Source: Nocardioides panzhihuensis
GTDB taxonomy: Bacteria; Actinomycetota; Actinomycetes; Propionibacteriales; Nocardioidaceae
NCBI RefSeq assembly: GCF_013408335.1
Contig: NZ_JACBZR010000001.1
Span: forward strand, 3,038,001 to 3,102,000
Direction: 5' to 3'
DNA: 64,000 nucleotides
How positions within the stretch are numbered: the stretch's first letter is position 1; every line of letters begins with the position of its first letter. Of this stretch, positions 1-64,000 are shown one piece after another. The notes beneath the pieces were generated by a model that saw nothing but the letters and a program-made list of their open reading frames with translations, was not told the origin of the DNA and did not search any database. The translations under genes and the position numbers were made by a program.

Positions 1-38
1 CCTCCCCACAACACCGCGCCGCGGTGCACACTGGCGCC

Positions 39-641
39 ATGACCAACGAGACCCGGCGGCAACGCGACCCCGACCGCAAGGCGCGCATCCTGGCCGCAGC
101 CGCGGACCTGGCCGGACGCACGAGCTTCCATGACGTATCGATGGCCGACATCGGCGCGGAGGCCGGGATCGTGGGCTCGGGCATCTATAGGCACTTCGAC
201 AGCAAGACATCGATCCTCATCGCCTTGCTGGATCGCGTGATGAACCGAATCAGCTCCGGCGCCGAGGACATCGCCAAGGTCACCACCGACGACAGCGAGA
301 CACTGTCTGCGCTGGTCAGCGACCATATTCGGATCGCCATCGATGATCGCAACGTCTTGGCGGTCTACCACCGCGAGGTCGACAACCTCCCCGAGGAGGA
401 CCGTCGGAGACTGCGCCGGCTGCAACGGCTGTACATCGAGGAATGGGTCCACGTCCTCGCTCCGCTGCGATCCGATCTGACCGACCAGGAGGCGCGCCTC
501 ACGGTCCACGCCGCCATCGGCGCCATCCAGTCGATCTTGAACTTCAACCCCGAACTGCCGGATGACCGGCTCACCGAACTGCTCAGCCAGATGGCCCACG
601 CCTGCCTCGGCGTGGATCCGGCCCGGACGCCTCGGGGCTGA
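39..641 (+). CDS. TetR/AcrR family transcriptional regulator
   Basis: Predicted one-component repressor of 200 residues. An N-terminal TetR helix-turn-helix lies at about residues 10-60: AGIVGSGIYRHFDSK matches the recognition helix and the conserved YRHF turn. The rest is an alpha-helical ligand/dimerisation domain ending in LSQMAHACLGV. It resembles the second half of the double-TetR protein at 12493 (both have EEDRR/EEHRR followed by an EW motif and a VHA motif). The ATG at 39 was chosen, but a GTG at 24 is in frame and no stop separates it from the left edge, so a longer start outside the window is possible. No clear ribosome binding site is visible. Target genes are unknown. Confidence 0.8.
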   Translation: MTNETRRQRDPDRKARILAAAADLAGRTSFHDVSMADIGAEAGIVGSGIYRHFDSKTSILIALLDRVMNRISSGAEDIAKVTTDDSETLSALVSDHIRIAIDDRNVLAVYHREVDNLPEEDRRRLRRLQRLYIEEWVHVLAPLRSDLTDQEARLTVHAAIGAIQSILNFNPELPDDRLTELLSQMAHACLGVDPARTPRG

Positions 642-1308
642 TCTGGCGAGCACCGGCCCCGGCGGAGTCACGTCCCGGCGCCTCTTCTGGTCACGGGCGG
701 GCGTCCCAATCCAGTATGACCCTCGTCATCCCAAGTGATTGGCCTTTCACTCCAGAATCATGTAGGTCCTCCGGGCTCAGACGCCGGAGGAGCACACGCT
801 CGACCACACCAACAGGACCGCAGCGGAAGGACATCGACGACGATCAAGGATGAAAGGCGCGAGAGCTTCGATGCCGCCGACCACCTCGATGACGTCGTGA
901 GGTCGCCGGCCTCGTCGCCATCAATACCTTCGGCTGGACACTCCGCGGGATGGTCCGCCTAGCCTTGCTCGTCTTCGGATCAGCCCTGATGCGTGAGACA
1001 ACAACCCGCACCGGGCTCCTGGCCTGGGCCAGCGCCACACAAACCGCCTCGGGGCAGGCTGAGGCTCCAATCTCAGACCCCGGCCGCCGGGAAGAGCCCG
1101 TCCCACTCACCGAGTTCAGCGAAGGGGCGATGTGGCGGGGCACCCCAATGCCCCCGCTGACGCCGGAAGCGCGTCGCCGATTATGCGAGCGCGTGGACGC
1201 CGGACGTCCGATCTCGCATATCGCCGCGGAAGCCGGGATCTCTCGCCGCTGCCTGGTCACGTCGGTGAGCTCGCGGATCTCGATGGCACAGACCCTGAAT
1301 GTGACGCC
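642..1308. other. 667-bp gap with no intact gene
   Basis: Between the TetR gene and the end of the hydrolase gene no reading frame has convincing protein character. The only recognisable content is the IS481-type transposase scrap at 1145-1255. The stretch looks like decayed mobile-element or intergenic DNA. Confidence 0.55.
1145..1255 (+). mobile_element. IS481-family transposase N-terminal remnant
   Basis: This frame encodes about 37 residues containing PLTPEARRRLCERVDAGRP and AAEAGISRRCL. That is the typical N-terminal helix-turn-helix of IS481-type transposases (usually PLTPEGRRRL followed by HVAAEAGISRRCLAKW). Similarity stops right after RRCL, where the expected AKWYxRW and the DDE domain are missing, and no terminal inverted repeats were recognised. 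It is a dead fragment, suggesting past insertion and deletion. Family assignment rests on recognition of this motif alone. Confidence 0.6.
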
Positions 1309-2169
1309 TCAGGAGTGGGCCTCGAGCCATTCGATCACGTCCGCGGTGATCGCGTCGCGATTGGTCTCGTTGAAGATCTCGTGGCGCGCCCCGGGGTAGA
1401 GCGTGACCGTCACGTCCGTCAGCCCGGCGTCGCGATAGCGCTGGCCCAGCAGCTCGACCAGGGCCCCACCTGCGGCAAGCGGGTCCGCGTCGCCGGAGAC
1501 GATCGCGATCGGCAGATCGGAGCGGATGCCCTTCAGGGCCGCCGCGTCGCCCAGCCGCGCGGCACCGCCGAACAGCTGGGGCACGGCGGTGTCTGGGAGG
1601 TCGAACCCGGACAACGGGTCGGCGACGTACGCATCGACCTCGGCCTCGTCGCGCGAGAGCCACTCGTACCCGGTCCGGTGCTCGAACCCGGCGTTGAACG
1701 CCTCCAGTCCGATCGGGCCCTCGGCCTTCGAGAGCTCCGCGGCGAGCACGTCGAGTGCGGTCGAGCCGGACAGCACGACGCCATCGTAGAGCTCGGACCG
1801 GTCGAGGATCACCGTCTGTGCCGCGAAGGATCCCATCGAGTGCGCCACGAGGAACATCGGGACGCCGGGGAAGTCATCGCGCAGCGAGGCACCCACAGCA
1901 GCGACGTCGGCCACCAGTGCCTCGAAGTCGAAGTGCCCGAGCTGGTCGGCCGACGCGACGGACCCGCCGTGGCCACGGTGGTCGACGGCTCGGACGGCGT
2001 AGCCGGCCGCGACGAGGGCCCGGGCGAGACGGTCGTAGCGCTGCAGGTGCTCGGCGATGCCGTGGGCGACCTGCACGACGCCCCGCGGCGCGGGCAGTTC
2101 CTCCCCCCACGTCCGGACTGCGAGCGCCGTACCATCGGTCGGCGAGATGAATGTGGCGGTGCTGGACAT
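1309..2169 (-). CDS. Alpha/beta hydrolase, monoacylglycerol-lipase-like
   Basis: Protein of 286 residues of the serine-aminopeptidase/lysophospholipase (Hydrolase_4) type, which cleaves acylglycerols or related esters. Visible features are the HGIAEH oxyanion motif (residues 36-41), the nucleophile elbow AHSMGS with Ser111, Asp227 in SGDADP, and His263 in GARHEIFNE. Together these form an intact triad. No signal peptide is seen, so it is probably cytoplasmic. The ATG at 2169 is preceded by AGGAGG with 5-nt spacing. It lies downstream of icmF on the same strand, about 160 bp away, and may supply fatty acids. The exact substrate is unknown. Confidence 0.85.
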   Translation of the reverse strand: MSSTATFISPTDGTALAVRTWGEELPAPRGVVQVAHGIAEHLQRYDRLARALVAAGYAVRAVDHRGHGGSVASADQLGHFDFEALVADVAAVGASLRDDFPGVPMFLVAHSMGSFAAQTVILDRSELYDGVVLSGSTALDVLAAELSKAEGPIGLEAFNAGFEHRTGYEWLSRDEAEVDAYVADPLSGFDLPDTAVPQLFGGAARLGDAAALKGIRSDLPIAIVSGDADPLAAGGALVELLGQRYRDAGLTDVTVTLYPGARHEIFNETNRDAITADVIEWLEAHS

Positions 2170-2329
2170 GCGGCCTCCTGTGACTGGGTGCCCATGGTGC
2201 CACTTGCACGTCGGCCGGTCGCGTCATCGCGTGGCCCGGCGAATGGAGAAGTCACCATTCCTGGCGCTGCGCCCGAGGAAGGGCCACACGATGAGGAGCC
2301 GACCCGTGCCCGCCGACGGGACCGATCGC

Positions 2330-5300
2330 TCAGACGTTGCGGCGATACTGCCCGCCGGCCTCGAAGAACGCCTCGGTGACCTGGCCCAGGGTGCAGACCC
2401 GAGCGGCGTCCATGAGCACTGCGAAGACGTTCTCACCGCTCGCTGCCGCCTCCTTGAGCCGGGCCAGGGCCTCGGCAGCCTCGCTCCGGTGGGCGTCCTG
2501 GAAGTCGCGCACCCGGCGCAGCTGGGACTCCTTCTCCGAATCCGTGGCACGGGCCAGCTCGACGGTTACGTGGTCGGCCCCGTCCTCGGGGCGCCGGAAG
2601 GTGTTGACGCCGACGATCGGCAGCGTGCCGTCGTGCTTGCGGTGCTCGTAGAGCATCGACTCGTCCTGGATCTTGCCGCGCTGGTAGCCGGTCTCCATCG
2701 CGCCGAGCACGCCGCCGCGCTCGGAGATCCGCTCGAACTCGCGCAGCACCGCCTCCTCGACCAGGTCGGTCAGGTCGTCGATGATGAAGGAGCCCTGCAG
2801 CGGGTTCTCGTTCATCGCCAGGCCCCACTCGCGGTTGATGATCAGCTGGATCGCCAGCGCCCGACGCACCGAATCGGCGGACGGGGTCGTCACGGCTTCG
2901 TCGAAGGCGTTGGTGTGCAGCGAGTTGGCGTTGTCGTAGATCGCGATCAGCGCCTGCAGCGTGGTGCGGATGTCGTTGAAGTCCATCTCCTGCGCGTGCA
3001 GGGACCGACCGCTCGTCTGAACGTGGTACTTCAGCTTCTGCGAACGCTCCGAGGCGCCGTAGCGGTCCCGCATCGCGACCGCCCAGATCCGGCGGGCGAC
3101 GCGGCCGATGACGGAGTACTCCGGGTCCATCCCGTTGGAGAAGAAGAAGGACAGGTTGGGCGCGAAGTCGTCGATGTCCATCCCGCGGGCCAGGTAGGAC
3201 TCGACGTAGGTGAAGCCGTTGGCCAGCGTGAAGGCGAGCTGGGAGATGGGGTTCGCCCCGGCCTCGGCGATGTGATAGCCCGAGATCGAGACCGAGTAGA
3301 AGTTGCGCACCCCCTGCTCGATGAACCACTCCTGGATGTCGGCCATGCAGCGCAAGCTGAACTCCGTGGAGAACAGGCAGGTGTTCTGCCCCTGGTCCTC
3401 CTTGAGGATGTCGGCCTGCACGGTCCCGCGGACCGTCTGCAGCGCCTTCGCCGGGTCGATCCCGCGCTCGCGCGCCTGGTCGATCACGGTGTTGAGGAAG
3501 AACGCCAGCACGGTCGGGGCCGGGCCGTTGATGGTCATGCTGACACTCGTGGTGGGAGCGAGGAGATCGAAGCCGTCGTACAGCTCCTTCATGTCCTCCA
3601 AGGTGGCCACCGAGACCCCCGAGGTGCCGACCTTGCCGTAGATGTCGGGGCGCTCATCAGGGTCGCGGCCGTAGAGCGTGACCGAGTCGAACGCGGTCGA
3701 GAGCCGTGCAGCGGGCTGGCCCTCGGAGAGCATCTTGAAACGGCGGTTCGTACGGGCGGGGTCGCCCTCGCCGGCGAACATGCGTGCCGGGTCCTCGTTG
3801 GCCCGCTTGTAGGGAAAGACGCCCGCGGTGAACGGGAAGTGACCCGGCAGGTTCTCCCGGCGCCAGAACCGGACCATCTCGCCGTGGTCCTCGTACCGGG
3901 GCAGCGCCACCCGCGGCACCCGGTTGCCGCTGAGTGAGATCCGGCCCGGTTCCTCGGCGTACTCCTTCACGATGCCCGGCCAGGCAGCGATCCGGCTGGC
4001 GATCTCGGCGGGTACGTCTCGGCTGGTCGTCTCGGCCGCATCGCCGATCTCGGGGAGGTCGGCGGCCACCAGTGCGTACGCCTGGGCCCGGCGAGCCTGG
4101 GCCACCAGCTGCTCGGTGTCGGCGTGGTAGTCACGCACGGTCGCGGCGATATCGGCCAGGTAGCGCGCCCGGTCACCGGGGACCATCTCATGGGCGCCGC
4201 TGGAGTGCTTCACCGCGACCGGGGCGATGGTGCCCTCGGCGATGGCGAGTCCGTTCTTCGCCAACAGGCCACGGAGGTGCTGGTAAAGGGCCGTGACGCC
4301 GTCGTCGTTGAACGTCGCCGCAGAAGTGCCGAAGACCGGCATGTCCTCCCAGCTCGACCCGAAGTCCTCCCGGTTGCGGACCAGCTGACGGCCTACGTCA
4401 CGCAGCGCGTCGTCGGCGCCGCGGCGCTCGAACTTGTTGATCGCGACGACGTCGGCGAAGTCGAGCATGTCGATCTTCTCGAGCTGGCTGGCGGCGCCGA
4501 ACTCGGGCGTCATCACATACAGCGAGGTGCCGCGATCCTCCAGGAACGGGACGATTGCGGCGTCACCCTGGCCGATGCCGGGGGTCTCCACGATCACCAG
4601 GTCGAACCCGGCCGCGCGGACGATCGTCAGAACGTCCGCCAGGTGGTCGGGCACCTCGTGGGCGCCGCGGGTCGCCAGCGAACGGTAGTAGACCGGCCCC
4701 TCGACACCGTCCGAGGCCAGCGAGTTCATCCGGATCCGGTCACCCAGGAGCGCGCCCCCGCCGCGTCGCCGAGTGGGGTCGATCGCGACCACCGCGACGC
4801 GCAGCTTGTCCTCCTGGTCGACCCGCAGCCTCCGCACGAGCTCATCGGTCAGCGACGACTTGCCGGAGCCTCCGGTGCCGGTGATGCCGAGCATCGGCAC
4901 GACACGGTCAGCCGCGGCGGCCTCGAGCCTGTCGAGTACGTCGGCCGGCAGCCGACCCTGCTCGGCGCCGGTGATCGCCCGGGCGACCGAGGTACGGTCG
5001 CCGGCGATCACCTCCTCGGCGCTCACCGGCCGCTGCGCCCACAGGTCGACGTCGAGGTCGGCGACGACCGAGTTGATCATGCCGGCCAGCCCCATCCGCT
5101 GGCCGTCCTCCGGGGAGAAGATGGTGACCCCGGAGGCGCGCAGCCGGGCGATCTCCTCCGGCACGATCACCCCGCCGCCACCGCCGACGACCTTGATGTG
5201 CCCGGCGCCGCGCTCGCGCAGCGACTCCACCAGGTATTCGAAGTACTCCACGTGGCCGCCCTGGTAGGAGGAGACCGCGATCCCTTGTGCGTCCTCCTCG

Positions 5301-5473
5301 ATCGCCGCGTCGACGACCTCTTTCACCGAGCGGTTGTGGCCCAGGTGGATCACCTCGCAGCCCTGCGACTGGAAGATCCGGCGCATGATGTTGATCGCCG
5401 CGTCGTGGCCGTCGAACAGGGCGGCCGCGGTGACGATCCGGACGGGGTTTCGGGCGGTGTGGAGTTCGGTCAC
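2330..5473 (-). CDS. icmF: Fused isobutyryl-CoA mutase (IcmF)
   Basis: Adenosylcobalamin-dependent mutase of 1047 residues that interconverts isobutyryl-CoA and n-butyryl-CoA; some family members also accept related branched acyl-CoAs. Domain order is diagnostic of IcmF: an N-terminal B12-binding domain with DGHDAA (His24 as cobalt ligand), then a MeaB-like G-protein chaperone domain with Walker A GTGGSGKSS (199-207) and an NKFERRGA motif, then a C-terminal methylmalonyl-CoA-mutase-type substrate domain (about 560-1047). The length is normal for the family. The start is the GTG at 5473; no Shine-Dalgarno is seen and a -10-like hexamer lies just upstream, so the mRNA may be leaderless. A MarR gene lies 55 bp upstream on the same strand. 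Role: branched-chain acyl-CoA metabolism. Confidence 0.95.
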   Translation of the reverse strand: MTELHTARNPVRIVTAAALFDGHDAAINIMRRIFQSQGCEVIHLGHNRSVKEVVDAAIEEDAQGIAVSSYQGGHVEYFEYLVESLRERGAGHIKVVGGGGGVIVPEEIARLRASGVTIFSPEDGQRMGLAGMINSVVADLDVDLWAQRPVSAEEVIAGDRTSVARAITGAEQGRLPADVLDRLEAAAADRVVPMLGITGTGGSGKSSLTDELVRRLRVDQEDKLRVAVVAIDPTRRRGGGALLGDRIRMNSLASDGVEGPVYYRSLATRGAHEVPDHLADVLTIVRAAGFDLVIVETPGIGQGDAAIVPFLEDRGTSLYVMTPEFGAASQLEKIDMLDFADVVAINKFERRGADDALRDVGRQLVRNREDFGSSWEDMPVFGTSAATFNDDGVTALYQHLRGLLAKNGLAIAEGTIAPVAVKHSSGAHEMVPGDRARYLADIAATVRDYHADTEQLVAQARRAQAYALVAADLPEIGDAAETTSRDVPAEIASRIAAWPGIVKEYAEEPGRISLSGNRVPRVALPRYEDHGEMVRFWRRENLPGHFPFTAGVFPYKRANEDPARMFAGEGDPARTNRRFKMLSEGQPAARLSTAFDSVTLYGRDPDERPDIYGKVGTSGVSVATLEDMKELYDGFDLLAPTTSVSMTINGPAPTVLAFFLNTVIDQARERGIDPAKALQTVRGTVQADILKEDQGQNTCLFSTEFSLRCMADIQEWFIEQGVRNFYSVSISGYHIAEAGANPISQLAFTLANGFTYVESYLARGMDIDDFAPNLSFFFSNGMDPEYSVIGRVARRIWAVAMRDRYGASERSQKLKYHVQTSGRSLHAQEMDFNDIRTTLQALIAIYDNANSLHTNAFDEAVTTPSADSVRRALAIQLIINREWGLAMNENPLQGSFIIDDLTDLVEEAVLREFERISERGGVLGAMETGYQRGKIQDESMLYEHRKHDGTLPIVGVNTFRRPEDGADHVTVELARATDSEKESQLRRVRDFQDAHRSEAAEALARLKEAAASGENVFAVLMDAARVCTLGQVTEAFFEAGGQYRRNV

Positions 5474-5479
5474 ACCAAG

Positions 5480-5499
5480 ATACTATGACGTCCAATCAT
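5480..5499 (-). promoter_or_regulatory. Possible icmF promoter and small inverted repeat
   Basis: On the minus strand a -10-like TAGTAT (5485-5480) ends six bases before the GTG start of icmF, which would give a leaderless transcript. It abuts an ATGA-N7-TCAT inverted repeat (5485-5499) that could be an operator for the neighbouring MarR protein. No good -35 is visible. Low confidence. Confidence 0.3.
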
Positions 5500-5528
5500 T
5501 TTTCGGTAGTGGTTCGCTCACCAGTTGG

Positions 5529-6017
5529 TCAGCGGACCGGGTCCCCGGCATCCGCGCGCAGCAACGCCAGCTGCCGGGTCAACGTCTCGACGCCGTCGGG
5601 GTCGAGGCCGGGCGCCGTGAAGACCTCAGCGTTCAGCTCGGCCGTGGCGTCCTCGACCACGCGCACGGCAGCCGCGGTGAGGGTCGCCAGTACGACTCGG
5701 CCGTCCTCGGCACTACGGACTCGGGCGACGTACCCCTGTCTCTCCAGCCGGGCCACCGCGCTGGTCACGCTGGTCGGATGCACCTGGAGGAGCGACCCCA
5801 ACCGGGTCATCGGCATCCGCCCGGCGCGCGAGAATGCCAGAACCCGGAGGATCTCGTAGCGGGCGAAGGTCAGGTCGTACGTCCTCAACACGGCGTCGAT
5901 GCGCTCGATCATCAGCTGGTGAACGCGCACCAGAGAGGTCACCATCGCCATCCCGTCCGCAGCCTCGGCCCAGCCGTGCGCCACCCACTGACGGTGCGCT
6001 TCCTCGATCGGATCCAT
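5529..6017 (-). CDS. MarR family transcriptional regulator
   Basis: Protein of 162 residues with a winged helix-turn-helix: MTRLGSLLQVHPTSVTSAVARLERQG is the recognition region at about residues 75-100 and VRSAEDGRVVLATLT the wing. Flanking helices would form the dimer interface. MarR proteins usually bind small aromatic or acyl ligands and repress adjacent genes. It ends 55 bp upstream of icmF on the same strand, so it may control or be co-transcribed with the mutase. The ATG at 6017 has a weak AGG-type ribosome binding site. Confidence 0.85.
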   Translation of the reverse strand: MDPIEEAHRQWVAHGWAEAADGMAMVTSLVRVHQLMIERIDAVLRTYDLTFARYEILRVLAFSRAGRMPMTRLGSLLQVHPTSVTSAVARLERQGYVARVRSAEDGRVVLATLTAAAVRVVEDATAELNAEVFTAPGLDPDGVETLTRQLALLRADAGDPVR

Positions 6018-6205
6018 CTGCTCAACCTAGCGGCACGTGAAGCCGAACCCGAAAGAGCCCGCCCGCGAATTACCTGGATGTCCTCGTATCTGCCCGTAGG
6101 CACGGTCCTACCCGGAGGGAGGAGGACCTCACCCCCGCGAGGTGACGCTGGCCGACGACTTCGGTTCTACCGTCCATTGACAGACTCACGAGATGGAGTG
6201 AACGG

Positions 6206-6304
6206 ATGAGCCGGACACGGCGCACAGCAGCACCTCGACGCGAGGCTCTCGCGTCCAAGCACGCGCGCCTGCGCGGGCACGAGCGACGCAAGGCACTGCG
6301 CTGA
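6206..6304 (+). CDS. 32-residue basic ORF coupled to SMR transporter
   Basis: This small ORF encodes MSRTRRTAAPRREALASKHA followed by RLRGHERRKALR; nearly half the residues are Arg, Lys or His. It is preceded by GGAG (6195-6198), 7 nt before the ATG, a better ribosome binding site than that of the gene after it. Its TGA overlaps the ATG of the SMR gene (6302-6306), so the two are probably translationally coupled. It may be a leader peptide controlling efflux-pump translation or a small RNA- or membrane-binding protein. I do not recognise a family. Confidence 0.5.
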   Translation: MSRTRRTAAPRREALASKHARLRGHERRKALR

Positions 6305-6621
6305 TGTGGGGGTGGCTGGCACTGGCCATCGGCAGCGAGGTCACCGCGACCATGAGCCTGCGGAGCTCCCAGGGCTTCACCAATCTCGTGCCGTCGGTTG
6401 TCGTCGTCGTCGGCTACAGCTTTTCGTTCTATGCACTCTCTCAGGCGCTCGTGAGAGGGATGCCTGTCGCCACGGCGTACACGATCTGGTGCGGCATCGG
6501 GATCTCCCTCATCACTCTCCTGAGCGCAGTCCTGTTCGACGAGCGGCCGAGCCCTGTCCAACTGGCGGGGATCATCCTGGTCGCGATCGGCGTGGTCACA
6601 CTTCAGGCCGGATCCGCCTGA
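6304..6621 (+). CDS. Small multidrug resistance (SMR) family transporter
   Basis: Inner-membrane protein of 105 residues with four predicted membrane helices, of the EmrE/QacE/Gdx proton-coupled antiporter family. The essential membrane glutamate is present as Glu12 in ALAIGSEVTATMSLRSSQGF, and the conserved AYTIWCGIG and WYxxF-like segments (here GYSFSFYALS) are visible. SMR proteins work as antiparallel homodimers or paired heterodimers; no second SMR gene is adjacent. Substrates may be quaternary cations or guanidinium and cannot be told apart here. The ATG at 6304 overlaps the stop of the 32-residue ORF upstream. Confidence 0.9.
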   Translation: MWGWLALAIGSEVTATMSLRSSQGFTNLVPSVVVVVGYSFSFYALSQALVRGMPVATAYTIWCGIGISLITLLSAVLFDERPSPVQLAGIILVAIGVVTLQAGSA

Positions 6622-6751
6622 GCCGCGTAGCTGACTCGACCGGCGCGTCCAAGTTCTCAAACCAACCCGCTGTTGACCCCGCTCGACCGAGCCGCCGGCC
6701 TCCAGGTCCGCAAGGCGCTGCCCGCGTTCACAACGTCACGGGGAAGTAGGT

Positions 6752-7231
6752 CTAGGCTGCCGCCTCCTCGACAGCAGTCTCTTGCCGCGTAGGGAGCCTG
6801 GGCGCGTCCAGCTGACCACGGAAGCGGCAGCAGGAGTATGCGATCGTGCCCAGTCCGATCATGCCCGCGACGATCTGCGTGACGGCCACAGCAACGCCGC
6901 CGGGCAGCCACCAGATCCCGGGGACCGGCCACCAGGACGGCGCCGGTGGACTCCAGGCCCAAAGAAACCCACATCCGATGATGCCGAGGGCCAGGGTCGC
7001 CGCGAGGACGATGCGCGGCCACGTCGCGACGCTGTGGGCGGCACCCTGGAGAGCGCGTCGTCGCACCGGGGCGAGCCAGCGCTCGGCCCAGGCGTGGTCT
7101 CGAGCCAGCAGCGTCAGGCCGGCGCACGTCATCAGCAGCCCGGGACCTGGGAGGACAAGGGCCGCGACGCCGGCTGCGACGAGCAGCCATGCCACCGTCT
7201 CGCGCAGCACCCGGCCGGTGCCGGAGCCCAT
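6752..7231 (-). CDS. PGPGW-family membrane protein
   Basis: Protein of 159 residues with the LPGPGLL motif in the first membrane segment (about residues 12-32), followed by GLTLLARDHAWAERWLAPVRR. This is the signature of the actinobacterial PGPGW transmembrane family (putative Tat-dependent or cell-envelope proteins of unknown function). Two more hydrophobic segments follow (about 65-85 and 100-125), then a polar tail. The ATG at 7231 was chosen because upstream starts would overlap the lytic transglycosylase gene, which ends at 7261 on the same strand. Function unknown. Confidence 0.7.
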   Translation of the reverse strand: MGSGTGRVLRETVAWLLVAAGVAALVLPGPGLLMTCAGLTLLARDHAWAERWLAPVRRRALQGAAHSVATWPRIVLAATLALGIIGCGFLWAWSPPAPSWWPVPGIWWLPGGVAVAVTQIVAGMIGLGTIAYSCCRFRGQLDAPRLPTRQETAVEEAAA

Positions 7232-7260
7232 GGCCGGTCCCAGGTCGCCGCGTGGCCGCC

Positions 7261-8493
7261 TCACTGCACCAGGTCGTCGATGCACTGGTTCCAGGCCAGC
7301 AGGTCGAGCCGGCTCACACCCTCCGCCGTGCACCGGGTGATGGCCTGGGTGAGGGTCAAGACCTGATCGACCGGTTCGTCGACAGGGCTCGGGAGCGGCT
7401 CGGCGACCTTCTCGAGAGTCCCCTCGACCTCTTCCTGCACCTGCTCGGGCGGCGATTCCGGAGCCTCCTGCGGAGCCGACGGCTCCGGCTTGGCCTCAGG
7501 CTGGCCTTCCGTGCCCGTCTGGTCACCAGCATCCGCCGGAGCAGAGCTCGGGTGATCGGTGGAACCGGCGCCGTGGCGGGCCGGCCGCCTTGGGCTCGGC
7601 ACCTTCTGCCCATCAACAGACCCACCGCGACCCGACTGGTACGAGCCGTCCATGGCGGCCACAGCAGGCGCGATGTCGGTGGGAACAGCGGTGTAGCCGC
7701 CCTTGACGTACGCCCCCCGAGTGCGCAGCACCATGTCGGCGTAGGACTGCGAGTGGTTGTAGCGAAGAACCGCTGCACGACGACCGGCCTCGTCGCCAAG
7801 GTCACGGGGGCCCGAGCACAGGTACACCGCTGCCGCCAACGCAGCGTCATCGATGTCCTGGGGGTCCCGCCGCCCGTCCCCGTCGGCATCCACGCCGACG
7901 GACGACCACGTGGTGGGGATGAACTGCATCGGGCCGACAGCACGATCCCAGACCTCGTCACGGTCGTACTGCCCGGCATCGGTGTCCCCGATCGCCCGGG
8001 TCTTGTTCGTCCCGTCCAAAGGGATGCCGTAGATGCCCGGACGCGAGACACCGTCGGTGCCCAGCGTGTTGCCGTTGTAGCGGCCGTGGTCCGACTCCAC
8101 GTGGCCCACCGCCGCGAGCAGCTGCCAGTCGAGGTTGCACGTCGCGTCGGCGGCATTGATGACCGTCTCGGCGCGCTGATAGGCAGCGAGCGCGGCGCTC
8201 GGGATGCCCTTGGCCGAAGAAGCCGCCACGACCTGCGCAGCACGCCTCTGCGGGACACCGACCCCGACGACAGCGGGTCGCGAGTAGCTCGCCGGGTCCT
8301 CGAGCGCCGCTGTCGGCACCGAGACATCCTCGGGATGCGCGGTCCGCGGCTCGTTCCCGCTGACGAACGCGTACGGGTTGGCCACATGGGCGGTCCATGC
8401 GACCGACAGGACGACCAGTGGGACCAGCGCGGCCACATGCCTCGGCACCTTCGTGGTCGACGCGTGGCTGGAACGGCGATCTGTGGTGGACAT
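7261..8493 (-). CDS. Lytic murein transglycosylase, MltB/SLT_2 type
   Basis: Secreted or membrane-anchored peptidoglycan hydrolase of 410 residues that cleaves the MurNAc-GlcNAc bond. A single N-terminal membrane segment (VAALVPLVVLSVAWTAHV, about 20-37) is followed by the catalytic domain at about 105-270. AAVGHVESDHGRY contains the catalytic Glu, and the MltB hallmark AVGPMQFIPTTW is present. DADGDGRRDPQDIDDAALAAA is the usual calcium-like loop and helix. The C-terminal tail of about 120 residues is rich in Pro, Glu and Ser and probably spans or binds the wall. Start ATG 8493 has GGAGG with 6-nt spacing. Confidence 0.9.
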   Translation of the reverse strand: MSTTDRRSSHASTTKVPRHVAALVPLVVLSVAWTAHVANPYAFVSGNEPRTAHPEDVSVPTAALEDPASYSRPAVVGVGVPQRRAAQVVAASSAKGIPSAALAAYQRAETVINAADATCNLDWQLLAAVGHVESDHGRYNGNTLGTDGVSRPGIYGIPLDGTNKTRAIGDTDAGQYDRDEVWDRAVGPMQFIPTTWSSVGVDADGDGRRDPQDIDDAALAAAVYLCSGPRDLGDEAGRRAAVLRYNHSQSYADMVLRTRGAYVKGGYTAVPTDIAPAVAAMDGSYQSGRGGSVDGQKVPSPRRPARHGAGSTDHPSSAPADAGDQTGTEGQPEAKPEPSAPQEAPESPPEQVQEEVEGTLEKVAEPLPSPVDEPVDQVLTLTQAITRCTAEGVSRLDLLAWNQCIDDLVQ

Positions 8494-8562
8494 GGCGCCT
8501 CCGTAGGGGAATCTGCAGTCAGGTTCCGACCGTACGAAGGATGTGGCATCCGTCACATCACT

Positions 8563-8590
8563 CTGCGGGGGGTTACTCCACCCCCCGCAG
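8563..8590. terminator. GC-rich hairpin between LuxR and transglycosylase genes
   Basis: A perfect 10-bp inverted repeat (CTGCGGGGGG / CCCCCCGCAG) with an 8-nt loop lies 13 bp past the stop of the LuxR gene and about 70 bp upstream of the transglycosylase start. No T-tract follows on the minus strand, so it may be a terminator or attenuator, or an operator for the transglycosylase gene. Confidence 0.45.
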
Positions 8591-8602
8591 GGGCAATCCA
8601 CC

Positions 8603-9751
8603 TCAGGCGGGAGCGGTGCCCGCAGCGCGGGCGATCGCCTGTGCCCGGTTGGCTACGCCGAGCTTGCGGAGGATCTGTTTGACGTGCGACTTGACGGTGT
8701 CCTCCGCAATGACCAGGCGCTCGGCGATCACTCGGTTGGGCGCTCCCGCGACCATGAGCTGCAGGACTTCGGACTCACGAGCAGTCAGCTCCGACAGGAG
8801 CTCCAAGTGGTTGCCCGCGCCGAGCGAGCCGGTGCGCGGGACGACACCCAAGGACTCCGGCAGGGTGCGCAGCGCGGCATCCAGGATCGTGCCGACCTGT
8901 GCGCGCTGCGCATGGAACCGCTCCATGAGTACGAGCCGCTCATGGAGGCGGCCGAAGCCGTCGGCGAACGCCCAGACGAGGTCGCGGTCCACCTCGTCCG
9001 ACGCCCGCGCGGTCGGGAAGTGGTCGCAGTGGATGAAGGCCACGACGGTTCCGCGCGAGCAGACGGGAGCCACGACGTAGGACCGGGACTGGCCCGCCTC
9101 CACGATGATGTCCTCGTGGACCTGGGTGCTGGCCGTATCCACGACGAGGGCTAGTCGCCGTTCGGTGAGCAGCCGGGCCTCAGGGGTGTGACCGTGAAGC
9201 GGGATCGTTTGGCCCACCCACTCGTCGAACCACGCCGCGTCGGCCTCGGCGAAGAACGCCTTGCGCGGCTTCCACGCGTTGTTCTCCACGCTGGAGATGG
9301 TGGCCCGACCGAACCCGCAGCGCGTAGCCAGCTCCTCGCACACCACGGCCACGAGGTCTTGTGCTGTGGGAAGGCCCCTCAGCCGGGCAAGGCCCTCGGC
9401 ACAGTCCGCCAGGCGCCGGTTGCACTGGACCAGGTTCTCCTCGTGCAGATCAAGTGCCAGGACCTGCAGCTCCAGGGCGAGCCCGAACAGATCGCGGGCT
9501 CGGTTCTCGTCCCCCGACTCCTCGACCTGGGCCTCCTCCACGCACAGCCGTGCGAGCACAGTGAGCCGGTCCGGTGAGTAGTCGACACCAGGATCACCGA
9601 CCACGAGGACGTCGGGCTCGACTCGGAGGGCCTCCGCCACCAGCTTCCGCAGATCGTTGGCACGAGCTCGGTGATAGCCGCTCAGCCGTGGGCGCCCGCT
9701 CCGTCCGCTGGAGGCGAAGACGGCGCTCTTCGCGGGGGCGACGACACTCAT
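8603..9751 (-). CDS. LuxR-type regulator with GAF-like sensory region (1)
   Basis: Protein of 382 residues. The C-terminal LuxR/NarL helix-turn-helix is at about 315-375: LTARESEVLQLMVAGAPNRV then DTVKSHVKQILRKLGVANRA. The middle (about 150-270) looks like a GAF-type sensor domain, with RSYVVAPVCSRGTVVAFIHCD typical of a GAF core. No receiver domain is present, so it probably senses a small molecule rather than a phosphate. The ATG at 9751 has GGAGG with 7-nt spacing; a longer in-frame start at 9865 would overlap the upstream gene. It is a paralog of the next gene and likely co-transcribed with it. Confidence 0.8.
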   Translation of the reverse strand: MSVVAPAKSAVFASSGRSGRPRLSGYHRARANDLRKLVAEALRVEPDVLVVGDPGVDYSPDRLTVLARLCVEEAQVEESGDENRARDLFGLALELQVLALDLHEENLVQCNRRLADCAEGLARLRGLPTAQDLVAVVCEELATRCGFGRATISSVENNAWKPRKAFFAEADAAWFDEWVGQTIPLHGHTPEARLLTERRLALVVDTASTQVHEDIIVEAGQSRSYVVAPVCSRGTVVAFIHCDHFPTARASDEVDRDLVWAFADGFGRLHERLVLMERFHAQRAQVGTILDAALRTLPESLGVVPRTGSLGAGNHLELLSELTARESEVLQLMVAGAPNRVIAERLVIAEDTVKSHVKQILRKLGVANRAQAIARAAGTAPA

Positions 9752-9827
9752 GCCACCGCCTCCGTACGAAAGGGCGAAGAATACGGACCCGGCGGCCTGA
9801 GGCCCGCGGTCGCTCGCTTGCGCTCGC

Positions 9828-10955
9828 TCATGACGCAACTCCGTTGAGGCCGCCACCGCGGACATACTTCGCGATCGCCTCCGCGCGGTTGCTGACCCGC
9901 AGCTTGCGCAGAATGTGTTTGACGTGCGACTTCACGGTCGTCTCCGACACCGTCAGCCGATCGGCGATCTCAGGGTTCGTTGCTCCGGAGACCAGCAACG
10001 CGAACACGTCCTGCTCGCGAGCGGTGAGCCCGCTCATCGCCCCGCGGGCAGCCGGCTGGCGCGGTGGCGGCAAGGTCGCGGTCGCCTCACTCGCAAGGAT
10101 GAGCGGAGCGTCGCACAGATCTCCCACCGCCTGGCCGGCCCGGGCAAGTGCGGCCGAGATCTGCCGGCGCTGCTCGTCGAGCGCCCCGAGCAGCGCAAGA
10201 CAGTCCAGGATCAACCCGAAACCGTCACCGAACGCACGCATGGTCACCCGGTCCGCCTCCACAAGGGGGGTGCCGGTGGCCCCGGTATCCGCGTGAAGCA
10301 AGCCGACCACCGCTCCCCCAGAGACGACCGGCGCGATCACGTATGAGTCACAGTGGGCGACCGTGATGAGTGGCGGGAACGTCCTCGTCTCGCTGGCGGC
10401 ATCCGTCACGAGGGCCGTGACACGGCGGCGAACGATCTCAGCCTCGATCGACCCGCTGGCAAGTGGGAAGGTCGCACCACGGACCAGCTTGCCGAACGCC
10501 ACGTCCACGGCAGACTCGGGATGGGCCGTGAACCACGCCTGGGGCGACCACGAGGAACTCTCCACACGCGAGAAGAGCACGCGGTCGAAGTCACCGGCCC
10601 AGCAGAGCTCGGAGGGGACGGCGCGCAGGACGTCGTCCAGCTCGGTCCCCGCCTGTAGGCGTTCCAGAGCAAGGCTCACCCGCCTGGCGGCCAAGAGCGG
10701 CGCCGGCCGAATGCGCTCACCGACGACGGCAGACGCGGCCTCGGTGGCCGCGAAGAGACTGGACTGTCGCTGGAGCACAGAACCGTCCAGCCCCAGCAGG
10801 CCAGGGCCCGACAGCGCCTCCAAGCCCGGAGTCGAGGCAGAAAGCGCGGCAGCAGCGGTCAGCGATCTGAGCCGCTCGGCGATCTCGCGCCGTTGCTCTT
10901 CCAGCTCGTCCCCCAAATGGTCGGAACTCGCGCCAGGGCAGCGCACAGAAGTCAT
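9828..10955 (-). CDS. LuxR-type regulator with GAF-like sensory region (2)
   Basis: Protein of 375 residues and a clear paralog of the regulator just downstream. An N-terminal coiled helix (DELEEQRREIAERLRSL) is followed by a GAF-like region with SYVIAPVVSGGAVVGLLHAD, then a C-terminal LuxR HTH (about 305-365) with LTAREQDVFALLVSGATNPE and TVKSHVKHILRKLRVSNRAE. The ATG at 10955 is preceded by GGAG about 8 nt away. It is divergent from the Mce-associated genes at 11195. It is a candidate activator of nearby catabolic or mce promoters; that link is inference. Confidence 0.8.
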   Translation of the reverse strand: MTSVRCPGASSDHLGDELEEQRREIAERLRSLTAAAALSASTPGLEALSGPGLLGLDGSVLQRQSSLFAATEAASAVVGERIRPAPLLAARRVSLALERLQAGTELDDVLRAVPSELCWAGDFDRVLFSRVESSSWSPQAWFTAHPESAVDVAFGKLVRGATFPLASGSIEAEIVRRRVTALVTDAASETRTFPPLITVAHCDSYVIAPVVSGGAVVGLLHADTGATGTPLVEADRVTMRAFGDGFGLILDCLALLGALDEQRRQISAALARAGQAVGDLCDAPLILASEATATLPPPRQPAARGAMSGLTAREQDVFALLVSGATNPEIADRLTVSETTVKSHVKHILRKLRVSNRAEAIAKYVRGGGLNGVAS

Positions 10956-11194
10956 CTTTGAATCTCCATCCCAACGTCGATGGAACTTGCGCTCTATTTA
11001 CTTCGCAGCCCATAGTGATGTCCGCCACATTGTTTCGTCAAGCCCTCGAATGCTTGAACTGGGGGAAACTCTCGATTCCAGCCACGTATTCGGCGCCCCG
11101 CAAGGATCACGCCGTGGTTACGGAACGTGATGCGTGGTTTACTTAGTGGATTGACACGCCGGACACACGCACGCGGACGGCTCGAGGAGGACTG
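10956..11194. promoter_or_regulatory. Divergent promoter region with AAGTAAA-type repeats
   Basis: This 239-bp gap separates the LuxR genes (minus) from the Mce-associated genes (plus). It contains TTTACTT at 10997-11003 and GTTTACTTA at 11137-11145. The same element in the opposite orientation occurs upstream of the double-TetR gene at 12348-12355 and 12411-12419. A TTGACA (11151-11156) without a good -10 is also present. The repeats are candidate operators for the TetR protein. Confidence 0.4.
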
Positions 11195-11782
11195 GTGACG
11201 GGCACGAGAGAGACACCGCCAGCGGAGCAGGTCGACCCGGCCGAGGATCCGCCGCGGCTCGACTTCGACCCGCACACGCTCGGCCTCGCCCGAAGGACCG
11301 TCACGGCAGCGGTCGTCGCGACCGCAGTCGTGCTCGGGCTGCTCGCATGGTCCCCATGGAGCAGCAGCGGCATGACCGAGGCCGACAGCGACGCCGTTCG
11401 CGCCCGCGATCTCGCGATCGAGGCTGCCGCCGAGGCAGCCATCGCCCTCAACACGGTTGATCCCCAGAAGAGCAAGCAGACCGTAGGCGACTGGCTCGAG
11501 GTGTCGAGCGGTGCGCTTCATCGTGACTTGGCGCGGCATCCCGCGCAGATCGCGGCAGACATTCGTCGCAAGGGCACAGCGACGGCCACGAAGGTCCTCG
11601 AGACAGCCGTCTCGGCTCTCGACCCGAGCGCAGGCCGGGCGACCGTGTTGAGCGTCATCGAGGTCCGCACCACGCCGCGCCATGGAAAGCCCACCGTCGC
11701 CGTCCGACGCCTCCGCATGCTGATGCAGCACATCGACTCGGCGTGGCGTATCACCTATCTCGAGACAGTGAGCAGCACATGA
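11195..11782 (+). CDS. Mce-associated membrane protein (Mas-type, 1)
   Basis: Protein of 195 residues: a cytoplasmic Pro/Asp-rich head, one membrane segment at about 34-52 (VTAAVVATAVVLGLLAW), then an extracytoplasmic alpha+beta NTF2-like domain (ARDLAIEAAAEAAIALNTVD through AWRITYLETV). This is the layout of Mce-associated proteins, which accompany mce importers and are thought to stabilise or assist the complex. The start is the GTG at 11195, preceded by GAGGAGGACTG, a strong ribosome binding site. Its stop overlaps the next start (ATGA). It lies 2 kb beyond the end of the mce operon, on the other strand. Confidence 0.75.
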   Translation: MTGTRETPPAEQVDPAEDPPRLDFDPHTLGLARRTVTAAVVATAVVLGLLAWSPWSSSGMTEADSDAVRARDLAIEAAAEAAIALNTVDPQKSKQTVGDWLEVSSGALHRDLARHPAQIAADIRRKGTATATKVLETAVSALDPSAGRATVLSVIEVRTTPRHGKPTVAVRRLRMLMQHIDSAWRITYLETVSST

Positions 11783-12294
11783 GGATCACCGTCCCTCGGC
11801 CACGACGCGCCCACGCCGTCCTGATGCTGACGATGGTCGTCGTCATCGGCGTCGCCATCGCTTTGGCCACCGAGTCCGGCAGCTCCACCCCGGCATCAGG
11901 TCACAACGTCGCCTTCGTCTCCAGTACGGCCACCGATGAGGTCCTCGAGATCGGGAGAACGACGGCAGCCGAGGTCTTCACCATCCGACCTGGAAAGGTC
12001 GCCGCCACCCGGCGACGAGCACAAGAGGCCCTCGTGGGCGACGCGGTCGGTCAGTACGACCGGCTGTACGGATCACATCTACGTGCCGCGGGGGCCCAGC
12101 GCCTCACCCTCACCACCACCGTCCGCGACGTCGGAGTCGTGTGGCTGAGAGACGAACGGGCCAAGCTCCTGGTCTTCGCGGACCAAGCAGCCTCAACCCC
12201 CTCCGGCCAGTCGGCCGTCGGCCCGGCCCAGTTCGCCCTTGACCTGCGGAACACCGACGGGACCTGGAAGATCTCTTCGATCCGTCTGCTCTGA
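11779..12294 (+). CDS. Mce-associated membrane protein (Mas-type, 2)
   Basis: Protein of 171 residues with the same plan as its upstream partner: a short basic N-terminus, one membrane anchor (about 12-30, AVLMLTMVVVIGVAIALAT), and an NTF2-like extracytoplasmic domain ending in LDLRNTDGTWKISSIRLL. The ATG at 11779 overlaps the previous stop by 4 bp, so the pair is probably co-translated. In known mce loci such genes often come in pairs after mceF; here they sit apart. Partner of the Mce complex by family and context, not proven. Confidence 0.7.
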   Translation: MRITVPRPRRAHAVLMLTMVVVIGVAIALATESGSSTPASGHNVAFVSSTATDEVLEIGRTTAAEVFTIRPGKVAATRRRAQEALVGDAVGQYDRLYGSHLRAAGAQRLTLTTTVRDVGVVWLRDERAKLLVFADQAASTPSGQSAVGPAQFALDLRNTDGTWKISSIRLL

Positions 12295-12386
12295 GACACC
12301 CGTCGACCTCTCGAGACACTGCATCGCTCAGGCGCCAAGACGACAGCAAGTAAACGCCTATCGTCTAGGCTGGTGGCTTCAGCACC

Positions 12387-12419
12387 TTGGATGTGCCGTA
12401 AACTGGCGGATAAGTAAAC
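12387..12419 (+). promoter_or_regulatory. Putative promoter/operator of the double-TetR gene
   Basis: TTGGAT (12387-12392) and TAAGTA (12411-12416) are spaced 18 bp apart and look like a sigma-70-type promoter. The -10 lies inside TAAGTAAAC (12411-12419), the element repeated at 12348 and upstream of the Mce-associated genes. That arrangement fits autorepression by the TetR protein encoded downstream. Confidence 0.4.
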
Positions 12420-12492
12420 CATGCGCAACCATCAGGTCAGCGACCCTGATGCTGTGGGAAAGTGCGGCTCGGGAGCACTCAGGGAGAGGGCG

Positions 12493-13689
12493 ATGACGGA
12501 GCAGTTGCGACGTGCACCACTGAAGAGCACCCCTCGGCCGCGGGACCGCAAGCAACGGATCGTCGAGGTGGCAGGCCATCTCTTCTACCGACATGGGTTT
12601 CACAATGTGAGCACCAGCCAGATCGCGGCGGAGGTCGGCATCACCGCAGGTGCCCTCTACCGACACTTCAAGGGCAAGCAGGACCTGCTGAGCCACGCGC
12701 TGACCGACGGGTTCGACCAGGCGACGAGATTCGTCCTCGAGGGCTCGCCCGAGGACCTGGGTGAGGTCATCACGGGCATTGCGACCACAGCTGGAGAGCG
12801 GCGCTACATGGGTGTCCTGTGGAACCGCGAGGCGCGCTTCCTCGATGACGAGGCCCGTACTGCCATGCGGGCCAGGTTCTTCACCTTCATCGACGAGTTC
12901 TCACGACAGCTCAGGTCTGCCCGGCCCGACCTGTCCGCCGGTCAGGCTGACCTGCTCACCTGGGCGGCCCTGGCCGTGCTGACCAGTCCGTCCTATCACA
13001 GCACGGAGCTGGAGCCGGACGACATCATCGACATGCTCGAGCGCATGGCGCTCGCCGTATGCACCACGAGCCTCACCGGGAGTGACGATGGCGCGGAGCC
13101 GCAGCCCGTCCCGACAGTCGTCGGGCTGCGCCCGCATGGCCGGCGAGAGGCCATCCTGGCGGCGGCGACCCCGCTCATCCACCAGTTCGGCTACCAGGCC
13201 GTCTCCATGGAGGACGTCGGAGAGAGCGTGGGCATCAGCGGTGCGGCGGTCTACAAGTACTTCGCCAAGAAGTCAGACCTGCTCTCCGCGGTGATCGCAC
13301 GTGCGTCCGAACCGCTCCAGCTCGGCGCTTCACGGGCGCTCGGACGGGCCCGCGACAGCGCGGAGGGCGTCACGAACCTGCTCGACGCCTACATCGAGTT
13401 CGCTCTCGTCCACCACGACCTCGTCGGCATCCTGGTCGCAGAGGTCACCAACCTGCCCGAGGAACACCGCCGTCAGGTGCGCCGCTCGCAGCACGACTAC
13501 GTGGCGGAGTGGATCCGACTGGTCCGCGAGACCCGGCCCCAAATCGAGGAGCGACGCGCCCGCTTCCTTGTGCACGCGGTCCTCACGGTGGTCAACGACG
13601 TCACTCGTACGGATCACCTGCGCAGGCGCCGCTCGGTCGAGCAGGACCTGCAAATCATGTGCCGGCGGATCCTCAACGTCACGCTGTGA
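12493..13689 (+). CDS. Double-TetR regulator (two fused TetR units)
   Basis: Protein of 398 residues containing two complete TetR units. The first HTH is at about 16-62 (ITAGALYRHFKGKQDLL) with its own helical domain to about 195; the second HTH is at about 217-262 (ISGAAVYKYFAKKSDLLSAV), followed by a second helical domain. Ordinary TetR proteins are about 200 residues and dimerise, so this one may act as a built-in pseudo-dimer. Start ATG 12493 has GGGAGAGGG upstream. A promoter-overlapping AAGTAAAC repeat suggests autoregulation. It lies between the Mce-associated genes and the convergent end of the mce operon. Confidence 0.85.
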   Translation: MTEQLRRAPLKSTPRPRDRKQRIVEVAGHLFYRHGFHNVSTSQIAAEVGITAGALYRHFKGKQDLLSHALTDGFDQATRFVLEGSPEDLGEVITGIATTAGERRYMGVLWNREARFLDDEARTAMRARFFTFIDEFSRQLRSARPDLSAGQADLLTWAALAVLTSPSYHSTELEPDDIIDMLERMALAVCTTSLTGSDDGAEPQPVPTVVGLRPHGRREAILAAATPLIHQFGYQAVSMEDVGESVGISGAAVYKYFAKKSDLLSAVIARASEPLQLGASRALGRARDSAEGVTNLLDAYIEFALVHHDLVGILVAEVTNLPEEHRRQVRRSQHDYVAEWIRLVRETRPQIEERRARFLVHAVLTVVNDVTRTDHLRRRRSVEQDLQIMCRRILNVTL

Positions 13690-13696
13690 CTCACCC

Positions 13697-14464
13697 TCAG
13701 CGCTCCCGAAAGGCCTCGAACGCCGACCGTGCCTTGTCGGAGCCGAGCACCAACGTCTGACTCAAGGCCTCGAGCTCCAGCGCGGACGGGAACGACCCGC
13801 TGGCGCTCTGGTGAAGGAGCTTCTTCGTCAGGGAAACCGCCAACCGCGACTCGGCGGAGATCCGGTGCGCCAGCCCTTGGGCGTGACTTCGCGCCTGGTC
13901 GGGTGTGTCGACGACGACGTTGACGAACCCCAGGTCGTACGCCGCGACCGCGTCGATCTCGTCCGCCAGCAGTATCAGCTCCTTGGCGCGCTGCATCCCG
14001 ACGATGCGAGGAAGTATGAACGCCCCACCGAAGTCCGGCACCAGCCCTCGCCGCAGGAACACCTGGCAGAACCGGGCGCTCCTGGAACAGACGACGAGGT
14101 CACACGCGATAGCGAGGTTGAAGGCACCACCGTAGGCAACTCCAGACACCGCAGCGATGATCGGCAGCGGGCTCTCCCACACGGCCCTGGCCGCGCGCTG
14201 GTACGCCCGCATGAACCGCAGGATCGCGTCGTCGTCCGACGGCCCGTGGGCGCTCAGCACCCCTTCCGCGTCGCCTCCCGCGGAGAAGTGCTCCCCCGCC
14301 CCGGTCAGGACGATGGCATGGATGTTCTCGTCGCGCTCCGCCATCTGGATCTGGTCGTGCAGTGCGTTAGCCGTCGACTCTGCCAGTGAGTTGAGGGACA
14401 TCGGCCCGTTCATCACGAGGGTCCGCACGCAGCCGTCGTCCACCACGTCGACGGTCGTCGCCAT
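13697..14464 (-). CDS. Crotonase-family enoyl-CoA hydratase/isomerase
   Basis: Protein of 255 residues; last gene of the long mce operon. The crotonase fold is shown by the oxyanion-hole segments GEHFSAGGDAEGV (58-69) and SGVAYGGAFNLAIACDLVV (107-125). Both classical catalytic glutamates are absent (GGAFN instead of GGxxE; Phe instead of the second Glu). LVPDFGG (141-147) instead carries Asp144, as in PaaG-like isomerases. So isomerase or another crotonase activity is more likely than simple hydration. Its ATG overlaps the stop of the small membrane protein gene (TGATG). Confidence 0.8.
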   Translation of the reverse strand: MATTVDVVDDGCVRTLVMNGPMSLNSLAESTANALHDQIQMAERDENIHAIVLTGAGEHFSAGGDAEGVLSAHGPSDDDAILRFMRAYQRAARAVWESPLPIIAAVSGVAYGGAFNLAIACDLVVCSRSARFCQVFLRRGLVPDFGGAFILPRIVGMQRAKELILLADEIDAVAAYDLGFVNVVVDTPDQARSHAQGLAHRISAESRLAVSLTKKLLHQSASGSFPSALELEALSQTLVLGSDKARSAFEAFRER

Positions 14465-14676
14465 CAGCGTGCCGCCAGAGGGACGACAGCGAGGACCGCG
14501 AACACCCCAGCCATCACCAGCATCGACCTCGCACCCCGGCGGATCCGGCGCTCATCGCGCGCACGGCGCTCCTCTGAGAGTCCTGGGGGGACCAGGCGGG
14601 CCGGGTTGTTGGATCCCCACAGCCCGAGCGCGAGGGAGATCAGGGCGATGGCTCCACTCACGAGCGTCGTGCTCAT
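14464..14676 (-). CDS. 70-residue membrane protein within the mce operon
   Basis: Small protein of 70 residues with two predicted membrane helices (about 3-19, LVSGAIALISLALGLWG, and about 50-66, SMLVMAGVFAVLAVVPL) joined by a very basic loop (EERRARDERRIRRGAR). Its start overlaps the foldase gene stop (ATGA) and its stop overlaps the crotonase start (TGATG), so it is almost certainly translated. I recognise no family. As part of the mce/RND/foldase group it may be a small accessory subunit. Confidence 0.65.
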   Translation of the reverse strand: MSTTLVSGAIALISLALGLWGSNNPARLVPPGLSEERRARDERRIRRGARSMLVMAGVFAVLAVVPLAAR

Positions 14677-15710
14677 GGCTGCTCCGTGGCCACTGCCGGT
14701 GGCTCGTTCGGGTCCTCGGGGCGGTAGGAGTCGGCGTACTCGACGTCGGCCTTCTTGATGCGGCCCTCGAGCCAGTCGCGCCAGGCCTCGAGGGCGCGCT
14801 CGGACCGCACGACATCGAGGGCTTGGTCCTCGACCTGGTCGAACGTCGGCTCCTTGCCGGGCACGATGCGGACGACCTGGCCGACATTCCACCCGAACTG
14901 CGTACGTACCGGACCGAAGACCGCTCCGCTCCGGGCTCCGAAGGCCGCCTTCGCGTAGTCTCCGGCCAGCGACCTCGCGGGGACCACGCCCAGTGCTCCA
15001 CCCTGGTCCCTGGTGGCGTCGTCCAGGCTGTTGGCACGGGCCAAGGCCGCGAAGTCCTCGCCCTTCCGAGCCCGCTGCACCACCGCCTGCGCGTCCTTGT
15101 CGGTCCGGACCACGATGTTGCGCAACTCCCTGCCTTCGGGGGTCATGAACCGGTCCGGGTGTGCCTCGTAGTAGTCGCGGGCGTCGGCGGCCGTCACGTC
15201 CGCGGCCGCATCCTTGGTGATCTTCTCGAACAGCAGCGCGACGGCCTGCTGGCGCTTCACCTCGTCGAGCACCGCCGCCTCGGTCACCCCGAAGTCCGCG
15301 AGCAGCTCGGTGAACGCCTCACGCGGATCCGCGCCCAGTTGCGACGCCACCATCTGGTCGAGGGTGTCGCGGGCACGCTTGTCAGAGACCGCGACGCCCT
15401 TGTCACGCGCCGCGTCGTCGAGCACCATGCTGACCGCGACTGCCTTGGCGGTGTCGCGCCGGAAGGCAGCTCGGCCGTCCTTCTTACCGGGTTCCTTGAT
15501 GCCGTAGAGCGCTCCGAGCACCTCCACACGCTCATCGAGGTCATCCTTGGTGACGACGGTGCCGTCGTACTCGAAGGCCGCGTCGTCCGGGAGGTCGCGG
15601 AGCTCGCGCACGCCGAGAACGGCTCCCGCGACCAGCACGGCCAGGACGAGTACGACTCCGACGGTCTTGGTGCCGAGTGGCCGCTGGGTGAGGAATACGG
15701 GCAGTTTCAT
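14673..15710 (-). CDS. Membrane-anchored SurA/PpiC-type peptidyl-prolyl isomerase
   Basis: Protein of 345 residues: an N-terminal membrane anchor at about 16-34 (TVGVVLVLAVLVAGAVLGV), a SurA_N-like chaperone region (FEYDGTVVTKDDLDERV through FEKITKDAAA), then a parvulin-type rotamase domain at about 195-295 (ELRNIVVRTDKDAQAVVQRA, then ALGVVPARSLAGDYAKAAFG and FGWNVGQVVRI). Such proteins fold exported proteins outside the membrane. Lying inside the mce operon and overlapping the RND gene, it may fold or assemble the Mce or RND periplasmic domains. That specific role is inference. Confidence 0.8.
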   Translation of the reverse strand: MKLPVFLTQRPLGTKTVGVVLVLAVLVAGAVLGVRELRDLPDDAAFEYDGTVVTKDDLDERVEVLGALYGIKEPGKKDGRAAFRRDTAKAVAVSMVLDDAARDKGVAVSDKRARDTLDQMVASQLGADPREAFTELLADFGVTEAAVLDEVKRQQAVALLFEKITKDAAADVTAADARDYYEAHPDRFMTPEGRELRNIVVRTDKDAQAVVQRARKGEDFAALARANSLDDATRDQGGALGVVPARSLAGDYAKAAFGARSGAVFGPVRTQFGWNVGQVVRIVPGKEPTFDQVEDQALDVVRSERALEAWRDWLEGRIKKADVEYADSYRPEDPNEPPAVATEQP

Positions 15711-17995
15711 ACGAGCACCTCTTCAGGGGATTTCGTGGGTTCGTTGGCGGGCAGGCTCTGTTCCGGCCCCGGGGCTGAGGGGAGCATTCGGACGACGTGG
15801 GCCGCGACGAAGGACAGGGCAACGGTCGCTGCGAGGAACAGACCGAAGTCACGGATGACCGCAAGTCCCGAGAACGCCAGCGCGAGGTATCCGCAGGCGG
15901 CCGCGACCGCTGCCACCATGACGGACCGCCCGAGCAGGACGGTGCGCGACGCCTTCGCGGCGCCGAGGAGAATGGTAAACTCGCACGCCGTGGCCGTGGC
16001 CAAGGACCCGAGCGCCACGGTGAGCGGAGTCAGTGGGACGCCCAGCAGCCATGCACCAGCAAAGCCCCAGCCCGTGGCGAGACCGGCGGCCACGACCGCG
16101 CGGAGAGCGTCGGAACGCCGCCGCAGCCCCACCAGGAGGACGAGCCCGGCGGCGGCGATCCCCGCCAGCGCGTCGAGGTAACGGTTCCCGGACACCAGCT
16201 CGTAGCTGCGAGACGTCACCACGGGCAGTCCCGCGAGGTCTGCCTCGACTCCCGAAGGAGGGTCGGGGATGGCCGAGCGGAGGTCGGCGAGCAGCGTACG
16301 TTGGGCCTCGACGTCCTCCAGCTCGATCCCGAAGCTGAGCACCGCCTGCCGGCCGTCGCTGCGCATCACCGAACCACGCAGGTACGGCGGCAGCTGCTCG
16401 AGCCCCGCCCGGATCTGCGCGGGGGTCGGATCGTCACCCAGGAAGCTCAGCAGGCTCGGGAGGCTCACGATCGGGTGCAGCCTGTCACTGAACCGGCGTA
16501 CGACCACCTCCTGCACCTCCCGCATCCATGCCAGCGACTCCGGGGACGTCACGTCACTGCCCCGGACCAGCACCTGCACCTCGCCGGCCGACCCCACGAG
16601 CTCCTCGGCATGGCGTACGTCCTCGAGTGCGGGAAGGCCCGCAGCCAACTGGTCGGGCTGCGACTCCACGTCGAGACCGGGCAGCGCGATCCAGCCTCCG
16701 AGGGCACACGCGATGGCTGCACCGACGATCCCGACCCTGGTCGCAAAGCCGTTGCGACCGGAGGGTTTCCTCACGGGTTCGCCAGCATCGCCCCCCGGCG
16801 ACGGGGCGTCGTCCGGAGACAGAGGTTTGGCCCTGCGGGCCAGGATCAGGCCGACACCTGTGGCTGCCACGACCCCCGAGGCCAGCGCGAGGCCGAGGTC
16901 GCGTACGAAGGGCACAGAGGAGACGGCCAGGGCGCCGAACCCCGCGGCGGCCGCCAGAGCAGTGACCACCACCTGACGGCGGTTGGCCCCTCGGACCAAG
17001 TATGCGGGGAAGTCGCTGCCTGTGCCCAGCACGATCGGCAGGAACGCCACGACACCGAGGGACAGTGGGTGGTCGAGCCAGCCGAAGGCAGCCAGGACGC
17101 CGGCAACCGCCACTGTGGTAGCTACCAGGGGCAGAAGTCGCGCACGTCGAGGCGACAGCCACGGCAGGAGCAGGTAGCAGGCGAGGATCAGGACCAGGCC
17201 GATGCCTCCGAGCAGCGGTATCTCCCGCGTCAGCACGTCGCCGAGTCCTGCCGCGACAACCGGCATGCCGGTCACGGTCACCCGACTCGTCTCGAGCCCG
17301 GCCTTGTCGACCGACTCTTCGACCTCTTCGACGAGGCGCTCGGTCGCGGCCTGGTCCAGGCTTTCGCGGGGGCGGACGATGATCGCGACGGCGTCCGCGC
17401 TGGGCACGACGAACCGCCACTGCTGCCGTGAACGACCGTCCTCGTCGAACACGACTGCCTGGACGAACCGTGGGTTGCGAAGGGTCGGCAGCCCCGCCGG
17501 AAGGGCCTTGACCAGAAGGCTGCCGTAGCGAACGTCGTACGCCTTGATGGCCTGCTCCCCGGCCTGCTTGACCTTCGCGGGCGACAGCCCAGCCTTCTCG
17601 GCGCGCTGCTCGGCACCCGCGCGCAACGCGTTCCGCCGGCCGGCGATCGCGGCCATCATGTTCTGCGCTTGGCCCGCCACCTGGTTGAGCACCGTGCCGG
17701 GGCCGTAGACGACGGCCACGTCGGGAAGTTGCGCCAATCGGCCCTCGAGGCCGACGAGGCGCTCGATCTGGTCGCCCTGCAGCAACGACCGCGGTTCGTC
17801 GGTCTCGGCCAGGATGACGACGGGGTCGCCACCGAACGAGCGGGCAGCCTCCAGGGAAGCCTCCAGACCCGGGTCTTCCACAGGCAGCAGCGACTGCGTG
17901 GTCGTGTCGGTGCGGACCTGGGCGAGGCCCGCCACCACCACCGCTACCACGACGGCCATCAGGATGCCCCCACCCAGGAGCCGCACCTTCCCCAT
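15707..17995 (-). CDS. RND/MMPL-family transporter in the mce operon
   Basis: Protein of 762 residues of the RND superfamily (MMPL/HpnN-like). The first helix (about 5-25) precedes a large extracytoplasmic loop. A block of about five helices (about 255-385) contains the sterol-sensing-like TGSDFPAYLVRGANRR segment. A second half repeats this plan (helix near 425, loop, helices at about 610-740). The family exports or transfers lipids using the proton gradient. It starts 2 bp after the last mce gene and overlaps the foldase gene by 4 bp, so it should be co-expressed with the importer. Substrate unknown. Confidence 0.8.
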   Translation of the reverse strand: MGKVRLLGGGILMAVVVAVVVAGLAQVRTDTTTQSLLPVEDPGLEASLEAARSFGGDPVVILAETDEPRSLLQGDQIERLVGLEGRLAQLPDVAVVYGPGTVLNQVAGQAQNMMAAIAGRRNALRAGAEQRAEKAGLSPAKVKQAGEQAIKAYDVRYGSLLVKALPAGLPTLRNPRFVQAVVFDEDGRSRQQWRFVVPSADAVAIIVRPRESLDQAATERLVEEVEESVDKAGLETSRVTVTGMPVVAAGLGDVLTREIPLLGGIGLVLILACYLLLPWLSPRRARLLPLVATTVAVAGVLAAFGWLDHPLSLGVVAFLPIVLGTGSDFPAYLVRGANRRQVVVTALAAAAGFGALAVSSVPFVRDLGLALASGVVAATGVGLILARRAKPLSPDDAPSPGGDAGEPVRKPSGRNGFATRVGIVGAAIACALGGWIALPGLDVESQPDQLAAGLPALEDVRHAEELVGSAGEVQVLVRGSDVTSPESLAWMREVQEVVVRRFSDRLHPIVSLPSLLSFLGDDPTPAQIRAGLEQLPPYLRGSVMRSDGRQAVLSFGIELEDVEAQRTLLADLRSAIPDPPSGVEADLAGLPVVTSRSYELVSGNRYLDALAGIAAAGLVLLVGLRRRSDALRAVVAAGLATGWGFAGAWLLGVPLTPLTVALGSLATATACEFTILLGAAKASRTVLLGRSVMVAAVAAACGYLALAFSGLAVIRDFGLFLAATVALSFVAAHVVRMLPSAPGPEQSLPANEPTKSPEEVLV

Positions 17996-17997
17996 GG

Positions 17998-19296
17998 TTA
18001 CCGAACCTGCCTCTCGACGCGCGGGTAATCACCCTTGAAGGGCCCGGGCCTCGCGCCGGAACCCGGCGCCGGGTAGGCGTTGGTGTAGTTGCCCAGCAGG
18101 TTGTTGGTCGAGAGCGGCAGCTGCGGCGAGTGGGTGTTCACCAGCGGGGTCAGCCGCAGGTAGTAGGAACCGTTCTCGTCGCGATAGTTGAGCACCGCGT
18201 TGAAGTTGGCGAAGTACGCGGCCAACTCCGGTCCGTAGGGCTTGATGTAGGAGAGCATCGGGTTGACGTCCGCCAGCGTCGCCTGTGCGGTCGGGATGGT
18301 CGCCCGGACGTCGTTGGAGAACGTGGGCACCCGGTCGAGCGTCGCGGGCGCCTGGTCGAGGACGCCCGAAAGGGGTTCCAGCATCCCGCGCAGGTCCTTG
18401 GTGGTGGCGGGGAGCTCGCCCAGTGCTGTGGTGAGGCCTGGTCCTGCGGCACGCAGGTCCTTCGCGACCGGACCGAGCGCGACCGACAGGCTCACGAGCG
18501 AGTCGCTCGCGGTCTGCGTGGCAGCCAGCGTCTCCGGCGCCTCGCGGAGGGTGGCCTCGATCGCCCCGCGCTGACCCGCAGTCGCACCCGTGACCTGGTT
18601 GGCGTTGTCGACGAGGTCGGCGATCTGGCCCTCGCCGGTGTCGAGTGCCTGCAACACCTGCGAGGTCTGCCGCGCGAGCTTGTCGAGGTCCTCGGACTGG
18701 GCAGCGATCGCGTCCAGAGCGGTGTGGCCCTCACGGCCGAGATCGCCCAGTCCGGTCATCAGCGTGTCGAGGTCACCCTCCGCGCCGGACGTTCCAGCGC
18801 CCAGCGAGCGGAGCAGCTCCCTCATGTCGCCGCGCGATTCCTCGTCCAGGCTGGCGAGGACGTCACGCAGCTGCACGCTGGGCCTCACCATGCCGGCGGG
18901 GAGCTCGGCGCCGGACGGGATCTCGGTGCCCTTGCCGGGGGTCAGGGCGAGGTAGGACTCGCCCACGAGCGAGCGTTCGGCGACCCGGAGCTCGGCTCCC
19001 TCGTGCAAGGGGGCGTACTCGTCGTCGAGCGCGAAGACGACCTCGGCCCCCTTGTCGCTCACCTCCACCGAACGCACCTGGCCGACCTTCACACCGGCGA
19101 CCTGCACCTGTGAGGCCTGGACGAGGTTGTCGACGTCGGGGATCACGACCGTGGCGGTGTACTCCTCACTGTCGATGACCGGTCGCTTGGCGCCCGTACC
19201 GCTGTACAGGATGAACATGATGATCGCGCAGACACCGAAGAACACCGCGAGCGTCACCATGCGGCCCGTGCGCTGAAGCAGGAGGGTCTTCATCAT
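17998..19296 (-). CDS. Mce family protein, sixth of six
   Basis: Protein of 432 residues. One N-terminal membrane helix (about 12-30) is followed by an MlaD/Mce domain (about 40-115, YTATVVIPDVDNLVQASQVQ and VQVAGVKVGQVRSVE). A long helical region then forms the substrate tunnel/needle, ending with SYIKPYGPELAAYFANFNAV. In mce importers six different Mce proteins form a hexameric periplasmic tunnel. By order this is the F position. The ATG overlaps the previous mce gene by 4 bp. Confidence 0.88.
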   Translation of the reverse strand: MMKTLLLQRTGRMVTLAVFFGVCAIIMFILYSGTGAKRPVIDSEEYTATVVIPDVDNLVQASQVQVAGVKVGQVRSVEVSDKGAEVVFALDDEYAPLHEGAELRVAERSLVGESYLALTPGKGTEIPSGAELPAGMVRPSVQLRDVLASLDEESRGDMRELLRSLGAGTSGAEGDLDTLMTGLGDLGREGHTALDAIAAQSEDLDKLARQTSQVLQALDTGEGQIADLVDNANQVTGATAGQRGAIEATLREAPETLAATQTASDSLVSLSVALGPVAKDLRAAGPGLTTALGELPATTKDLRGMLEPLSGVLDQAPATLDRVPTFSNDVRATIPTAQATLADVNPMLSYIKPYGPELAAYFANFNAVLNYRDENGSYYLRLTPLVNTHSPQLPLSTNNLLGNYTNAYPAPGSGARPGPFKGDYPRVERQVR

Positions 19297-20546
19297 CCTT
19301 CTCCTCTTCCCTGGTCAGGTGAATTGGGCAGTACGCCGGCACCCGGCAGCGGCACGATCAGGTGGCCACGGATGAGGCCGCCGTTGGCATCGCCTGCGCC
19401 GAAGACCGAGGAGGTGTTGTAGACGAATGCCTTCAGCGCGGTCAGGTAGCTCATCACTGTGCGGGTGTCGTGACGCAGCGGCGAGGTGATCTTCTCGATG
19501 TCGTCCAGCGACGTGGTCACGTCTGCCACCAGCGGCCGAAGATCGGCCACGACCGGACGTGCCTTCTCGAGCACCGGCTTGGCGGCGTCGAGCGTCTTGC
19601 CGAGGTTCCCCACCGTCGATCGGAAGCGCTTCAGCGAGCCCGGAAGCGTGTCCGAAGCGCTGCGCAGGTTGTCGAGCGTCGGGTCGAGCTCCTCCGTCAG
19701 AGCCTGGGTGCTGTTCAACGCCGCGCGGAGGTCGCCTGTGAGGCCAGGCAACTCCTTGAGGCTTGCCCGCAGGGCTTGATCGCTGTCAGCGAGCACCGCG
19801 AGCGTCGCCTGCGTCGCGTCGGCGAGGCGTCCGATCCGCTCATCGTTGCGGCCGACCGCCGCGGAGATGTCCGAGAGCGCGCTGACCAACGCCGCGATCT
19901 TCTCGCGGCGGGTCCGCAGCGCCTCGGCGACCGGCTGCACGGCCTGAAGGGTGTCGTTGGTGGCGCCGAGGCCCTGCGGCAGGTTCTGGGGCGCCCGGGC
20001 CAGCGCCACATCGGATTCCACCAGCAGATCGGTCAGCGCCAGCTGTGACCGCTCGTCGAGGTGCTCGAGGATCTCGTCGGCCTGCACCGGACGCGCGGTC
20101 TGGCTGACCGGGATGGCCTCGCCGTCCTGGAGCCTGCCGGCCGAGGGCGAACCCGGGTTGATCTCGACCTGCATCTCGTTGAGCGGGTTGTTGGGCCGCA
20201 GCACAGCACGGGCGTCACGGTAGACGTCGTACTCGCCCTCCAGCTTCATCGTGACCACGGCAGATCCGTCGTCGCTGGCCTTCGCTGTGGTCACCTTGCC
20301 GACCCGCACGCCCGCCATGGTGACGGAGGTCTGAGCGCTCGGGTTCAGCCCAGGGACCTCGGCGAACTCGGCCTTGACGAGCGTGCTGTCGCTCCACGGC
20401 GTGGTGCCGCCCAGATACGACTTGATGATCGCGGCTGCCACCACGCCCAGCACCATCAGGACAGCCAGGGCCGTCACGTCTCGGCCGAGGCCGGGAACGG
20501 TCTTGATCCGCTCCCAGTACGCGGCCAGCCTGCCTTGCTCGTTCAT
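19293..20546 (-). CDS. Mce family protein, fifth of six
   Basis: Protein of 417 residues with an N-terminal helix (about 25-43, ALAVLMVLGVVAAAIIKSY), an MlaD domain (about 55-130, FAEVPGLNPSAQTSVTMAGV then VRVGKVTTAKASDDGSAVV) and a long helical tail (LPGLTGDLRAALNSTQALTEEL). No lipobox Cys is visible, although E-type Mce proteins of mycobacteria are often lipoproteins. It overlaps both neighbours by 4 bp and is part of the hexameric lipid-import tunnel by family. Confidence 0.87.
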   Translation of the reverse strand: MNEQGRLAAYWERIKTVPGLGRDVTALAVLMVLGVVAAAIIKSYLGGTTPWSDSTLVKAEFAEVPGLNPSAQTSVTMAGVRVGKVTTAKASDDGSAVVTMKLEGEYDVYRDARAVLRPNNPLNEMQVEINPGSPSAGRLQDGEAIPVSQTARPVQADEILEHLDERSQLALTDLLVESDVALARAPQNLPQGLGATNDTLQAVQPVAEALRTRREKIAALVSALSDISAAVGRNDERIGRLADATQATLAVLADSDQALRASLKELPGLTGDLRAALNSTQALTEELDPTLDNLRSASDTLPGSLKRFRSTVGNLGKTLDAAKPVLEKARPVVADLRPLVADVTTSLDDIEKITSPLRHDTRTVMSYLTALKAFVYNTSSVFGAGDANGGLIRGHLIVPLPGAGVLPNSPDQGRGEG

Positions 20547-21991
20547 CGCTCACTCCTGGGAACCAGTGGAAGGGTCAGTTCGGACGGGCCTTCGGGCGCT
20601 GACCCCAAGGCACCGTCGCTGTGTGACGGCGAGGAACCGAGCGGAGGCGCCGGCTCTCCCTGGTTGGCGCCCTCCTGCGGGCCGGCGGGGAGCTGGTACC
20701 CCAGCAGCTCGAGATACTGCTCGATCGAGTGGCCGATGATGCCGCCAGGAGTGCTCAGTCCGACGCCGGCCATCAGGCGACCGTGAGCACCGTTCTTGTC
20801 GTGGTACTTGAACACGTCGGCGGTGTCGGAGAGGAGGTAGCCGACCTCCTTGTAGAGCGGGTGGTCGTTGCCACCCCCCTCGTAGACGCCGGTCCCGTGC
20901 CATGGAGACAGGACGGCCTTCTTCAGCGGCCCGTCGAGACGCTCGACCACCGGTCCCTCGATGTCTTCGAGGACGGAGGTGGCGCGACTGACTCCGGGCC
21001 GCAGGTCCTCGACGAGGGGGCGAGCGTCGTGGGCCACGACGCGCGCGTCCGCGATCACCGGCCGAGCCGTGACCAGCACGCCGTCCAGCTCGCGGAGGGT
21101 CGGCTCGAGCTCGCGCGCGGCGGGCCTGAAGTCCTCTGCCGTGGTCCGCAACCGGTCGAGCGTCCCGTCGAGATCGGCAAGGCCGGTCTCGGTCACGCGT
21201 AGCGTCTCAGGCGCCTGGTCCAGGGTGCCGGAGATCGCCTTGCGGTGGTCTGCGAGCGCAGTTGTCGTCACCGAGAGGTCGTCGATGATCGTGACGAGCT
21301 GACCTCGCTCGCGGGTCAACTCCGTCGCGGTGGCGTTGAGCCCAGTGACCAGACGCGTCAGATCCGTTGAGGGCTGGTTGCCTCGCAGCGCTCCGAGAAC
21401 CTGGGAGGTGGGTTCCAAGGCGGCAGGAGCGCTGTCGAGCAGCTCCCCGACCTCGCGTTGGCCGCCGCGGTCGAGGGTCTTCTCCAGGCTGCCGACCGTG
21501 CCTCGCACCGACTCTGTGGCCTCCGGAGTCACGGCCGAGAGGACCTTGTCGAGCTCTACGGGGACGGTGGTCCGCTTCGCCGGGATGGTGGCGCCTTCCG
21601 CGGCAGCTCCGTCCTTGCCACCCTGGACCAGCTCGACGTAGTACTTGCCGCCGAGCACCAGCGTGGGCCGGATGTTGGCCTTCGGCTGCGTGCCCAGCTT
21701 GTCGAGGGTGCCGTCGTCGAGCTTCATGACGACCTTCGCGGCATTACCGTCGGCCTGCTCGACGCCGGTCACCTTGCCGACCTCGACGCCGGCGAGCTTG
21801 ACCACACTCTCATGCGGAACCAGCTTGTAGTCCTGCCGGAACTCCGCGCTGAGCGGCTCCCCCGAGGCGAGCGTCGTCTGCACCTTCGCCCGGTTGAAGG
21901 CGAACAGCGAGAAGGCCAGGAGCACCGCCATGACGATCACGCCGACAGTCTTCGGCGATGACAGGACCAACTTCGGACGAGACGTTGTCAT
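20543..21991 (-). CDS. Mce family protein, fourth of six
   Basis: Protein of 482 residues, the longest of the six. It has an N-terminal helix (about 13-29), an MlaD domain (about 40-120, YKLVPHESVVKLAGVEVGKV and LGGKYYVELVQGGKDG), an extended helical region, and a Pro/Ser-rich tail after residue 430 (PAGPQEGANQGEPAPPLGSS). The tail resembles the disordered C-terminus seen in D-type Mce proteins. Start shares base 21991 with the previous stop. Confidence 0.87.
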   Translation of the reverse strand: MTTSRPKLVLSSPKTVGVIVMAVLLAFSLFAFNRAKVQTTLASGEPLSAEFRQDYKLVPHESVVKLAGVEVGKVTGVEQADGNAAKVVMKLDDGTLDKLGTQPKANIRPTLVLGGKYYVELVQGGKDGAAAEGATIPAKRTTVPVELDKVLSAVTPEATESVRGTVGSLEKTLDRGGQREVGELLDSAPAALEPTSQVLGALRGNQPSTDLTRLVTGLNATATELTRERGQLVTIIDDLSVTTTALADHRKAISGTLDQAPETLRVTETGLADLDGTLDRLRTTAEDFRPAARELEPTLRELDGVLVTARPVIADARVVAHDARPLVEDLRPGVSRATSVLEDIEGPVVERLDGPLKKAVLSPWHGTGVYEGGGNDHPLYKEVGYLLSDTADVFKYHDKNGAHGRLMAGVGLSTPGGIIGHSIEQYLELLGYQLPAGPQEGANQGEPAPPLGSSPSHSDGALGSAPEGPSELTLPLVPRSER

Positions 21992-23292
21992 CAGTTCACT
22001 CCCAAGGGCAGGCCGGGAGGCGTGAGGCCTTCGGCACGGTCGTTCTGCGCCTCGCCCGGGCGCGGGTACATGTTCTGCGGCAGGCTGGCGTCGCCGGATG
22101 CGATCAGTCCGCCGGTGACGGTGTTGACCCCTGGCGTCAGTCCGAGCCGTGCGTAGCGGACACCGGGCTGCGGTCCTTGTGAGACGAAGCTCCGGCCACG
22201 GAGGAACAGCGTGGCCATCTCGGGGGCGTACGGGGCAAGCACACCCAGCGGCACCTTGAGGTCGGCCAAAGCCTGGCGCACCATCGGGGCCAGCGGGCGC
22301 GCATCCGCGACCGTCTGGGTGAGGTCCTCGACCGCCGGGATCGCCGTCTTCGCGACCGGTGGGACCTGTTTCGCCACGGGCACCGACTCACGCAGGAAGC
22401 CGCGGAGGTCGCGTTCCGAGCGGCCTAGTGCGTCGGCTCCGGGACGCAGGGACCTCATCGCGTGCCCCGTGTCCGCCAGCGGGGTCTGGAGGCTGCTCAT
22501 CGCACGCTCGGTGTGCTCGAGCGTCTGCGGCAGCTGGTCCACCGTGCGGCGGAGCGGCTCTCCCGAGTCGACGCTCACGGCGGCGAGTGTCTCCTGGCTG
22601 CGGTCCATCAGCTGGCGCATCTCCGACTCCCGGCCACGAAGCCGACCGGAGACGGTTTCCACGTTGTCCAGGAGCCCGACCAGATCTGTCTCGGGGGCAG
22701 CGAGGGCGGCAGATACGGCGCCGAGGTCGCCCAGGAGATCGGGGGCAGCCGCGAGGAGATGCTGGATGTCCTTGGCATGCCCGGCGACTCCGCCGCCGAG
22801 CGCACGCAGGGTCGAGGTCGCCGCGCTCCGCGTCTTCGGATCGAGCACATCGAGCAGCTGATAGACGTCTGCGGAGTCATCCGTCTGGCTGGCCGGGATC
22901 GGCTCGTCACCGATCTCTCCCGCCTCGGGCGTGCCCGGATCGAGCGCGACGAACTTGGTGGCCAGCGCGGACAGGTCCCACAGCTCGACGTGGGCGTCGC
23001 GGTATACGTCGACGTCGCCGTCGAGTTCCATGGTCACCAGGGCGGCGCCGTCCTGGTAGTCGATCGAGCTCACCCGGCCGATCCGCTTGCTGAACTGACG
23101 CACAGCGTCATTGGCACGAAGCGAGTGCACGTTGGAGACCAGTGCCTGGACCTCGGTGGTCTTGGCGAATGGCATCCCAGTCTGAGCCTTGAACGTCACG
23201 AACAGGATGCCGGCCAGCACGACCAGGACAATCAGTCCGGCCTTGAAGGCGAGGGCACGTGTCCGGAACTCCGGAGTCACCTTGATGCTCAC
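21991..23292 (-). CDS. Mce family protein, third of six
   Basis: Protein of 433 residues with an N-terminal helix (about 14-31, FKAGLIVLVVLAGILFVTF), an MlaD domain (about 40-120, TEVQALVSNVHSLRANDAVR then GRVSSIDYQDGAALVTMEL) and a helical region ending in VLAPYAPEMATLFLRGRSFV. It overlaps both neighbours, consistent with coupled translation of the Mce subunits in fixed ratio. Confidence 0.87.
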   Translation of the reverse strand: MSIKVTPEFRTRALAFKAGLIVLVVLAGILFVTFKAQTGMPFAKTTEVQALVSNVHSLRANDAVRQFSKRIGRVSSIDYQDGAALVTMELDGDVDVYRDAHVELWDLSALATKFVALDPGTPEAGEIGDEPIPASQTDDSADVYQLLDVLDPKTRSAATSTLRALGGGVAGHAKDIQHLLAAAPDLLGDLGAVSAALAAPETDLVGLLDNVETVSGRLRGRESEMRQLMDRSQETLAAVSVDSGEPLRRTVDQLPQTLEHTERAMSSLQTPLADTGHAMRSLRPGADALGRSERDLRGFLRESVPVAKQVPPVAKTAIPAVEDLTQTVADARPLAPMVRQALADLKVPLGVLAPYAPEMATLFLRGRSFVSQGPQPGVRYARLGLTPGVNTVTGGLIASGDASLPQNMYPRPGEAQNDRAEGLTPPGLPLGVN

Positions 23293-24659
23293 TGCAGACC
23301 TCCCAGGAACTGCTCCACGAGGCTGCTCTCCTGTTTCGAGGAGAGGCCGGTGGCACTGTCGTCATCGGTTGCGGCACCGCCGAGCAGCCCGCCGATCGCA
23401 TCGTCCTCGGCCGCGCCCTCGCGCGGTTTCTGCTCGATCTCCGGCGCCGTCGGCACCGGCAGGCCGTGCGCGGTGTCATCGGGGACGACCGGCGCGATCC
23501 CCGCAGCCGTGTCACCGATCGAGTTGGGCGAGAGCGGCACCATCGCCTTGAAGTAGTGACTGATCGCGTCGTAGTCGCTCGTTGCCAGCGACCAGCCCTC
23601 GGCAAACTCCATGAGGTCGGTCAGGCTCTTACCGCTCAGCGCGGTGCCCATGAGCTGGGCTCCCGATCGTGAGGTCGGGACGAGGTCCTTGCCGGCGGGG
23701 CGCAGTGCGGACACGACGGGTGCTGCCTCGGCAAGCAGCTGGTCGGCGCGCTCCAGCACGGGCGGAAGCGATCCGAGTGCCGGGTCTGCTGCGTCGGCGA
23801 ACTTCTGCAGCTCGCCGCTGACGTCATCGAGGTCGTCGGTGATCGGCCGCAGGGACTTCAGGGTGCGACGTGTCGGCTCGGCTGTGCCGGCGAGCTCGGC
23901 GAGGGCCGCTCGGGCGCTGCGCAAGGTCTGCGGCAACCGGGCCAGCGCAGCCTGGAGGGCGGCCCGTTCCGAGGCGACGATCTCGAGGGACTGGGTGGCC
24001 GAGTCGACGAGCTGGTCCAGCTGACGGCCTTCGTCGGCAGCCACGGAGGACGCGACCGGCTGGGTGTTGTCCACCAGTCGGGTCAGCAGGTCATTCTGGT
24101 CCTCGAGGATCTCCGCCAGGTCGCTCGTCTGCTTCATCGCGGGGGCGAGGGCCGCAAGCGCCTCGTCTGCCTGCTTCCCACGACCCTGCAGACCTTCGCC
24201 CGTTTCGGTGAGCAGCGCCGAGAGGGCCACCGATGTCGGCGTGTCCACGGCGTTGAGCACATCCTGGAGATCGACCACCCGGTCCGTGTTCTTCGTGGGG
24301 ATCGTCATCGCCGACATCAACGGTGCGTCCGGGCTGCCTCGGTGGAGCCGGATGAACCGCTCTCCAAGCAGGTCCTGGGTGGTGATGGTCGCCTTGGCGT
24401 CCTCGTGGAGCGGCAGGACGCTGCGGTCGATGCGCATCTTGACCTGAGCCTTCCCGTCGCGGAGCTCGACATCGGTGATCTTTCCGACGTCCACGCCGGA
24501 GGCCTTGACGACGTTGCCCGGCACAAGCGGACTGGCATCGTCGAACACGGCGACCAGCTCGGCCTGGTCATCATTTCCGCCTCGGCCCATCAGTACGAAC
24601 CCGAGAACGGCGACCAGGCCCAGCGCCGTGATCACGGCGATCAAGGTCTTCTTCGTCAT
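23289..24659 (-). CDS. Mce family protein, second of six
   Basis: Protein of 456 residues with an N-terminal helix (about 5-23, LIAVITALGLVAVLGFVLM), an MlaD domain (about 33-105, AVFDDASPLVPGNVVKASGV then VDVGKITDVELRDGKAQVKM) and a helical region. The C-terminal tail of about 80 residues is low in hydrophobicity and rich in Asp, Ala and Glu. It overlaps both neighbouring mce genes by 4 bp. Confidence 0.87.
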   Translation of the reverse strand: MTKKTLIAVITALGLVAVLGFVLMGRGGNDDQAELVAVFDDASPLVPGNVVKASGVDVGKITDVELRDGKAQVKMRIDRSVLPLHEDAKATITTQDLLGERFIRLHRGSPDAPLMSAMTIPTKNTDRVVDLQDVLNAVDTPTSVALSALLTETGEGLQGRGKQADEALAALAPAMKQTSDLAEILEDQNDLLTRLVDNTQPVASSVAADEGRQLDQLVDSATQSLEIVASERAALQAALARLPQTLRSARAALAELAGTAEPTRRTLKSLRPITDDLDDVSGELQKFADAADPALGSLPPVLERADQLLAEAAPVVSALRPAGKDLVPTSRSGAQLMGTALSGKSLTDLMEFAEGWSLATSDYDAISHYFKAMVPLSPNSIGDTAAGIAPVVPDDTAHGLPVPTAPEIEQKPREGAAEDDAIGGLLGGAATDDDSATGLSSKQESSLVEQFLGGLQ

Positions 24660-25879
24660 TTGATCTCACTCCCATTCGCGTCGGTCCAGGGCTGGCCCTC
24701 GGGCTGCCCCGGCGGCGGGGCGGGGTTCTGGCGGGCCGTCGGCAAGGGCACGGGGCTCTCGTTGACCAAGTTGGTGCCTGGGCCGAGCAGGCCTGCCCAT
24801 GTGTGCCCCGCCCCGTCGTACGGGGCGAATGCCTGGCCCCAGTTGCCGACGCCACCGACGCCTTCTGGGGTGTAGGGACGCAGGAACGCGATCGCAGGTC
24901 CGACGTCGTCCACGAAGTTGTTGAGGGTGGGCACGACCTGGTGACTCGTATCGAGCAACCCTGGGGTCTGCGCGAGAAGCTCGTCTGCATCCGAGAGCAA
25001 CGGGCGCAGCTCGGCCACCGTCGGCCGCAGGTCGACCAGCGTCGGTGCCAGGTTTGCGCTGACGCTCGGAAGCAGCTGCGTGGAGGGACGCAGGTCCTCG
25101 AGCAGGTCCACGGTCGGCTCGGTCGCGCCGGGCACCTTGCGGAGGGTGCCCTGCGCAGTCTGGAGGACTCGTGGAAGGCGCCCCAGGGTCTCGTTGAGCT
25201 CCTTCTCCTCGCGCGCGGTCGCCTCGGAGATCTCGTTGAGCTGCTGCACCGTGTTCGCGATGCCGTCCTTGCGTGAGGCGGCCGCGCCGGTGAGCTCGCT
25301 GAGCTGTGTGACGAGGGCCCGGATGGCGGGGCCGTCCTGGCCGACTGCCTGGAGCACCTCCCCGAGCGCGCCGACGGCTGCCGAGGCGCCCCGGATCGTG
25401 TCACGCGTCTCGTCCTCTCGACCGCCCGCGGTGTCGTTAAGCTGACCGATGAGCGTCGTGAGGCGCTTCCTGGTCGGTTCGTCGAGCGCCTGCAGCACCT
25501 GGTCGACCTCGACCTGTCGCGAGGTGCCCTCGACGAGAGCTCCTTCCGGGAGCGCGGCATTCTTCGTCGGTCCGGGATAGATCGTCAGGACTCGCTCGCC
25601 CACCGCCGAGACCCACTCGACCCGAGTGGTGCTCCCGTCATGGAGCGGCGCGAAGTCCTCGTCGACGGACACCGTGACGATCGCCTTCCCGTTCTTGACG
25701 TCCAGGGCGGTGATCTTCCCGGCGTCATGCCCGTTGATCCACACGGAGCTCCGCTCGGACAGCTGAGCCGCCGAGGGCATCACCAGGTCGACCTCGTAGT
25801 CGTCCCCACCCATCGTGGCCAGGCCGCCAACCAAGACTGCCCCTACACCTGCCAGGGCCAGCCATCGCATTCGTCGCAT
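24656..25879 (-). CDS. Mce family protein, first of six
   Basis: Protein of 407 residues. The N-terminal helix is short (about 5-22, RWLALAGVGAVLVGGLATM) and is followed by an MlaD domain (about 27-100, YEVDLVMPSAAQLSERSSVW and INGHDAGKITALDVKNGKA). The helical tunnel region ends in AFLRPYTPEGVGGVGNWGQA, and the tail is Pro-rich. It starts 6 bp after the ATPase gene. Position after YrbE and the ATPase would make it the A-type subunit, but subunit letters cannot be fixed without alignment. Confidence 0.87.
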   Translation of the reverse strand: MRRMRWLALAGVGAVLVGGLATMGGDDYEVDLVMPSAAQLSERSSVWINGHDAGKITALDVKNGKAIVTVSVDEDFAPLHDGSTTRVEWVSAVGERVLTIYPGPTKNAALPEGALVEGTSRQVEVDQVLQALDEPTRKRLTTLIGQLNDTAGGREDETRDTIRGASAAVGALGEVLQAVGQDGPAIRALVTQLSELTGAAASRKDGIANTVQQLNEISEATAREEKELNETLGRLPRVLQTAQGTLRKVPGATEPTVDLLEDLRPSTQLLPSVSANLAPTLVDLRPTVAELRPLLSDADELLAQTPGLLDTSHQVVPTLNNFVDDVGPAIAFLRPYTPEGVGGVGNWGQAFAPYDGAGHTWAGLLGPGTNLVNESPVPLPTARQNPAPPPGQPEGQPWTDANGSEIK

Positions 25880-25885
25880 CGTCGT

Positions 25886-26728
25886 TCAGTCCATTCCGAG
25901 GGGGCCGACGGAGTCTCCGGACAGGAACTGCCGCACGAAGGGCATGTCCGAGTTGAAGGCCTCCTCCGTCTCGCCGTAGTGAATGAGCTTTCCTTGCCAG
26001 ACCACGCCCACGTAGTCACTGACCTTGCGGGCGGTCCGGATGTCGTGGGTCACGAGCACGTAGGTTCCACCGTGCTCGGCGTGCATCTTGAGGATCAGGT
26101 CGTTGAGCAGGCTGGTGCGCACCGGGTCGAGGCCGGAGTCGGGCTCGTCGAACATCACGACACTCGGGTTGAGGACCAGGGCGCGTGCGAAGCCGGCACG
26201 CTTCTTCATTCCGCCAGACACCTCGCCGGGGAACTTCGTGACTGCCCGGGCGAGTCCCACCTCGTCCAGGTGACCCATCACGATCTTGCGGATCTCCGAC
26301 TCGCGCTTGGTGGTGTGCTTGCGCAGCGGGAACGCGACGTTGTCGTAGATGTTCATGGAGCCGAAGAGCGCGCCGTCCTGGAACAGGATTCCCATCCGCT
26401 TGCGGATCTCCTGCCGCTCCTTCGCGTTGATGCTCCACATGTCCTGCCCCAGCACCTCCACCACCCCGGAGTCAGGCTCGAGCAGGCCGACGATGTGCTT
26501 GAGCAGCACGCTCTTGCCCGTGCCCGAGGGACCCAGAACCGTGGTGATCGCGTCGTCGACGAAGTTCAGGTTGAGCCCGGTGAGGACGTCGAAGGAGCCG
26601 AACGACTTCTTGACCTCCTTGATCCGGACGCTGTGGTCCAGGTTGGGGTCGTGGTCGACGATGACGCCCTGAGAGTAGATCTCCTCGTACGAGCGGTCCT
26701 CGTCGAGGCTGGCGGTGTGAGAGGACAT
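25886..26728 (-). CDS. mceG: MceG/Mkl-type ABC transporter ATPase
   Basis: Protein of 280 residues, the ATPase that powers Mce import. Visible are Walker A GPSGTGKS (66-73), a Q-loop in ILFQDGALF, the signature VSGGMKKR, Walker B VVMFDEPDSGLD and the switch His in VLVTHDIRT. LFQDGALF and SGGMKKRAGFARAL are typical of MlaF/MceG proteins. In many mycolata this ATPase is encoded away from the mce loci; here it sits between the permease and the first mce gene, 39 bp after yrbE. The symbol reflects family likeness. Confidence 0.9.
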   Translation of the reverse strand: MSSHTASLDEDRSYEEIYSQGVIVDHDPNLDHSVRIKEVKKSFGSFDVLTGLNLNFVDDAITTVLGPSGTGKSVLLKHIVGLLEPDSGVVEVLGQDMWSINAKERQEIRKRMGILFQDGALFGSMNIYDNVAFPLRKHTTKRESEIRKIVMGHLDEVGLARAVTKFPGEVSGGMKKRAGFARALVLNPSVVMFDEPDSGLDPVRTSLLNDLILKMHAEHGGTYVLVTHDIRTARKVSDYVGVVWQGKLIHYGETEEAFNSDMPFVRQFLSGDSVGPLGMD

Positions 26729-26767
26729 GCGGGTTTCCTTTCGGTGGAGTCCGAACCAGACGTGCCG

Positions 26768-27631
26768 TCAGAAGCTGATCGGTGCTCGTGTCAAGGCGCC
26801 GAAGAAGAGCTGTTGGAAGACCGCGCCGAGCACGCTGACGATGACGAGGTTGATCACCATCGACTTTGCGGTGGCCTTGCCGACCCCCACGGGGCCGCCG
26901 CTCGCGTTGAAGCCGTAGTAGCAACCGACCAGGACGATGAGGAGGCCCATGATCGTGCCCTGAAGCAGTGAGAGCAGGAGGTCCTGCTGGGTCGTGAACG
27001 ACCAGAACACCGACAGATAGCCGCCACCAGAAACGCTGTGGAACAGGTAGACGTTCATGTAGTAGCCCAGGATGTACATCAGGCCGGTGCCGGTGACGAA
27101 CATGAACGGCGTGACGATGATCATCGCGAGCACCCGAGTGTTGACGAGATACGCCCGGGAGTCGAGTCCCATGACGTCGAGGGCGTCGATCTCTTCGCTG
27201 ATCCGCATGGAGCCGAGCTCCGCGACCAGGCCGCACGCGACCTTGGCCGAGAGGATCCACCCCCACATCTCCGGAGCGACGGTGTAGTCGCCGGTCGAAC
27301 TGAACACGGCGGTGTAGCCGCCAGCGCCGAGCTGGGCGAGCAGGTAGTGCGCCTCCAAGGCGATCTCCGCGGCGAGCATGCACATCATGAACCAGATGAT
27401 GAACGTGCTCTTGAGGATGATGATCCCGGCCTGGCGCAGCACCTCCGTGCCGTAGTGCCGGACGTCCGGCATCGACTTGACGATCTGGATGCCGAACAGC
27501 GCGATGCCACCGAGATCGGCGATCAGCGAGCTTCCGTCGCTGTAGCCACCCATGCCACCCGAGCTGTTGACGCTGAGCTCTGGGCCCTCGTCCTCATCGG
27601 TGGTGGGGTTCGTGACGTGCGTCGTGGTCAT
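26768..27631 (-). CDS. yrbEB: YrbE/MlaE-type permease, second
   Basis: Protein of 287 residues with about five membrane helices, of the MlaE/YrbE family. Diagnostic is the cytoplasmic coupling segment EEIDALDVMGLDSRAYLVNT, followed by helix VLAMIIVTPFMFVTGTGLMY. A polar N-terminal extension of about 35 residues rich in Asp, Glu and Gly precedes the first helix. It pairs with the YrbE encoded 9 bp upstream to form the membrane core bound by MceG. Confidence 0.9.
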   Translation of the reverse strand: MTTTHVTNPTTDEDEGPELSVNSSGGMGGYSDGSSLIADLGGIALFGIQIVKSMPDVRHYGTEVLRQAGIIILKSTFIIWFMMCMLAAEIALEAHYLLAQLGAGGYTAVFSSTGDYTVAPEMWGWILSAKVACGLVAELGSMRISEEIDALDVMGLDSRAYLVNTRVLAMIIVTPFMFVTGTGLMYILGYYMNVYLFHSVSGGGYLSVFWSFTTQQDLLLSLLQGTIMGLLIVLVGCYYGFNASGGPVGVGKATAKSMVINLVIVSVLGAVFQQLFFGALTRAPISF

Positions 27632-27640
27632 GTTCTTCCC

Positions 27641-28504
27641 CTACCTGCTGATCAGCATCTCGGGGTTGAGCCCGAGCATGGTGGCGTTGACGATGAAGTT
27701 GACGACCCAGACGGCGGCGAACGAGAGGACGACCGCCTCGTTGACCGCTCGGCCGACGCCCTCGGCCCCACCCTTGGCGTTGAGCCCCTTCTGCGCGGAG
27801 ACCACGCCGATGAAGAGGCCGATCAGCGTGCACTTGACCGTGGTGCCGACGAGCTCGGGCACCGTCATGGAGCCCAGCAGGTTGCCCAGGAAGGCGCCGG
27901 GAGACGTGGTGCCGAGCCAGGTCGCGGAGATCATCGCCATGCTCATGCCGAGGAGGCTGCCGACGATGTTGAAGGCGACCATCATCACGGTGATCGCGAT
28001 GACGCGCGGCAGCACCAGGGTGCGGATGGCGTCGATGCCGAGGACGGTGAAGGCGTCGAGCTCTTCGCGGATCTTCCGGGCGCCGAGGTCGGCCGTCATC
28101 GCAGTGCCCATGACGCCCGCGACGGCCATGCCGGTCGCGAAGGGCGAGATCTCACGGAGGCTGGCGAAGACGAAGTAGGTCCCGAGCCGGTTGCCGGCGC
28201 CGAGGAGGCCGACCAGGTCGTAGGCGTAGTTGGCGATCAGGAACGAGAATCCGCCCACGGCCAGCGTGACCGGGAGCCAGCAGAACTGCAGCATGTAGAA
28301 CATCTCGTCGCGGGTCGCGGTCCAGTAGCCCCGGGGCTCCTTGACCGCGGTCTTCACGAGATAGCCGAGCAGCCTGCCCGCCTCGCCCATGTCGACGAGG
28401 ATGCGTTGCACGCCCGCCGGGGCTCGGTGCATCATCCGGCCCGATGGCGTCAGCGGCCGCTGTGGTTGCTCAGCCGCCGGGGGCGGCTGGGTGTCGAGGG
28501 CCAT
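27641..28504 (-). CDS. yrbEA: YrbE/MlaE-type permease, first
   Basis: Protein of 287 residues with MlaE/YrbE features: the coupling helix REELDAFTVLGIDAIRTLVL, followed by PRVIAITVMMVAFNIVGSLL, and about five membrane segments. The N-terminal 35 residues are Pro/Gln-rich. Its ATG shares a base with the stop of the flavin reductase gene (TGATG), tying the importer to the upstream enzymes in one transcript. It forms the permease heterodimer with the next gene product. Confidence 0.9.
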   Translation of the reverse strand: MALDTQPPPAAEQPQRPLTPSGRMMHRAPAGVQRILVDMGEAGRLLGYLVKTAVKEPRGYWTATRDEMFYMLQFCWLPVTLAVGGFSFLIANYAYDLVGLLGAGNRLGTYFVFASLREISPFATGMAVAGVMGTAMTADLGARKIREELDAFTVLGIDAIRTLVLPRVIAITVMMVAFNIVGSLLGMSMAMISATWLGTTSPGAFLGNLLGSMTVPELVGTTVKCTLIGLFIGVVSAQKGLNAKGGAEGVGRAVNEAVVLSFAAVWVVNFIVNATMLGLNPEMLISR

Positions 28505-29022
28505 CAGAAGGCCCCCTGCATCGGAAAGTGGTCCAGGTGCCGGAACTCACGCTGGAAGTAGAGGAGGGCCGGCCGGTCATCCACATCGATGTCGAGCACC
28601 TTGGCGACGAGGATGGTGTGGTCACCTCCGTCGTACCGCTGGTGTGCCTCGCACTCGATGAGCACGGCTGCATCGACCAGTACGGGAACACCGCGGTGGT
28701 CGGGCACGAACTCGCCGCCGGCGAACTTGTCCACCCCCTTGGTCGCGAACCGGGTCACGAGGTCGACGTGGACAGCACCCGCGACCTGGATCGACCACTG
28801 GTCGTTGTCGATGAAGGCGTCGTGGCACTGCGCGGTCTTGGCGAGGCAGACCAGCACCAAGGGCGGGTCGAGCGAGACGGAGCAGAACGAGCTCGCCGCG
28901 AATCCGCGCGGCTCGCCGTCCGGGCCGGCCGTCGTCATCATGGTGACGCCGCTGGGAAAGGCCGACATGGCCGCACGGAACTTCTGATCGACGTTCGTCG
29001 GGGGGGTCACGGTGCTGGTCAT
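28504..29022 (-). CDS. Flavin reductase (HpaC/HsaB-like), NAD(P)H:flavin
   Basis: Protein of 172 residues of the flavin-reductase-like FMN-binding family, which supplies reduced FMN or FAD to two-component monooxygenases. Seen: FPSGVTMMTTAGPDGEPRGF and AASSFCSVSLDPPLVLVCLA, the standard flavin-binding core, and a C-terminal LLYFQREFRHLD. Length is usual. It overlaps the RibB-like gene by 4 bp and touches yrbEA. No obvious flavin-dependent oxygenase component lies in the window, so the partner may be encoded elsewhere. Confidence 0.85.
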   Translation of the reverse strand: MTSTVTPPTNVDQKFRAAMSAFPSGVTMMTTAGPDGEPRGFAASSFCSVSLDPPLVLVCLAKTAQCHDAFIDNDQWSIQVAGAVHVDLVTRFATKGVDKFAGGEFVPDHRGVPVLVDAAVLIECEAHQRYDGGDHTILVAKVLDIDVDDRPALLYFQREFRHLDHFPMQGAF

Positions 29023-29741
29023 GATGCTCTCCGTTCCGGCGCGCAGTTGGCGCCGAGGTCATGGTCGAGTCGGGATCCTGAGCGGTTGGTCACGGCGTGG
29101 AACTCGCCGTGCAGGGTCGACATGCGAACCCGCACGACGTCGGCGACCGAGAGAAGCACCAGGCCGTGGTCGCCCGCGAAGCGCACCAGGTCCGGCATCC
29201 GCGCCATGGTGCCGTCGTCGTTGGTGATCTCGGCGAGGACTCCGGCCGGCTGCAGGTCTGCGAGCCGGCACAGGTCGACCGCGGCCTCCGTGTGCCCTGC
29301 CCGCTGGAGGACTCCCCCGGGACGCGCCCGAAGCGGGAACACATGTCCCGGCCTGGTGAACAGATCGCCCCCGAACCGGGAGTCGGCAAGGGCGCGCGCG
29401 GTGGCCGCCCGGTCCAGGGCGGAGATGCCCGTCGAGGCCGGGTTCGCAAGGTCCACGGATACCGTGAACGCGGTCCCGCGTGGGTCGCTCGCGGCCTCGA
29501 CCATGGCCGGCAGGCCGAGCTGATCGAGCCGGCTGCCGGCCATGCCGACGCACACCAGGCCACTGGTGTGACGGATCACGAAGGCCATCGACTCCGCCGT
29601 CATGTGCTCGGCGGCGAAGATCAGGTCGCCCTCGTTCTCGCGGTCCTCGTCATCGAAGACGACGACCCCCCGACCGAGAAGCAGCTCACGGCAAGCCGCC
29701 TCGACGAGGTCTTTGCTGCTCGCTGACACGTGCTGGCGCAT
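29019..29741 (-). CDS. ribB: 3,4-dihydroxy-2-butanone-4-phosphate synthase-like protein
   Basis: Protein of 240 residues matching RibB, which converts ribulose 5-phosphate to the four-carbon precursor of riboflavin. Seen: DDEDRENEGDLI (30-41), the acidic metal/substrate loop, and RAGHTEAAVDLCRL near residue 150. There is no fused GTP cyclohydrolase II domain. It lies inside a catabolic/mce operon next to a flavin reductase, not in a rib operon, so it may be a dedicated booster of flavin supply. Enzyme identity is firm; role is inference. Confidence 0.85.
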   Translation of the reverse strand: MRQHVSASSKDLVEAACRELLLGRGVVVFDDEDRENEGDLIFAAEHMTAESMAFVIRHTSGLVCVGMAGSRLDQLGLPAMVEAASDPRGTAFTVSVDLANPASTGISALDRAATARALADSRFGGDLFTRPGHVFPLRARPGGVLQRAGHTEAAVDLCRLADLQPAGVLAEITNDDGTMARMPDLVRFAGDHGLVLLSVADVVRVRMSTLHGEFHAVTNRSGSRLDHDLGANCAPERRAS

Positions 29742-29768
29742 GACTGCTCCTCGGTCAGAGTTGCGCGG

Positions 29769-31274
29769 TCAGGCGGGGGTGCCGAGGACGAGGCCGTACG
29801 CCTTGTTCTCGACGCCGCCCGAGCGGTCGACGGAGATGTACTTCTGCTCCGTGTACTGGTCCAGGGCGTTGGGGCCACCCTCGCGACCGAGGCCGCTCTG
29901 CTTGTAGCCGCCGAAGGGGTACGCCGGGTGGAGGACATGCCAGTCGTTGACGTAGACCATGCCGGCCTCCAGCTGGCGGGCAACGTCGAGGACGCGCGCC
30001 TCGTCGGTGCCCCAGACACCCGCGGACAGGCCGTACTCGGTGTCGTTGGCGATCGCCACGGCCTCCTCGACGGTCTCGTAGCTGAGAACACTGAGGACCG
30101 GTCCGAAGACCTCCTCGCAGGCGACCGTCATCTCGGGAGTGACGTCGGTGAGGATGGTCGGCTCGACGAAGTAGCCGTTGGCGAACTCGTCGCCAGCCGG
30201 GGCGGACCCGCCGATGGCGACCTTGGCGCCCTGCGTCTGGGCCTTGGCGATGTGTGCGAGCACCCGGTCACGCTGCTCGGCGGTGATCAGCGGACCGATG
30301 TCGGTGGCGAGCTCGAGCGGGTCGCCGATCTTCATCGTGGCCACCCGGGCGACCAGCCGCTCGACGATCTCGTCCTTGCGCTCGCTCGGGACGAGCAGTC
30401 GGGTGCCGGCCTCGCAGGCTTCACCGTTGTTCGCCATGCAGGCGTAGATGGCGCCGTCGATGGCAACATCGAGGTCGGCGTCGTCGAGCAGGATGTTCGG
30501 GCCCTTGCCACCGAGCTCGAGGGTGACCCGCTTCATGTTGTCGGCGGAGGCGCCGAGGATGCTCTTGCCGACCTCGGTGGAGCCGGTGAAGCCGACCTTG
30601 CGGACGTCGGGGTGCTGGCTGAGGCGGGCGCCGGCGTCGTGGCCGTCGCCGACCACCACGGTGAGGACGCCCTTCGGCAGGCCTGCGACCTCGAACTCCT
30701 TCATGAGCTCGAGCGCGAGCAACGGCGCGTGCTCGTCCGGTTTGAGGACCACGGTGTTGCCGGCGGCCAGCGCTGGGGTGACCTTCCAGACGATCGTCAG
30801 CAGCGGGATGTTCCAGGGCACGATCGCGCCGACGACGCCGAGCGGCTCGCGGCGGAGGATGCCCTCAGCCGGGACCGGGCCGATCTCCGGGCCGGCCTTC
30901 TCGAACTCGTACTCGAGGGTCTGGGCGGCGACGGACTGCATGTTGGCGATCGAGAGGCCGACATGCAGCGCGCCGGTGACGCGGATGGTCGCGCCGTTCT
31001 CTCTGCTCTGCAGGGCGGCCAGCTCCTCGATGCGACCGGCCAGGCTTGCGGCGACCGTGTTGATGATCGCGGCACGCTCGGCCGGCGGCGTGTTGCGCCA
31101 GACACCGCTCTTGTCGGCGGCCTTCGCCGCGGCGACCGCCGCGTCGATCTCGGCAGCGCCACCCTTCGCCACGGTGGCCACGAGCTCGCCCGTCGCGGGG
31201 CTGCGCACCTCGAGGGTCTCGTCGGTCTCGACGATGTCGCCGTTGATCTGGAGGGGGTAGTGCGGAACGCTCAT
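29769..31274 (-). CDS. Aldehyde dehydrogenase family protein
   Basis: NAD(P)-dependent aldehyde dehydrogenase of 501 residues, the usual family length. Seen: PWNIPLLTIVWKVTPALAAG (cofactor region), FTGSTEVGK, the catalytic Glu in LELGGKGPN and the catalytic Cys in NNGEACEAGTR. The canonical NxGQxCxA context is altered to NGEACEA. It probably oxidises an aldehyde made during catabolism of the imported substrate. It lies 27 bp from each of its neighbours in the mce operon. Confidence 0.88.
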   Translation of the reverse strand: MSVPHYPLQINGDIVETDETLEVRSPATGELVATVAKGGAAEIDAAVAAAKAADKSGVWRNTPPAERAAIINTVAASLAGRIEELAALQSRENGATIRVTGALHVGLSIANMQSVAAQTLEYEFEKAGPEIGPVPAEGILRREPLGVVGAIVPWNIPLLTIVWKVTPALAAGNTVVLKPDEHAPLLALELMKEFEVAGLPKGVLTVVVGDGHDAGARLSQHPDVRKVGFTGSTEVGKSILGASADNMKRVTLELGGKGPNILLDDADLDVAIDGAIYACMANNGEACEAGTRLLVPSERKDEIVERLVARVATMKIGDPLELATDIGPLITAEQRDRVLAHIAKAQTQGAKVAIGGSAPAGDEFANGYFVEPTILTDVTPEMTVACEEVFGPVLSVLSYETVEEAVAIANDTEYGLSAGVWGTDEARVLDVARQLEAGMVYVNDWHVLHPAYPFGGYKQSGLGREGGPNALDQYTEQKYISVDRSGGVENKAYGLVLGTPA

Positions 31275-31301
31275 CGGATACTCCTGTTGGTGGTGGTTGT
31301 C

Positions 31302-32948
31302 TCAGCCGACCTGGCGGTCGCGGCCCTGCCAGAAGGGAGCCCGCAGGGTCTTCTTGTCGACCTTGCCGGCGGGGTTGACGGGCAGCTCGTCGAGGAAGTC
31401 GACGGTCTTGGGCGCCGAGACCGGCCCCAGGGCCGCCTTCACCCGAGCCTTCAGCCGCGCCACCAGCTCGTCGCCGGCGGTGCTGCGGTCCTTGACGACG
31501 ACGAAGGCGTGCACCGCCTCGCCCCACTTTTCGTGCGGGATGCCGACGACGGCGACCTGTGCGACGTCGGCGTCCTCGAGGAGCACGTCCTCGACCTGGC
31601 GCGGGAAGACGTTGAACCCGCCGCTGACGACCATGTCCTTCTTGCGGTCGACCAGGTAGAGGAAGCCGTCGTCGTCGAGCCGGCCGATGTCGCCTGTGTG
31701 CACCCAGCCGCCACGGAGCGCCTCGGCGTTGCGCGACGCGTCGACGTACCCGAGCATCTGGCCGAGCTGCTTGGAGCAGATCTCGCCGATCTCGCCGACC
31801 GGGAGGACGTTGTCCTCCTCGTCCTGGATGGTGACCTGGGTGAACGGCAGCGGACGGCCGCCGGATGCCAGTCGCCTGACGTCCTCGTCGGTGTCGACCC
31901 GGTGGTCGGTCTTGCGCAGGCAGGACACGTATCCGGGCTCGGTGCCGGCGTAGGTCTGGATGAAGATCGGGCCGAAGACCTCGAGCGCGTCCTTGAGGCG
32001 GTCGGGGGCGATGGGCGAACCCGCGTAGATCATCGTCTGCAGCGAGGAGAGGTCGTAGGAGTCACGCTTCGGGTGGTCCACCAGCATGTAGATGATCGTC
32101 GGAACGACCGCGGTCGCCGTGACCTTCTCGCGCTCGACGGCGGAGAGGAGCGTCTCGACCTCGAGCCCCGGCAGCATCACGTTGGTGCCTCCCCGCAGGA
32201 ACGTCGGGTGGACGAAGATCTGGGTGAAGTGGGTCAGCGGGGCGCCGTGCGCGAAGACCTCCCCCTGCTGGATGTCACCGATCTCGAGGCCGGCGGTGAT
32301 GCTGTAGTGACACCAGGTGAAGTGGGACTGGACGACGCCCTTGGGCTCGCCGGTGCTGCCGGAGGTGAAGAGCACGTACGCCTCGTCGTGCTCGTCCAGC
32401 GCGACGTCAGGCCGCTCGGTCGGCTGGCCGGAGACCAGGGCCTCGAACGCGTGGTCAGCGGAGGATTCGACGTCGCCGCCGACGCGGATGAAGCGACCAA
32501 GCTTCGGCAGCTCGGCCCGCATCTCCTCGACCACGGCGTCGAACGAGGAGTGGTAGATCAGCGTGGTGGCCTCGGTCTGGTCGAGGTTGGCGCGGTGGAC
32601 GGCGGCTGCCGCCCGACCGGGCATCTGCACGAGGACCGCGCCGGCCTTCCAGATGCCGTGCTGGCTCGGGATGAACTCCAACGTGTTGGGGAGCAGCAGC
32701 CCGACGCGCTCACCCTTCCGCACGCCGAGGGAGACCAGTGCGTTGGCGATCTGGTTGGACCAGTCGCGCAGCTCGCCGTAGGTGATCCGCCGGTCTCCGT
32801 CGACGACGGCGACGGAGTTCGTGTAGTACCCGCATGCCCTGTCCAGGACGTCTGGCATCGTGCCCCACATGGCCCCTGCTCTCTGCTGCATTGTCGCTAC
32901 TGGTGTTGGTCGCGCGGTGGTGACCAGGTGCTCTTTGCCGGCCACCAC
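31302..32948 (-). CDS. AMP-forming acyl-CoA synthetase, first gene of mce operon
   Basis: Protein of 548 residues that activates a carboxylic acid as acyl-AMP and then acyl-CoA. Seen: P-loop TSGSTGEPKG (195-204), TYAGTEPGY in the acyl pocket region, GGWVHTGDIGRLDDDGFLYL (A8/hinge) and NPAGKVDKK with the catalytic Lys529. The start is the GTG at 32948, preceded by GGAGG with 6-nt spacing. A C-run/G-run element lies about 65 bp upstream. As the promoter-proximal gene of the import operon it likely activates the imported substrate. Confidence 0.88.
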   Translation of the reverse strand: MVAGKEHLVTTARPTPVATMQQRAGAMWGTMPDVLDRACGYYTNSVAVVDGDRRITYGELRDWSNQIANALVSLGVRKGERVGLLLPNTLEFIPSQHGIWKAGAVLVQMPGRAAAAVHRANLDQTEATTLIYHSSFDAVVEEMRAELPKLGRFIRVGGDVESSADHAFEALVSGQPTERPDVALDEHDEAYVLFTSGSTGEPKGVVQSHFTWCHYSITAGLEIGDIQQGEVFAHGAPLTHFTQIFVHPTFLRGGTNVMLPGLEVETLLSAVEREKVTATAVVPTIIYMLVDHPKRDSYDLSSLQTMIYAGSPIAPDRLKDALEVFGPIFIQTYAGTEPGYVSCLRKTDHRVDTDEDVRRLASGGRPLPFTQVTIQDEEDNVLPVGEIGEICSKQLGQMLGYVDASRNAEALRGGWVHTGDIGRLDDDGFLYLVDRKKDMVVSGGFNVFPRQVEDVLLEDADVAQVAVVGIPHEKWGEAVHAFVVVKDRSTAGDELVARLKARVKAALGPVSAPKTVDFLDELPVNPAGKVDKKTLRAPFWQGRDRQVG

Positions 32949-33010
32949 CGCGGTCCTCCGAACCTAGATCTGGCGGTGTGACGTGGGCGACACCTCAGGG
33001 GAGGAACAGG

Positions 33011-33028
33011 CCCCTCCCATGGGGTGAC
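33011..33028 (-). promoter_or_regulatory. C-run/G-run element A, mce operon promoter
   Basis: On the minus strand this reads TCACCCCATGGGAGGGG, about 63 bp upstream of the first gene of the mce operon. Similar elements precede the genes at 34066, 35999 and 37003. It is a candidate activator-binding site. Confidence 0.45.
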
Positions 33029-33055
33029 CCACTTCACAGAGCGGAAAAATGACTC

Positions 33056-33085
33056 GTGGCCGGAGACCTGTCGGTCTCCGGCCAC
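33056..33085 (-). terminator. Intrinsic terminator after the SnoaL-like pair
   Basis: A perfect 13-bp inverted repeat (GTGGCCGGAGACC / GGTCTCCGGCCAC) with a TGTC loop lies 18 bp past the stop of the gene at 33104. On the minus strand it is followed by AGTCATTTTTCC, a proper T-tract. It separates the SnoaL transcript from the mce operon. Confidence 0.85.
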
Positions 33086-33103
33086 GTGGGGGTCGCGCGT
33101 AGG

Positions 33104-33589
33104 TCAGCCCAGCGAAGCCGGGTCGAACCCTTCCTCCCAGTAGTGCGGCGTGATCAGCGCGACGCCGAGCTCCTGGAAGACGGGCACCTCAGCGACGAAA
33201 CTGGACTCCATCTCGATCTTCCCGTTCGCGTCGAAGTCGAGGAACGCCGATCCCTTGGTCCGGAGCGTCTTGCCGTTGGTCGGCAGGCCGCAGTAGCTGT
33301 CGGCGCCCTTGAGTTCCCAGTCGAAGTGGATGAGCATGTGGCCGTTGCCCGGGAGTACGTCCGTGACCGTGAACTTGTGGACCCCGGCACCACTCGTCTC
33401 GTCGCTGTTCACGTATCGCGCCATGCCCTCCGCGAACTCAGCGTCGGTCGTGATGGTGTCGAGCTCGTGGTCCTCGACCTTACGGCTGTCGATGGCGAAG
33501 TGCCTCGAGGCGGCGTACAGCTCGCGGTGCGCGTCCAGGTCGGTGGTGCGGGTCTCCGCCCAGCGCTTCGCGTATTCGATGTCGGTCAT
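33104..33589 (-). CDS. SnoaL/NTF2-like protein (2)
   Basis: Protein of 161 residues with an NTF2-like fold pattern: an N-terminal helix (IEYAKRWAETRTTDLDAHRE), then strands including GAGVHKFTVTDVLPGNGHML and KGSAFLDFDANGKIEMESSF. SnoaL-like proteins include cyclases, ketosteroid-isomerase-like enzymes and epoxide hydrolases, so the activity cannot be specified. It starts 15 bp after its tandem partner and ends before a strong terminator. By context it may act on a ring or alkene intermediate. Confidence 0.7.
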   Translation of the reverse strand: MTDIEYAKRWAETRTTDLDAHRELYAASRHFAIDSRKVEDHELDTITTDAEFAEGMARYVNSDETSGAGVHKFTVTDVLPGNGHMLIHFDWELKGADSYCGLPTNGKTLRTKGSAFLDFDANGKIEMESSFVAEVPVFQELGVALITPHYWEEGFDPASLG

Positions 33590-33604
33590 GTCTGTTCTCC
33601 TAAA

Positions 33605-34066
33605 TCAGGCCGGGACGGCGGTCTTACCGAGCGGGCGGGGGTTGTCGGCGCCGGGGTACCCGATCTGCTCGAGGATTGTCGAGATCTCCCACCAGGACGA
33701 CTCGCGGACGATCAGACCGTCATCGTTGTACTGGTGGAAGGTGTGGCCCTGGCACACGAACGGCTTGTTGGCGACGTCAAGGCCGATGAAGTTCGTGCAG
33801 TCCTCCGGGCCCCACTCCCAACGGATGAGACCGCTCTTGTGGTCACCCCAGTAGCCGCGGATCCGGAAGTTGTGCACGCCCAGGCCGTTGGTGCGGTCCT
33901 TGTTGGCGTACAGGTCGAAGATCCGCCCGAGGTCGCCCTTGTCAGTGATCCCGAACTGGTCGAGGATCGGGTCCTCGAAGACGAAGTCGTCCGCGTACAG
34001 CGCGGTGATCACCTCAGAGCTCTCGCGGAATGCCTTCAGCCACTTGATGGCGAACGCGTAGTTCAT
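33605..34066 (-). CDS. SnoaL/NTF2-like protein (1)
   Basis: Protein of 153 residues of the SnoaL/NTF2-like superfamily. It has helices (AFAIKWLKAFRESSEVITAL) leading to ADDFVFEDPILDQFGITDKG, whose YADDFVFEDP is typical of SnoaL pockets, then strands with GLGVHNFRIRGYWGDHKSGL. It is homologous in plan to the protein encoded 15 bp downstream; the two may form a heteromer. The ATG at 34066 is preceded by GGAGGAGAG. An in-frame ATG at 34081 is possible. Confidence 0.7.
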   Translation of the reverse strand: MNYAFAIKWLKAFRESSEVITALYADDFVFEDPILDQFGITDKGDLGRIFDLYANKDRTNGLGVHNFRIRGYWGDHKSGLIRWEWGPEDCTNFIGLDVANKPFVCQGHTFHQYNDDGLIVRESSWWEISTILEQIGYPGADNPRPLGKTAVPA

Positions 34067-34184
34067 TGATCTCTCCTCCATTGGGACTTCTCGAAGAGGT
34101 TCGACATTCTGCGCGCCGCAACCCCACTTATGAAGGTATGAGCAGGGAGTGACGTACGCCTCACACCACGGGATGATCAGCACT

Positions 34185-34199
34185 GCCCGTAGGAGTGGA
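34185..34199 (-). promoter_or_regulatory. C-run/G-run element D, SnoaL promoter (weak)
   Basis: The minus strand reads CACTCCTACGGGCAG, about 120 bp upstream of the SnoaL-like gene at 34066. It is a weaker match to the element found upstream of the mce, SCP2 and AveC-like genes. Confidence 0.3.
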
Positions 34200-34248
34200 C
34201 AGCTGGGGTCACGGTGCCGATCTGAAAGCTGCTTCGGAGACCCGAAAT

Positions 34249-34288
34249 CGACGTCGGCCCGCCCCCGGACAGGGGCAGGCCGACGTCG
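34249..34288 (-). terminator. Terminator after the acyl-CoA dehydrogenase
   Basis: A long hairpin (CGACGTCGGCC ... GGCCGACGTCG, with an inner GCCCC/GGGGC pairing) lies 15 bp past the stop of the gene at 34303. On the minus strand it is followed by ATTTCGGG. It ends the SCP2-dehydrogenase transcript. Confidence 0.75.
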
Positions 34289-34302
34289 GCTGTGCGGTGA
34301 GA

Positions 34303-35538
34303 TCAGTCGTCGAGCTCCTCCGGGGCGAGCAGGTTCTCCCCGATGTAGGTGCGGGACTGGTCTGCGTTCAGCGGCTGGAACATCGAGGCGGCCGAGTCGC
34401 GGTAGAGGCGCTCGAAGATGGCACCCTTCTTGAACGACGACCCGCCGACCATACTCATCGCGTGCTTGCTCATGTGCATGACATTCTCGGCGATGAACGT
34501 CTTGGCCAGACCGATGTACGGGAAGCGTAGCTCGATCGGCCAGTTGTCGTCATAACCCTCCGAGACCTCGGTGCAGGTGCGGTAGAGCACACGACGGGAG
34601 AGTTCGTAGCGTGAGGCCATGTCGCCGATGCCGTCGATGATGTGTCCCACACCGGAGACCTTGACGTCCGATGCGACGACCGCGCCGAACACGGCGCCCA
34701 GGGTCTTCTTGGAGAGGACCGCACGCGACTCCTCGAGGATGCGCGCCTGCATGCCCAGGTAGATGCTGGCGAACATCAGCGACGCCCACTCGAGGACGCC
34801 GAAGGCACCCGAACGCCATTCGCAGATGAAACCGTCCTCGGGCACGTAGTAGCCGTCGAAGACGATGGTCTGGGTGCCGGTGGCATGCATGCCCAGCGCG
34901 TTCCAGGTCTTCTCGATACGGACGCCATCGCCCTGGCCGTTCTCGTCGACCTTGAAGTCGCCGATGAAGAACGACTCGGCGTTGACCCGCTCCTCGAAGT
35001 CCTCGGGCAGGTTGCCCTCGGCGTCGGTGATCGTCGCGTTGGTCGTCACGATGTCGGAGGCTTCGCAGAGCGTGCCCCACACCTTCTTGCCGTAGAGCTT
35101 CCAGCCACCCTCGGGCTGCGGGACAGCCTTCATGTCAGCGAGGCCGCTGAAGCCGGCGCGCTGCTCGGAGAACGGGCCGAACATGATGTCGCCGTCGACC
35201 ACGCGTCCCAGCCAGTGCTTCTTCTGGGTCTCGCTCATCAGGCTCATGGTGATGCCGACCATGATGTAGTGCATGTTGTAGGAGAGGGTGATGGCCGAGT
35301 CGCCCCGGGAGAGCTCGCTCACCACGCGCGACGTGTCGAGCAGGTCGCCGCCCAGGCCGCCGTACTCCTTCGGAACGGACAGCGCTCCTAGCCCGCTCTT
35401 CTTGAAGGCCGCGATCGAGGGGAATGCGAACGTGTTCTCCTCGTCGTACTTCGGGCCGATCTCACGGAAGAACTGCGAGAGCTCCTGCGCCTTGGCGAAG
35501 GCGCCCTCGAACTCGTCCTCGGTCATCTTGTCAGTCAT
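34303..35538 (-). CDS. Acyl-CoA dehydrogenase family protein
   Basis: FAD-dependent acyl-CoA dehydrogenase-like protein of 411 residues. The N-terminal helical domain contains FKKSGLGALSVPKEYGGLGG and SYNMHYIMVGITMS. The middle beta domain has FSEQRAGFSGLADMKAVPQP, and GWKLYGKKVWGT replaces the usual LNGxKxWIT. The C-terminal helical domain ends in SMVGGSSFKKGAIFERLYRD. The usual EGT near the C-terminus is absent, so the base may lie elsewhere or the reaction may differ. ATG 35538 has AGGAG with 5-nt spacing. It follows the SCP2 gene and is probably co-transcribed with it. Confidence 0.82.
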   Translation of the reverse strand: MTDKMTEDEFEGAFAKAQELSQFFREIGPKYDEENTFAFPSIAAFKKSGLGALSVPKEYGGLGGDLLDTSRVVSELSRGDSAITLSYNMHYIMVGITMSLMSETQKKHWLGRVVDGDIMFGPFSEQRAGFSGLADMKAVPQPEGGWKLYGKKVWGTLCEASDIVTTNATITDAEGNLPEDFEERVNAESFFIGDFKVDENGQGDGVRIEKTWNALGMHATGTQTIVFDGYYVPEDGFICEWRSGAFGVLEWASLMFASIYLGMQARILEESRAVLSKKTLGAVFGAVVASDVKVSGVGHIIDGIGDMASRYELSRRVLYRTCTEVSEGYDDNWPIELRFPYIGLAKTFIAENVMHMSKHAMSMVGGSSFKKGAIFERLYRDSAASMFQPLNADQSRTYIGENLLAPEELDD

Positions 35539-35585
35539 GTTGGCTCCTGCTCGTGTCATTGCCGGGAGGGTGGAAGGACCGGCCG

Positions 35586-35999
35586 TCAGTCGACGAGCAG
35601 GTCGGTGCGGCCGGCCTCGGCGAGGATGGCCTTGTACGTCTCGAAGATCGGGTCGGTCAGCGGAAGCAGCGCGAGCGCCGTGGTCCGTTTGCCCTCGAGC
35701 CTGACCTTGCGCTGCGCCATGGCGAGGGTGAAGTTGAGCCTGCCCTGCCAGAACTTGTTGGCGTTGTCGGAGCTCATCCGGAGCTGGACCGTGGAGGCTG
35801 CCGCCTTCGCCGCATCCCCGGTCAGGACCTTCTGCCCCGGGAAGTCGACCAGGACATGGGCCTCGGGGTCGGTCTGCTGGATCAGGACGACGAGATTGCC
35901 GTCCTTGGTGGCTTCGACGAACTTCGGCTCGACGACGCAAGCCTCCATGGCCTTGCCGATGAAGGCGTAGACCTCGTCAGCATCCTTGAACGTACTCAA
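35586..35999 (-). CDS. SCP2 sterol-carrier-like protein (TTG start)
   Basis: Protein of 137 residues resembling the SCP2 sterol-transfer domain, which binds acyl-CoAs and lipids. Seen: VLVDFPGQKVLTGDAAKAAA, VQLRMSSDNANKFWQGRLNF, then TLAMAQRKVRLEGKRTTALA. The pattern 'dunitFWxGxlnxxxAmxxGkixxxG' is typical of SCP2-like proteins. The start is a TTG at 35999, chosen because AGGAGGT sits 6 nt upstream; an ATG at 36059 has no such signal. It may ferry the imported lipid to the dehydrogenase encoded next. Confidence 0.75.
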   Translation of the reverse strand: MSTFKDADEVYAFIGKAMEACVVEPKFVEATKDGNLVVLIQQTDPEAHVLVDFPGQKVLTGDAAKAAASTVQLRMSSDNANKFWQGRLNFTLAMAQRKVRLEGKRTTALALLPLTDPIFETYKAILAEAGRTDLLVD

Positions 36000-36088
36000 C
36001 TGTGTACCTCCTGATCGGGCCCACTGGGCGGACGGGGGCCGGATACCGGCCTCGTTCAAACGTAGGTTCCGCCGCCCTCCGGGGCGTC

Positions 36089-36110
36089 CTCCCGTAGTGG
36101 GGGGTTGACC
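36089..36110 (-). promoter_or_regulatory. C-run/G-run element B, SCP2 promoter
   Basis: The minus strand reads GTCAACCCCCCACTACGGGA followed by GG, about 90 bp upstream of the TTG start of the SCP2 gene. It shares the CACCCC-spacer-GGGAGG plan with elements upstream of the mce and AveC-like genes. Confidence 0.4.
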
Positions 36111-36166
36111 GTCCGACGGGGTGTTCTTGCTCGCCGTGACCTGCAGAATCGTGCGTCAGGCCCGGG

Positions 36167-37003
36167 TCAGGCCCGCACCGACGATGCCGGCTCCGGAGCG
36201 ACCTCCGGCTCGCCGGAGCCGATCGGGTCGGGCAGGAACCTCGTCAGGCCGTTCACGACCGCCGCGCACATCGCGATGGTCAGGAACGTGGCGGCCCAGA
36301 CGAGGCCGCGCGAGAACTCGGCCCCATCGAGGTGCAGCGCGATGATGATCGGCGCACCGATCCCGAAGTTGGCCGCGAAGAAGGTCATCGGGAAGACGAT
36401 GAACAGGCTGGTGAGCCCCCACGCGGACTCGACCCGGCGCCAGATGTGCACCGCGACGATCGTGAAGAGCACGACCTGGGTGCCCTCGAGGACGCCGATC
36501 ACCAGGGGGTAGTTCCAGATCCGAAGCTCGTACGGGCCGTAGTAGGTGTAGACGTCGGTGCCGGTGCCGATGACCTCGAAGACGCACGAGGCGGCGATCT
36601 CGGCGGCCCAGATGACGAACAGCCCCTTGCCACCCAGCCTGCCTTGGTAGATCCGACGGCCGGCATAGAGGCAGGCGCTGGCGTAGAGGATGACGTAGCC
36701 GCTGTGCGACCAGTTCGGCTGCACCACACCGAACGCCGTGAAGTGCGACCACATCGCGCCGGGCTCCCCGTTGTGGGCGTCGTAGAACCAGAGGTCGAAG
36801 GCCACGTCGTAGAGGGGCTCGGCGTAGGCGGCAACGCCCGCAGCGAGACACGCGATCAGGTAGAACGGCGTGCGCTGTCGCACCCACATCGTCACGGCGA
36901 TGGCGAGCATCACCGCCACGATCGCCCAGCTCGCCCAGGTGAAGATCTGTTGCCACACCAGGCTCAGCTCGTGGTTGATGACATCATCTGGCATTCGACC
37001 CAT
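36167..37003 (-). CDS. Multi-pass membrane protein, AveC-like
   Basis: Protein of 278 residues with about seven membrane helices. Features such as AYAEPLYDVAFDLWFYDAHN, GVVQPNWSHSGYVILYASAC and IWNYPLVIGVLEGTQVVLFT recall the AveC spirocyclase-like family, widespread in actinobacteria and mostly uncharacterised. The family call is tentative. Start ATG 37003 (MGRMPDD) has AGGAG with 7-nt spacing, better than the upstream in-frame ATGs. It is divergent from the HBD gene, and a C-run/G-run element lies 90 bp upstream. The acidic, Pro-rich tail is cytosolic or disordered. Confidence 0.55.
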   Translation of the reverse strand: MGRMPDDVINHELSLVWQQIFTWASWAIVAVMLAIAVTMWVRQRTPFYLIACLAAGVAAYAEPLYDVAFDLWFYDAHNGEPGAMWSHFTAFGVVQPNWSHSGYVILYASACLYAGRRIYQGRLGGKGLFVIWAAEIAASCVFEVIGTGTDVYTYYGPYELRIWNYPLVIGVLEGTQVVLFTIVAVHIWRRVESAWGLTSLFIVFPMTFFAANFGIGAPIIIALHLDGAEFSRGLVWAATFLTIAMCAAVVNGLTRFLPDPIGSGEPEVAPEPASSVRA

Positions 37004-37091
37004 CGTTTCGCTCCTGTCACAGGCTGTCGACGCGACCGGACGGGCCGCGTCACGCGTCCTGACGCTAGATGTGTTGCCTGGGCGTGACCTT

Positions 37092-37108
37092 CCCTCCACA
37101 GGGGTGAA
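37092..37108. promoter_or_regulatory. C-run/G-run element C in divergent promoter
   Basis: The plus strand reads CCCTCCACAGGGGTGAA; on the minus strand TTCACCCCTGTGGAGGG. It lies about 90 bp upstream of the AveC-like gene and about 175 bp upstream of the plus-strand HBD gene, so it could serve either or both. Confidence 0.4.
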
Positions 37109-37279
37109 CTCGCCATCCCTCGGAGTGGAGTCATGGCGGACTTCATTGACCTCGTCAGACAGGTCCGCTCTATTGGTCGGACGTCCTGGGAGATGTCCAA
37201 GAGGCAAGTGAGTCACTGCAAGTCCTGATCCGCTGCCCGTGTGTGACCATCCCCGCTTCGATCAACAGAGAGCAGAACA

Positions 37280-38122
37280 GTGAACAGGATCGGCGTAGTC
37301 GGTTGCGGCCTGATGGGCGCGGGCATCGCGGAGGTCTCGGCACGAGCCGGGATGGAGGTGGTCGTCGTGGAGTCGAGCGCGCCGGCGGCCGAGGCCGGAC
37401 AGGCACGTCTGACGAAGTCGCTGAAGCGCGCAGAGGACAAGGGCAAGATCGGCTCGGCCGCCGCGGTGCTGGAACGGATCCGGCTCGAGATCTCGCTCGA
37501 CGCGCTGGCCGACCGCGAGGTCGTGGTCGAGGCGATCGTCGAGGACGAGCAGGCCAAGACCGACCTGTTCACTCAGCTCGACAAGATCGTCGAGTCGCCA
37601 GACGCGATCCTCGCCTCCAACACCTCATCGATCCCGATCATGAAGCTCGGCGTCGCCACCACGCGTCCTGAGAACGTGATCGGCATCCACTTCTTCAACC
37701 CTGTCCCGGTGCTCAAGCTCGTCGAGCTCGTCCCGTCCCTGATCACCTCGCCCGACGTCACCGAGAGGTCGCGTAGGTTCGTCCAGGATGTCCTCGGCAA
37801 GGAGGCGATCGACTGCCCCGACCGCGCCGGCTTCGTGGTCAACGCACTGCTGATCCCGTTCGTCCTCTCGGCGATCCGCATGCTCGAGTCGGGGTTCGCA
37901 GATGCTGAGGACATCGACCGCGGACTCGTGCTCGGGGCGGCCCACCCGCAGGGCCCGCTGGCCCTGGCGGACCTGATCGGGCTCGACACCACCAAGGCAG
38001 TCGCGGACTCCCTCTACGAGGAGTTCAAGGAGCCCCTGTACGCCGCTCCTCCGCTGCTGCTCCGCATGGTCGACGCCGGTCTCCTCGGCCGCAAGGCCGG
38101 CCGCGGCTTCTACAACTACTGA
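37280..38122 (+). CDS. 3-hydroxyacyl-CoA (3-hydroxybutyryl-CoA) dehydrogenase
   Basis: NAD-dependent L-3-hydroxyacyl-CoA dehydrogenase of 280 residues. Seen: the Rossmann motif GCGLMGAGI near the N-terminus, ASNTSSIPI, and GIHFFNPVPVLKLVELVPS carrying the catalytic His. The C-terminal domain is all helical (HPQGPLALADLIGLDTT). The start is the GTG at 37280 with a modest AGAG ribosome binding site. First gene of a plus-strand run of acyl-CoA genes; catalyses the third step of beta-oxidation. Confidence 0.92.
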   Translation: MNRIGVVGCGLMGAGIAEVSARAGMEVVVVESSAPAAEAGQARLTKSLKRAEDKGKIGSAAAVLERIRLEISLDALADREVVVEAIVEDEQAKTDLFTQLDKIVESPDAILASNTSSIPIMKLGVATTRPENVIGIHFFNPVPVLKLVELVPSLITSPDVTERSRRFVQDVLGKEAIDCPDRAGFVVNALLIPFVLSAIRMLESGFADAEDIDRGLVLGAAHPQGPLALADLIGLDTTKAVADSLYEEFKEPLYAAPPLLLRMVDAGLLGRKAGRGFYNY

Positions 38123-38134
38123 GGCAGGCAGACC

Positions 38135-39300
38135 ATGACGAGTACGTCCGATTTCGACATGTTCCGGATCAGCGAGGAGCACGGCTATCTCCGGGAGGCG
38201 GTGCGTGCGCTTGCCGAGAGCAAGATCGCGCCCGAGGCGGCTCAGGTCGACGAGAACAGCACCTTCCCCCAGGCCGCGTACGACGCGCTACGTGCCGGGG
38301 ACTTCCACGCCCCCATATTCCTGAGCAGTACGGAGGCGCCGGCGCCGACGCGCTCGCGACCTGCATCGTCATCGAGGAGGTGGCCCGCGCGTGTGCCTCC
38401 TCCTCGCTGATCCCCGCGGTGAACAAGCTGGGGACGATGCCGCTGCTGCTGGGGGCGTCGGAGGAACTGAAGGCCACCTACCTCCCTCCCGTCGCGCGCG
38501 GCGATGCGCTGTTCGCCTACGGGCTCTCCGAACGCGAAGCCGGCAGCGACACGGCGTCCATGAAGTGCCGCGCCACCCGGGCAGGCGACGACTGGGTCCT
38601 CAACGGCCAGAAGTCGTGGATCACGAACGCCGGCGCGGCCGAGTACTACACCGTCCTCGCCGTCACCGACCCCGACGGGCGCCGAGGCGCGAACGTCACC
38701 GCGTTCGTGGTGGAACGCAACGACGAGGGCTTCACGTTCGGCGCTCCGGAGCGGAAGCTGGGCATCAAGGGGTCCCCGACCCGAGAGCTCCGATTCGACG
38801 ACGTACGGATCCCGGAGGATCGGATGGTCGGCCGGGAGGGTGAGGGACTGAAGCTTGCCCTGCAGACCCTGGACCACACGCGCGTGACCATCGGCGCACA
38901 GGCCGTCGGCATCGCCCAGGGTGCCCTTGACCATGCGCTCGACTACGTGCGCGAACGCAAGCAGTTCGGCAAGAGGATCGGCGACTTCCAGGGCCTGCAG
39001 TTCATGCTCGCCGACATGGGGATGAAGCTCGAGGCGGCACGCATCATGGTGTACGTCGCCGCGGCGAAGTCGGAGCGCAGCGACCCCGACCTGTCGTTCT
39101 TCGGAGCGGCTGCGAAGTGCTTCGCCTCCGACGTCGCGATGCAGGTCACCACCGATGCCGTTCAGCTCCTCGGAGGATGCGGCTACACGCGCGACTTCCC
39201 CCTCGAGCGCATGATGCGTGACGCCAAGATCACACAGATCTACGAGGGCACCAATCAGATTCAGCGACTGGTCATGGCACGCGCGTTGCTCGCACGCTGA
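38135..39300 (+). pseudogene. Acyl-CoA dehydrogenase, frameshifted in a C tract
   Basis: The N-terminal frame (from ATG 38135, MTSTSDFDMFRISEEHGYLR) ends its similarity at GDFHAP. The C-terminal frame resumes with HIPEQYGGAGADALATCIVI and runs to 39300. The join falls in a run of five C residues (38310-38314); one more C would restore a single acyl-CoA dehydrogenase of about 388 residues. The rest is intact, including YGLSEREAGSDTASMK, WVLNGQKSWITNAG and catalytic Glu in IYEGTNQIQRL. It is either a genuine inactivating mutation or a homopolymer sequencing error. It lies 12 bp after the HBD gene. Confidence 0.85.
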
Positions 39301-39335
39301 GATTCCGGCCTGCCCTACACGGAACCGGGTGAACG

Positions 39336-40391
39336 GTGGCAAGATCCGTCGTCGTGGGCATCACGAACACGAGCGGAGTCACCGACCTGGGCGCGCTGGC
39401 ACACGGTGCGGCGGTGCTGACCGGTGACCCTGACCAGAGTCCGCTCGCCGTCGTCGATCTCGACGCCGCCCGCGACGCGCCTCCCGAGCTGGTCTCCCGC
39501 GCCTGCAGCGAGCAGTCCAAGCCCACCGTAGTGACGGTCGGCATCGCCACGGAACCAGTCTCGCCGAGCCTCGCGCCGCTGCTCGAGGCCCTCACGACAA
39601 CTCTGGCCCCGGCTGGCCCGGGTCACGCCTGGGTGCCTGCCGACACTGACGCACTCGAGCGCATCAGCGCAACCGTTCGGACAGCGCCTACCGCGGCGCT
39701 GACCCTTGCGAATCTCCTGCGCATGGCCCCTCGAGGAACGGTGGCCGATCACCTCCAGTTGGAGTCTCTGGCCTACTCGACCCTTCTCGCCGGATCCGAG
39801 TTCCGGGCCTGGCGAGCCCGTACACCGACCGCCCCCGTGCCCGACGACAGCCGGCCGGTCCTGCTCGACCGAGACGGCGACATTCTCACCATCACCCTCA
39901 ACCGACCCGAGCGTCATAACGCGTTCGGCCGGGCGGTCCGCGACGGGCTCATCGAGGGTCTGGAGCTGGCCCTGGCCGACGACAGCCTGAGCAGCGTCGT
40001 GCTCCGCGGGGCAGGCCGCTCCTTCTGCTCCGGCGGCGACCTCGCCGAGTTCGGGACCGCCGCGGATCCCGCCGCCGCCCATCTCGTACGCCTCGGACGC
40101 AGCGCTGGACGACTGATGCACGAACTGGGAGACCGGGTCCGGGTCGAGGTCCATGGGGCGTGCATCGGTGCGGGGGTGGAGGTGCCGTCGTTCGCAGCCG
40201 AGGTGGTGGCGCGCGACGATGCGTTCTTCCAGCTGCCCGAGCTCGCGATGGGCCTCATCCCGGGCGCGGGTGGGACGGTCTCGTTGACGCAGCGGATCGG
40301 ACCGTGGCGTACGGCGTTCCTGGCCCTGACCGGGGACTGGATCGGGGTGGGGACGGCACTGGAGTGGGGGCTGGTCGATGGCCGGCTCTGA
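39336..40391 (+). CDS. Enoyl-CoA hydratase with long N-terminal extension
   Basis: Protein of 351 residues. The C-terminal half (about 175-351) is a crotonase: RPVLLDRDGDILTITLNRPE, FCSGGDLAEFG, and both catalytic glutamates in ACIGAGVE and FFQLPELAMGLIPGAGG. The first 170 residues are extra. They look like a degenerate crotonase-type or alpha/beta domain, with VVDLDAARDAPPELVSRA and LESLAYSTLLAGSEFRAWRA linking to the catalytic part. The start at 39336 is a GTG. It overlaps the next gene by 14 bp. Probably hydrates an enoyl-CoA in the same pathway as the HBD and dehydrogenase. Confidence 0.8.
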   Translation: MARSVVVGITNTSGVTDLGALAHGAAVLTGDPDQSPLAVVDLDAARDAPPELVSRACSEQSKPTVVTVGIATEPVSPSLAPLLEALTTTLAPAGPGHAWVPADTDALERISATVRTAPTAALTLANLLRMAPRGTVADHLQLESLAYSTLLAGSEFRAWRARTPTAPVPDDSRPVLLDRDGDILTITLNRPERHNAFGRAVRDGLIEGLELALADDSLSSVVLRGAGRSFCSGGDLAEFGTAADPAAAHLVRLGRSAGRLMHELGDRVRVEVHGACIGAGVEVPSFAAEVVARDDAFFQLPELAMGLIPGAGGTVSLTQRIGPWRTAFLALTGDWIGVGTALEWGLVDGRL

Positions 40392-41526
40392 CCCGGTGGC
40401 AGCGTGGGCGGCCTCCGGCGCAATGGCGCTGACCGGCCGCCCGAGTGGCCCTCCGCTGCTTGCCCCCGGTCGCGCGGCCCTGCAGGTCCGCGAGCAGCTC
40501 GCCGGGCTGGGGTTCGAGATCCCCGGATTGCTCGGCGAGCGGGCGGCGTACGCCGGGCTGGGCCGCAACGGGCCGTGGTCGTGCGGCGGAGCGTTTCGAG
40601 TGCTGCCGGCGGAGGATGGGTACGTCGGGTTGTCGCTGGCACGGGAATCTGATGTCGACCTGGTCCCCGCCTTGGTCGCCGAGAGCGACAGCCGACCGGC
40701 GGAGGACCCCTGGTCTGCCGTGGCAGGCTGGCTGCGCGCTACGACGGCGGCGGAAGCCGAGGAACGGATCCAGCTGCTCGGCCTGCCCGGGGGCGTCGTA
40801 CCCACGAACCCTCCGGCCGACCGGCCTGGCGTCGTCGTCACGACGATCGGCGACCGGGCGGTGCGCGAGCAGCCGCTCGTGGTCGACCTCACCAGTCTGT
40901 GGGCCGGGCCGCTGTGCGCCCATCTCCTCGGTCGCCTCGGCGCTCGGGTCATCAAGGTGGAGAGCACGGCCCGCCCCGACGGCGCCCGCTCGGGCCCACC
41001 CGCGTTCTTCGAGCTCCTCCATGCCGGCCATGAGGCGGTCCGGCTCGACTTCACCACCGAGCGCGACCAATTGCGTGACCTCGTCGCCTCCGCGGACCTG
41101 GTCCTCGAGGCCTCCCGGCCACGTGCGCTGCGCCAGCTCGGCCTCGACGCCGCCGACATCGTCGCGGGCGGCACGTGCTGGATCAGCATCACCGCTCGCG
41201 GGCGGGACTCCGACGCCGTCGGCTTCGGTGATGACGTGGCCGCCGCGGCCGGCCTCGTGGTTCCCGACGGCGGCGACCTGCTTCCAGCAGGCGACGCGCT
41301 CGCCGACCCGCTCGCCGGCGTGGCCGCCGCCGTCGCGGCACAGGCGGCCCTGACCGGGGAGGAGGCCATGCTGATCGACGTCTCCATGCTCCATGTGGCC
41401 AGCGAGGCCGCCACGGGCGGCACACCCGAGCATCAGGTCGTCCGGCGGCGGGATGGCTGGTGGGTCGAGTACGCGGAGGGTGCGGTCCCGGTCGCACCGC
41501 CGATGCCCCGGCAGGCGGACGGATGA
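40378..41526 (+). CDS. CaiB/BaiF (family III CoA-transferase) protein, rearranged
   Basis: Protein of 382 residues with pieces of a family III CoA-transferase in unusual order. Residues 1-160 resemble the small/C-terminal part (ASGAMALTGRPSGPPLLAPG, then GGAFRVLPAEDGYVGLSLAR). Residues 165-382 carry the Rossmann start LVVDLTSLWAGPLCAHLLGR, LGARVIKVES and an Asp-containing VGFGDDVAAAAGL. Canonical members begin with the Rossmann part. It may be circularly permuted or the middle slice of a two-domain ancestor. Activity is uncertain. It overlaps both neighbours, so it is part of an operon. Confidence 0.65.
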   Translation: MAGSDPVAAWAASGAMALTGRPSGPPLLAPGRAALQVREQLAGLGFEIPGLLGERAAYAGLGRNGPWSCGGAFRVLPAEDGYVGLSLARESDVDLVPALVAESDSRPAEDPWSAVAGWLRATTAAEAEERIQLLGLPGGVVPTNPPADRPGVVVTTIGDRAVREQPLVVDLTSLWAGPLCAHLLGRLGARVIKVESTARPDGARSGPPAFFELLHAGHEAVRLDFTTERDQLRDLVASADLVLEASRPRALRQLGLDAADIVAGGTCWISITARGRDSDAVGFGDDVAAAAGLVVPDGGDLLPAGDALADPLAGVAAAVAAQAALTGEEAMLIDVSMLHVASEAATGGTPEHQVVRRRDGWWVEYAEGAVPVAPPMPRQADG

Positions 41527-42911
41527 CGCCCCTCGTCATAGCCGACGTCGAGGTGGATGGCAGGCGCTGCGACGTCCACCTGGCCCACGGGCGAGTCACC
41601 GGGTTGCAGCCCCCACAGATCCACCGCAAGAGCATCGCCCAGGTGGTCGGCGGAGACGGCGGCGCGCTGCTGCCGGGCCTGCACGACCACCACATCCACC
41701 TGTTCGCCCTGGCCCGGGCCGCCGAATCCGTCGACTGCTCCCCCGCCGCCGCGCACGACACGTCCGGCCTCGTGTACGCACTCCGCCGAGCGCCCGCACA
41801 GGCCGGCTGGGTGCGCGGGGTGGGCTACCACGAGTCGATCTCCGGCCCGCTCGACCGGCACACGCTGGACCGGATCAGGAGCGACGTACCGGTGCGGGTC
41901 CAGCACCGCAGCGGCGCACTGTGGATGCTCAACAGCGCCGCGCTCGATCGGGTCCAGCACGTACTGGACGACACCGCCGATGTCGAGCGCGACGGCGACG
42001 GGAACCCCACCGGACGCCTGTGGCGCTACGACGACCGGCTCCGGCCGGCTCTCCCCCACTCACCCCCGGACCTGGCCGCCACGGCCCGGCGGCTGGCGTC
42101 CTACGGCATCACCGGGCTCACCGACGCCACCCCCGATCTCGACCCCGCGGCGGTCGACCTGCTCGCCGTCGCCGCCGACAGCGGCGCGGTCCCGCAGCGG
42201 CTCACCCTGCTCGGCGCGCCCACCGGCGCCGCGCTGCCCGCCGGCCTCACCGGCGGCCCGCGCAAGCTGCTGCTGCGCGATCACGACCTGCCCGACTTCG
42301 ACGACCTGGCCGCGGAGATCGCCCACAGCCACCGAGCAGGACGCCCGGTCGCCGTGCACTGTGTCACCCGCGAGTCGCTGGTGCTCACCGTGGTCGCGCT
42401 CGAGGAGGTCGGAGCGCTCGCAGGCGACCGGGTGGAACACGCCGCCGTGGTTCCCGACGGCCTCGGTGCCGGCCTGGCGCGGCTCGGCGTGGCGGTCGTG
42501 ACCCAGCCGGACTTCCTGCGCACCCGCGGGGAGGACTACCTCCGTGACGTCGACCCCGCCGACCTACCTCATCTCTATCCGTACGCCGGGCTGCTCTCCG
42601 ACGGTGTCCGGGTCGCCTGCTCCAGCGACGCCCCGTACGGCGACCCCGACCCGTGGCGCGTCATCCGGTCGGCAACCAGCCGCGCCACCTCCCTGGGCCG
42701 GACCGTCGGCGCCGCCGAGAGGGTCAGCGCCGCGACGGCGCTCGCCGGCTACCTCAGCCCGGCCGACGACCCCGGCGGCGCACCACGCCGGATCGCACCC
42801 GGCCTGCCCGCCGACCTCGTGCTTCTCGACAGACCGCTCGCCACCGCACTCGCCGACCCGACCCGCGACCACGTCCGGGCGGTGTGGATCGCCGGAGAGC
42901 CAGCCGCGTAG
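41523..42911 (+). CDS. Amidohydrolase family protein
   Basis: Metal-dependent TIM-barrel hydrolase of 462 residues (amidohydrolase_3/YtcJ-like). Seen: LLPGLHDHHIHLFALARAAE with the HxH metal motif, GRPVAVHCVTRESLVLTVVA with a further His, DRVEHAAVVPDG, and ACSSDAPYGDPDPW with the catalytic Asp. The start at 41523 overlaps the previous stop (ATGA). Substrate unknown; by context it could open a lactam, amide or cyclic intermediate. Confidence 0.8.
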   Translation: MTPLVIADVEVDGRRCDVHLAHGRVTGLQPPQIHRKSIAQVVGGDGGALLPGLHDHHIHLFALARAAESVDCSPAAAHDTSGLVYALRRAPAQAGWVRGVGYHESISGPLDRHTLDRIRSDVPVRVQHRSGALWMLNSAALDRVQHVLDDTADVERDGDGNPTGRLWRYDDRLRPALPHSPPDLAATARRLASYGITGLTDATPDLDPAAVDLLAVAADSGAVPQRLTLLGAPTGAALPAGLTGGPRKLLLRDHDLPDFDDLAAEIAHSHRAGRPVAVHCVTRESLVLTVVALEEVGALAGDRVEHAAVVPDGLGAGLARLGVAVVTQPDFLRTRGEDYLRDVDPADLPHLYPYAGLLSDGVRVACSSDAPYGDPDPWRVIRSATSRATSLGRTVGAAERVSAATALAGYLSPADDPGGAPRRIAPGLPADLVLLDRPLATALADPTRDHVRAVWIAGEPAA

Positions 42912-42938
42912 GCCTATGCGCGCGGAGTGGAGGCCAGT

Positions 42939-42958
42939 GTCAGATTCGACAATCTGAC
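42939..42958. promoter_or_regulatory. Perfect inverted repeat GTCAGATT-N4-AATCTGAC
   Basis: A perfect 8-bp inverted repeat with a CGAC spacer lies 27 bp past the amidohydrolase stop and about 100 bp before the next gene. No T-tract follows, so an operator is favoured over a terminator. The half-site matches the TGTCAGA element repeated at other promoters to the right. Confidence 0.6.
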
Positions 42959-42999
42959 GGACGCCTCCGCGACCACTCGCTCCCCTCGTAATGCCTCTG

Positions 43000-43033
43000 C
43001 TGACACCGATCGCATATGGCGCTAGTGTCAGAA
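43000..43033. promoter_or_regulatory. TGACAC / TGTCAGAA inverted element before crotonase gene
   Basis: CTGACAC (43000-43006) and GTGTCAGAAG (from 43025) form a spaced inverted repeat directly upstream of the crotonase gene at 43056. It is a second copy of the TGTCAGA-type element. AAGGAG (43045-43050) is the ribosome binding site of the following gene. Confidence 0.5.
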
Positions 43034-43055
43034 GTAGCCAAATCAAGGAGTCGCC

Positions 43056-43826
43056 ATGACTGTCAGCGAGGACCATCTGGTCCGGATCGAGCGCGACGCC
43101 GACGTCGTGGTCATCACCCTCGACCGGCCCACACGTCGCAACGCGATGAACGCCGCCCTTGCCTCCGCGACCTGTGCGGCGATCGAGGCCGCCCAGGATG
43201 CCCGGGCGATCGTGCTGACCGGCGCCGGCCCGGCCTTCTGCGCAGGTCTCGACCTGCGCGACCCAGGGGTCGAGCGGATCACCGACATCCCGCCGTTCAT
43301 CGCCACCACGGCCGCCTCACGGGTGCCGGTCGTCGCCGCGGTCAACGGCCCCGCCGTGGCCGGCGGGCTCGAGCTTGCGCTGGCATGTGACTTCATCGTC
43401 GCCTCCGAGCGCGCCCGCTTCGCCGACACCCACCTTCGCGTGGGCGTCTACCCCGGCCCTGTCGCGGTGCAGCTGCCCCGGCGGGTCGGCTCGGCCTGGG
43501 CCCGCGAGATGTCCTTGACCGGCAACTTCGTCGACGCCGCGACCGCTCTCCGGATCGGCCTGGTCAACCATGTGGTGTCGTCCGCCGAGCTGCTCGATGT
43601 CGCCGGAAGCCTCGCTGTCGCCATCGCAGACCAGGACCCGGCGATGGTCGCGGCCCTACGCCAGGACTGGCGCGAAAACGATGGCCTGCCCGCCGACGAG
43701 GCCCTGGAGCAGCACTACGAGCATGCCGCCCGCGGCGGATTCCACGGCGCCGTCGCATCCACGATCACCGAGCGCCGCGACCAGGTCCTCCGGCGCGCCC
43801 ACGCCGATGACCGGCACATGCGATGA
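43056..43826 (+). CDS. Enoyl-CoA hydratase/isomerase family protein
   Basis: Crotonase of 256 residues. The oxyanion segments FCAGLDLRDPG and NGPAVAGGLELALACDFIVA are present with the first Glu (GGLE). The second catalytic Glu is replaced: ARFADTHLRVGVYPGP has Thr-His where Pro-Glu is usual. That pattern is common in isomerases or atypical hydratases, so a hydration reaction should not be assumed. ATG 43056 has AAGGAG upstream. It overlaps the LLM gene by 4 bp. Confidence 0.85.
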   Translation: MTVSEDHLVRIERDADVVVITLDRPTRRNAMNAALASATCAAIEAAQDARAIVLTGAGPAFCAGLDLRDPGVERITDIPPFIATTAASRVPVVAAVNGPAVAGGLELALACDFIVASERARFADTHLRVGVYPGPVAVQLPRRVGSAWAREMSLTGNFVDAATALRIGLVNHVVSSAELLDVAGSLAVAIADQDPAMVAALRQDWRENDGLPADEALEQHYEHAARGGFHGAVASTITERRDQVLRRAHADDRHMR

Positions 43827-44848
43827 AGCTGGGCTGGCACCTGGGCTACTGGGGCGCGACGCCGCCCCACGACATACCCGCCACTCTCGCCGCCGTGGAG
43901 GCGATGGGCTACGACTCGGCGTGGACCTCGGAGGCGTACGGGTCCGACGCGCTGACGCCGCTGGCGTGGTTCGGCAGCGTCACGACCCGGCTGCGCCTGG
44001 GCACCAGCATCGCCCAGCTCTCGGCGCGTACGCCGACGGCAACCGCGATGGCGGCGATGACCCTCGACCACCTCAGCGAAGGCCGCTTCGCCCTCGGCCT
44101 GGGAGTCTCCGGCCCGCAGATCGTCGAGGGCTGGTACGGCGCCCCGTTCCCGCGCCCCCTCGCCCGGACCCGTGAGTACGTCGACGTCGTCCGGCAGACC
44201 CTGGCCCGCGAGGACCCGGTCGCCAGCGCCGGCCCTCACTACCCGCTGCCGCACCCCGGCGGAACCGGTCTCGGCAAGCCGCTGCGGCTGATCACCCACC
44301 CGCGCAAGCCGGGGCCGCCGATCCTGCTCGCCGCCGAGGGGCCCCGCAACGTCGAGCTGGCTGCGGAGATCGCCGACGGCTGGCTGCCGATCCTGTTCTC
44401 CCCCACGCAGGTCGACGACGCGCTCGACCAGCTGCGCCGGGGGTGGTCGAGGCCGGGCGCGCGACGCAAGCCCGAGGACTTCGAGATTCTGCCGATGGTC
44501 AGCGTGGCCATCGACGACGACGTCGAGGCCGCCGCCGACCGGCTGCGCCCAGCCATCGCCCTGTACGTCGGTGGGATGGGCGCCAAGAGCGCCAACTTCC
44601 ACTTCGAGAAGTTCTGCCGGCTCGGCTACGAGCGCGAGGCCACCCGCATCCAGGACCTCTTCCTGGCCGGCAGCAAGGGCGAGGCGGTCGCTGCGGTCAC
44701 CACCGCGATGGTCGAGGAGATGTGCCTGGTCGGACCGAAGGAGAAGATCCGCGACGACCTCGCGGCCTGGCAGGAGTCTCCGGCCACCACTCTGCTGGTG
44801 TCCGGCGACCTGCCGCTGCTGAGGACGATGGCCGAGCTGGTGCTGTAG
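43823..44848 (+). CDS. LLM-class F420-dependent oxidoreductase
   Basis: Protein of 341 residues with a luciferase-like TIM barrel: WHLGYWGATPPHDIPATLAA, GYDSAWTSEAYGSDALTPLA, TTRLRLGTSIAQLSARTPTA and GRFALGLGVSGPQIVEGWYG. The absence of FMN monooxygenase features and the match to actinobacterial F420 proteins favour F420. It may oxidise or reduce a CoA-linked or alcohol intermediate. It is convergent with the AMP ligase, with only 1 bp between the stop codons. Confidence 0.85.
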   Translation: MKLGWHLGYWGATPPHDIPATLAAVEAMGYDSAWTSEAYGSDALTPLAWFGSVTTRLRLGTSIAQLSARTPTATAMAAMTLDHLSEGRFALGLGVSGPQIVEGWYGAPFPRPLARTREYVDVVRQTLAREDPVASAGPHYPLPHPGGTGLGKPLRLITHPRKPGPPILLAAEGPRNVELAAEIADGWLPILFSPTQVDDALDQLRRGWSRPGARRKPEDFEILPMVSVAIDDDVEAAADRLRPAIALYVGGMGAKSANFHFEKFCRLGYEREATRIQDLFLAGSKGEAVAAVTTAMVEEMCLVGPKEKIRDDLAAWQESPATTLLVSGDLPLLRTMAELVL

Positions 44849-44849
44849 G

Positions 44850-46361
44850 TCAGACCGCCTCCGAGCGGAAGCGCTCCAGCAGCACCCGGCGCAGGATCTT
44901 CCCGCTCGGCAGCCTCGGCACGTCCTCGAAGGCCCACGAGCGCGGGATCTTGAAGCCGGCGACCTGCTGGCGGACGTACGCGGTGAGCTCGGCCTCGAGC
45001 TCGGGACCGGGCACGATCCCGTCGGCGGGCGATACGACGGCGTGGACACGGTGGCCGAACTCCTCGTCCGGCACGCCGAGGACCGCGACGTCGGCGACCG
45101 AGGGGTGCAGGATCAGCGCCTCCTCGATCTCGCGGGGGTAGATGTTCACGCCGCCGGAGATGATCAGGTCGGTGCGCCGGTCGGCCAGGTAGAGGAAGCC
45201 GTCCTCGTCGACCCGGCCCAGGTCCCCGAGCGTCGACCAACCGCGCGCGTCGAACGCTGCCGCCGTCTTCTCCGGGTCACCGTGGTACTCGAACGGGGAC
45301 GCGTCGCTGAACCAGAGCTGGCCGACCTCGCCCGTCGGCAGCTCGCGGCCGCTCTCGTCGCAGACGTGCACGACGCCCAGCACCGAGCGGCCCACCGAGC
45401 CGGGGTGGTCCAACCAGGTGGGACTGTCGATGCTGAAGAAGCAGTTGCCCTCGCTGCCGGCGTAGAACTCGACCAGGATCGGGCCGAGCCACTCGATCAT
45501 CGCCCGCTTGACCTCGACCGGGCATGGCGCGGCCGCGTGGATGACCAGGCGCAGGGAGTCCAAGGCGTACGTGGAGCGTACGTCGTCGGGCAGCTTGAGC
45601 ATCCGGACGAACATGGTCGGCACGAACTGCGCATGCGTGACCTTGTCGCGCTCGATCAGCCGGAGCACGATCTCAGGGTCGAAGCGGTCCATGATCACCG
45701 TCGTGCCGCCGGCGCGGATCGCGCCGAGGCTCCAGCCCAGCGGTGCAGCGTGGTAGAGCGGTCCCGGGCTGAGATAGATGGTCTCCGGCGAGAAGCCGAA
45801 GGCGGACTGCATCAGGTGGTCGAACGGCATGCCGGTGCCGAAGGGCGCATCCGGCATCATCGGCAGGATGCCCTTGGGACGCCCGGTGGTGCCCGAGCTG
45901 TAGAGCATGTAGCAGCCCTCGGACTGGTCCTCGACCGGCGTCGCGGGCAGCAACTCGACCCGCGGCTCCAGCGGCTCGTGGCCGGGCACCGCACCGCCGA
46001 GCGAGAACCGGTGCTCGACCTCGGGCAGCTCGGCGGCCAGGTCGGCCAGCGTCGCGCTCGCGACGACCAGCCGGGCGCCGCAGTTCTCGACGACGTAGGC
46101 AGCCTCCCCTGCGGTCAGGTGCCAGTTCACCGGCGTGTAGTAGAGGCCGGTGCGCTGTGCGGCCCACAGCACCGGGAACAGGTCGAGCCGGTTCTCGGAG
46201 AGGATCGCGATGTGGTCACCGCGGCTCAGCCCGAGCTCACGGAAGAGGTGGGCGATCCGGTTGGAGGCCGCTTCGAGCTCGGCGTACGCGATCACTGCAC
46301 CGGCGGCGTCGATCACCGCCGCCTTGTCGGGCTGCTCGCCCGCCCACACGGATAGGTCCAT
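44850..46361 (-). CDS. AMP-forming acyl-CoA synthetase
   Basis: Protein of 503 residues. Seen: P-loop SSGTTGRPKG (155-164), EFYAGSEGNCFFSIDSPTWL in the acyl pocket region, RGWSTLGDLGRVDEDGFLYL and LPSGKILRR with catalytic Lys488. The ATG at 46361 shares a base with the stop of the upstream AMP ligase. Tandem ligases suggest activation of two acids, or one substrate and one intermediate, of the same pathway. Confidence 0.88.
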   Translation of the reverse strand: MDLSVWAGEQPDKAAVIDAAGAVIAYAELEAASNRIAHLFRELGLSRGDHIAILSENRLDLFPVLWAAQRTGLYYTPVNWHLTAGEAAYVVENCGARLVVASATLADLAAELPEVEHRFSLGGAVPGHEPLEPRVELLPATPVEDQSEGCYMLYSSGTTGRPKGILPMMPDAPFGTGMPFDHLMQSAFGFSPETIYLSPGPLYHAAPLGWSLGAIRAGGTTVIMDRFDPEIVLRLIERDKVTHAQFVPTMFVRMLKLPDDVRSTYALDSLRLVIHAAAPCPVEVKRAMIEWLGPILVEFYAGSEGNCFFSIDSPTWLDHPGSVGRSVLGVVHVCDESGRELPTGEVGQLWFSDASPFEYHGDPEKTAAAFDARGWSTLGDLGRVDEDGFLYLADRRTDLIISGGVNIYPREIEEALILHPSVADVAVLGVPDEEFGHRVHAVVSPADGIVPGPELEAELTAYVRQQVAGFKIPRSWAFEDVPRLPSGKILRRVLLERFRSEAV

Positions 46362-47851
46362 CAGACACGCTCCGCCGAGAACTGCGCGACGACGTGGCGG
46401 CGTACCAGCTTGCCGGTCTCGGTGCGCGGCATCTCGCTCCAGAAGGCGATCTCGTCGGGGGTCTTGCTCGACCGCAGCCGCTCGCGGACGAATTCGCGCA
46501 GCTCCTCGGCGTCGGCCTCGGCCCCCACGCGCAGCACGACCACCGCGGTGATCCGGTGACCCCACTCCTCGTCGGGGATGCCGACCACGGCGGCGTCGGC
46601 AACTGCCGGGTGCCGGAAGAGGACGTCCTCGATCTCGGCCGGGGCGATGTTCTCCGCACCGCGGATGATGGTGTCGTCGCTGCGCCCGCCGATGAAGAGG
46701 TAGCCCTCCTCGTCGAGGTAGCCCTCGTCGCGGGTGTCGAACCAGCCGTCGTCGTCGACGAGACGGCCGATGCCGGCGTACTCGGCAGAGACCTGCTCGC
46801 CGCGTACGCAGATCCGGCCCGGCTGGCCGGGGAGCAGAACGTCGTCGTCGATGCCGCGAATCTGGATCTCGACGCCGGGGACGGGGCGACCGACCGAGGA
46901 GAGCCGAGCCCGGCCGTCGGGGGTGTCGGCGGCCTGTGCCTCGCGGTGGTCCTCGGGGGTGAGGACGGCGACGGTCGAGCTGGTCTCGGTCAGGCCGTAG
47001 GCGTTGACGAAGTCGATGTGCGGCCACAGCGCCAGCGCCCGGTTGATCACCGCGCCCGGCATCGGGGCACCGCCGTAGGCGAGCGTACGCAGCGTGGGCA
47101 CCGACTTGTCGGCGGTGCAGTCCACGATCCGGCTGAGCATCGTCGGCACGACGAGCGCGTTGGTGATGCCCTGGTCGCGAACGAGGTCGAGCCACTCCTC
47201 AGGGGTGAACCGCTCGAGCACGATCGCCCGGCGACCGGCGTACAGGTTCGTGATCACGTTCGCCACCGCGGCGATGTGGTAAGGCGGAACGCTGACCAGC
47301 GCCGCCTCGTCATCCCCGGCCCCTGCGTACTCCACGGTGCTGAGGACGTATGAGGTGAGGTTGCCGTGCCGCAGCAGCACGCCCTTGGGCGCCGAGGTGG
47401 TGCCGGAGGTGTAGATGACCACCGCCGGGACGTCGTTGTCGACGAACCGCTCGTCCACCTCCCCACCGAAGGTGGTCCGGACGAGCCACTCCTCGACCCC
47501 GAGCGCGACGATGCCGCTACGCGCCAGGATCGGGAGCGCCGTGGTGTCGCCGATGCCGAGCGCGCCGGGGTGCTTCTCGAGCAGCCCTTCGAGCTGTTCG
47601 ACGCCCAGCCGGAAGTTGAGCGGCACCAGCGGCACTCCGGCATACGCGGCCGCGAACATCGCGACGGGGAAGGCAGGTCCGTTGGCGGCCAGGTAGACGA
47701 CGGCGTCGGCGCCGTGGGCCTCGATCTCCGCGGCGCCGCGCAGGGCCGCCTCACGAAGGCCGGTGGCCGTCAGGCCGTCCTCGCGGCGTCCGATCACGAC
47801 GCGGTCGCCGAATCCGTCGGCGGCCATCTCCAGCAGCATGGTCAGGTTCAT
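46361..47851 (-). CDS. AMP-forming acyl-CoA synthetase (second)
   Basis: Protein of 496 residues. Seen: P-loop TSGTTSAPKG (148-157, slightly altered GTTSAPKG), NAYGLTETSSTVAVLTPEDH, DGWFDTRDEGYLDEEGYLFI and TETGKLVRRH with catalytic Lys481. Similarity to the downstream ligase is only family-level, so specificities probably differ. The start overlaps the racemase gene stop by 4 bp. Confidence 0.88.
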   Translation of the reverse strand: MNLTMLLEMAADGFGDRVVIGRREDGLTATGLREAALRGAAEIEAHGADAVVYLAANGPAFPVAMFAAAYAGVPLVPLNFRLGVEQLEGLLEKHPGALGIGDTTALPILARSGIVALGVEEWLVRTTFGGEVDERFVDNDVPAVVIYTSGTTSAPKGVLLRHGNLTSYVLSTVEYAGAGDDEAALVSVPPYHIAAVANVITNLYAGRRAIVLERFTPEEWLDLVRDQGITNALVVPTMLSRIVDCTADKSVPTLRTLAYGGAPMPGAVINRALALWPHIDFVNAYGLTETSSTVAVLTPEDHREAQAADTPDGRARLSSVGRPVPGVEIQIRGIDDDVLLPGQPGRICVRGEQVSAEYAGIGRLVDDDGWFDTRDEGYLDEEGYLFIGGRSDDTIIRGAENIAPAEIEDVLFRHPAVADAAVVGIPDEEWGHRITAVVVLRVGAEADAEELREFVRERLRSSKTPDEIAFWSEMPRTETGKLVRRHVVAQFSAERV

Positions 47852-49026
47852 TGCCGGGTCTCCATCAGTTCGTACGTTGGGGTGGGGCGATCGCTCGCCT
47901 GACGGACCACGCCTGCGGCGACCAGGTCATCGATCTCGTGCTCGGCGAGGCCGGAGGCTGTCAGGACGGTCCGGCTGTCCTGGCCGGCGACGTGCGGATC
48001 GCCGGGAGGAAGGCCGGGCGTGCGCGAGAAGCGCGGCGCGACCCGAGGCCGGGAGCCGTCGGCGTCGGGCTCGAAGACGCCGCGGGCGCGCAGGTGCGGG
48101 TGCTCGGGCGCCTCGGCGAGACTGAGCACCGGCGCCACGCAGGCGTCGGTGTCGCCGAAGACCTCCGCCCACTCGTCGCGGGTGCGGCTCGCGAACGTCT
48201 CCTCGAGCGCGGCCCGCATCGCCGGCCACGCGTCGCGGTCGTGCTGGTCGAAGTCGAGACCGGTGCCCTTCATCAATGCGGCGAAGAAGTCCGGCTCGAT
48301 CGCGCCGACCGCGACGAAACGGCCGTCGGCGCACCGGTAGGTGTCGTAGTAGGGCCGCCCGCCGTCGAGCAGGTTGGCCTCGCGCTCGTCGCGCCACTGC
48401 CCGAGCGCGTGCTGGCCGTAGATGACGGTCATCAGCGAGCTGACCCCGTCGACCATCGCCGCGTCGACGACCTGGCCACGCCCGCTGGTGGTGCGCTCGT
48501 GCAGCGCCGCCAGGATGCCGGTCACCAGGAACATCGCGCCGCCGCCGAAGTCGGCAACCAGGTTGGCCGCCTGCCGCGGCTTGTCGGCGCCACCGGTGAC
48601 GTGGAGCGCACCGGTGAGTGCTGCGTAGGTGATGTCGTGGCCCGCGGTCCGGGCCAGCGGCCCGTCCTGTCCCCAGCCGGTCATCCGGCCGTAGACCAGG
48701 CTCGGATTGACGGCGAGACAGTCATCGGGGCCCAGGCCGAGCCGCTCGGTCGCGCCCGGCCGCAACCCCTCGACGAGGACATCGGCGTCGCGCACCATCC
48801 GCAGCACGAGGCCTCGGCCCGCCTCGGTCTTGAGGTCGACGGCAAGGTTCGCACGGCTGCGCTGCAGCGGTGTCGGCCGCTTGCCCACGCTCGAAGCCCG
48901 GTCGATCCGGATGACCTCGGCCCCCAGCTCGGCCAGGAGCAGGCAGGCGTACGGCGCCGGGCCGATGCCGGCGAGCTCGAGCACGCGCAGTCCGGCGAGC
49001 GGGCCGGCGGGGGTCGGCGAGCTCAT
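47848..49026 (-). CDS. Alpha-methylacyl-CoA racemase-like (CaiB family)
   Basis: Protein of 392 residues. It matches alpha-methylacyl-CoA racemase rather than a transferase: RMTGWGQDGPLARTAGHDIT with the catalytic His130, and NLVADFGGGAMFLVTGILAA with Asp159. It interconverts 2R and 2S methyl-branched acyl-CoAs, needed because acyl-CoA dehydrogenases accept only the S form. This supports a methyl-branched or sterol/isoprenoid-like substrate. It overlaps the AMP ligase gene by 4 bp and starts 1 bp after the alcohol dehydrogenase stop. Confidence 0.85.
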   Translation of the reverse strand: MSSPTPAGPLAGLRVLELAGIGPAPYACLLLAELGAEVIRIDRASSVGKRPTPLQRSRANLAVDLKTEAGRGLVLRMVRDADVLVEGLRPGATERLGLGPDDCLAVNPSLVYGRMTGWGQDGPLARTAGHDITYAALTGALHVTGGADKPRQAANLVADFGGGAMFLVTGILAALHERTTSGRGQVVDAAMVDGVSSLMTVIYGQHALGQWRDEREANLLDGGRPYYDTYRCADGRFVAVGAIEPDFFAALMKGTGLDFDQHDRDAWPAMRAALEETFASRTRDEWAEVFGDTDACVAPVLSLAEAPEHPHLRARGVFEPDADGSRPRVAPRFSRTPGLPPGDPHVAGQDSRTVLTASGLAEHEIDDLVAAGVVRQASDRPTPTYELMETRQ

Positions 49027-49027
49027 C

Positions 49028-50164
49028 TCAGGCGCTCGGCTGACGGTCGGCGGCCGGGTAGCGCAGCACGCCCCGTACGTTGCGGCCTGCCCGCATGTCG
49101 TCGTAGCCGTCGTTGATGCCGGCCAGCGGGTAGGTGCGGGTGACCATCGCGTCCAGGTCGACGTCGCCCGCGCTGGTGAGCTCGAGCAGGCGCGGGATGT
49201 CGTAGCGCGGGTTGGCGGAGCCGTAGAGGGTGCCGACGATCTGCTTCTCCATCAGGGTGAGATCCATCAGGTTCGCGGAGATCGACCGCTCGGTCATCGG
49301 GTGGATGTTGGTGACGACGACTCGGCCACGCTTGGCCGTCATCGCCAGTGCCTGCCCGATCAGGTCGCCCTGCCCGACGCCCATCGCGCAGATGAACTTG
49401 TCGGCCCCACGGTGCCAGGTCGCCTCGGCGACGACCTCGCGGGCCTCCTCCCAGGAGGCCGCCACATGGGTCGCCCCCATCTTGACCGCCTGCTCGCGCT
49501 TGAACTCCGAGGGGTCGATCGCGGTGATCGTGCGGGCGCCGGCGAGCCGGGCGCCCTGGACGGCGGCGGCACCGATGCCGCCGACGCCGGCGACGACGAC
49601 CGTGTCCCCGGGACGTACGTCCGCGGCGTAGACCGCCGAGCCCCAGCCGGTCACGAAACCACAGCCGAGCAGGCAGGCCCGGTCGAGCGCATGATGCGGC
49701 TCGATCTTGATGCAGCTGGCCTCGTGGACCACGGTGTGGTGGGAGAACGAGCCGACGCCACAGGCCAGCGCCAGGTCCTGGCCGCGTACGTGGTGGCGGG
49801 CGGTGTCATCGAAGATCTGGCGTCCGCTGTAGATCTTGGCGCCGAGGTCGCACAGGCTCTGGTGGCCGCTCGCGCACGAGGGGCAGCGGCCGCACGAGGG
49901 CATGAAGCCGAAGACGACGTGGTCACCGGGCTTGAGCCAGGAGACGTGCTCGCCGACCTCGAGGACGACACCGGCGCCCTCGTGCCCACCGATGCAGGGC
50001 AGGCTGAACGGCATGTCGCCGGTGACGATGTGCTCGTCCGAGTGGCACATGCCCGAGGCGTGCAGCTCGACCAGCACCTCCTCGGCCTTGGGCGGGTCGA
50101 GCTCGATGGTCTCGATGGACCAGGGAGCGTTGCGCTCCCACAGGACTGCGGCCTGGGTCTCCAC
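49028..50164 (-). CDS. NDMA-type zinc-dependent alcohol dehydrogenase
   Basis: Medium-chain zinc alcohol dehydrogenase of 378 residues. Seen: GMCHSDEHIVTGDMPFSLPC, GGHEGAGVVLEVGEHV, the four-Cys structural zinc site CGRCPSCASGHQSLC, and VVVAGVGGIGAAAVQGARLA for NAD binding. It matches the actinobacterial NDMA-dependent subfamily, whose NAD is tightly held and recycled with mycofactocin. It probably oxidises an alcohol to the aldehyde used by the aldehyde dehydrogenase encoded 14 bp upstream. Confidence 0.87.
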   Translation of the reverse strand: METQAAVLWERNAPWSIETIELDPPKAEEVLVELHASGMCHSDEHIVTGDMPFSLPCIGGHEGAGVVLEVGEHVSWLKPGDHVVFGFMPSCGRCPSCASGHQSLCDLGAKIYSGRQIFDDTARHHVRGQDLALACGVGSFSHHTVVHEASCIKIEPHHALDRACLLGCGFVTGWGSAVYAADVRPGDTVVVAGVGGIGAAAVQGARLAGARTITAIDPSEFKREQAVKMGATHVAASWEEAREVVAEATWHRGADKFICAMGVGQGDLIGQALAMTAKRGRVVVTNIHPMTERSISANLMDLTLMEKQIVGTLYGSANPRYDIPRLLELTSAGDVDLDAMVTRTYPLAGINDGYDDMRAGRNVRGVLRYPAADRQPSA

Positions 50165-50178
50165 GTGTCTGGTTCCTC

Positions 50179-51609
50179 TCAGCGGATGATGGTCTGGGGC
50201 TCGAGGAAGGCGCTGATCGCCTCCGGGCCGCCCTCCCGGCCGATGCCGGACTGCTTGAAGCCGCCGAACGGGCTGCCGAGGTCCATCGGCGACGCGGCGT
50301 TGACCGAGACGGAGCCGACCCTCAGCTGGGCGGCGACCTCATAGGCACGCTCGCGGTCGCCCGACCAGACCGCGCCCGCGAGCCCGTAGTCGGAGTCGTT
50401 CGCCACGGCGACGGCCTCCTCGACGGTGTCGTAGCCGATGACGACCGCGACCGGGCCGAAGATCTCCTGGCGGGCGACGGCCATGTCGTTGGTGACGTCG
50501 GCGAGCACGACCGGACGGAGATACCATCCCGGGCCGGGCTCGTCGCCGACCGCGGTCGCGACCCGGGCGCCCGCCTCGGCGGCCTCCCGTACGTGGCGCC
50601 GGACCCGGTCGCGCGCGTCCTCGGAGATCACCGGGCCGATCTGCGTGGCCGGGTCGGCGGGGTCGCCGAGCACGAGTGCGTCGGTGGCCTCGGCGAGCGC
50701 CGTGACCACCTCGTCGTAGCGCGAACGGGGCGCGAGGATGCGGGTCTGGGCGACGCAGATCTGCCCGGCGTTGCCCATCACGCCGTTCACGATGCCGGTG
50801 ACGGTGCGGCGGTCGAGGTCGAGGTCGTCGAGCAGGATCGCGGCCGACTTGCCGCCGAGCTCGAGCGAGACCCGGCGTACGTCTGCCGCACAGGCCGCAC
50901 CGATCCGCTTGCCCGCGGCGGTGGAGCCGGTGAAGCTGATCTTGTCGACGCCGGGGTTGGCCACCAGGGCCTCCCCCGTCGCGACGTCACCGGGGACGAT
51001 GTTGACCACGCCGGGCGGGAGGCCGATCTCGTCGAAGAGCTCGGTGAGCTTGCAGACCGTCAGCGGCGCCTCCGGCGACGGCTTGAGCACGACGGTGCAG
51101 CCGGCGGCCAGGGCGGGGGCGAGCTTGAGCAGGGCGGTGAACAACGGAGCGTTCCACGGCACGATCGCGCCGACCACGCCGACGGGCAGCTGACGGACAA
51201 CCACCTCGCCACCCAGCATCGAGCGGCGGGTCTCCTCGAAGGTGTGCTCGCCCGTGAGCTTCTCGTAGGTGCGCAGCACGCCGAGGGCGGTGCCGATCTG
51301 GCCCATGGTCGCCCACTTGCGCGGTGACCCCACCTCAGCGGAGACCAGGTTGCCGAAGTCGGCGGCGCGTTTCTCCAGCGCGTCCGCGAGCCGGCCGATC
51401 AGCGCACCGCGCTCGACCGGTGTGGTGCTCGCCCACTTCTCGTCGGCCAGCGCGGCCCGGGCGGCTCGCACGGCGGCGTCAACGTCGTCACGAGTGGCGA
51501 CGCTGACATGACCGATCGTCTCGAGGCTCGCCGGCGACGTCACCGCGAGCGGGTCTCCTGCACTGGGGACCCAGGACCCGGCGATGTAGCTGCCCAGGTA
51601 GTCGTACAT
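50179..51609 (-). CDS. Aldehyde dehydrogenase family protein (second)
   Basis: NAD(P)-dependent aldehyde dehydrogenase of 476 residues. Seen: PWNAPLFTALLKLAPALAAG, FTGSTAAGKRIG, the catalytic Glu in LELGGKSA and the catalytic Cys in GNAGQICVAQTR (canonical, unlike the mce-operon paralog). ATG 51609 is preceded by GGAGAGGAATCGC. It likely turns the aldehyde from the adjacent alcohol dehydrogenase into an acid that the AMP ligases downstream can activate. Confidence 0.88.
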   Translation of the reverse strand: MYDYLGSYIAGSWVPSAGDPLAVTSPASLETIGHVSVATRDDVDAAVRAARAALADEKWASTTPVERGALIGRLADALEKRAADFGNLVSAEVGSPRKWATMGQIGTALGVLRTYEKLTGEHTFEETRRSMLGGEVVVRQLPVGVVGAIVPWNAPLFTALLKLAPALAAGCTVVLKPSPEAPLTVCKLTELFDEIGLPPGVVNIVPGDVATGEALVANPGVDKISFTGSTAAGKRIGAACAADVRRVSLELGGKSAAILLDDLDLDRRTVTGIVNGVMGNAGQICVAQTRILAPRSRYDEVVTALAEATDALVLGDPADPATQIGPVISEDARDRVRRHVREAAEAGARVATAVGDEPGPGWYLRPVVLADVTNDMAVARQEIFGPVAVVIGYDTVEEAVAVANDSDYGLAGAVWSGDRERAYEVAAQLRVGSVSVNAASPMDLGSPFGGFKQSGIGREGGPEAISAFLEPQTIIR

Positions 51610-51656
51610 GCGATTCCTCTCCGAAAGACGGCATGTGACGCCGCCCACACTGCGTG

Positions 51657-51666
51657 ATTCTGGCAG
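51657..51666 (-). promoter_or_regulatory. Variant TGTCAGA-type element upstream of the dehydrogenases
   Basis: ATTCTGGCAG (one mismatch to ATTCTGACAG) lies 48 bp upstream of the aldehyde dehydrogenase start and is followed by a TGTCA at 51670. It probably marks the promoter of the 51609-to-44850 operon. Confidence 0.35.
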
Positions 51667-51691
51667 TAATGTCACTTCTGCGCAAGGCCTG

Positions 51692-52774
51692 TCAGAGATC
51701 CCTCCGAAGCCAGCCGAGCTGGTCGGGTGTGCTGCCGTGGAGCACCAGCTCGTCGGCACCAGCCGCGCGATAGCGCTCGAAGGTCGCCAGGCACTCGTCC
51801 CGCGACCCGAGGGCCGCGGCGTCCTCGACCCACGGGGCCGGGAGTGCCTGCGCGACCCCGGTCAGCTCAGCCCGCGTACGCACCGAGTCGGCGGCGCCCC
51901 TGATGCCCGCCAGGGTCGGGTGCGCGCGCAGCCGTTCCAGGTCGCGGACGTCCCAGCCGTTGACCCGCGCGAGCTGCTCTCCGAAGCCGGGGATCTGGTA
52001 GTAGGTGACCGCCCGGGCGCCGACGACCGCCGCCTCCTCCTCGGGCGGCAGGCCCGAGGCCGCCACCACGGTGGCGTAGACGCGCACCGCGTCGGGGTCA
52101 CGCCCCGCCTGGTCGGCGGCCTCCCGCACCGTGGCGACCGAGCGACCGACCGCTTCCGGCGTCAGGAACGGATGCAGGAGTACGCCATCGAAGTGCCGGC
52201 CCGCCAAGGCGAGCCCCTTCGGGCCGATCGCGGCGAAGACCACTGGCGGAACCGGCTGGTCAGGGAGGTCGTTGAGGCGGAGCGAGGGAAAGGTTCCCGC
52301 CGGACCGTCGTACTTCACCTTCTCGCCACGGCACAGCCGCCGGAAGATGTCGAGCGAGTCCACGATCGAGGCGTTGGTCGCCTTCGGCAGTCCGACCGCC
52401 GACCACATCGCGTCGACCGAGCGTCCCACACCGAGGACGAGCCGACCGCCCGAGAGCGCCTGGGCCGTCATCGCCATCGAGGCGAGCATCGCCGGGTGCC
52501 GGGACTGCAGGTGGGTGACCCCGGCCGCGATGCGGATGCGGTCGGTGGCCTGACTGAATGCGCCGGCCAGCACGCCGAAGTCCTTGGTGCCCCAGCGCTC
52601 GCTGAGCCACAGCGTCTCCAACCCGAGGCGCTCGGCCGCCTGTGCCTGTTCGATGCCGAGGGTCGGGTCGGAGACGCGGCCCGGTAGGGCGTACGCACCC
52701 AGAGGCACCGTGGCCGGAGCGCTGCCGACGTCGCGTGCATGGGCCCTCGACGCCCTGTTCATTTGCTCTGTCAT
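51692..52774 (-). CDS. LLM-class F420-dependent oxidoreductase (second)
   Basis: Protein of 360 residues with a luciferase-like barrel: GIEQAQAAERLGLETLWLSE, ATDRIRIAAGVTHLQSRHPA and GGRLVLGVGRSVDAMWSAVG, then PPVVFAAIGPKGLALAGRHF. Actinobacterial likeness suggests cofactor F420. The ATG at 52774 was chosen over the downstream ATG at 52762; no strong ribosome binding site is seen. A TGTCAGA-type element lies immediately upstream. It is divergent from the APH-like gene. Confidence 0.82.
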   Translation of the reverse strand: MTEQMNRASRAHARDVGSAPATVPLGAYALPGRVSDPTLGIEQAQAAERLGLETLWLSERWGTKDFGVLAGAFSQATDRIRIAAGVTHLQSRHPAMLASMAMTAQALSGGRLVLGVGRSVDAMWSAVGLPKATNASIVDSLDIFRRLCRGEKVKYDGPAGTFPSLRLNDLPDQPVPPVVFAAIGPKGLALAGRHFDGVLLHPFLTPEAVGRSVATVREAADQAGRDPDAVRVYATVVAASGLPPEEEAAVVGARAVTYYQIPGFGEQLARVNGWDVRDLERLRAHPTLAGIRGAADSVRTRAELTGVAQALPAPWVEDAAALGSRDECLATFERYRAAGADELVLHGSTPDQLGWLRRDL

Positions 52775-52780
52775 GACGCT

Positions 52781-52790
52781 ATTCTGACAG
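52781..52790. promoter_or_regulatory. ATTCTGACAG element in divergent promoter
   Basis: ATTCTGACAG lies 6 bp upstream of the minus-strand LLM gene start and 72 bp upstream of the plus-strand APH-like gene. It is the cleanest single copy of the element shared across the right half of the window. Confidence 0.5.
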
Positions 52791-52861
52791 TGATGGTCAA
52801 TTATGACCACTGAGGTCGGTCCAGATCGAGACCGGCGCAGCGCCTGCGAGGAGGAGTCGAG

Positions 52862-53986
52862 ATGGCCGGTCCGAGCGACCGAGAGACACGGGAGAGCGAC
52901 CTTCACGAGCGCCTGCTCGCCTGGCTGCCCGAGCGCCTGGCGCCGGCTGGGCACGAGGACTTCATGCTCTCCTCCCTCACCGCGCCCGATGCCGGATACT
53001 CGGGCATGACGGCGTTCTTCACCGCGTCCTGGACCGCCGACGGGCACGAGGCCCGGCACGATCTGGTGCTGCGGATGCAGAGCCAGGTCCACCAGGTCTT
53101 CGTGGCGCCCGACGCGATCAGGCAGGCCGAGGTGATGCGCCGGCTCGGCCGCCATCCGGGTGTGACGACCCCCGAGGTGGTACTCACCGAGCCGGACCCG
53201 GCCGTACTGGGGGCGCCGTTCTACCTGATGCGCCGCGTCGACGGCCGGGTCCCTTCCGACGTACCCAGCTGGCACAAGCGTGGCTGGACGACCGAGCTCA
53301 CCGAGGCCGAGCGGGCGCTGTTCTACGACAACGCCCTGAGGTCGCTGGTCGCGGTGCACGCCGTCAACGCGGCCGAGGACCTCTCATTCCTGCGGGGACC
53401 CGAGGCCCCCGCCGACAGGACGGCCCTCCAGCGCTACCTCGACGACCTGCTCGCCTGGCACGCCTGGTGCGCCGACGACCTCGCCGTCGGGGCCGACCTG
53501 ATCCAACGCGCCCTCGACGTCCTGGTGACGACCTGCCCGACCACGAGCGCCGAGGGCGTCGTCTGGGGTGATGCCCGCGTCGGCAACATCTGCTTCGCCG
53601 AGGATCTCTCCGTCGCCGCGCTCTTCGACTGGGAGGGTGCCACCACCGGACCGCCGGACATCGACGTCGGCTGGTGGCTGATGTTCGAGCGCTACCTGTG
53701 CGAGTCCCTCGGCTTCGCCCGCCAGCCCGGCACGCCCGATGACGCCGAGATCCTGCGACGCTACAAGGAGCTCGGCGGGAAGTTCACCGGCGACATCGGC
53801 TACTACCGCCTCCTCGCCGCGGTGGTGATGAGTCTGATCACCAATCGGCTCGCCACCCTGCTCATCGCAGACGGCCTCGACGAGGCCACCGCGCGCAGCT
53901 ACCCCGCAACCGCCCTGGCGCTCGTCGAGGACTACCTCACCGAGCGCACCAGCACCGAGCACACCACCACAAGGAGCACCACCTGA
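52862..53986 (+). CDS. APH-like phosphotransferase of acyl-CoA catabolic type
   Basis: Protein of 374 residues with an aminoglycoside-phosphotransferase/kinase fold. Seen: DLVLRMQ in the N-lobe, VVWGDARVGNICFAEDL as the catalytic loop (Asp and Asn) and ALFDWEGATTGPPDIDVGW as the metal-binding segment. Members of this subfamily are often next to acyl-CoA dehydrogenases and act on small metabolites (choline- or acyl-linked), not drugs. AGGAGTCG precedes the ATG at 52862. Its stop touches the MaoC gene start, so it is in an operon with the dehydratases. Confidence 0.8.
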   Translation: MAGPSDRETRESDLHERLLAWLPERLAPAGHEDFMLSSLTAPDAGYSGMTAFFTASWTADGHEARHDLVLRMQSQVHQVFVAPDAIRQAEVMRRLGRHPGVTTPEVVLTEPDPAVLGAPFYLMRRVDGRVPSDVPSWHKRGWTTELTEAERALFYDNALRSLVAVHAVNAAEDLSFLRGPEAPADRTALQRYLDDLLAWHAWCADDLAVGADLIQRALDVLVTTCPTTSAEGVVWGDARVGNICFAEDLSVAALFDWEGATTGPPDIDVGWWLMFERYLCESLGFARQPGTPDDAEILRRYKELGGKFTGDIGYYRLLAAVVMSLITNRLATLLIADGLDEATARSYPATALALVEDYLTERTSTEHTTTRSTT

Positions 53987-54435
53987 TGACGACAGCCACC
54001 CCCGAGGCCTCGCCGGTCGGCGCAGTCGGAACCCCGTTCGAGGTGCATGTCGAGCGCGGCAAGATCCGCGAGTTCGCCGCCGCGATGCAGTCCGACAGCG
54101 CCGCCTACCAGGGACCGGACGCGATCGTGCCGCCCACGTTCCTCACCACCGCGACCACCTGGGCGCCGCCGGGAAGCCGGGTCGTGGTCGGGTTCGACCG
54201 TCGCCGCCTGCTCCACGGCGAGCAGGAGTACCTCTACCACGGACCGCTCCCCCGCGCCGGCGACACCCTGGTCGCCCAGGAGCGGGTCGCCGACCGCTAC
54301 ACCAAGCCCGGAAAGCGGGGTGGGGAGATGAGCTTCGCCGTGGTGGTCACCGAGTTCCGTACGCCGGCCGGCGACCTGGTCGCCGAGGCACGCGCCACCT
54401 TCATCCAGACCGCCCCCAAGGGAGACCCCTCGTGA
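53986..54435 (+). CDS. MaoC/FAS1-like dehydratase N-half (HadA-like)
   Basis: Hot-dog protein of 149 residues resembling the N-terminal MaoC or HadA-type subunit: VHVERGKIREFAAAMQSDSA, IVPPTFLTTATTWAPP and LLHGEQEYLYHGPLPRAGDT. Such subunits usually lack the catalytic Asp/His pair and form a heterodimer with a catalytic MaoC partner, encoded here by the next, overlapping gene. Together they would hydrate enoyl-CoAs to (3R)-hydroxyacyl-CoAs. Confidence 0.8.
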   Translation: MTTATPEASPVGAVGTPFEVHVERGKIREFAAAMQSDSAAYQGPDAIVPPTFLTTATTWAPPGSRVVVGFDRRRLLHGEQEYLYHGPLPRAGDTLVAQERVADRYTKPGKRGGEMSFAVVVTEFRTPAGDLVAEARATFIQTAPKGDPS

Positions 54436-54866
54436 CCGAGCAGACCATCGCCCTCGTCCCCGGCACCACCGCGACACCGCGCGAGTTCGGGCCGCTGACC
54501 CGTCAGATGTTCGTCCGCTACTCCGGCGCTTCGGGCGACCTCAACCCGATGCACTACGACGACACCATGGCCCGCGCGGCCGGCAACCCGTCGGTCTTCT
54601 CCCAGGGCATGCATCAATCAGCCCTGCTCGCGACCTTCGCCACCGACTGGCTGGGCCCCGCGAACGTACGCCGCTTCCAGGTGCGCTTCCGGGAGCAGGT
54701 GTGGCCCGACGACGTGCTGACCTGCTCCGGCCGGATCGACCAGGTCAGCGAGCAGGAGGACGGGAGCCGGCTGGTCACCGTGTCGCTCAGCTGCACCCGT
54801 CAGACCGGTGCGGTGGCGATCAGCGGGTCCGCCGACTTCCTGGTTCCCGCGCCGCAGGCATCCTGA
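54432..54866 (+). CDS. MaoC-type (R)-hydratase catalytic subunit
   Basis: Protein of 144 residues with the hydratase-2 motif: YSGASGDLNPMHYDD contains the Asp and His of the catalytic dyad, followed by VFSQGMHQSALLATFATDWL. The start is a GTG at 54432 overlapping the previous stop by 4 bp. It pairs with the HadA-like subunit. R-specific hydratases occur with SDR-type (R)-hydroxyacyl-CoA dehydrogenases; an SDR gene lies 1.5 kb downstream. Confidence 0.85.
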   Translation: MTEQTIALVPGTTATPREFGPLTRQMFVRYSGASGDLNPMHYDDTMARAAGNPSVFSQGMHQSALLATFATDWLGPANVRRFQVRFREQVWPDDVLTCSGRIDQVSEQEDGSRLVTVSLSCTRQTGAVAISGSADFLVPAPQAS

Positions 54867-54965
54867 CCGCCCGACGACTACGAACGGAGGCGGACACACG
54901 TCATGACACAGCCGAAGCACGGCGTGCCACCATACGGAAGCGCCCAGGCCCTACACTGGTCACCT

Positions 54966-56294
54966 ATGTCAGATAACACGATCGTCCGCCGGTCCAGCTA
55001 TGGCCCGTCCAGCCCCGAGGTGGGCCGACGCGGTGCTGACACACGCCGAAAGATCGTCGATGTCTCGTTGCGCCTCTTCGCGGAACAGGGGTTCTTCAAC
55101 ACCTCGGTCGACGCGATCGCCAAGGGTGCCGGTGTCTCGCGTGCGACGCTCTACCAGTACTTCCCGGGCAAGGACGAGATCTTCGTCGAGCTCCTCAACG
55201 AGTGCGGCGCCGCGTTGATCCGCGTCGCCCGCCGGATCGGCCAGCTCGGCCCGACCGAGATCGGTCTCGACAACCTGCACTGGTGGCTCGGCGAGTGGAG
55301 CTGGGTCTTCGAGAAGTACCGGACGATGTTCGTGCAGTGGGCGGTGGTGGCCTCCGTCGACACCGAGGTCGGTCCCGAAGTCATGGGCTTCATCACCAAG
55401 TACAACAAGCGACTCGCAGAGCGACTCGAGGACGCCGAGGTCGACGGCATCGATCCGGTGACCGCCGCAACTGTCGTGAGCGCTCTGGTCCACCGACTCA
55501 ATCTCTACATCCACACCGATCGGGTCTATGACGCCGATCCCGATCTCCTGATCTCGAACCTATCGCTGTTCCTCCAGCTGCTGGTCTTCCCACAGTCGTC
55601 TGACACGGTCCTCGGGAGTCTGGCCCATCGCATCGTCGGGTCGGAGCCCATCGAGTCCCCTCCCGCGCCCAAGACCGCTGGGATCTCCGTCGAGGAGCGC
55701 ACCGAAGCACTGAGCAAGCGCGCAGCGGCGACCGTACGCAGCCTTGTCGACGCAGGTGCGGCGCAGTTCACGAGCAAGGGGTACTTCCGCACGAGCGTGG
55801 ACGACATCGTCGCCGACGCCGGATTCGCCCGCGGCACGTTCTACAAGTACTTCAGCGAGAAGCAGGACCTGTTGCTCGCCGTGACCGTCGAATCCGCCGG
55901 CCGAGCGCTCGAGCTGGCGGACCGCATGCGCGGCCTCGACCTCGGCGCAGACGATGACACCGAGCTTCGCACGTGGTTGAGCGACTTCATGGCCTACCTG
56001 GGCAAGTACAGCGGCTCCATCGACGTCTGGACCGAGCAGACCACCGACGACGAGCTGATCGCGGCTATCGGCGCACACGCCCAGGCTTCGATGGATCTTG
56101 CCCTCGAAGCCGCGCTGACCTCGGCACAGCGGACCTATCCGTTCGATCCGGTGGCCGGCGCGCTGATCCTGCGCGCACTGATCACCCGGCTGCCTGAGGC
56201 ACTCCGGGAGATGGCGCCCGACGCCACCGACGACCAGATCATCGAACTGCTGGTCGCGTGCATCAGACGCGGCTTCTTCAGCCACACGATCTGA
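54966..56294 (+). CDS. Double-TetR regulator (second, fused TetR units)
   Basis: Protein of 442 residues with two TetR units. The first HTH is at about 20-65 (AGVSRATLYQYFPGKDEIF) and the second at about 235-285 (AGFARGTFYKYFSEKQDLLL), each with its own helical domain. It differs clearly from the fused regulator at 12493, so the fusion is not a local duplication. The ATG at 54966 (MSDNT) was chosen; TGTCAGAT overlaps the start codon, fitting autorepression. An in-frame ATG at 54903 is an alternative. It is the likely regulator of the surrounding acyl-CoA genes (inference). Confidence 0.85.
   Translation: MSDNTIVRRSSYGPSSPEVGRRGADTRRKIVDVSLRLFAEQGFFNTSVDAIAKGAGVSRATLYQYFPGKDEIFVELLNECGAALIRVARRIGQLGPTEIGLDNLHWWLGEWSWVFEKYRTMFVQWAVVASVDTEVGPEVMGFITKYNKRLAERLEDAEVDGIDPVTAATVVSALVHRLNLYIHTDRVYDADPDLLISNLSLFLQLLVFPQSSDTVLGSLAHRIVGSEPIESPPAPKTAGISVEERTEALSKRAAATVRSLVDAGAAQFTSKGYFRTSVDDIVADAGFARGTFYKYFSEKQDLLLAVTVESAGRALELADRMRGLDLGADDDTELRTWLSDFMAYLGKYSGSIDVWTEQTTDDELIAAIGAHAQASMDLALEAALTSAQRTYPFDPVAGALILRALITRLPEALREMAPDATDDQIIELLVACIRRGFFSHTI
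54967..54974. promoter_or_regulatory. TGTCAGAT element over the TetR start codon
   Basis: TGTCAGAT overlaps the start codon of the double-TetR gene. A second copy in the other orientation (ATCTGACA, 56289-56296) overlaps its stop codon. Confidence 0.4.
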
Positions 56295-56363
56295 CACCCC
56301 GATTCGCCACACCGCCGCGGAAAGGCCCCGTCTTCCGTTGGAGTTCTCGCTACCTCTTGATTC

Positions 56364-56384
56364 GATCTGACGTTTGTGTCATCT
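56364..56384. promoter_or_regulatory. ATCTGAC / TGTCATCT element upstream of the SDR gene
   Basis: GATCTGACG (56364-56372) and TGTCATCT (56377-56384) form an imperfect, closely spaced inverted pair about 55-75 bp upstream of the SDR start. It is another copy of the TGTCAGA-type element. Confidence 0.4.
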
Positions 56385-56438
56385 TTGCGAGGTCGGTGGT
56401 TTCCTGACCGACGCACGCTCTCGAGAGGAAGTTGGACA

Positions 56439-57209
56439 ATGGACATCAGTCAGGCATCGGCCATCGTCACTGGAGGCGCAGGTGGCCTGGGAGAGGCCAC
56501 GGTGCGCAAGCTCGCCAGCCTCGGGACGGCGGTCGTGATCGCCGATCTCAACGATGAGGCCGGCAAGTCGCTCGCCGCCGAGGTCGGCGGCAACGTGACG
56601 TACGTCCGCACCGACGTGCTCGACGAGGCGAGCGTCAACGAGGCCCTGGCCGCGGCGGCCGATCTCGCCCCCTTGCGCGTCGTCGTCAATGCCCACGGCG
56701 GCGGAGCCGGCGCCTCACGCGTCGTCGGACGCGACGGCTCGCCCGCGCCGATGGACCAGTTCCAGTGGTACATCAACCTGTTCCTCAACGGCACCTTCAA
56801 CGTGCTGCGCCTGGGCGCGGCCGCGATGGCCAAGAACGAGCCCGACGAGGGCGGCTGCCGCGGGGTCGTGGTGAACACCGCCAGCATCGCCGCCTTCGAG
56901 GGGCAGATCGGCCAGACCGCCTACTCCGCCGCCAAGGGCGGCGTCGTCGGCCTCACCGTCCCCGCGGCACGCGACCTGTCCAAGCTCGGCATCCGGGTGA
57001 TGGCGATCGCGCCGGGCACGTTCTTCACGCCCGCCTTCAAGATGGAGCGCGACGAGGCCGAGAAGTTCTGGGGCTCCGCCGTGCCGTTCCCGAATCGGAT
57101 GGGCAGCCCGTCGGAGTACGCCGCCCTGGTCGCGCACATCGCCGAGAACGACTACCTCAACGGCGAAGTCATCCGCATCGACGGAGCGCTGCGCTTCCAG
57201 CCCAAGTAG
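56439..57209 (+). CDS. SDR 3-hydroxyacyl-CoA dehydrogenase (HSD10-like)
   Basis: Short-chain dehydrogenase of 256 residues. Seen: the NAD motif TGGAGGLG near the N-terminus with acidic VIADLND (NAD preference), the NAHGG segment, Ser in NTASIAAF and the catalytic Tyr and Lys in AYSAAKGG. The FLNGTFNVLRLGAAAMAKNE and EGQIGQTAYSAAKGG segments resemble type II 3-hydroxyacyl-CoA dehydrogenases. The ATG at 56439 has GAGAGGAAG upstream. It probably oxidises the product of the MaoC hydratase. A strong terminator follows. Confidence 0.87.
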   Translation: MDISQASAIVTGGAGGLGEATVRKLASLGTAVVIADLNDEAGKSLAAEVGGNVTYVRTDVLDEASVNEALAAAADLAPLRVVVNAHGGGAGASRVVGRDGSPAPMDQFQWYINLFLNGTFNVLRLGAAAMAKNEPDEGGCRGVVVNTASIAAFEGQIGQTAYSAAKGGVVGLTVPAARDLSKLGIRVMAIAPGTFFTPAFKMERDEAEKFWGSAVPFPNRMGSPSEYAALVAHIAENDYLNGEVIRIDGALRFQPK

Positions 57210-57235
57210 GCAGGAGCACAAACCCGTACGACAAC

Positions 57236-57271
57236 GAGCGGGCGCCCGGCCGACCGGCCGGGCGCCCGCTC
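57236..57271. terminator. Bidirectional terminator between SDR and CaiB genes
   Basis: A perfect 16-bp inverted repeat (GAGCGGGCGCCCGGCC / GGCCGGGCGCCCGCTC) with a GACC loop and a TTT after it on the plus strand. It lies 26 bp past the SDR stop and 13 bp past the CaiB gene stop, both convergent. Confidence 0.85.
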
Positions 57272-57283
57272 TTTCGACGCCGC

Positions 57284-58477
57284 TCAGATGATCGCAGCGG
57301 CTCGGAGCGCCTCGACCTCGGCCGGCGTACGACCCAGGGCGGCCAAGATGGCCTCGCTGTGCTCCCCGACCGCAGGCACCGGGTCCATCCGCGGCTCGAT
57401 CCCGGCCAGGGACGCGGGCGGCACCAGCGCCTCGGCGGGTCCCCCCGGAGTGGCCACCTCACGCCAGCGCTTCCGCTCGGCGAGCACGGGGTGCGCCCAG
57501 AGCTCGGCCATGGTGTTCATCCGAGCGTTGGCGATGCCGGCGGCTTCCAGCCGGGCGGCGAGCTCGGCGCTGGTGAACCCGGTGACCCCTTCGGCGATGA
57601 TCGGCTCCAGCTCGTCGCGGTGCGCGACCCGGTCGGGGTTGCGAGCGAAGCGCGGGTCGGCGACCAGGTCGGGCCGTTCGAGCACCTCCTCGCACAGTCG
57701 TACCCACTCGCGGTGGTTCTGCACGGCGAGCAGGACGGCCTCACCGTCACCGGCGACGAACGGACCGTACGGCGCGATGGTGGCGTGCCGGGCGCCGGTC
57801 CGCAGCGGACTCGTACCGCCGTAGCGGGTGTAGTAGGCCGGTGAGCCCATCCACTCGGCAAGCGCCTCGAACAGCGAGACCGAGACCGGGCGGACCCGGC
57901 CGGTGGTCGCCCGGGTGAAGAGCGCGGCCAGGATTCCGGAGTAGGCGAACGAGCCGGCGGCGATGTCGGCCACCGAGATCCCCGCCTTGGCGACCTCGTC
58001 CTCCGAGCCGGTGACCGACAGCAGCCCGGCCTCGGCCTGCACGAGGAGGTCGTACGCCTTCCGGTCCTGCCACGGGCCGTCGGCGCCGTAGCCGGAGATG
58101 TCGCACACGATCAGACGCGGGTGGGACTCGGCGAGCGCGGCCGCGCCGAGGCCCATCCGGGCGCTGGCGCCGGGACCGAGGTTCTGCACCAGGACGTCGG
58201 CCTCGGTCAGCAGCTCCCACAGGATCTGCATCCCCTGGGGAGTCTTCAGGTCGAGCGTGAGCGACTCCTTGGAGCGGTTCAACCAGACGAAGTAGCTGGA
58301 CTCACCGTGCACCGTGTCGTCGTAGCCGCGCGCGAAGTCGCCGGTGCCGGGCCGCTCGATCTTGATCACCCGGGCGCCCAGGTCGGCGAGCTGCCGACTG
58401 GCGTACGGCGCCGCCACCGCCTGCTCCAGGCTGACCACGGTGATGCCGTCGAGGGGAAGGTCCGACACGGTGCTCAC
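57284..58477 (-). CDS. Family III CoA-transferase (CaiB/BaiF)
   Basis: Protein of 397 residues in canonical order: GITVVSLEQAVAAPYASRQL, LGARVIKIERPGTGDFARGY, and the catalytic Asp in RKAYDLLVQAEAGLLSVTGS, followed by GISVADIAAGSFAYSGILAA. It transfers CoA between acyl-CoAs and free acids. The start is a GTG at 58477 that overlaps the stop of the fused dehydrogenase gene by 4 bp. With the CitE-like lyase upstream, a dicarboxylate or branched-acid step is possible. Specificity is unknown. Confidence 0.85.
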   Translation of the reverse strand: MSTVSDLPLDGITVVSLEQAVAAPYASRQLADLGARVIKIERPGTGDFARGYDDTVHGESSYFVWLNRSKESLTLDLKTPQGMQILWELLTEADVLVQNLGPGASARMGLGAAALAESHPRLIVCDISGYGADGPWQDRKAYDLLVQAEAGLLSVTGSEDEVAKAGISVADIAAGSFAYSGILAALFTRATTGRVRPVSVSLFEALAEWMGSPAYYTRYGGTSPLRTGARHATIAPYGPFVAGDGEAVLLAVQNHREWVRLCEEVLERPDLVADPRFARNPDRVAHRDELEPIIAEGVTGFTSAELAARLEAAGIANARMNTMAELWAHPVLAERKRWREVATPGGPAEALVPPASLAGIEPRMDPVPAVGEHSEAILAALGRTPAEVEALRAAAII

Positions 58478-60633
58478 CGCGCCAGCGGATCGCGCGGCAG
58501 GCCGAGCAGCCGCTCCGCGATCGTGTTGCGCATGATCTCCGACGTGCCGCCGGCGATGGTCAAACAGCGCGCGAACAGGTAAGGGTCGCTCACCTCCGGC
58601 CGGCGCCCGGTGACCGCCGCGGTGCCGGCGAGCACCATGCCGAGGTTGGTGATCCGCTGGGAGTGCTCGGCCTTGAGCAGCTTGGTGATGTTGGCCTCCG
58701 GCCCCGGACGGCCACCGGCCAGAGCCCGGCTCGCGAGGCGCATGTTGAGCAGCTTCAGCGTGTACGCCTCCAGCAGCACCGCACCGACCTCGTGCTCGGC
58801 GTACGCCGGCAGGCCGGGACCCTCGTCGAGCAGCTCGAGCAGCTGGGTGGGCCCGAAGGAGATCGATCCGCTGCCGCCGCCGATGGAGACGCGCTCGTTG
58901 CCCAGGGTGGCGCGGGCCACCTTCCAGCCCTGCCCCTCCCCGCCGACGACGTCGGCGTCGGGCACGAAGACGTCGTCGAAGAAGACCTCGTTGAAGAGCG
59001 CGTCGCCGGTCAGCTCGCGCAGCGGTCGGATCTCCACACCGGGGTGGCCCATGTCGATCGCCATCATCGTGACGCCGGCATGCTTGCCGGCGCTGGAGTC
59101 GGTACGCACCGTGGCCAGGCCCCACTGGCACGATGCCGCGGTGCTGGTCCAGACCTTCTGCCCGGTGACCAGCCAACCACCCTCGACCCGCTTGCCGACG
59201 GTGCGCACCGCGGCCGCGTCCGAGCCGGCGTCGGGCTCGCTGAAGAGCTGGCACCAGTCCGAGCGTCCCCGAAGCACGTCGTCGATCCAGCGCGACTGCT
59301 GGTCCTCGGTGCCCTCCTGGGAGATGGTCAGGCTGATCCAGCCCGAGATTCCGGTGTCGGGGAGCTCGACGCCGGTGAACTCCTCCTCGATGACGAGCTG
59401 CTCGACCACGCCAGCGCCGCGTCCCCACGGCGCGCGCCAGTGCGGCACCAGGTAACCGCTGTCGACGAGGAAGTCACGACGCTCGGACTCCGGCAGGCTC
59501 TGTAGCCGGGCGACCGCCTCCCGGGCCTCGGCGCGGTAGGTCTCGGACTCCTCGGGAAGCTCGAACGAGGCGCCATGGGCGGTGCCCCCGCGGTAGCCCT
59601 CGACGACGTCGCGCAGCGGGTCGCGGCCGTCGCGCAGCAGCGCGGCGACGGTCTCGGCGCGACGCAGGTAGAGGTGGGAGTCGTGCTCCCAGGTGAACCC
59701 GATGCCGCCGTGAAGCTGGATGTTCAGCCGCGCGGTCTGCACCTGGGCACGGGCGGCGTGCGCCGCGGCGACCGCGGCTGCGAACCAGGCGTCGTCCAGG
59801 TCGGTGGAGCGGGCCGCGTCCCAGGCCGCTGCGACGGCCTGCTCGGCGTCGACCAGCATGTTGGCGAGGTGGTGCTTGACCGCCTGGAAGGTGCCGATCG
59901 GGCGGCCGAACTGCTCGCGCACCTTGGCATAGGCGGTGGCCTCCTCGACACAGGCGTTGATGCTGCCGACGGCCTCGGCGGAGGCGAGGATCCGGAATGC
60001 GGTCACCGCACGGCGGGCTGCGCCGATCAGAACCCGTTCGCGCGGCACCGCGACCGACCCGGCGGTCACCGTGCCGATGCCGCGCGTGCTGTCCAAGGCG
60101 TCGTCGGGACTGACCTCCAGGCCCGGCGCGGACACGTCGAGCACGACGACGTCGTCACCGACGACGAGCGCCACCAGGTCCGCAGTGGGTGCGCCGAGTA
60201 CGGCGCGACTCTCGCCCGTCAGGGTGCCGTCGGCGCTCAGGCTGAGCCCGGTGACGAGACCGACGGCCCCGACCTGGCTACCGTCGGCGAGGCCGGGCAG
60301 GAGGTCGGTGCGTACGTCCTCCTCGGCCGAGGCCGCGATGATCGCCGAGCACACGACGGTCGGCAGGAACGGACCGGGTGCCAGCTCGTGACCGAAGCAC
60401 TCCAGGACGACGGCCAGCTCGGCCAGGCCATAGCCGGACCCGCCATGGGCCTCGTCGAGATGCAGGCCGAGCCACCCCAGGTCCGCGACCGCCTTCCAAG
60501 ACTCGGGCAGAGCTGCCGGCGACTCGAGCGTGGCCCGCGCGGCGGCGCGTGCCTCGGAGCGCTGCAGGTAGGAGCTCGCCACCTCGGCGAGCGCTTCGTG
60601 ATCCTCAGTGATCGCCAAAGCCATGGCACTCAC
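58474..60633 (-). CDS. Double acyl-CoA dehydrogenase (FadE34-like fusion)
   Basis: Protein of 719 residues made of two acyl-CoA dehydrogenase units. The first (about 1-365) has YAKVREQFGRPIGTFQAVKH and LHGGIGFTWEHDSHLYLRRA. The second (about 375-719) has LFSEPDAGSDAAAVRTVGKR, GWLVTGQKVWTS and IAGGTSEIMRNTIAERLLGL. The second half has Glu in LGNERVSIGGG, at the helix-G position used as base in IVD-type enzymes; the matching site in the first half is not Glu, so only one half is probably catalytic. Mycobacterial FadE34, of similar length, acts on steroid side chains. Confidence 0.85.
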   Translation of the reverse strand: MSAMALAITEDHEALAEVASSYLQRSEARAAARATLESPAALPESWKAVADLGWLGLHLDEAHGGSGYGLAELAVVLECFGHELAPGPFLPTVVCSAIIAASAEEDVRTDLLPGLADGSQVGAVGLVTGLSLSADGTLTGESRAVLGAPTADLVALVVGDDVVVLDVSAPGLEVSPDDALDSTRGIGTVTAGSVAVPRERVLIGAARRAVTAFRILASAEAVGSINACVEEATAYAKVREQFGRPIGTFQAVKHHLANMLVDAEQAVAAAWDAARSTDLDDAWFAAAVAAAHAARAQVQTARLNIQLHGGIGFTWEHDSHLYLRRAETVAALLRDGRDPLRDVVEGYRGGTAHGASFELPEESETYRAEAREAVARLQSLPESERRDFLVDSGYLVPHWRAPWGRGAGVVEQLVIEEEFTGVELPDTGISGWISLTISQEGTEDQQSRWIDDVLRGRSDWCQLFSEPDAGSDAAAVRTVGKRVEGGWLVTGQKVWTSTAASCQWGLATVRTDSSAGKHAGVTMMAIDMGHPGVEIRPLRELTGDALFNEVFFDDVFVPDADVVGGEGQGWKVARATLGNERVSIGGGSGSISFGPTQLLELLDEGPGLPAYAEHEVGAVLLEAYTLKLLNMRLASRALAGGRPGPEANITKLLKAEHSQRITNLGMVLAGTAAVTGRRPEVSDPYLFARCLTIAGGTSEIMRNTIAERLLGLPRDPLAR

Positions 60634-60688
60634 CTTTCATCGATGGGGCGACGGGAGGCCGCCGCAGTGGTTGGGGTCGGGCAACGGT

Positions 60689-61552
60689 TCAGGTGGTCGA
60701 CGGGCGGCGGGCGAGGACGCGGCGCGCCTGGCGGGCGACGGCCTCGTCGATCATGCGGCCCTCGGCGTCGAGTGCGACCCCGGAACCGGCGTCCTCGAGT
60801 CGGCGCAGGATGTCGGCCGCCTCGCGGGCCTGCTCGGCGCTGGGGCTGAAGACCTGCTCGACGAGCGGAATCTGGTCGGGGTGGATACAGGCTCGGCCGA
60901 AGAACCCGAGGCGGCGCAGGGCGCGCGTCGAGGCGGTGAACCCGGCGAGGTCCCGGAAGTTGGCCGATACCGGCGCCACCGGGCTGGTGATCCCGGCAGC
61001 GCTGCAGGCGACGACGACCTGGCTGCGTGCGAAGAGCAGTTCGGTCTCGTCCGGACCGGGCTCGAGGCCGAGATCCGCGGCGAGGTCGATCTCGCCCAGA
61101 TGCAGGGTCGTCACACGCGGCCCGTGAGCGATGTCGACGGCGTTGGCCAGCCCGAGCCCGGACTCGATCAGCGGCGCGACGGCGGTGCGGCCGCGGGCCA
61201 GGCCACGCTCGGCCTCCGCGGCCGTCAGCAGCTCGTCGAGCCGGTCCAGCTCCTCGCGGGAGCAGGTCTTGGCCGGGATCACGCCGCTGAGGCCGGCACC
61301 GACAACGGCCTCGAGGTCGGCTTCGAGACGCTCGTCGGCGTTGAGGCGTACCCAGGCCAGCGGCGCGGCCGGTCCCGACGGTCGCGGGCGTGAGAGATGC
61401 TCTGCGACGTACTGTCGGGCGGCGGCCTTGTCACGCGGCGCCACCGCGTCCTCGAGATCGAAGATCACCGCACCGGAGCCCACCGCCTGCTCGGCCTTGT
61501 GGAACCGCTCGGGCTTGCTCCCCGGCACGTAGAGATGGCTGGTCGCACTCAC
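60689..61552 (-). CDS. HpcH/HpaI (CitE-like) aldolase/lyase
   Basis: Protein of 287 residues of the CitE/MclA-like family, which cleaves or forms C-C bonds in (3S)-malyl- or citramalyl-type CoA esters. Seen: LYVPGSKPERFHKAEQAVGS, VIFDLEDAVAPRDKAAAR (metal-binding Glu/Asp), WVRLNADE, PLIESGLGLANAVDIA and LHLGEIDLAADLGLEP. The final lid region has ACIHPDQIPLVEQVFSPSAE. It is the first gene of the minus-strand operon with the fused dehydrogenase and CoA-transferase. A TGTCAGATT element lies about 90 bp upstream. Confidence 0.87.
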   Translation of the reverse strand: MSATSHLYVPGSKPERFHKAEQAVGSGAVIFDLEDAVAPRDKAAARQYVAEHLSRPRPSGPAAPLAWVRLNADERLEADLEAVVGAGLSGVIPAKTCSREELDRLDELLTAAEAERGLARGRTAVAPLIESGLGLANAVDIAHGPRVTTLHLGEIDLAADLGLEPGPDETELLFARSQVVVACSAAGITSPVAPVSANFRDLAGFTASTRALRRLGFFGRACIHPDQIPLVEQVFSPSAEQAREAADILRRLEDAGSGVALDAEGRMIDEAVARQARRVLARRPSTT

Positions 61553-61782
61553 GGCTCCCCCTCGAGGTCGGTTGGCACAGGCTCGGCTCCTCAGCTAGGC
61601 GCTACGGTTGTGACGCCGATAACAGCGTATATGACCATCGCTGTCAGATTCTACTCCTAAGCTGGGGTGGATCTTCGCGCGATTCCACCACTGCAGACAT
61701 AGACAGAGCGTCAGACATGCGATTACAGTCGAGCCAGTTCAATGCCACACGCGTAAGCAATAGCAGCCATGGAGGACGTCCG
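61553..61782. promoter_or_regulatory. Divergent promoter with two TGTCAGA-type sites
   Basis: This 230-bp region separates the CitE-like gene (minus) from the small-protein gene (plus). It contains CTGTCAGATT (61641-61650) and CGTCAGACA (61709-61717). GGAGG (61771-61775) is the ribosome binding site of the small-protein gene. Confidence 0.5.
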
Positions 61783-62088
61783 ATGCTGAAGACCGGTGCA
61801 CGCCTGCGAAGCCAGGTCTGCGATACCCAGATGATCGTCGTACGGGCCGACGCCACCGACGGCACGCTCACCTGCGGGGGATCTCCGGTGATCGAGCTCA
61901 CCTCGACACCCGATCCCGGCCTGACGCTGGCGGCCGACGCCGCCGACGGCACCGCGATCGGCAAGAGGTACGTCGACGGGGCCGGCACGATCGAGGTGCT
62001 GGTGACCAAGCCCGGCACGGGCTCGCTCGCCCTCGACGGCGAGGCCCTGACGATCAAGAGCGCCAAGCCGCTCCCCTCCAGCGACTGA
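61783..62088 (+). CDS. Small Cys-containing protein of unknown function
   Basis: Protein of 101 residues, clearly translated: GGAGG lies 7 nt before the ATG and it is followed after 17 bp by a crotonase gene. It looks all-beta: MLKTGARLRSQVCDTQMIVV, then GTLTCGGSPVI, and a tail KPGTGSLALDGEALTIKSAK. The two Cys residues (13 and 31, the latter in a CGG) could bind metal or form a redox pair. I recall similar small proteins beside acyl-CoA genes in actinobacteria but cannot name a family. Under the same divergent promoter as the CitE-like operon. Confidence 0.7.
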   Translation: MLKTGARLRSQVCDTQMIVVRADATDGTLTCGGSPVIELTSTPDPGLTLAADAADGTAIGKRYVDGAGTIEVLVTKPGTGSLALDGEALTIKSAKPLPSSD

Positions 62089-62105
62089 TCCGGAGGGACT
62101 CGACG

Positions 62106-62918
62106 ATGACGACGACCACACCCGAGACCACGTCGCCCGCGGCCCTGACCGAGGTGCGCGACGGCATCATGATCATCACTCTCAACCGGCCGGAGGCACG
62201 CAACGCCGTCAACGAGGAGATGTGCCTCGTGGTCGGTGACGCCCTGACGCAGGCCGAGCACGACCCGGCCGTCCGGGTCGTTGTGCTCACCGGAGCGGGC
62301 GACAAGGCGTTCTGCGCCGGGGCCGACCTCAAGGCGCTCAGCCGCGGCGAGCGGATCATCCCCGAGGGCCGCGAGGCCTGGGGTCTGGCCGGCTATGTCG
62401 GCCACGCGATCAGCAAGCCGACGATCGCAGCCGTCAACGGTCCCGCCCTCGGCGGCGGCACCGAGCTGGTGCTGGCCAGCGACCTCACCGTCTCGGCCGA
62501 GACCGCCTCCTTCGGCCTGCCGGAGGTCAAGCGCGGCCTGATCGCCGGCGCCGGCGGCGCCTTCCGGCTCATCGAGAAGCTGCCGCAGGCCGTCGCGATG
62601 GAGCTGCTGCTGACCGGCGACCCGATCAGCGCCCAGCAGGCCCTCGATCTCCATCTGATCAACCGGGTCGTCCCCGCCGACCAGGTCCTCGCCGCCGCGC
62701 TGGAGCTGGCCACGACCATCGCCGGCAACGCTCCGCTGGCAGTGCAGGCGCATAAGCAGATCGCCCTGCGGCAGACGCCTGAGGGCGAGCGGCCCGGCGA
62801 ACAGGCGGGCTGGGAGGCCACCAGCCGGCTGCTGCCGATGATCGCCTTCTCCGAGGACGCCAAAGAGGGCCCACGCGCCTTCGCCGAGAAGCGCCCGCCG
62901 GTGTGGCAGGGCCGCTGA
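62106..62918 (+). CDS. Enoyl-CoA hydratase (crotonase)
   Basis: Crotonase of 270 residues with all expected residues: LNRPEARNAVNEEMCLVVGD, FCAGADLKALSRGE, and both catalytic glutamates in NGPALGGGTELVLASDL and FGLPEVKRGLIAGAGGAFRL. It hydrates 2-enoyl-CoAs to (3S)-hydroxyacyl-CoAs. It is co-directional with the small-protein gene 17 bp upstream and is followed by a bidirectional hairpin. Confidence 0.9.
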   Translation: MTTTTPETTSPAALTEVRDGIMIITLNRPEARNAVNEEMCLVVGDALTQAEHDPAVRVVVLTGAGDKAFCAGADLKALSRGERIIPEGREAWGLAGYVGHAISKPTIAAVNGPALGGGTELVLASDLTVSAETASFGLPEVKRGLIAGAGGAFRLIEKLPQAVAMELLLTGDPISAQQALDLHLINRVVPADQVLAAALELATTIAGNAPLAVQAHKQIALRQTPEGERPGEQAGWEATSRLLPMIAFSEDAKEGPRAFAEKRPPVWQGR

Positions 62919-62929
62919 GATCCCCCACT

Positions 62930-62966
62930 GCGGGGTGAGCCTGACCGGATGGTCGGCTCACCCCGC
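62930..62966. terminator. Bidirectional terminator between crotonase and dehydrogenase
   Basis: A perfect 12-bp inverted repeat (GCGGGGTGAGCC / GGCTCACCCCGC) with inner GACC-GGAT-GGTC pairing lies between convergent genes, 11 bp past the crotonase stop. GTATCTTTCCC follows on the plus strand. Confidence 0.75.
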
Positions 62967-62978
62967 GTATCTTTCCCG

Positions 62979-64000
62979 TCAGAGCCCGCCGCGTGCCACA
63001 AGCTGGCTGGCGATCACGTTGCGCTGGATCTCGTTGGTGCCCTCCCCCACGATCATGAGCGGCGCGTCGCGGAAGTAGCGCTCGACGTCGTACTCGGTCG
63101 AGTAGCCGTAGCCGCCGTGGATCCTGACCGCGGTGAGGGCGATCTCCATCGCCACCTCCGAGGCGAACAGCTTCGCCATTCCGGCCTCCATGTCGCAGCG
63201 CTCCCCCGCGTCCGCGCGCTCCGCGGCGTATCGGGTGAGCTGGCGGGCGGCGGTCAGCTTGGTCGCCATGTCGGCGAGGTAGTTGCCGATCGACTGGTGC
63301 TGGTGGATCGGCTTGCCGAAAGTCTGGCGCTGCTGGGCGTAGGCCAAGGAGTCCTCGAGGGCCGCCGCAGCGACGCCGAGTGCACGGGAGGCGACCTGGA
63401 TACGACCGGTCTCCAGGCCCTTCATCATCTGGCCGAAGCCCTTGCCCTCGGTCCCGCCGAGCACGGCGGTGGCCGGGATCCGGTAGCCGTCGAAGGAGAG
63501 CTCGCACGACTCCACGCCCTTGTAGCCGAGCTTGGGGAGATCGCGCGAGACGACCAACCCGGGCCCGTGCTCGACCAGGACGATCGAGATGCCCCGGTGA
63601 CGCGGTGTCGCCTGCGGGTCGGTCTTGCACAGCAGCGCGATCAGCCCGGAACGGCGCGCGTTGCTGATCCAGGTCTTGGCGCCGCTGATCACCAGGTCGT
63701 CACCGTCACGACGGGCGGTCGTCGTCATCGCCTGGAGGTCGGAACCCCCGCCCGGCTCGGTCAGCGCCATCGTGGCGCGCAGTTCGCCGGTCGCCATCGG
63801 CGGGAGGTAGCGCCGCTTCTGCTCCTCGGTGCCGAACAGGCCGATCAGCTTGGCGACGACCGTGTGCCCGCCCATCGCGCCGGCCAGGCTCATCCAGCCC
63901 CGGGCGAGCTCCTCGGTGACCTGGACGTAGCACGGCGTCGACACCGGACCGCCGCCGTACTCCTCGCCGATCGACAGCCCGAAGATCCCGATCTGCTTCA
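62979..64000 (-). CDS. Acyl-CoA dehydrogenase, 5' end beyond window
   Basis: Partial acyl-CoA dehydrogenase; about 340 residues are visible. The reading frame stays open to the right edge (KQIGIFGLSIGEEYGGGPVS precedes the first visible in-frame start-like codon), so the N-terminal domain is cut off. Seen: MALTEPGGGSDLQAMTTTAR, DLVISGAKTWISNARRSGLI, AYAQQRQTFGKPIHQHQSIG and catalytic Glu in IVGEGTNEIQRNVI. It forms the 2-enoyl-CoA. It is transcribed towards the crotonase and ends at the shared terminator. Confidence 0.9.
   Translation of the reverse strand, partial: KQIGIFGLSIGEEYGGGPVSTPCYVQVTEELARGWMSLAGAMGGHTVVAKLIGLFGTEEQKRRYLPPMATGELRATMALTEPGGGSDLQAMTTTARRDGDDLVISGAKTWISNARRSGLIALLCKTDPQATPRHRGISIVLVEHGPGLVVSRDLPKLGYKGVESCELSFDGYRIPATAVLGGTEGKGFGQMMKGLETGRIQVASRALGVAAAALEDSLAYAQQRQTFGKPIHQHQSIGNYLADMATKLTAARQLTRYAAERADAGERCDMEAGMAKLFASEVAMEIALTAVRIHGGYGYSTEYDVERYFRDAPLMIVGEGTNEIQRNVIASQLVARGGL

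Follow-up and report, generated by a model that had tools for sequence, protein, structure and literature searches.

RND-type transporter and parvulin-like genes as near-fixed members of an mce operon in Nocardioides panzhihuensis and other actinobacteria: evidence for a separate Mce subtype

In actinobacterial Mce transporters, MceE is a lipoprotein. Members of the RND/MMPL superfamily have 12 transmembrane (TM) segments with large loops after TM1 and TM7, and in RND pumps TM4 and TM10 usually contribute acidic residues to a proton relay. The mycobacterial Mce1 transporter (YrbE1A/B, MceG and Mce1A-F; PDB 8fed, 8fee and 8fef), like the locus described here, comprises two YrbE permeases, six Mce proteins and an MceG-type ATPase. 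Passages in the comparative study of Casali and Riley (2007; PMC1810536) state that all non-mycobacterial Actinomycetales with mce genes have an ATPase gene immediately 5' of one operon, count Nocardioides sp. JS614 among the species with an mce-linked ATPase, and place Mas genes downstream of most mce operons. Small membrane proteins associated with the Mce system have also been described, namely Mce1N (PMC10517005), with two predicted membrane helices, and LucB (PMC9882608). Our literature search recognized no description of an Mce system that includes an RND protein.

The window, a stretch of 64,000 nucleotides from Nocardioides panzhihuensis, holds at 13697-32948 on the minus strand a single run of genes in which, according to the ORF coordinates, neighbors share 1-4 bp or are separated by gaps of 2-39 bp. 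From 5' to 3', the run encodes an acyl-CoA ligase, an aldehyde dehydrogenase (ALDH)-like protein, a RibB-like protein, a flavin reductase, YrbEA, YrbEB, MceG, MceA-F, an RND protein, a PpiC-type protein, a 70-residue membrane protein (tm70) and a crotonase; all coordinates below refer to the minus strand. The original prediction described this region as an mce operon carrying its own ATPase, an RND transporter and a foldase, and every gene that it named is present, tightly packed on the minus strand with a largest gap of 39 bp, but it left out the ligase, ALDH-like, RibB-like and flavin reductase genes that extend the run to 32948. Upstream, the run is bounded by a terminator-like hairpin just before the ligase gene (33055..33086; 14 bp stem and T-rich tail), which is also an inverted repeat and, read from 33086 to 33055, the sole minus-strand site of this kind in 13400-33300, the seven others being on the plus strand. 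The total of eight sites compares with 5.6 +/- 2.9 in shuffled sequences, so weight is given to this strong hairpin alone. No sigma70-like promoter was matched in a scan of the run, which with a chance expectation of 0.5 has no power here. A separate promoter before position 17995 had been named in advance as evidence against a common operon; mceF and the RND gene are 2 bp apart, which leaves no space for an intergenic promoter, and an internal promoter preceding the RND gene was rejected as a candidate on this ground and on the empty, low-power sigma70 scan, although one could lie inside mceF.

Homologs of the RND protein, of the PpiC-type protein and of the MceG encoded here (RND-type MceG) gave 19 matches each, common to the same 10 of 145 related genomes, and in all 18 loci outside the window the order of 11 genes, determined by stop codons, is identical. 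These genes, yrbEA-yrbEB-mceG-mceABCDEF-RND-ppiC, constitute an 11-gene module, and every one of the 18 RND homologs found outside the window in the 145 genomes (at least 41% identity) sits within an mce operon. A wider scan with one RND motif, which reaches only members bearing that motif, retained 80 of 97 loci, from several families; all 11 genes were found in 65 of the 80, mceF was upstream of the RND gene in at least 76, and ppiC was downstream of it in 76. The two samples are not independent, 15 of the 18 loci recurring in the wider scan. In one locus the mce and RND genes are present with mceG and ppiC undetected, and in another (L114) the RND gene lies beside yrbEA-, yrbEB- and mceA-like ORFs on the other strand, with neither mceF nor ppiC. 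The subtype is rare, strong RND matches being found by a single-protein search in 3 of 296 genomes of the class; in the class search, the matches of one genome were two fragments on two contigs. The five other mce loci of the N. panzhihuensis genome contain neither an RND nor a PpiC gene, and short ORFs come after their mce genes. The expectation that RND and foldase genes would co-occur in the mce loci of relatives was thus borne out, and the outcome that would have spoken against it, close relatives with orthologous mce loci that lack these genes, was seen in none of the 18 syntenic loci. This near-unchanged recurrence in other actinobacteria suggests that the parts work together.

The core of the locus is that of an Mce ABC transporter. 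Genome scans placed six matches to PF02470 in it and two to PF02405, all over the cut-offs; the latter are YrbEA (27641..28504) and YrbEB (26768..27631; Pfam MlaE, 164.5 bits), permeases of the MlaE family. MceA (24656..25879; 33 bits to the Mce chain 8fed_B), MceB (23289..24659), MceC (21991..23292), MceD (20543..21991), MceE (19293..20546) and MceF (17998..19296; Pfam MlaD, 52.7 bits, over the cut-off) all match TIGR00996 at 86.7-136.4 bits, each under its 140.5-bit cut-off. Unlike its mycobacterial counterpart, the MceE of the window has no lipobox pattern, which is present in 1 of 77 MceE proteins of RND-type loci vs 4 of 5 in the genome's other mce loci; the pattern is loose, matching 21 of 78 MceF proteins, and the ORF start of the fifth other-locus MceE is uncertain. 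Judged by position and by the family assignments of the downstream genes, no Mas genes lie 3' of the mce genes, the places there being taken by the RND, PpiC, tm70 and crotonase genes.

The MceG/Mkl-type ATPase (25886..26728; ABC_tran in Pfam) scores 269 bits to 8fed_G, whereas one of the canonical MceG proteins encoded elsewhere in the same genome is far closer to this mycobacterial chain, at 406 bits. In the tree, RND-type MceG proteins form one clade (support 0.879), and a larger group (support 0.925) unites them with canonical MceG and leaves out six other ABC ATPases; the root is one of these six, which are not monophyletic. The original prediction drew attention to the operon-borne ATPase. 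The gene is indeed present, but its novelty was rejected, since passages in PMC1810536 already report linked ATPases in non-mycobacterial actinomycetes; what does differ is its position, internal between yrbEB and mceA rather than immediately upstream. In one sampled genome (G041), which has four RND-type loci, canonical MceG was not found at E 1e-95, so the subtype may stand alone. With RND and PpiC genes that the genome's other mce loci do not show, and an MceG more remote from the mycobacterial protein, the locus represents a separate mce subtype, here called RND-type Mce.

The RND/MMPL-like protein (762 aa, 15707..17995) matches MMPL with 22.7 bits (cut-off 20.5) and TIGR00921 (HAE3) with 127.4 bits, under the curated cut-off of 351.9 bits, and is hence not assigned to HAE3. 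Hydropathy averaged over 80 sequences gave 16 raw peaks, grouped by judgement into 12 segments (1+5, 1+5), and two large loops separate hydrophobic segments as in the superfamily layout; MmpL4/MmpL5, HpnN and HAE3 share this grouping and a distant sequence match. In contrast to them, the RND proteins described here combine mce linkage with a Glu-Phe pair in TM10 and Asp or Tyr in TM4. The PpiC-type protein (14673..15710) has a SurA_N-like N-domain and one parvulin domain (Rotamase_2, 81.7 bits, and Rotamase, 55.6 bits, both over the cut-offs), as do PrsA/SurA/PpiC foldases. It differs from these in having Asn at both parvulin-family His positions (N198 and N275, by alignment to PrsA 4wo7); its hydropathy shows one N-terminal hydrophobic segment, it has no lipobox, and the C-terminal tail is conserved among the PpiC-type proteins.

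The next gene, tm70 (14464..14676), encodes 70 aa with two hydrophobic segments joined by a short basic loop and is a frequent twelfth member, matched by a profile HMM in 54 of the 80 loci and 9 of the 18, counts that superseded a restriction to the two nearest loci. The profile is iterative and was built from loci in which it was counted; an alignment of tm70 proteins covers the window protein and 26 of the 54. At E 0.001 the window protein matched nothing in Pfam, and 27 members gave nothing better than E 0.012. An obligatory role was rejected, since tm70 went undetected in 26 of the 80 loci. In 23 of these, ppiC is present and followed by some 440 bp or more of sequence, which gave no convincing profile match; unrelated small hydrophobic ORFs occupy the tm70 position in two loci. 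Compared by size and hydrophobic layout only, tm70 resembles Mce1N and LucB as a small membrane protein, but with 70 residues and a short loop it could not accommodate a cytoplasmic domain at its C terminus.

The RND protein, the PpiC-type protein and often tm70 are probably dedicated components of a single Mce module for lipid transport. Over 65 loci and the window, pairwise distances of RND correlate with those of MceF (r = 0.85), PpiC (0.85) and MceA (0.81) more closely than with MceG (0.65) and YrbEA (0.51), none of 200 permutations reaching any of these values, although chromosomal linkage alone can raise r. By analogy with the solved M. smegmatis Mce1 complex, the six Mce proteins would form an extracytoplasmic hydrophobic tube on the YrbEA/YrbEB permease, driven by MceG. 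The RND protein would be placed beside or on this assembly in the membrane, spending proton-motive force to pass a lipid-like substrate from the outer leaflet or envelope to the tube or in the opposite direction. The PpiC-type protein, tethered by a single membrane helix, may be less a typical prolyl isomerase than a chaperone or scaffold dedicated to the Mce and RND proteins with their large extracytoplasmic domains, and tm70 may be an optional regulatory or stabilizing subunit. Since the run itself contains acyl-CoA ligase, ALDH-like and crotonase genes, the module most likely works, on balance, as an importer that supplies a lipid or hydrophobic acid to catabolism. More tentatively, we propose that these parts may form one machine with two energy inputs, ATP through MceG and proton-motive force through an integral RND subunit, with the parvulin that lacks the His pair as assembly chaperone, and represent a separately evolved branch of Mce importers working in hosts such as Nocardioides, which are generally regarded as having no mycolic-acid outer membrane. 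Gene linkage is no proof of a shared complex. The earlier suggestion that the RND protein and foldase belong to the import machine or to a paired export arm stands as regards a unit with the Mce genes.

An export arm would share with the Mce system only regulation and substrate class, the RND protein acting separately to export a related lipid, a toxic acid or a catabolic by-product. This fits the gene linkage equally well, and the RND profile finds PDB sequences of MmpL5, MmpL4 and HpnN-type proteins, several of them named exporter; relatives in databases likewise carry names such as 'predicted RND superfamily exporter protein', 'RND transporter' and 'MMPL family transporter', entries which in the loci examined are members of Mce operons. 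Were the protein an independent exporter, some homologs should be encoded away from mce genes, yet none of the 18 is, and the RND distances closely follow those of MceA and MceF. Distant RND proteins (family f21, 28-33% identity) had no yrbE or mceA-F genes nearby in all 8 places examined of 18 found, two of these stretches ending at a contig edge and three holding a 70-75 bit match to the MceG query, which indicates that the linkage is specific to the branch of the window protein. With this and a single RND match in its own genome at E 1e-3, the idea that the gene comes from a common RND family and lies here by coincidence was rejected, and we regard the export arm as rather unlikely.

Quite improbable is a role in assembly only, with the RND protein a lipid handler or scaffold whose proton coupling is partly lost, PpiC folding the six Mce proteins, and neither moving substrate. 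In the RND alignment (the window and 79 of the 80 loci, one partial sequence dropped), 49 of 80 sequences have Asp at the TM4 position, 26 have Tyr and 5 have another residue, so about one member in three may have lost proton coupling, a point that also counts against the preferred reading. Among 70 aligned PpiC-type proteins (the window and 69 of 76, seven left out), Asn occupies position 198 in 67 and position 275 in 64, and PpiC distances follow RND (0.85), MceA and MceF (0.79 each). Against this, the TM10 Glu (Glu672) is kept in 78 of 80 RND proteins and glycines 324 and 326 in 78 and 77, suggesting that the relay is functional in the majority. Nor does the His-to-Asn change prove a loss of isomerase activity: a passage in PMC2678132 calls the His pair highly conserved in all parvulins and refers to work that found the histidines of Pin1 to be dispensable.

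Chance adjacency or hitch-hiking of RND and PpiC in a catabolic island, favored by varying flanking genes and by the displaced RND gene of L114, is barely credible and was rejected on the 19:19:19 co-occurrence, the 18 ordered loci and the 76 downstream ppiC genes across several families. The preferred reading, a dedicated Mce module, bears on how Mce systems take substrate into or out of the tube and on their role in actinobacteria such as Nocardioides without a mycolic-acid envelope. A subtype with a near-fixed RND and chaperone-like protein offers a natural experiment on the requirement of Mce tubes for a second energized membrane protein, for which environmental Nocardioides could serve as study hosts, among them G041, whose only MceG at the threshold used is RND-type.

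Hitch-hiking is likely for the accessory genes, namely those for the acyl-CoA ligase (31302..32948, first in the run; AMP-binding, 252.9 bits), the ALDH-like protein (29769..31274; ORF and sequence assigned by eye), the RibB-like DHBP synthase (29019..29741; DHBP_synthase, 260.4 bits), the flavin reductase (28504..29022; Flavin_Reduct, 133.6 bits) and the crotonase/enoyl-CoA hydratase (13697..14464, last; ECH_1, 153.4 bits). The catabolic neighbors vary from locus to locus, which counts against the preferred reading: of the 80 loci, 17 have a ligase-like ORF on the same strand as the RND gene, and 17 an ALDH-like ORF; a RibB-like homolog is present in the two loci nearest to the window, which also have strong flavin reductase homologs, and weak ones (38-48 bits) occur in two more.

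The minus-strand run at 13697-32948 encodes, in transcription order, an acyl-CoA ligase, an ALDH-like protein, a RibB-like protein, a flavin reductase, YrbEA, YrbEB, MceG, MceA-F, an RND/MMPL-like protein (RND), a SurA_N/PpiC-type protein (PpiC), a 70-aa protein (tm70) and a crotonase. Between adjacent genes there is either an overlap of 1-4 bp or a gap of 2-39 bp. Immediately upstream of the run is a strong terminator-like hairpin (33086-33055), and no such hairpin was found inside the run on the same strand. Open reading frames and family matches agree with the original prediction of an mce gene run carrying its own ATPase, an RND transporter and a foldase: all the genes named there are present, and four metabolic starter genes inside the same coordinates had gone unnamed. 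Two of these, the RibB-like and flavin reductase genes (28504-29741, minus strand), directly precede yrbEA, and strong homologues of both are present in the nearest two loci of the same type (L050 and L051); this arrangement would suit a pathway that includes a flavin-dependent monooxygenase.

Co-occurrence of the RND and foldase genes with mce genes, the comparison proposed with the original prediction, has held up across relatives. The RND protein, the MceG branch of the window's ATPase (RND-type MceG; E ≤1e-95) and PpiC (E ≤1e-15) each yielded 19 matches, for RND with the window included, in the same 10 of 145 related genomes, and the order yrbEA, yrbEB, mceG, mceA-F, RND, ppiC, assessed by stop codon, is kept in all 18 loci outside the window. 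The canonical MceG, closer to the mycobacterial enzyme, is found in 112 of the 145 genomes, including 9 of the 10 RND-positive ones. The tenth, G041, has four mce loci of the RND type, and the search at E 1e-95 found no canonical MceG in it, which makes it a possible test organism. In a sample of 296 genomes from the class, strong RND matches occur in 3, which indicates a patchy distribution of the subtype. The next-nearest RNDs in the class sample share 28-33% identity, and no yrbE or mceA-F genes were detected near them in the 8 places examined of 18.

A wider scan of GTDB species genomes, which used the RND alignment as query and rests on one motif, retained 80 loci of 97 relatives; 15 of the 18 loci from the 145-genome set recur among them. 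By a hand count of record titles, the loci belong to Nocardioides (25), Amycolatopsis and Pseudonocardia (11 each), Haloechinothrix (6), Marmoricola (4), Aeromicrobium, Sciscionella and Actinophytocola (3 each), Frankia and Protofrankia (2 each), with the remaining 10 from Saccharopolyspora, Prauserella, Actinomycetospora and less precisely named MAGs; none of the 80 loci kept from the 97 relatives by this one-motif scan has Mycobacterium, Nocardia, Rhodococcus or Streptomyces in its record title. All 11 core genes are present in 65 of the 80 loci, and a scripted order check passes 64 of these. The one failure, L102, carries two RND-type operons in tandem, the ppiC of the first being followed by yrbEA-yrbEB-mceG-mceA-mceB-mceC of the second, which confuses the script. 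By a strict position test, mceF lies upstream of RND in 76 loci (it is detected in 78), and ppiC lies downstream in 76. Among the 15 incomplete loci, four (L079, L138, L141 and L151) are truncated by a contig end, nine further ones have no yrbEA at the flank edge (L150, a draft Frankia locus that matches RND only in part and lacks ppiC, also has no yrbEB); in L080, mceB also went undetected. Two Pseudonocardia loci look like real exceptions to the layout: L122, where mce genes and RND are present and neither mceG nor ppiC was detected, and L114, where RND is divergent from yrbEA/yrbEB and mceF and ppiC are missing.

The genome of the window encodes 36 Mce and 12 YrbE proteins, and hence contains six mce loci. 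A phmmer search of 20-kb stretches with the window proteins (E 1e-3) found RND or PpiC near none of the other five. The Mce proteins of these five loci score at most 58 bits against the window set, and those of RND-linked loci of relatives at least 205 bits. Downstream of their mce genes, the five loci carry short ORFs, each with a single hydrophobic stretch at the N-terminus (by eye); these ORFs match no Pfam family at cut-off and are Mas-like by position only. A lipobox pattern is present in the ORF at the MceE position in four of the five loci (in the fifth, the ORF itself is uncertain) and in 1 of 77 MceE proteins of the RND-linked set. The M. smegmatis MceG chain 8fed_G scores 406 bits with a canonical MceG of the genome (locus L012) and 269 bits with the MceG of the window. 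In a tree of 35 RND-type MceG, 3 canonical MceG and 6 other ABC ATPases, the RND-type sequences form one clade (support 0.879), joined to the three canonical ones at 0.925. At another locus of this genome, L070 (15236-17005; C1 ~4577.7-4579.5 kb), a single 589-aa open frame covers both the MceG-type ATPase and YrbE matches and thus represents a natural MceG-YrbEA fusion; since the open frames around ten canonical-MceG search matches (60-65% identity), that of L070 included, span 595-631 aa, such fusions may recur in relatives.

Linked ATPases have been described in non-mycobacterial actinomycetes including Nocardioides (PMC1810536), and Mce1N (PMC10517005) and LucB (PMC9882608) are known examples of small membrane proteins that regulate Mce complexes or form part of them. 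No description of RND or PpiC genes as conserved components of mce operons was recognised in searches of the open-access literature, judged by titles and abstract openings, and this association may be new.

By analogy with the solved Mce1 complex (PMC9882608), the six Mce proteins would form a tube atop the YrbE/MceG ABC transporter. In pairwise distances, RND correlates most closely with MceF (0.85), PpiC (0.85) and MceA (0.81), and less with MceG (0.65) and YrbEA (0.51), each value being reached in 0 of 200 permutations, although linkage alone could raise them. These correlations fit an RND that would work together with the Mce tube, and we therefore adopt the reading of the RND-type locus as a joint lipid-transport module, for which contact and substrate are inferred. 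Uptake is the most likely direction, as we infer from the catabolic acyl-CoA genes of the run. RND might act as a proton-driven partner that feeds or clears the tube, and PpiC as a membrane-anchored assembly chaperone. To our knowledge, Nocardioides lack a mycolic-acid outer membrane. The envelope argument may fail for some carriers, because Pseudonocardiaceae with LucB are counted among double-membraned bacteria in PMC9882608.

The hydropathy profile of RND has 16 raw peaks, which we grouped into 12 segments (1+5/1+5), and a profile search identified MmpL5, MmpL4 and HpnN-type proteins as solved relatives (E 5e-10 to 1e-6). Glu672 in TM10 is kept in 78 of 80 sequences; at the TM4 position of Asp328, 49 sequences have Asp, 26 have Tyr and 5 have another residue. 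In the alignment of the window with 79 wider-scan loci, TM4 has mostly Asp-Phe in the Asp group and Tyr-Tyr in the Tyr group, and one other column (102) differs clearly between the two.

PpiC comprises a single N-terminal hydrophobic segment, SurA_N and a parvulin domain; the window protein has no lipobox. Two histidines are highly conserved in all parvulins (PMC2678132). The corresponding positions of PpiC are Asn in 67/70 and 64/70 sequences; this need not mean a loss of isomerase activity, because the Pin1 histidines are not essential according to work cited by PMC2678132. The tm70 protein (14464-14676), called hypothetical or uncharacterized wherever a source names it, has a conserved W-G ... 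L ... R-R-G stretch flanked by two hydrophobic segments; Pfam searches gave nothing better than E 0.012. The tm70 HMM matches 54 of the 80 wider-scan loci and 9 of the 18 loci of the 145-genome set; tm70 was not detected in 23 loci having ppiC and downstream sequence.

A gene at 12421-13689 (plus strand) converges with the run and ends 7 bp from the stop codon of the crotonase gene; its 422-aa product contains two TetR_N stretches and is a candidate regulator. Further away, at 2330-5473 (minus strand), a 1047-aa protein combines B12-binding, MeaB-type GTPase and methylmalonyl-CoA mutase domains, a layout that we take to be IcmF-like.
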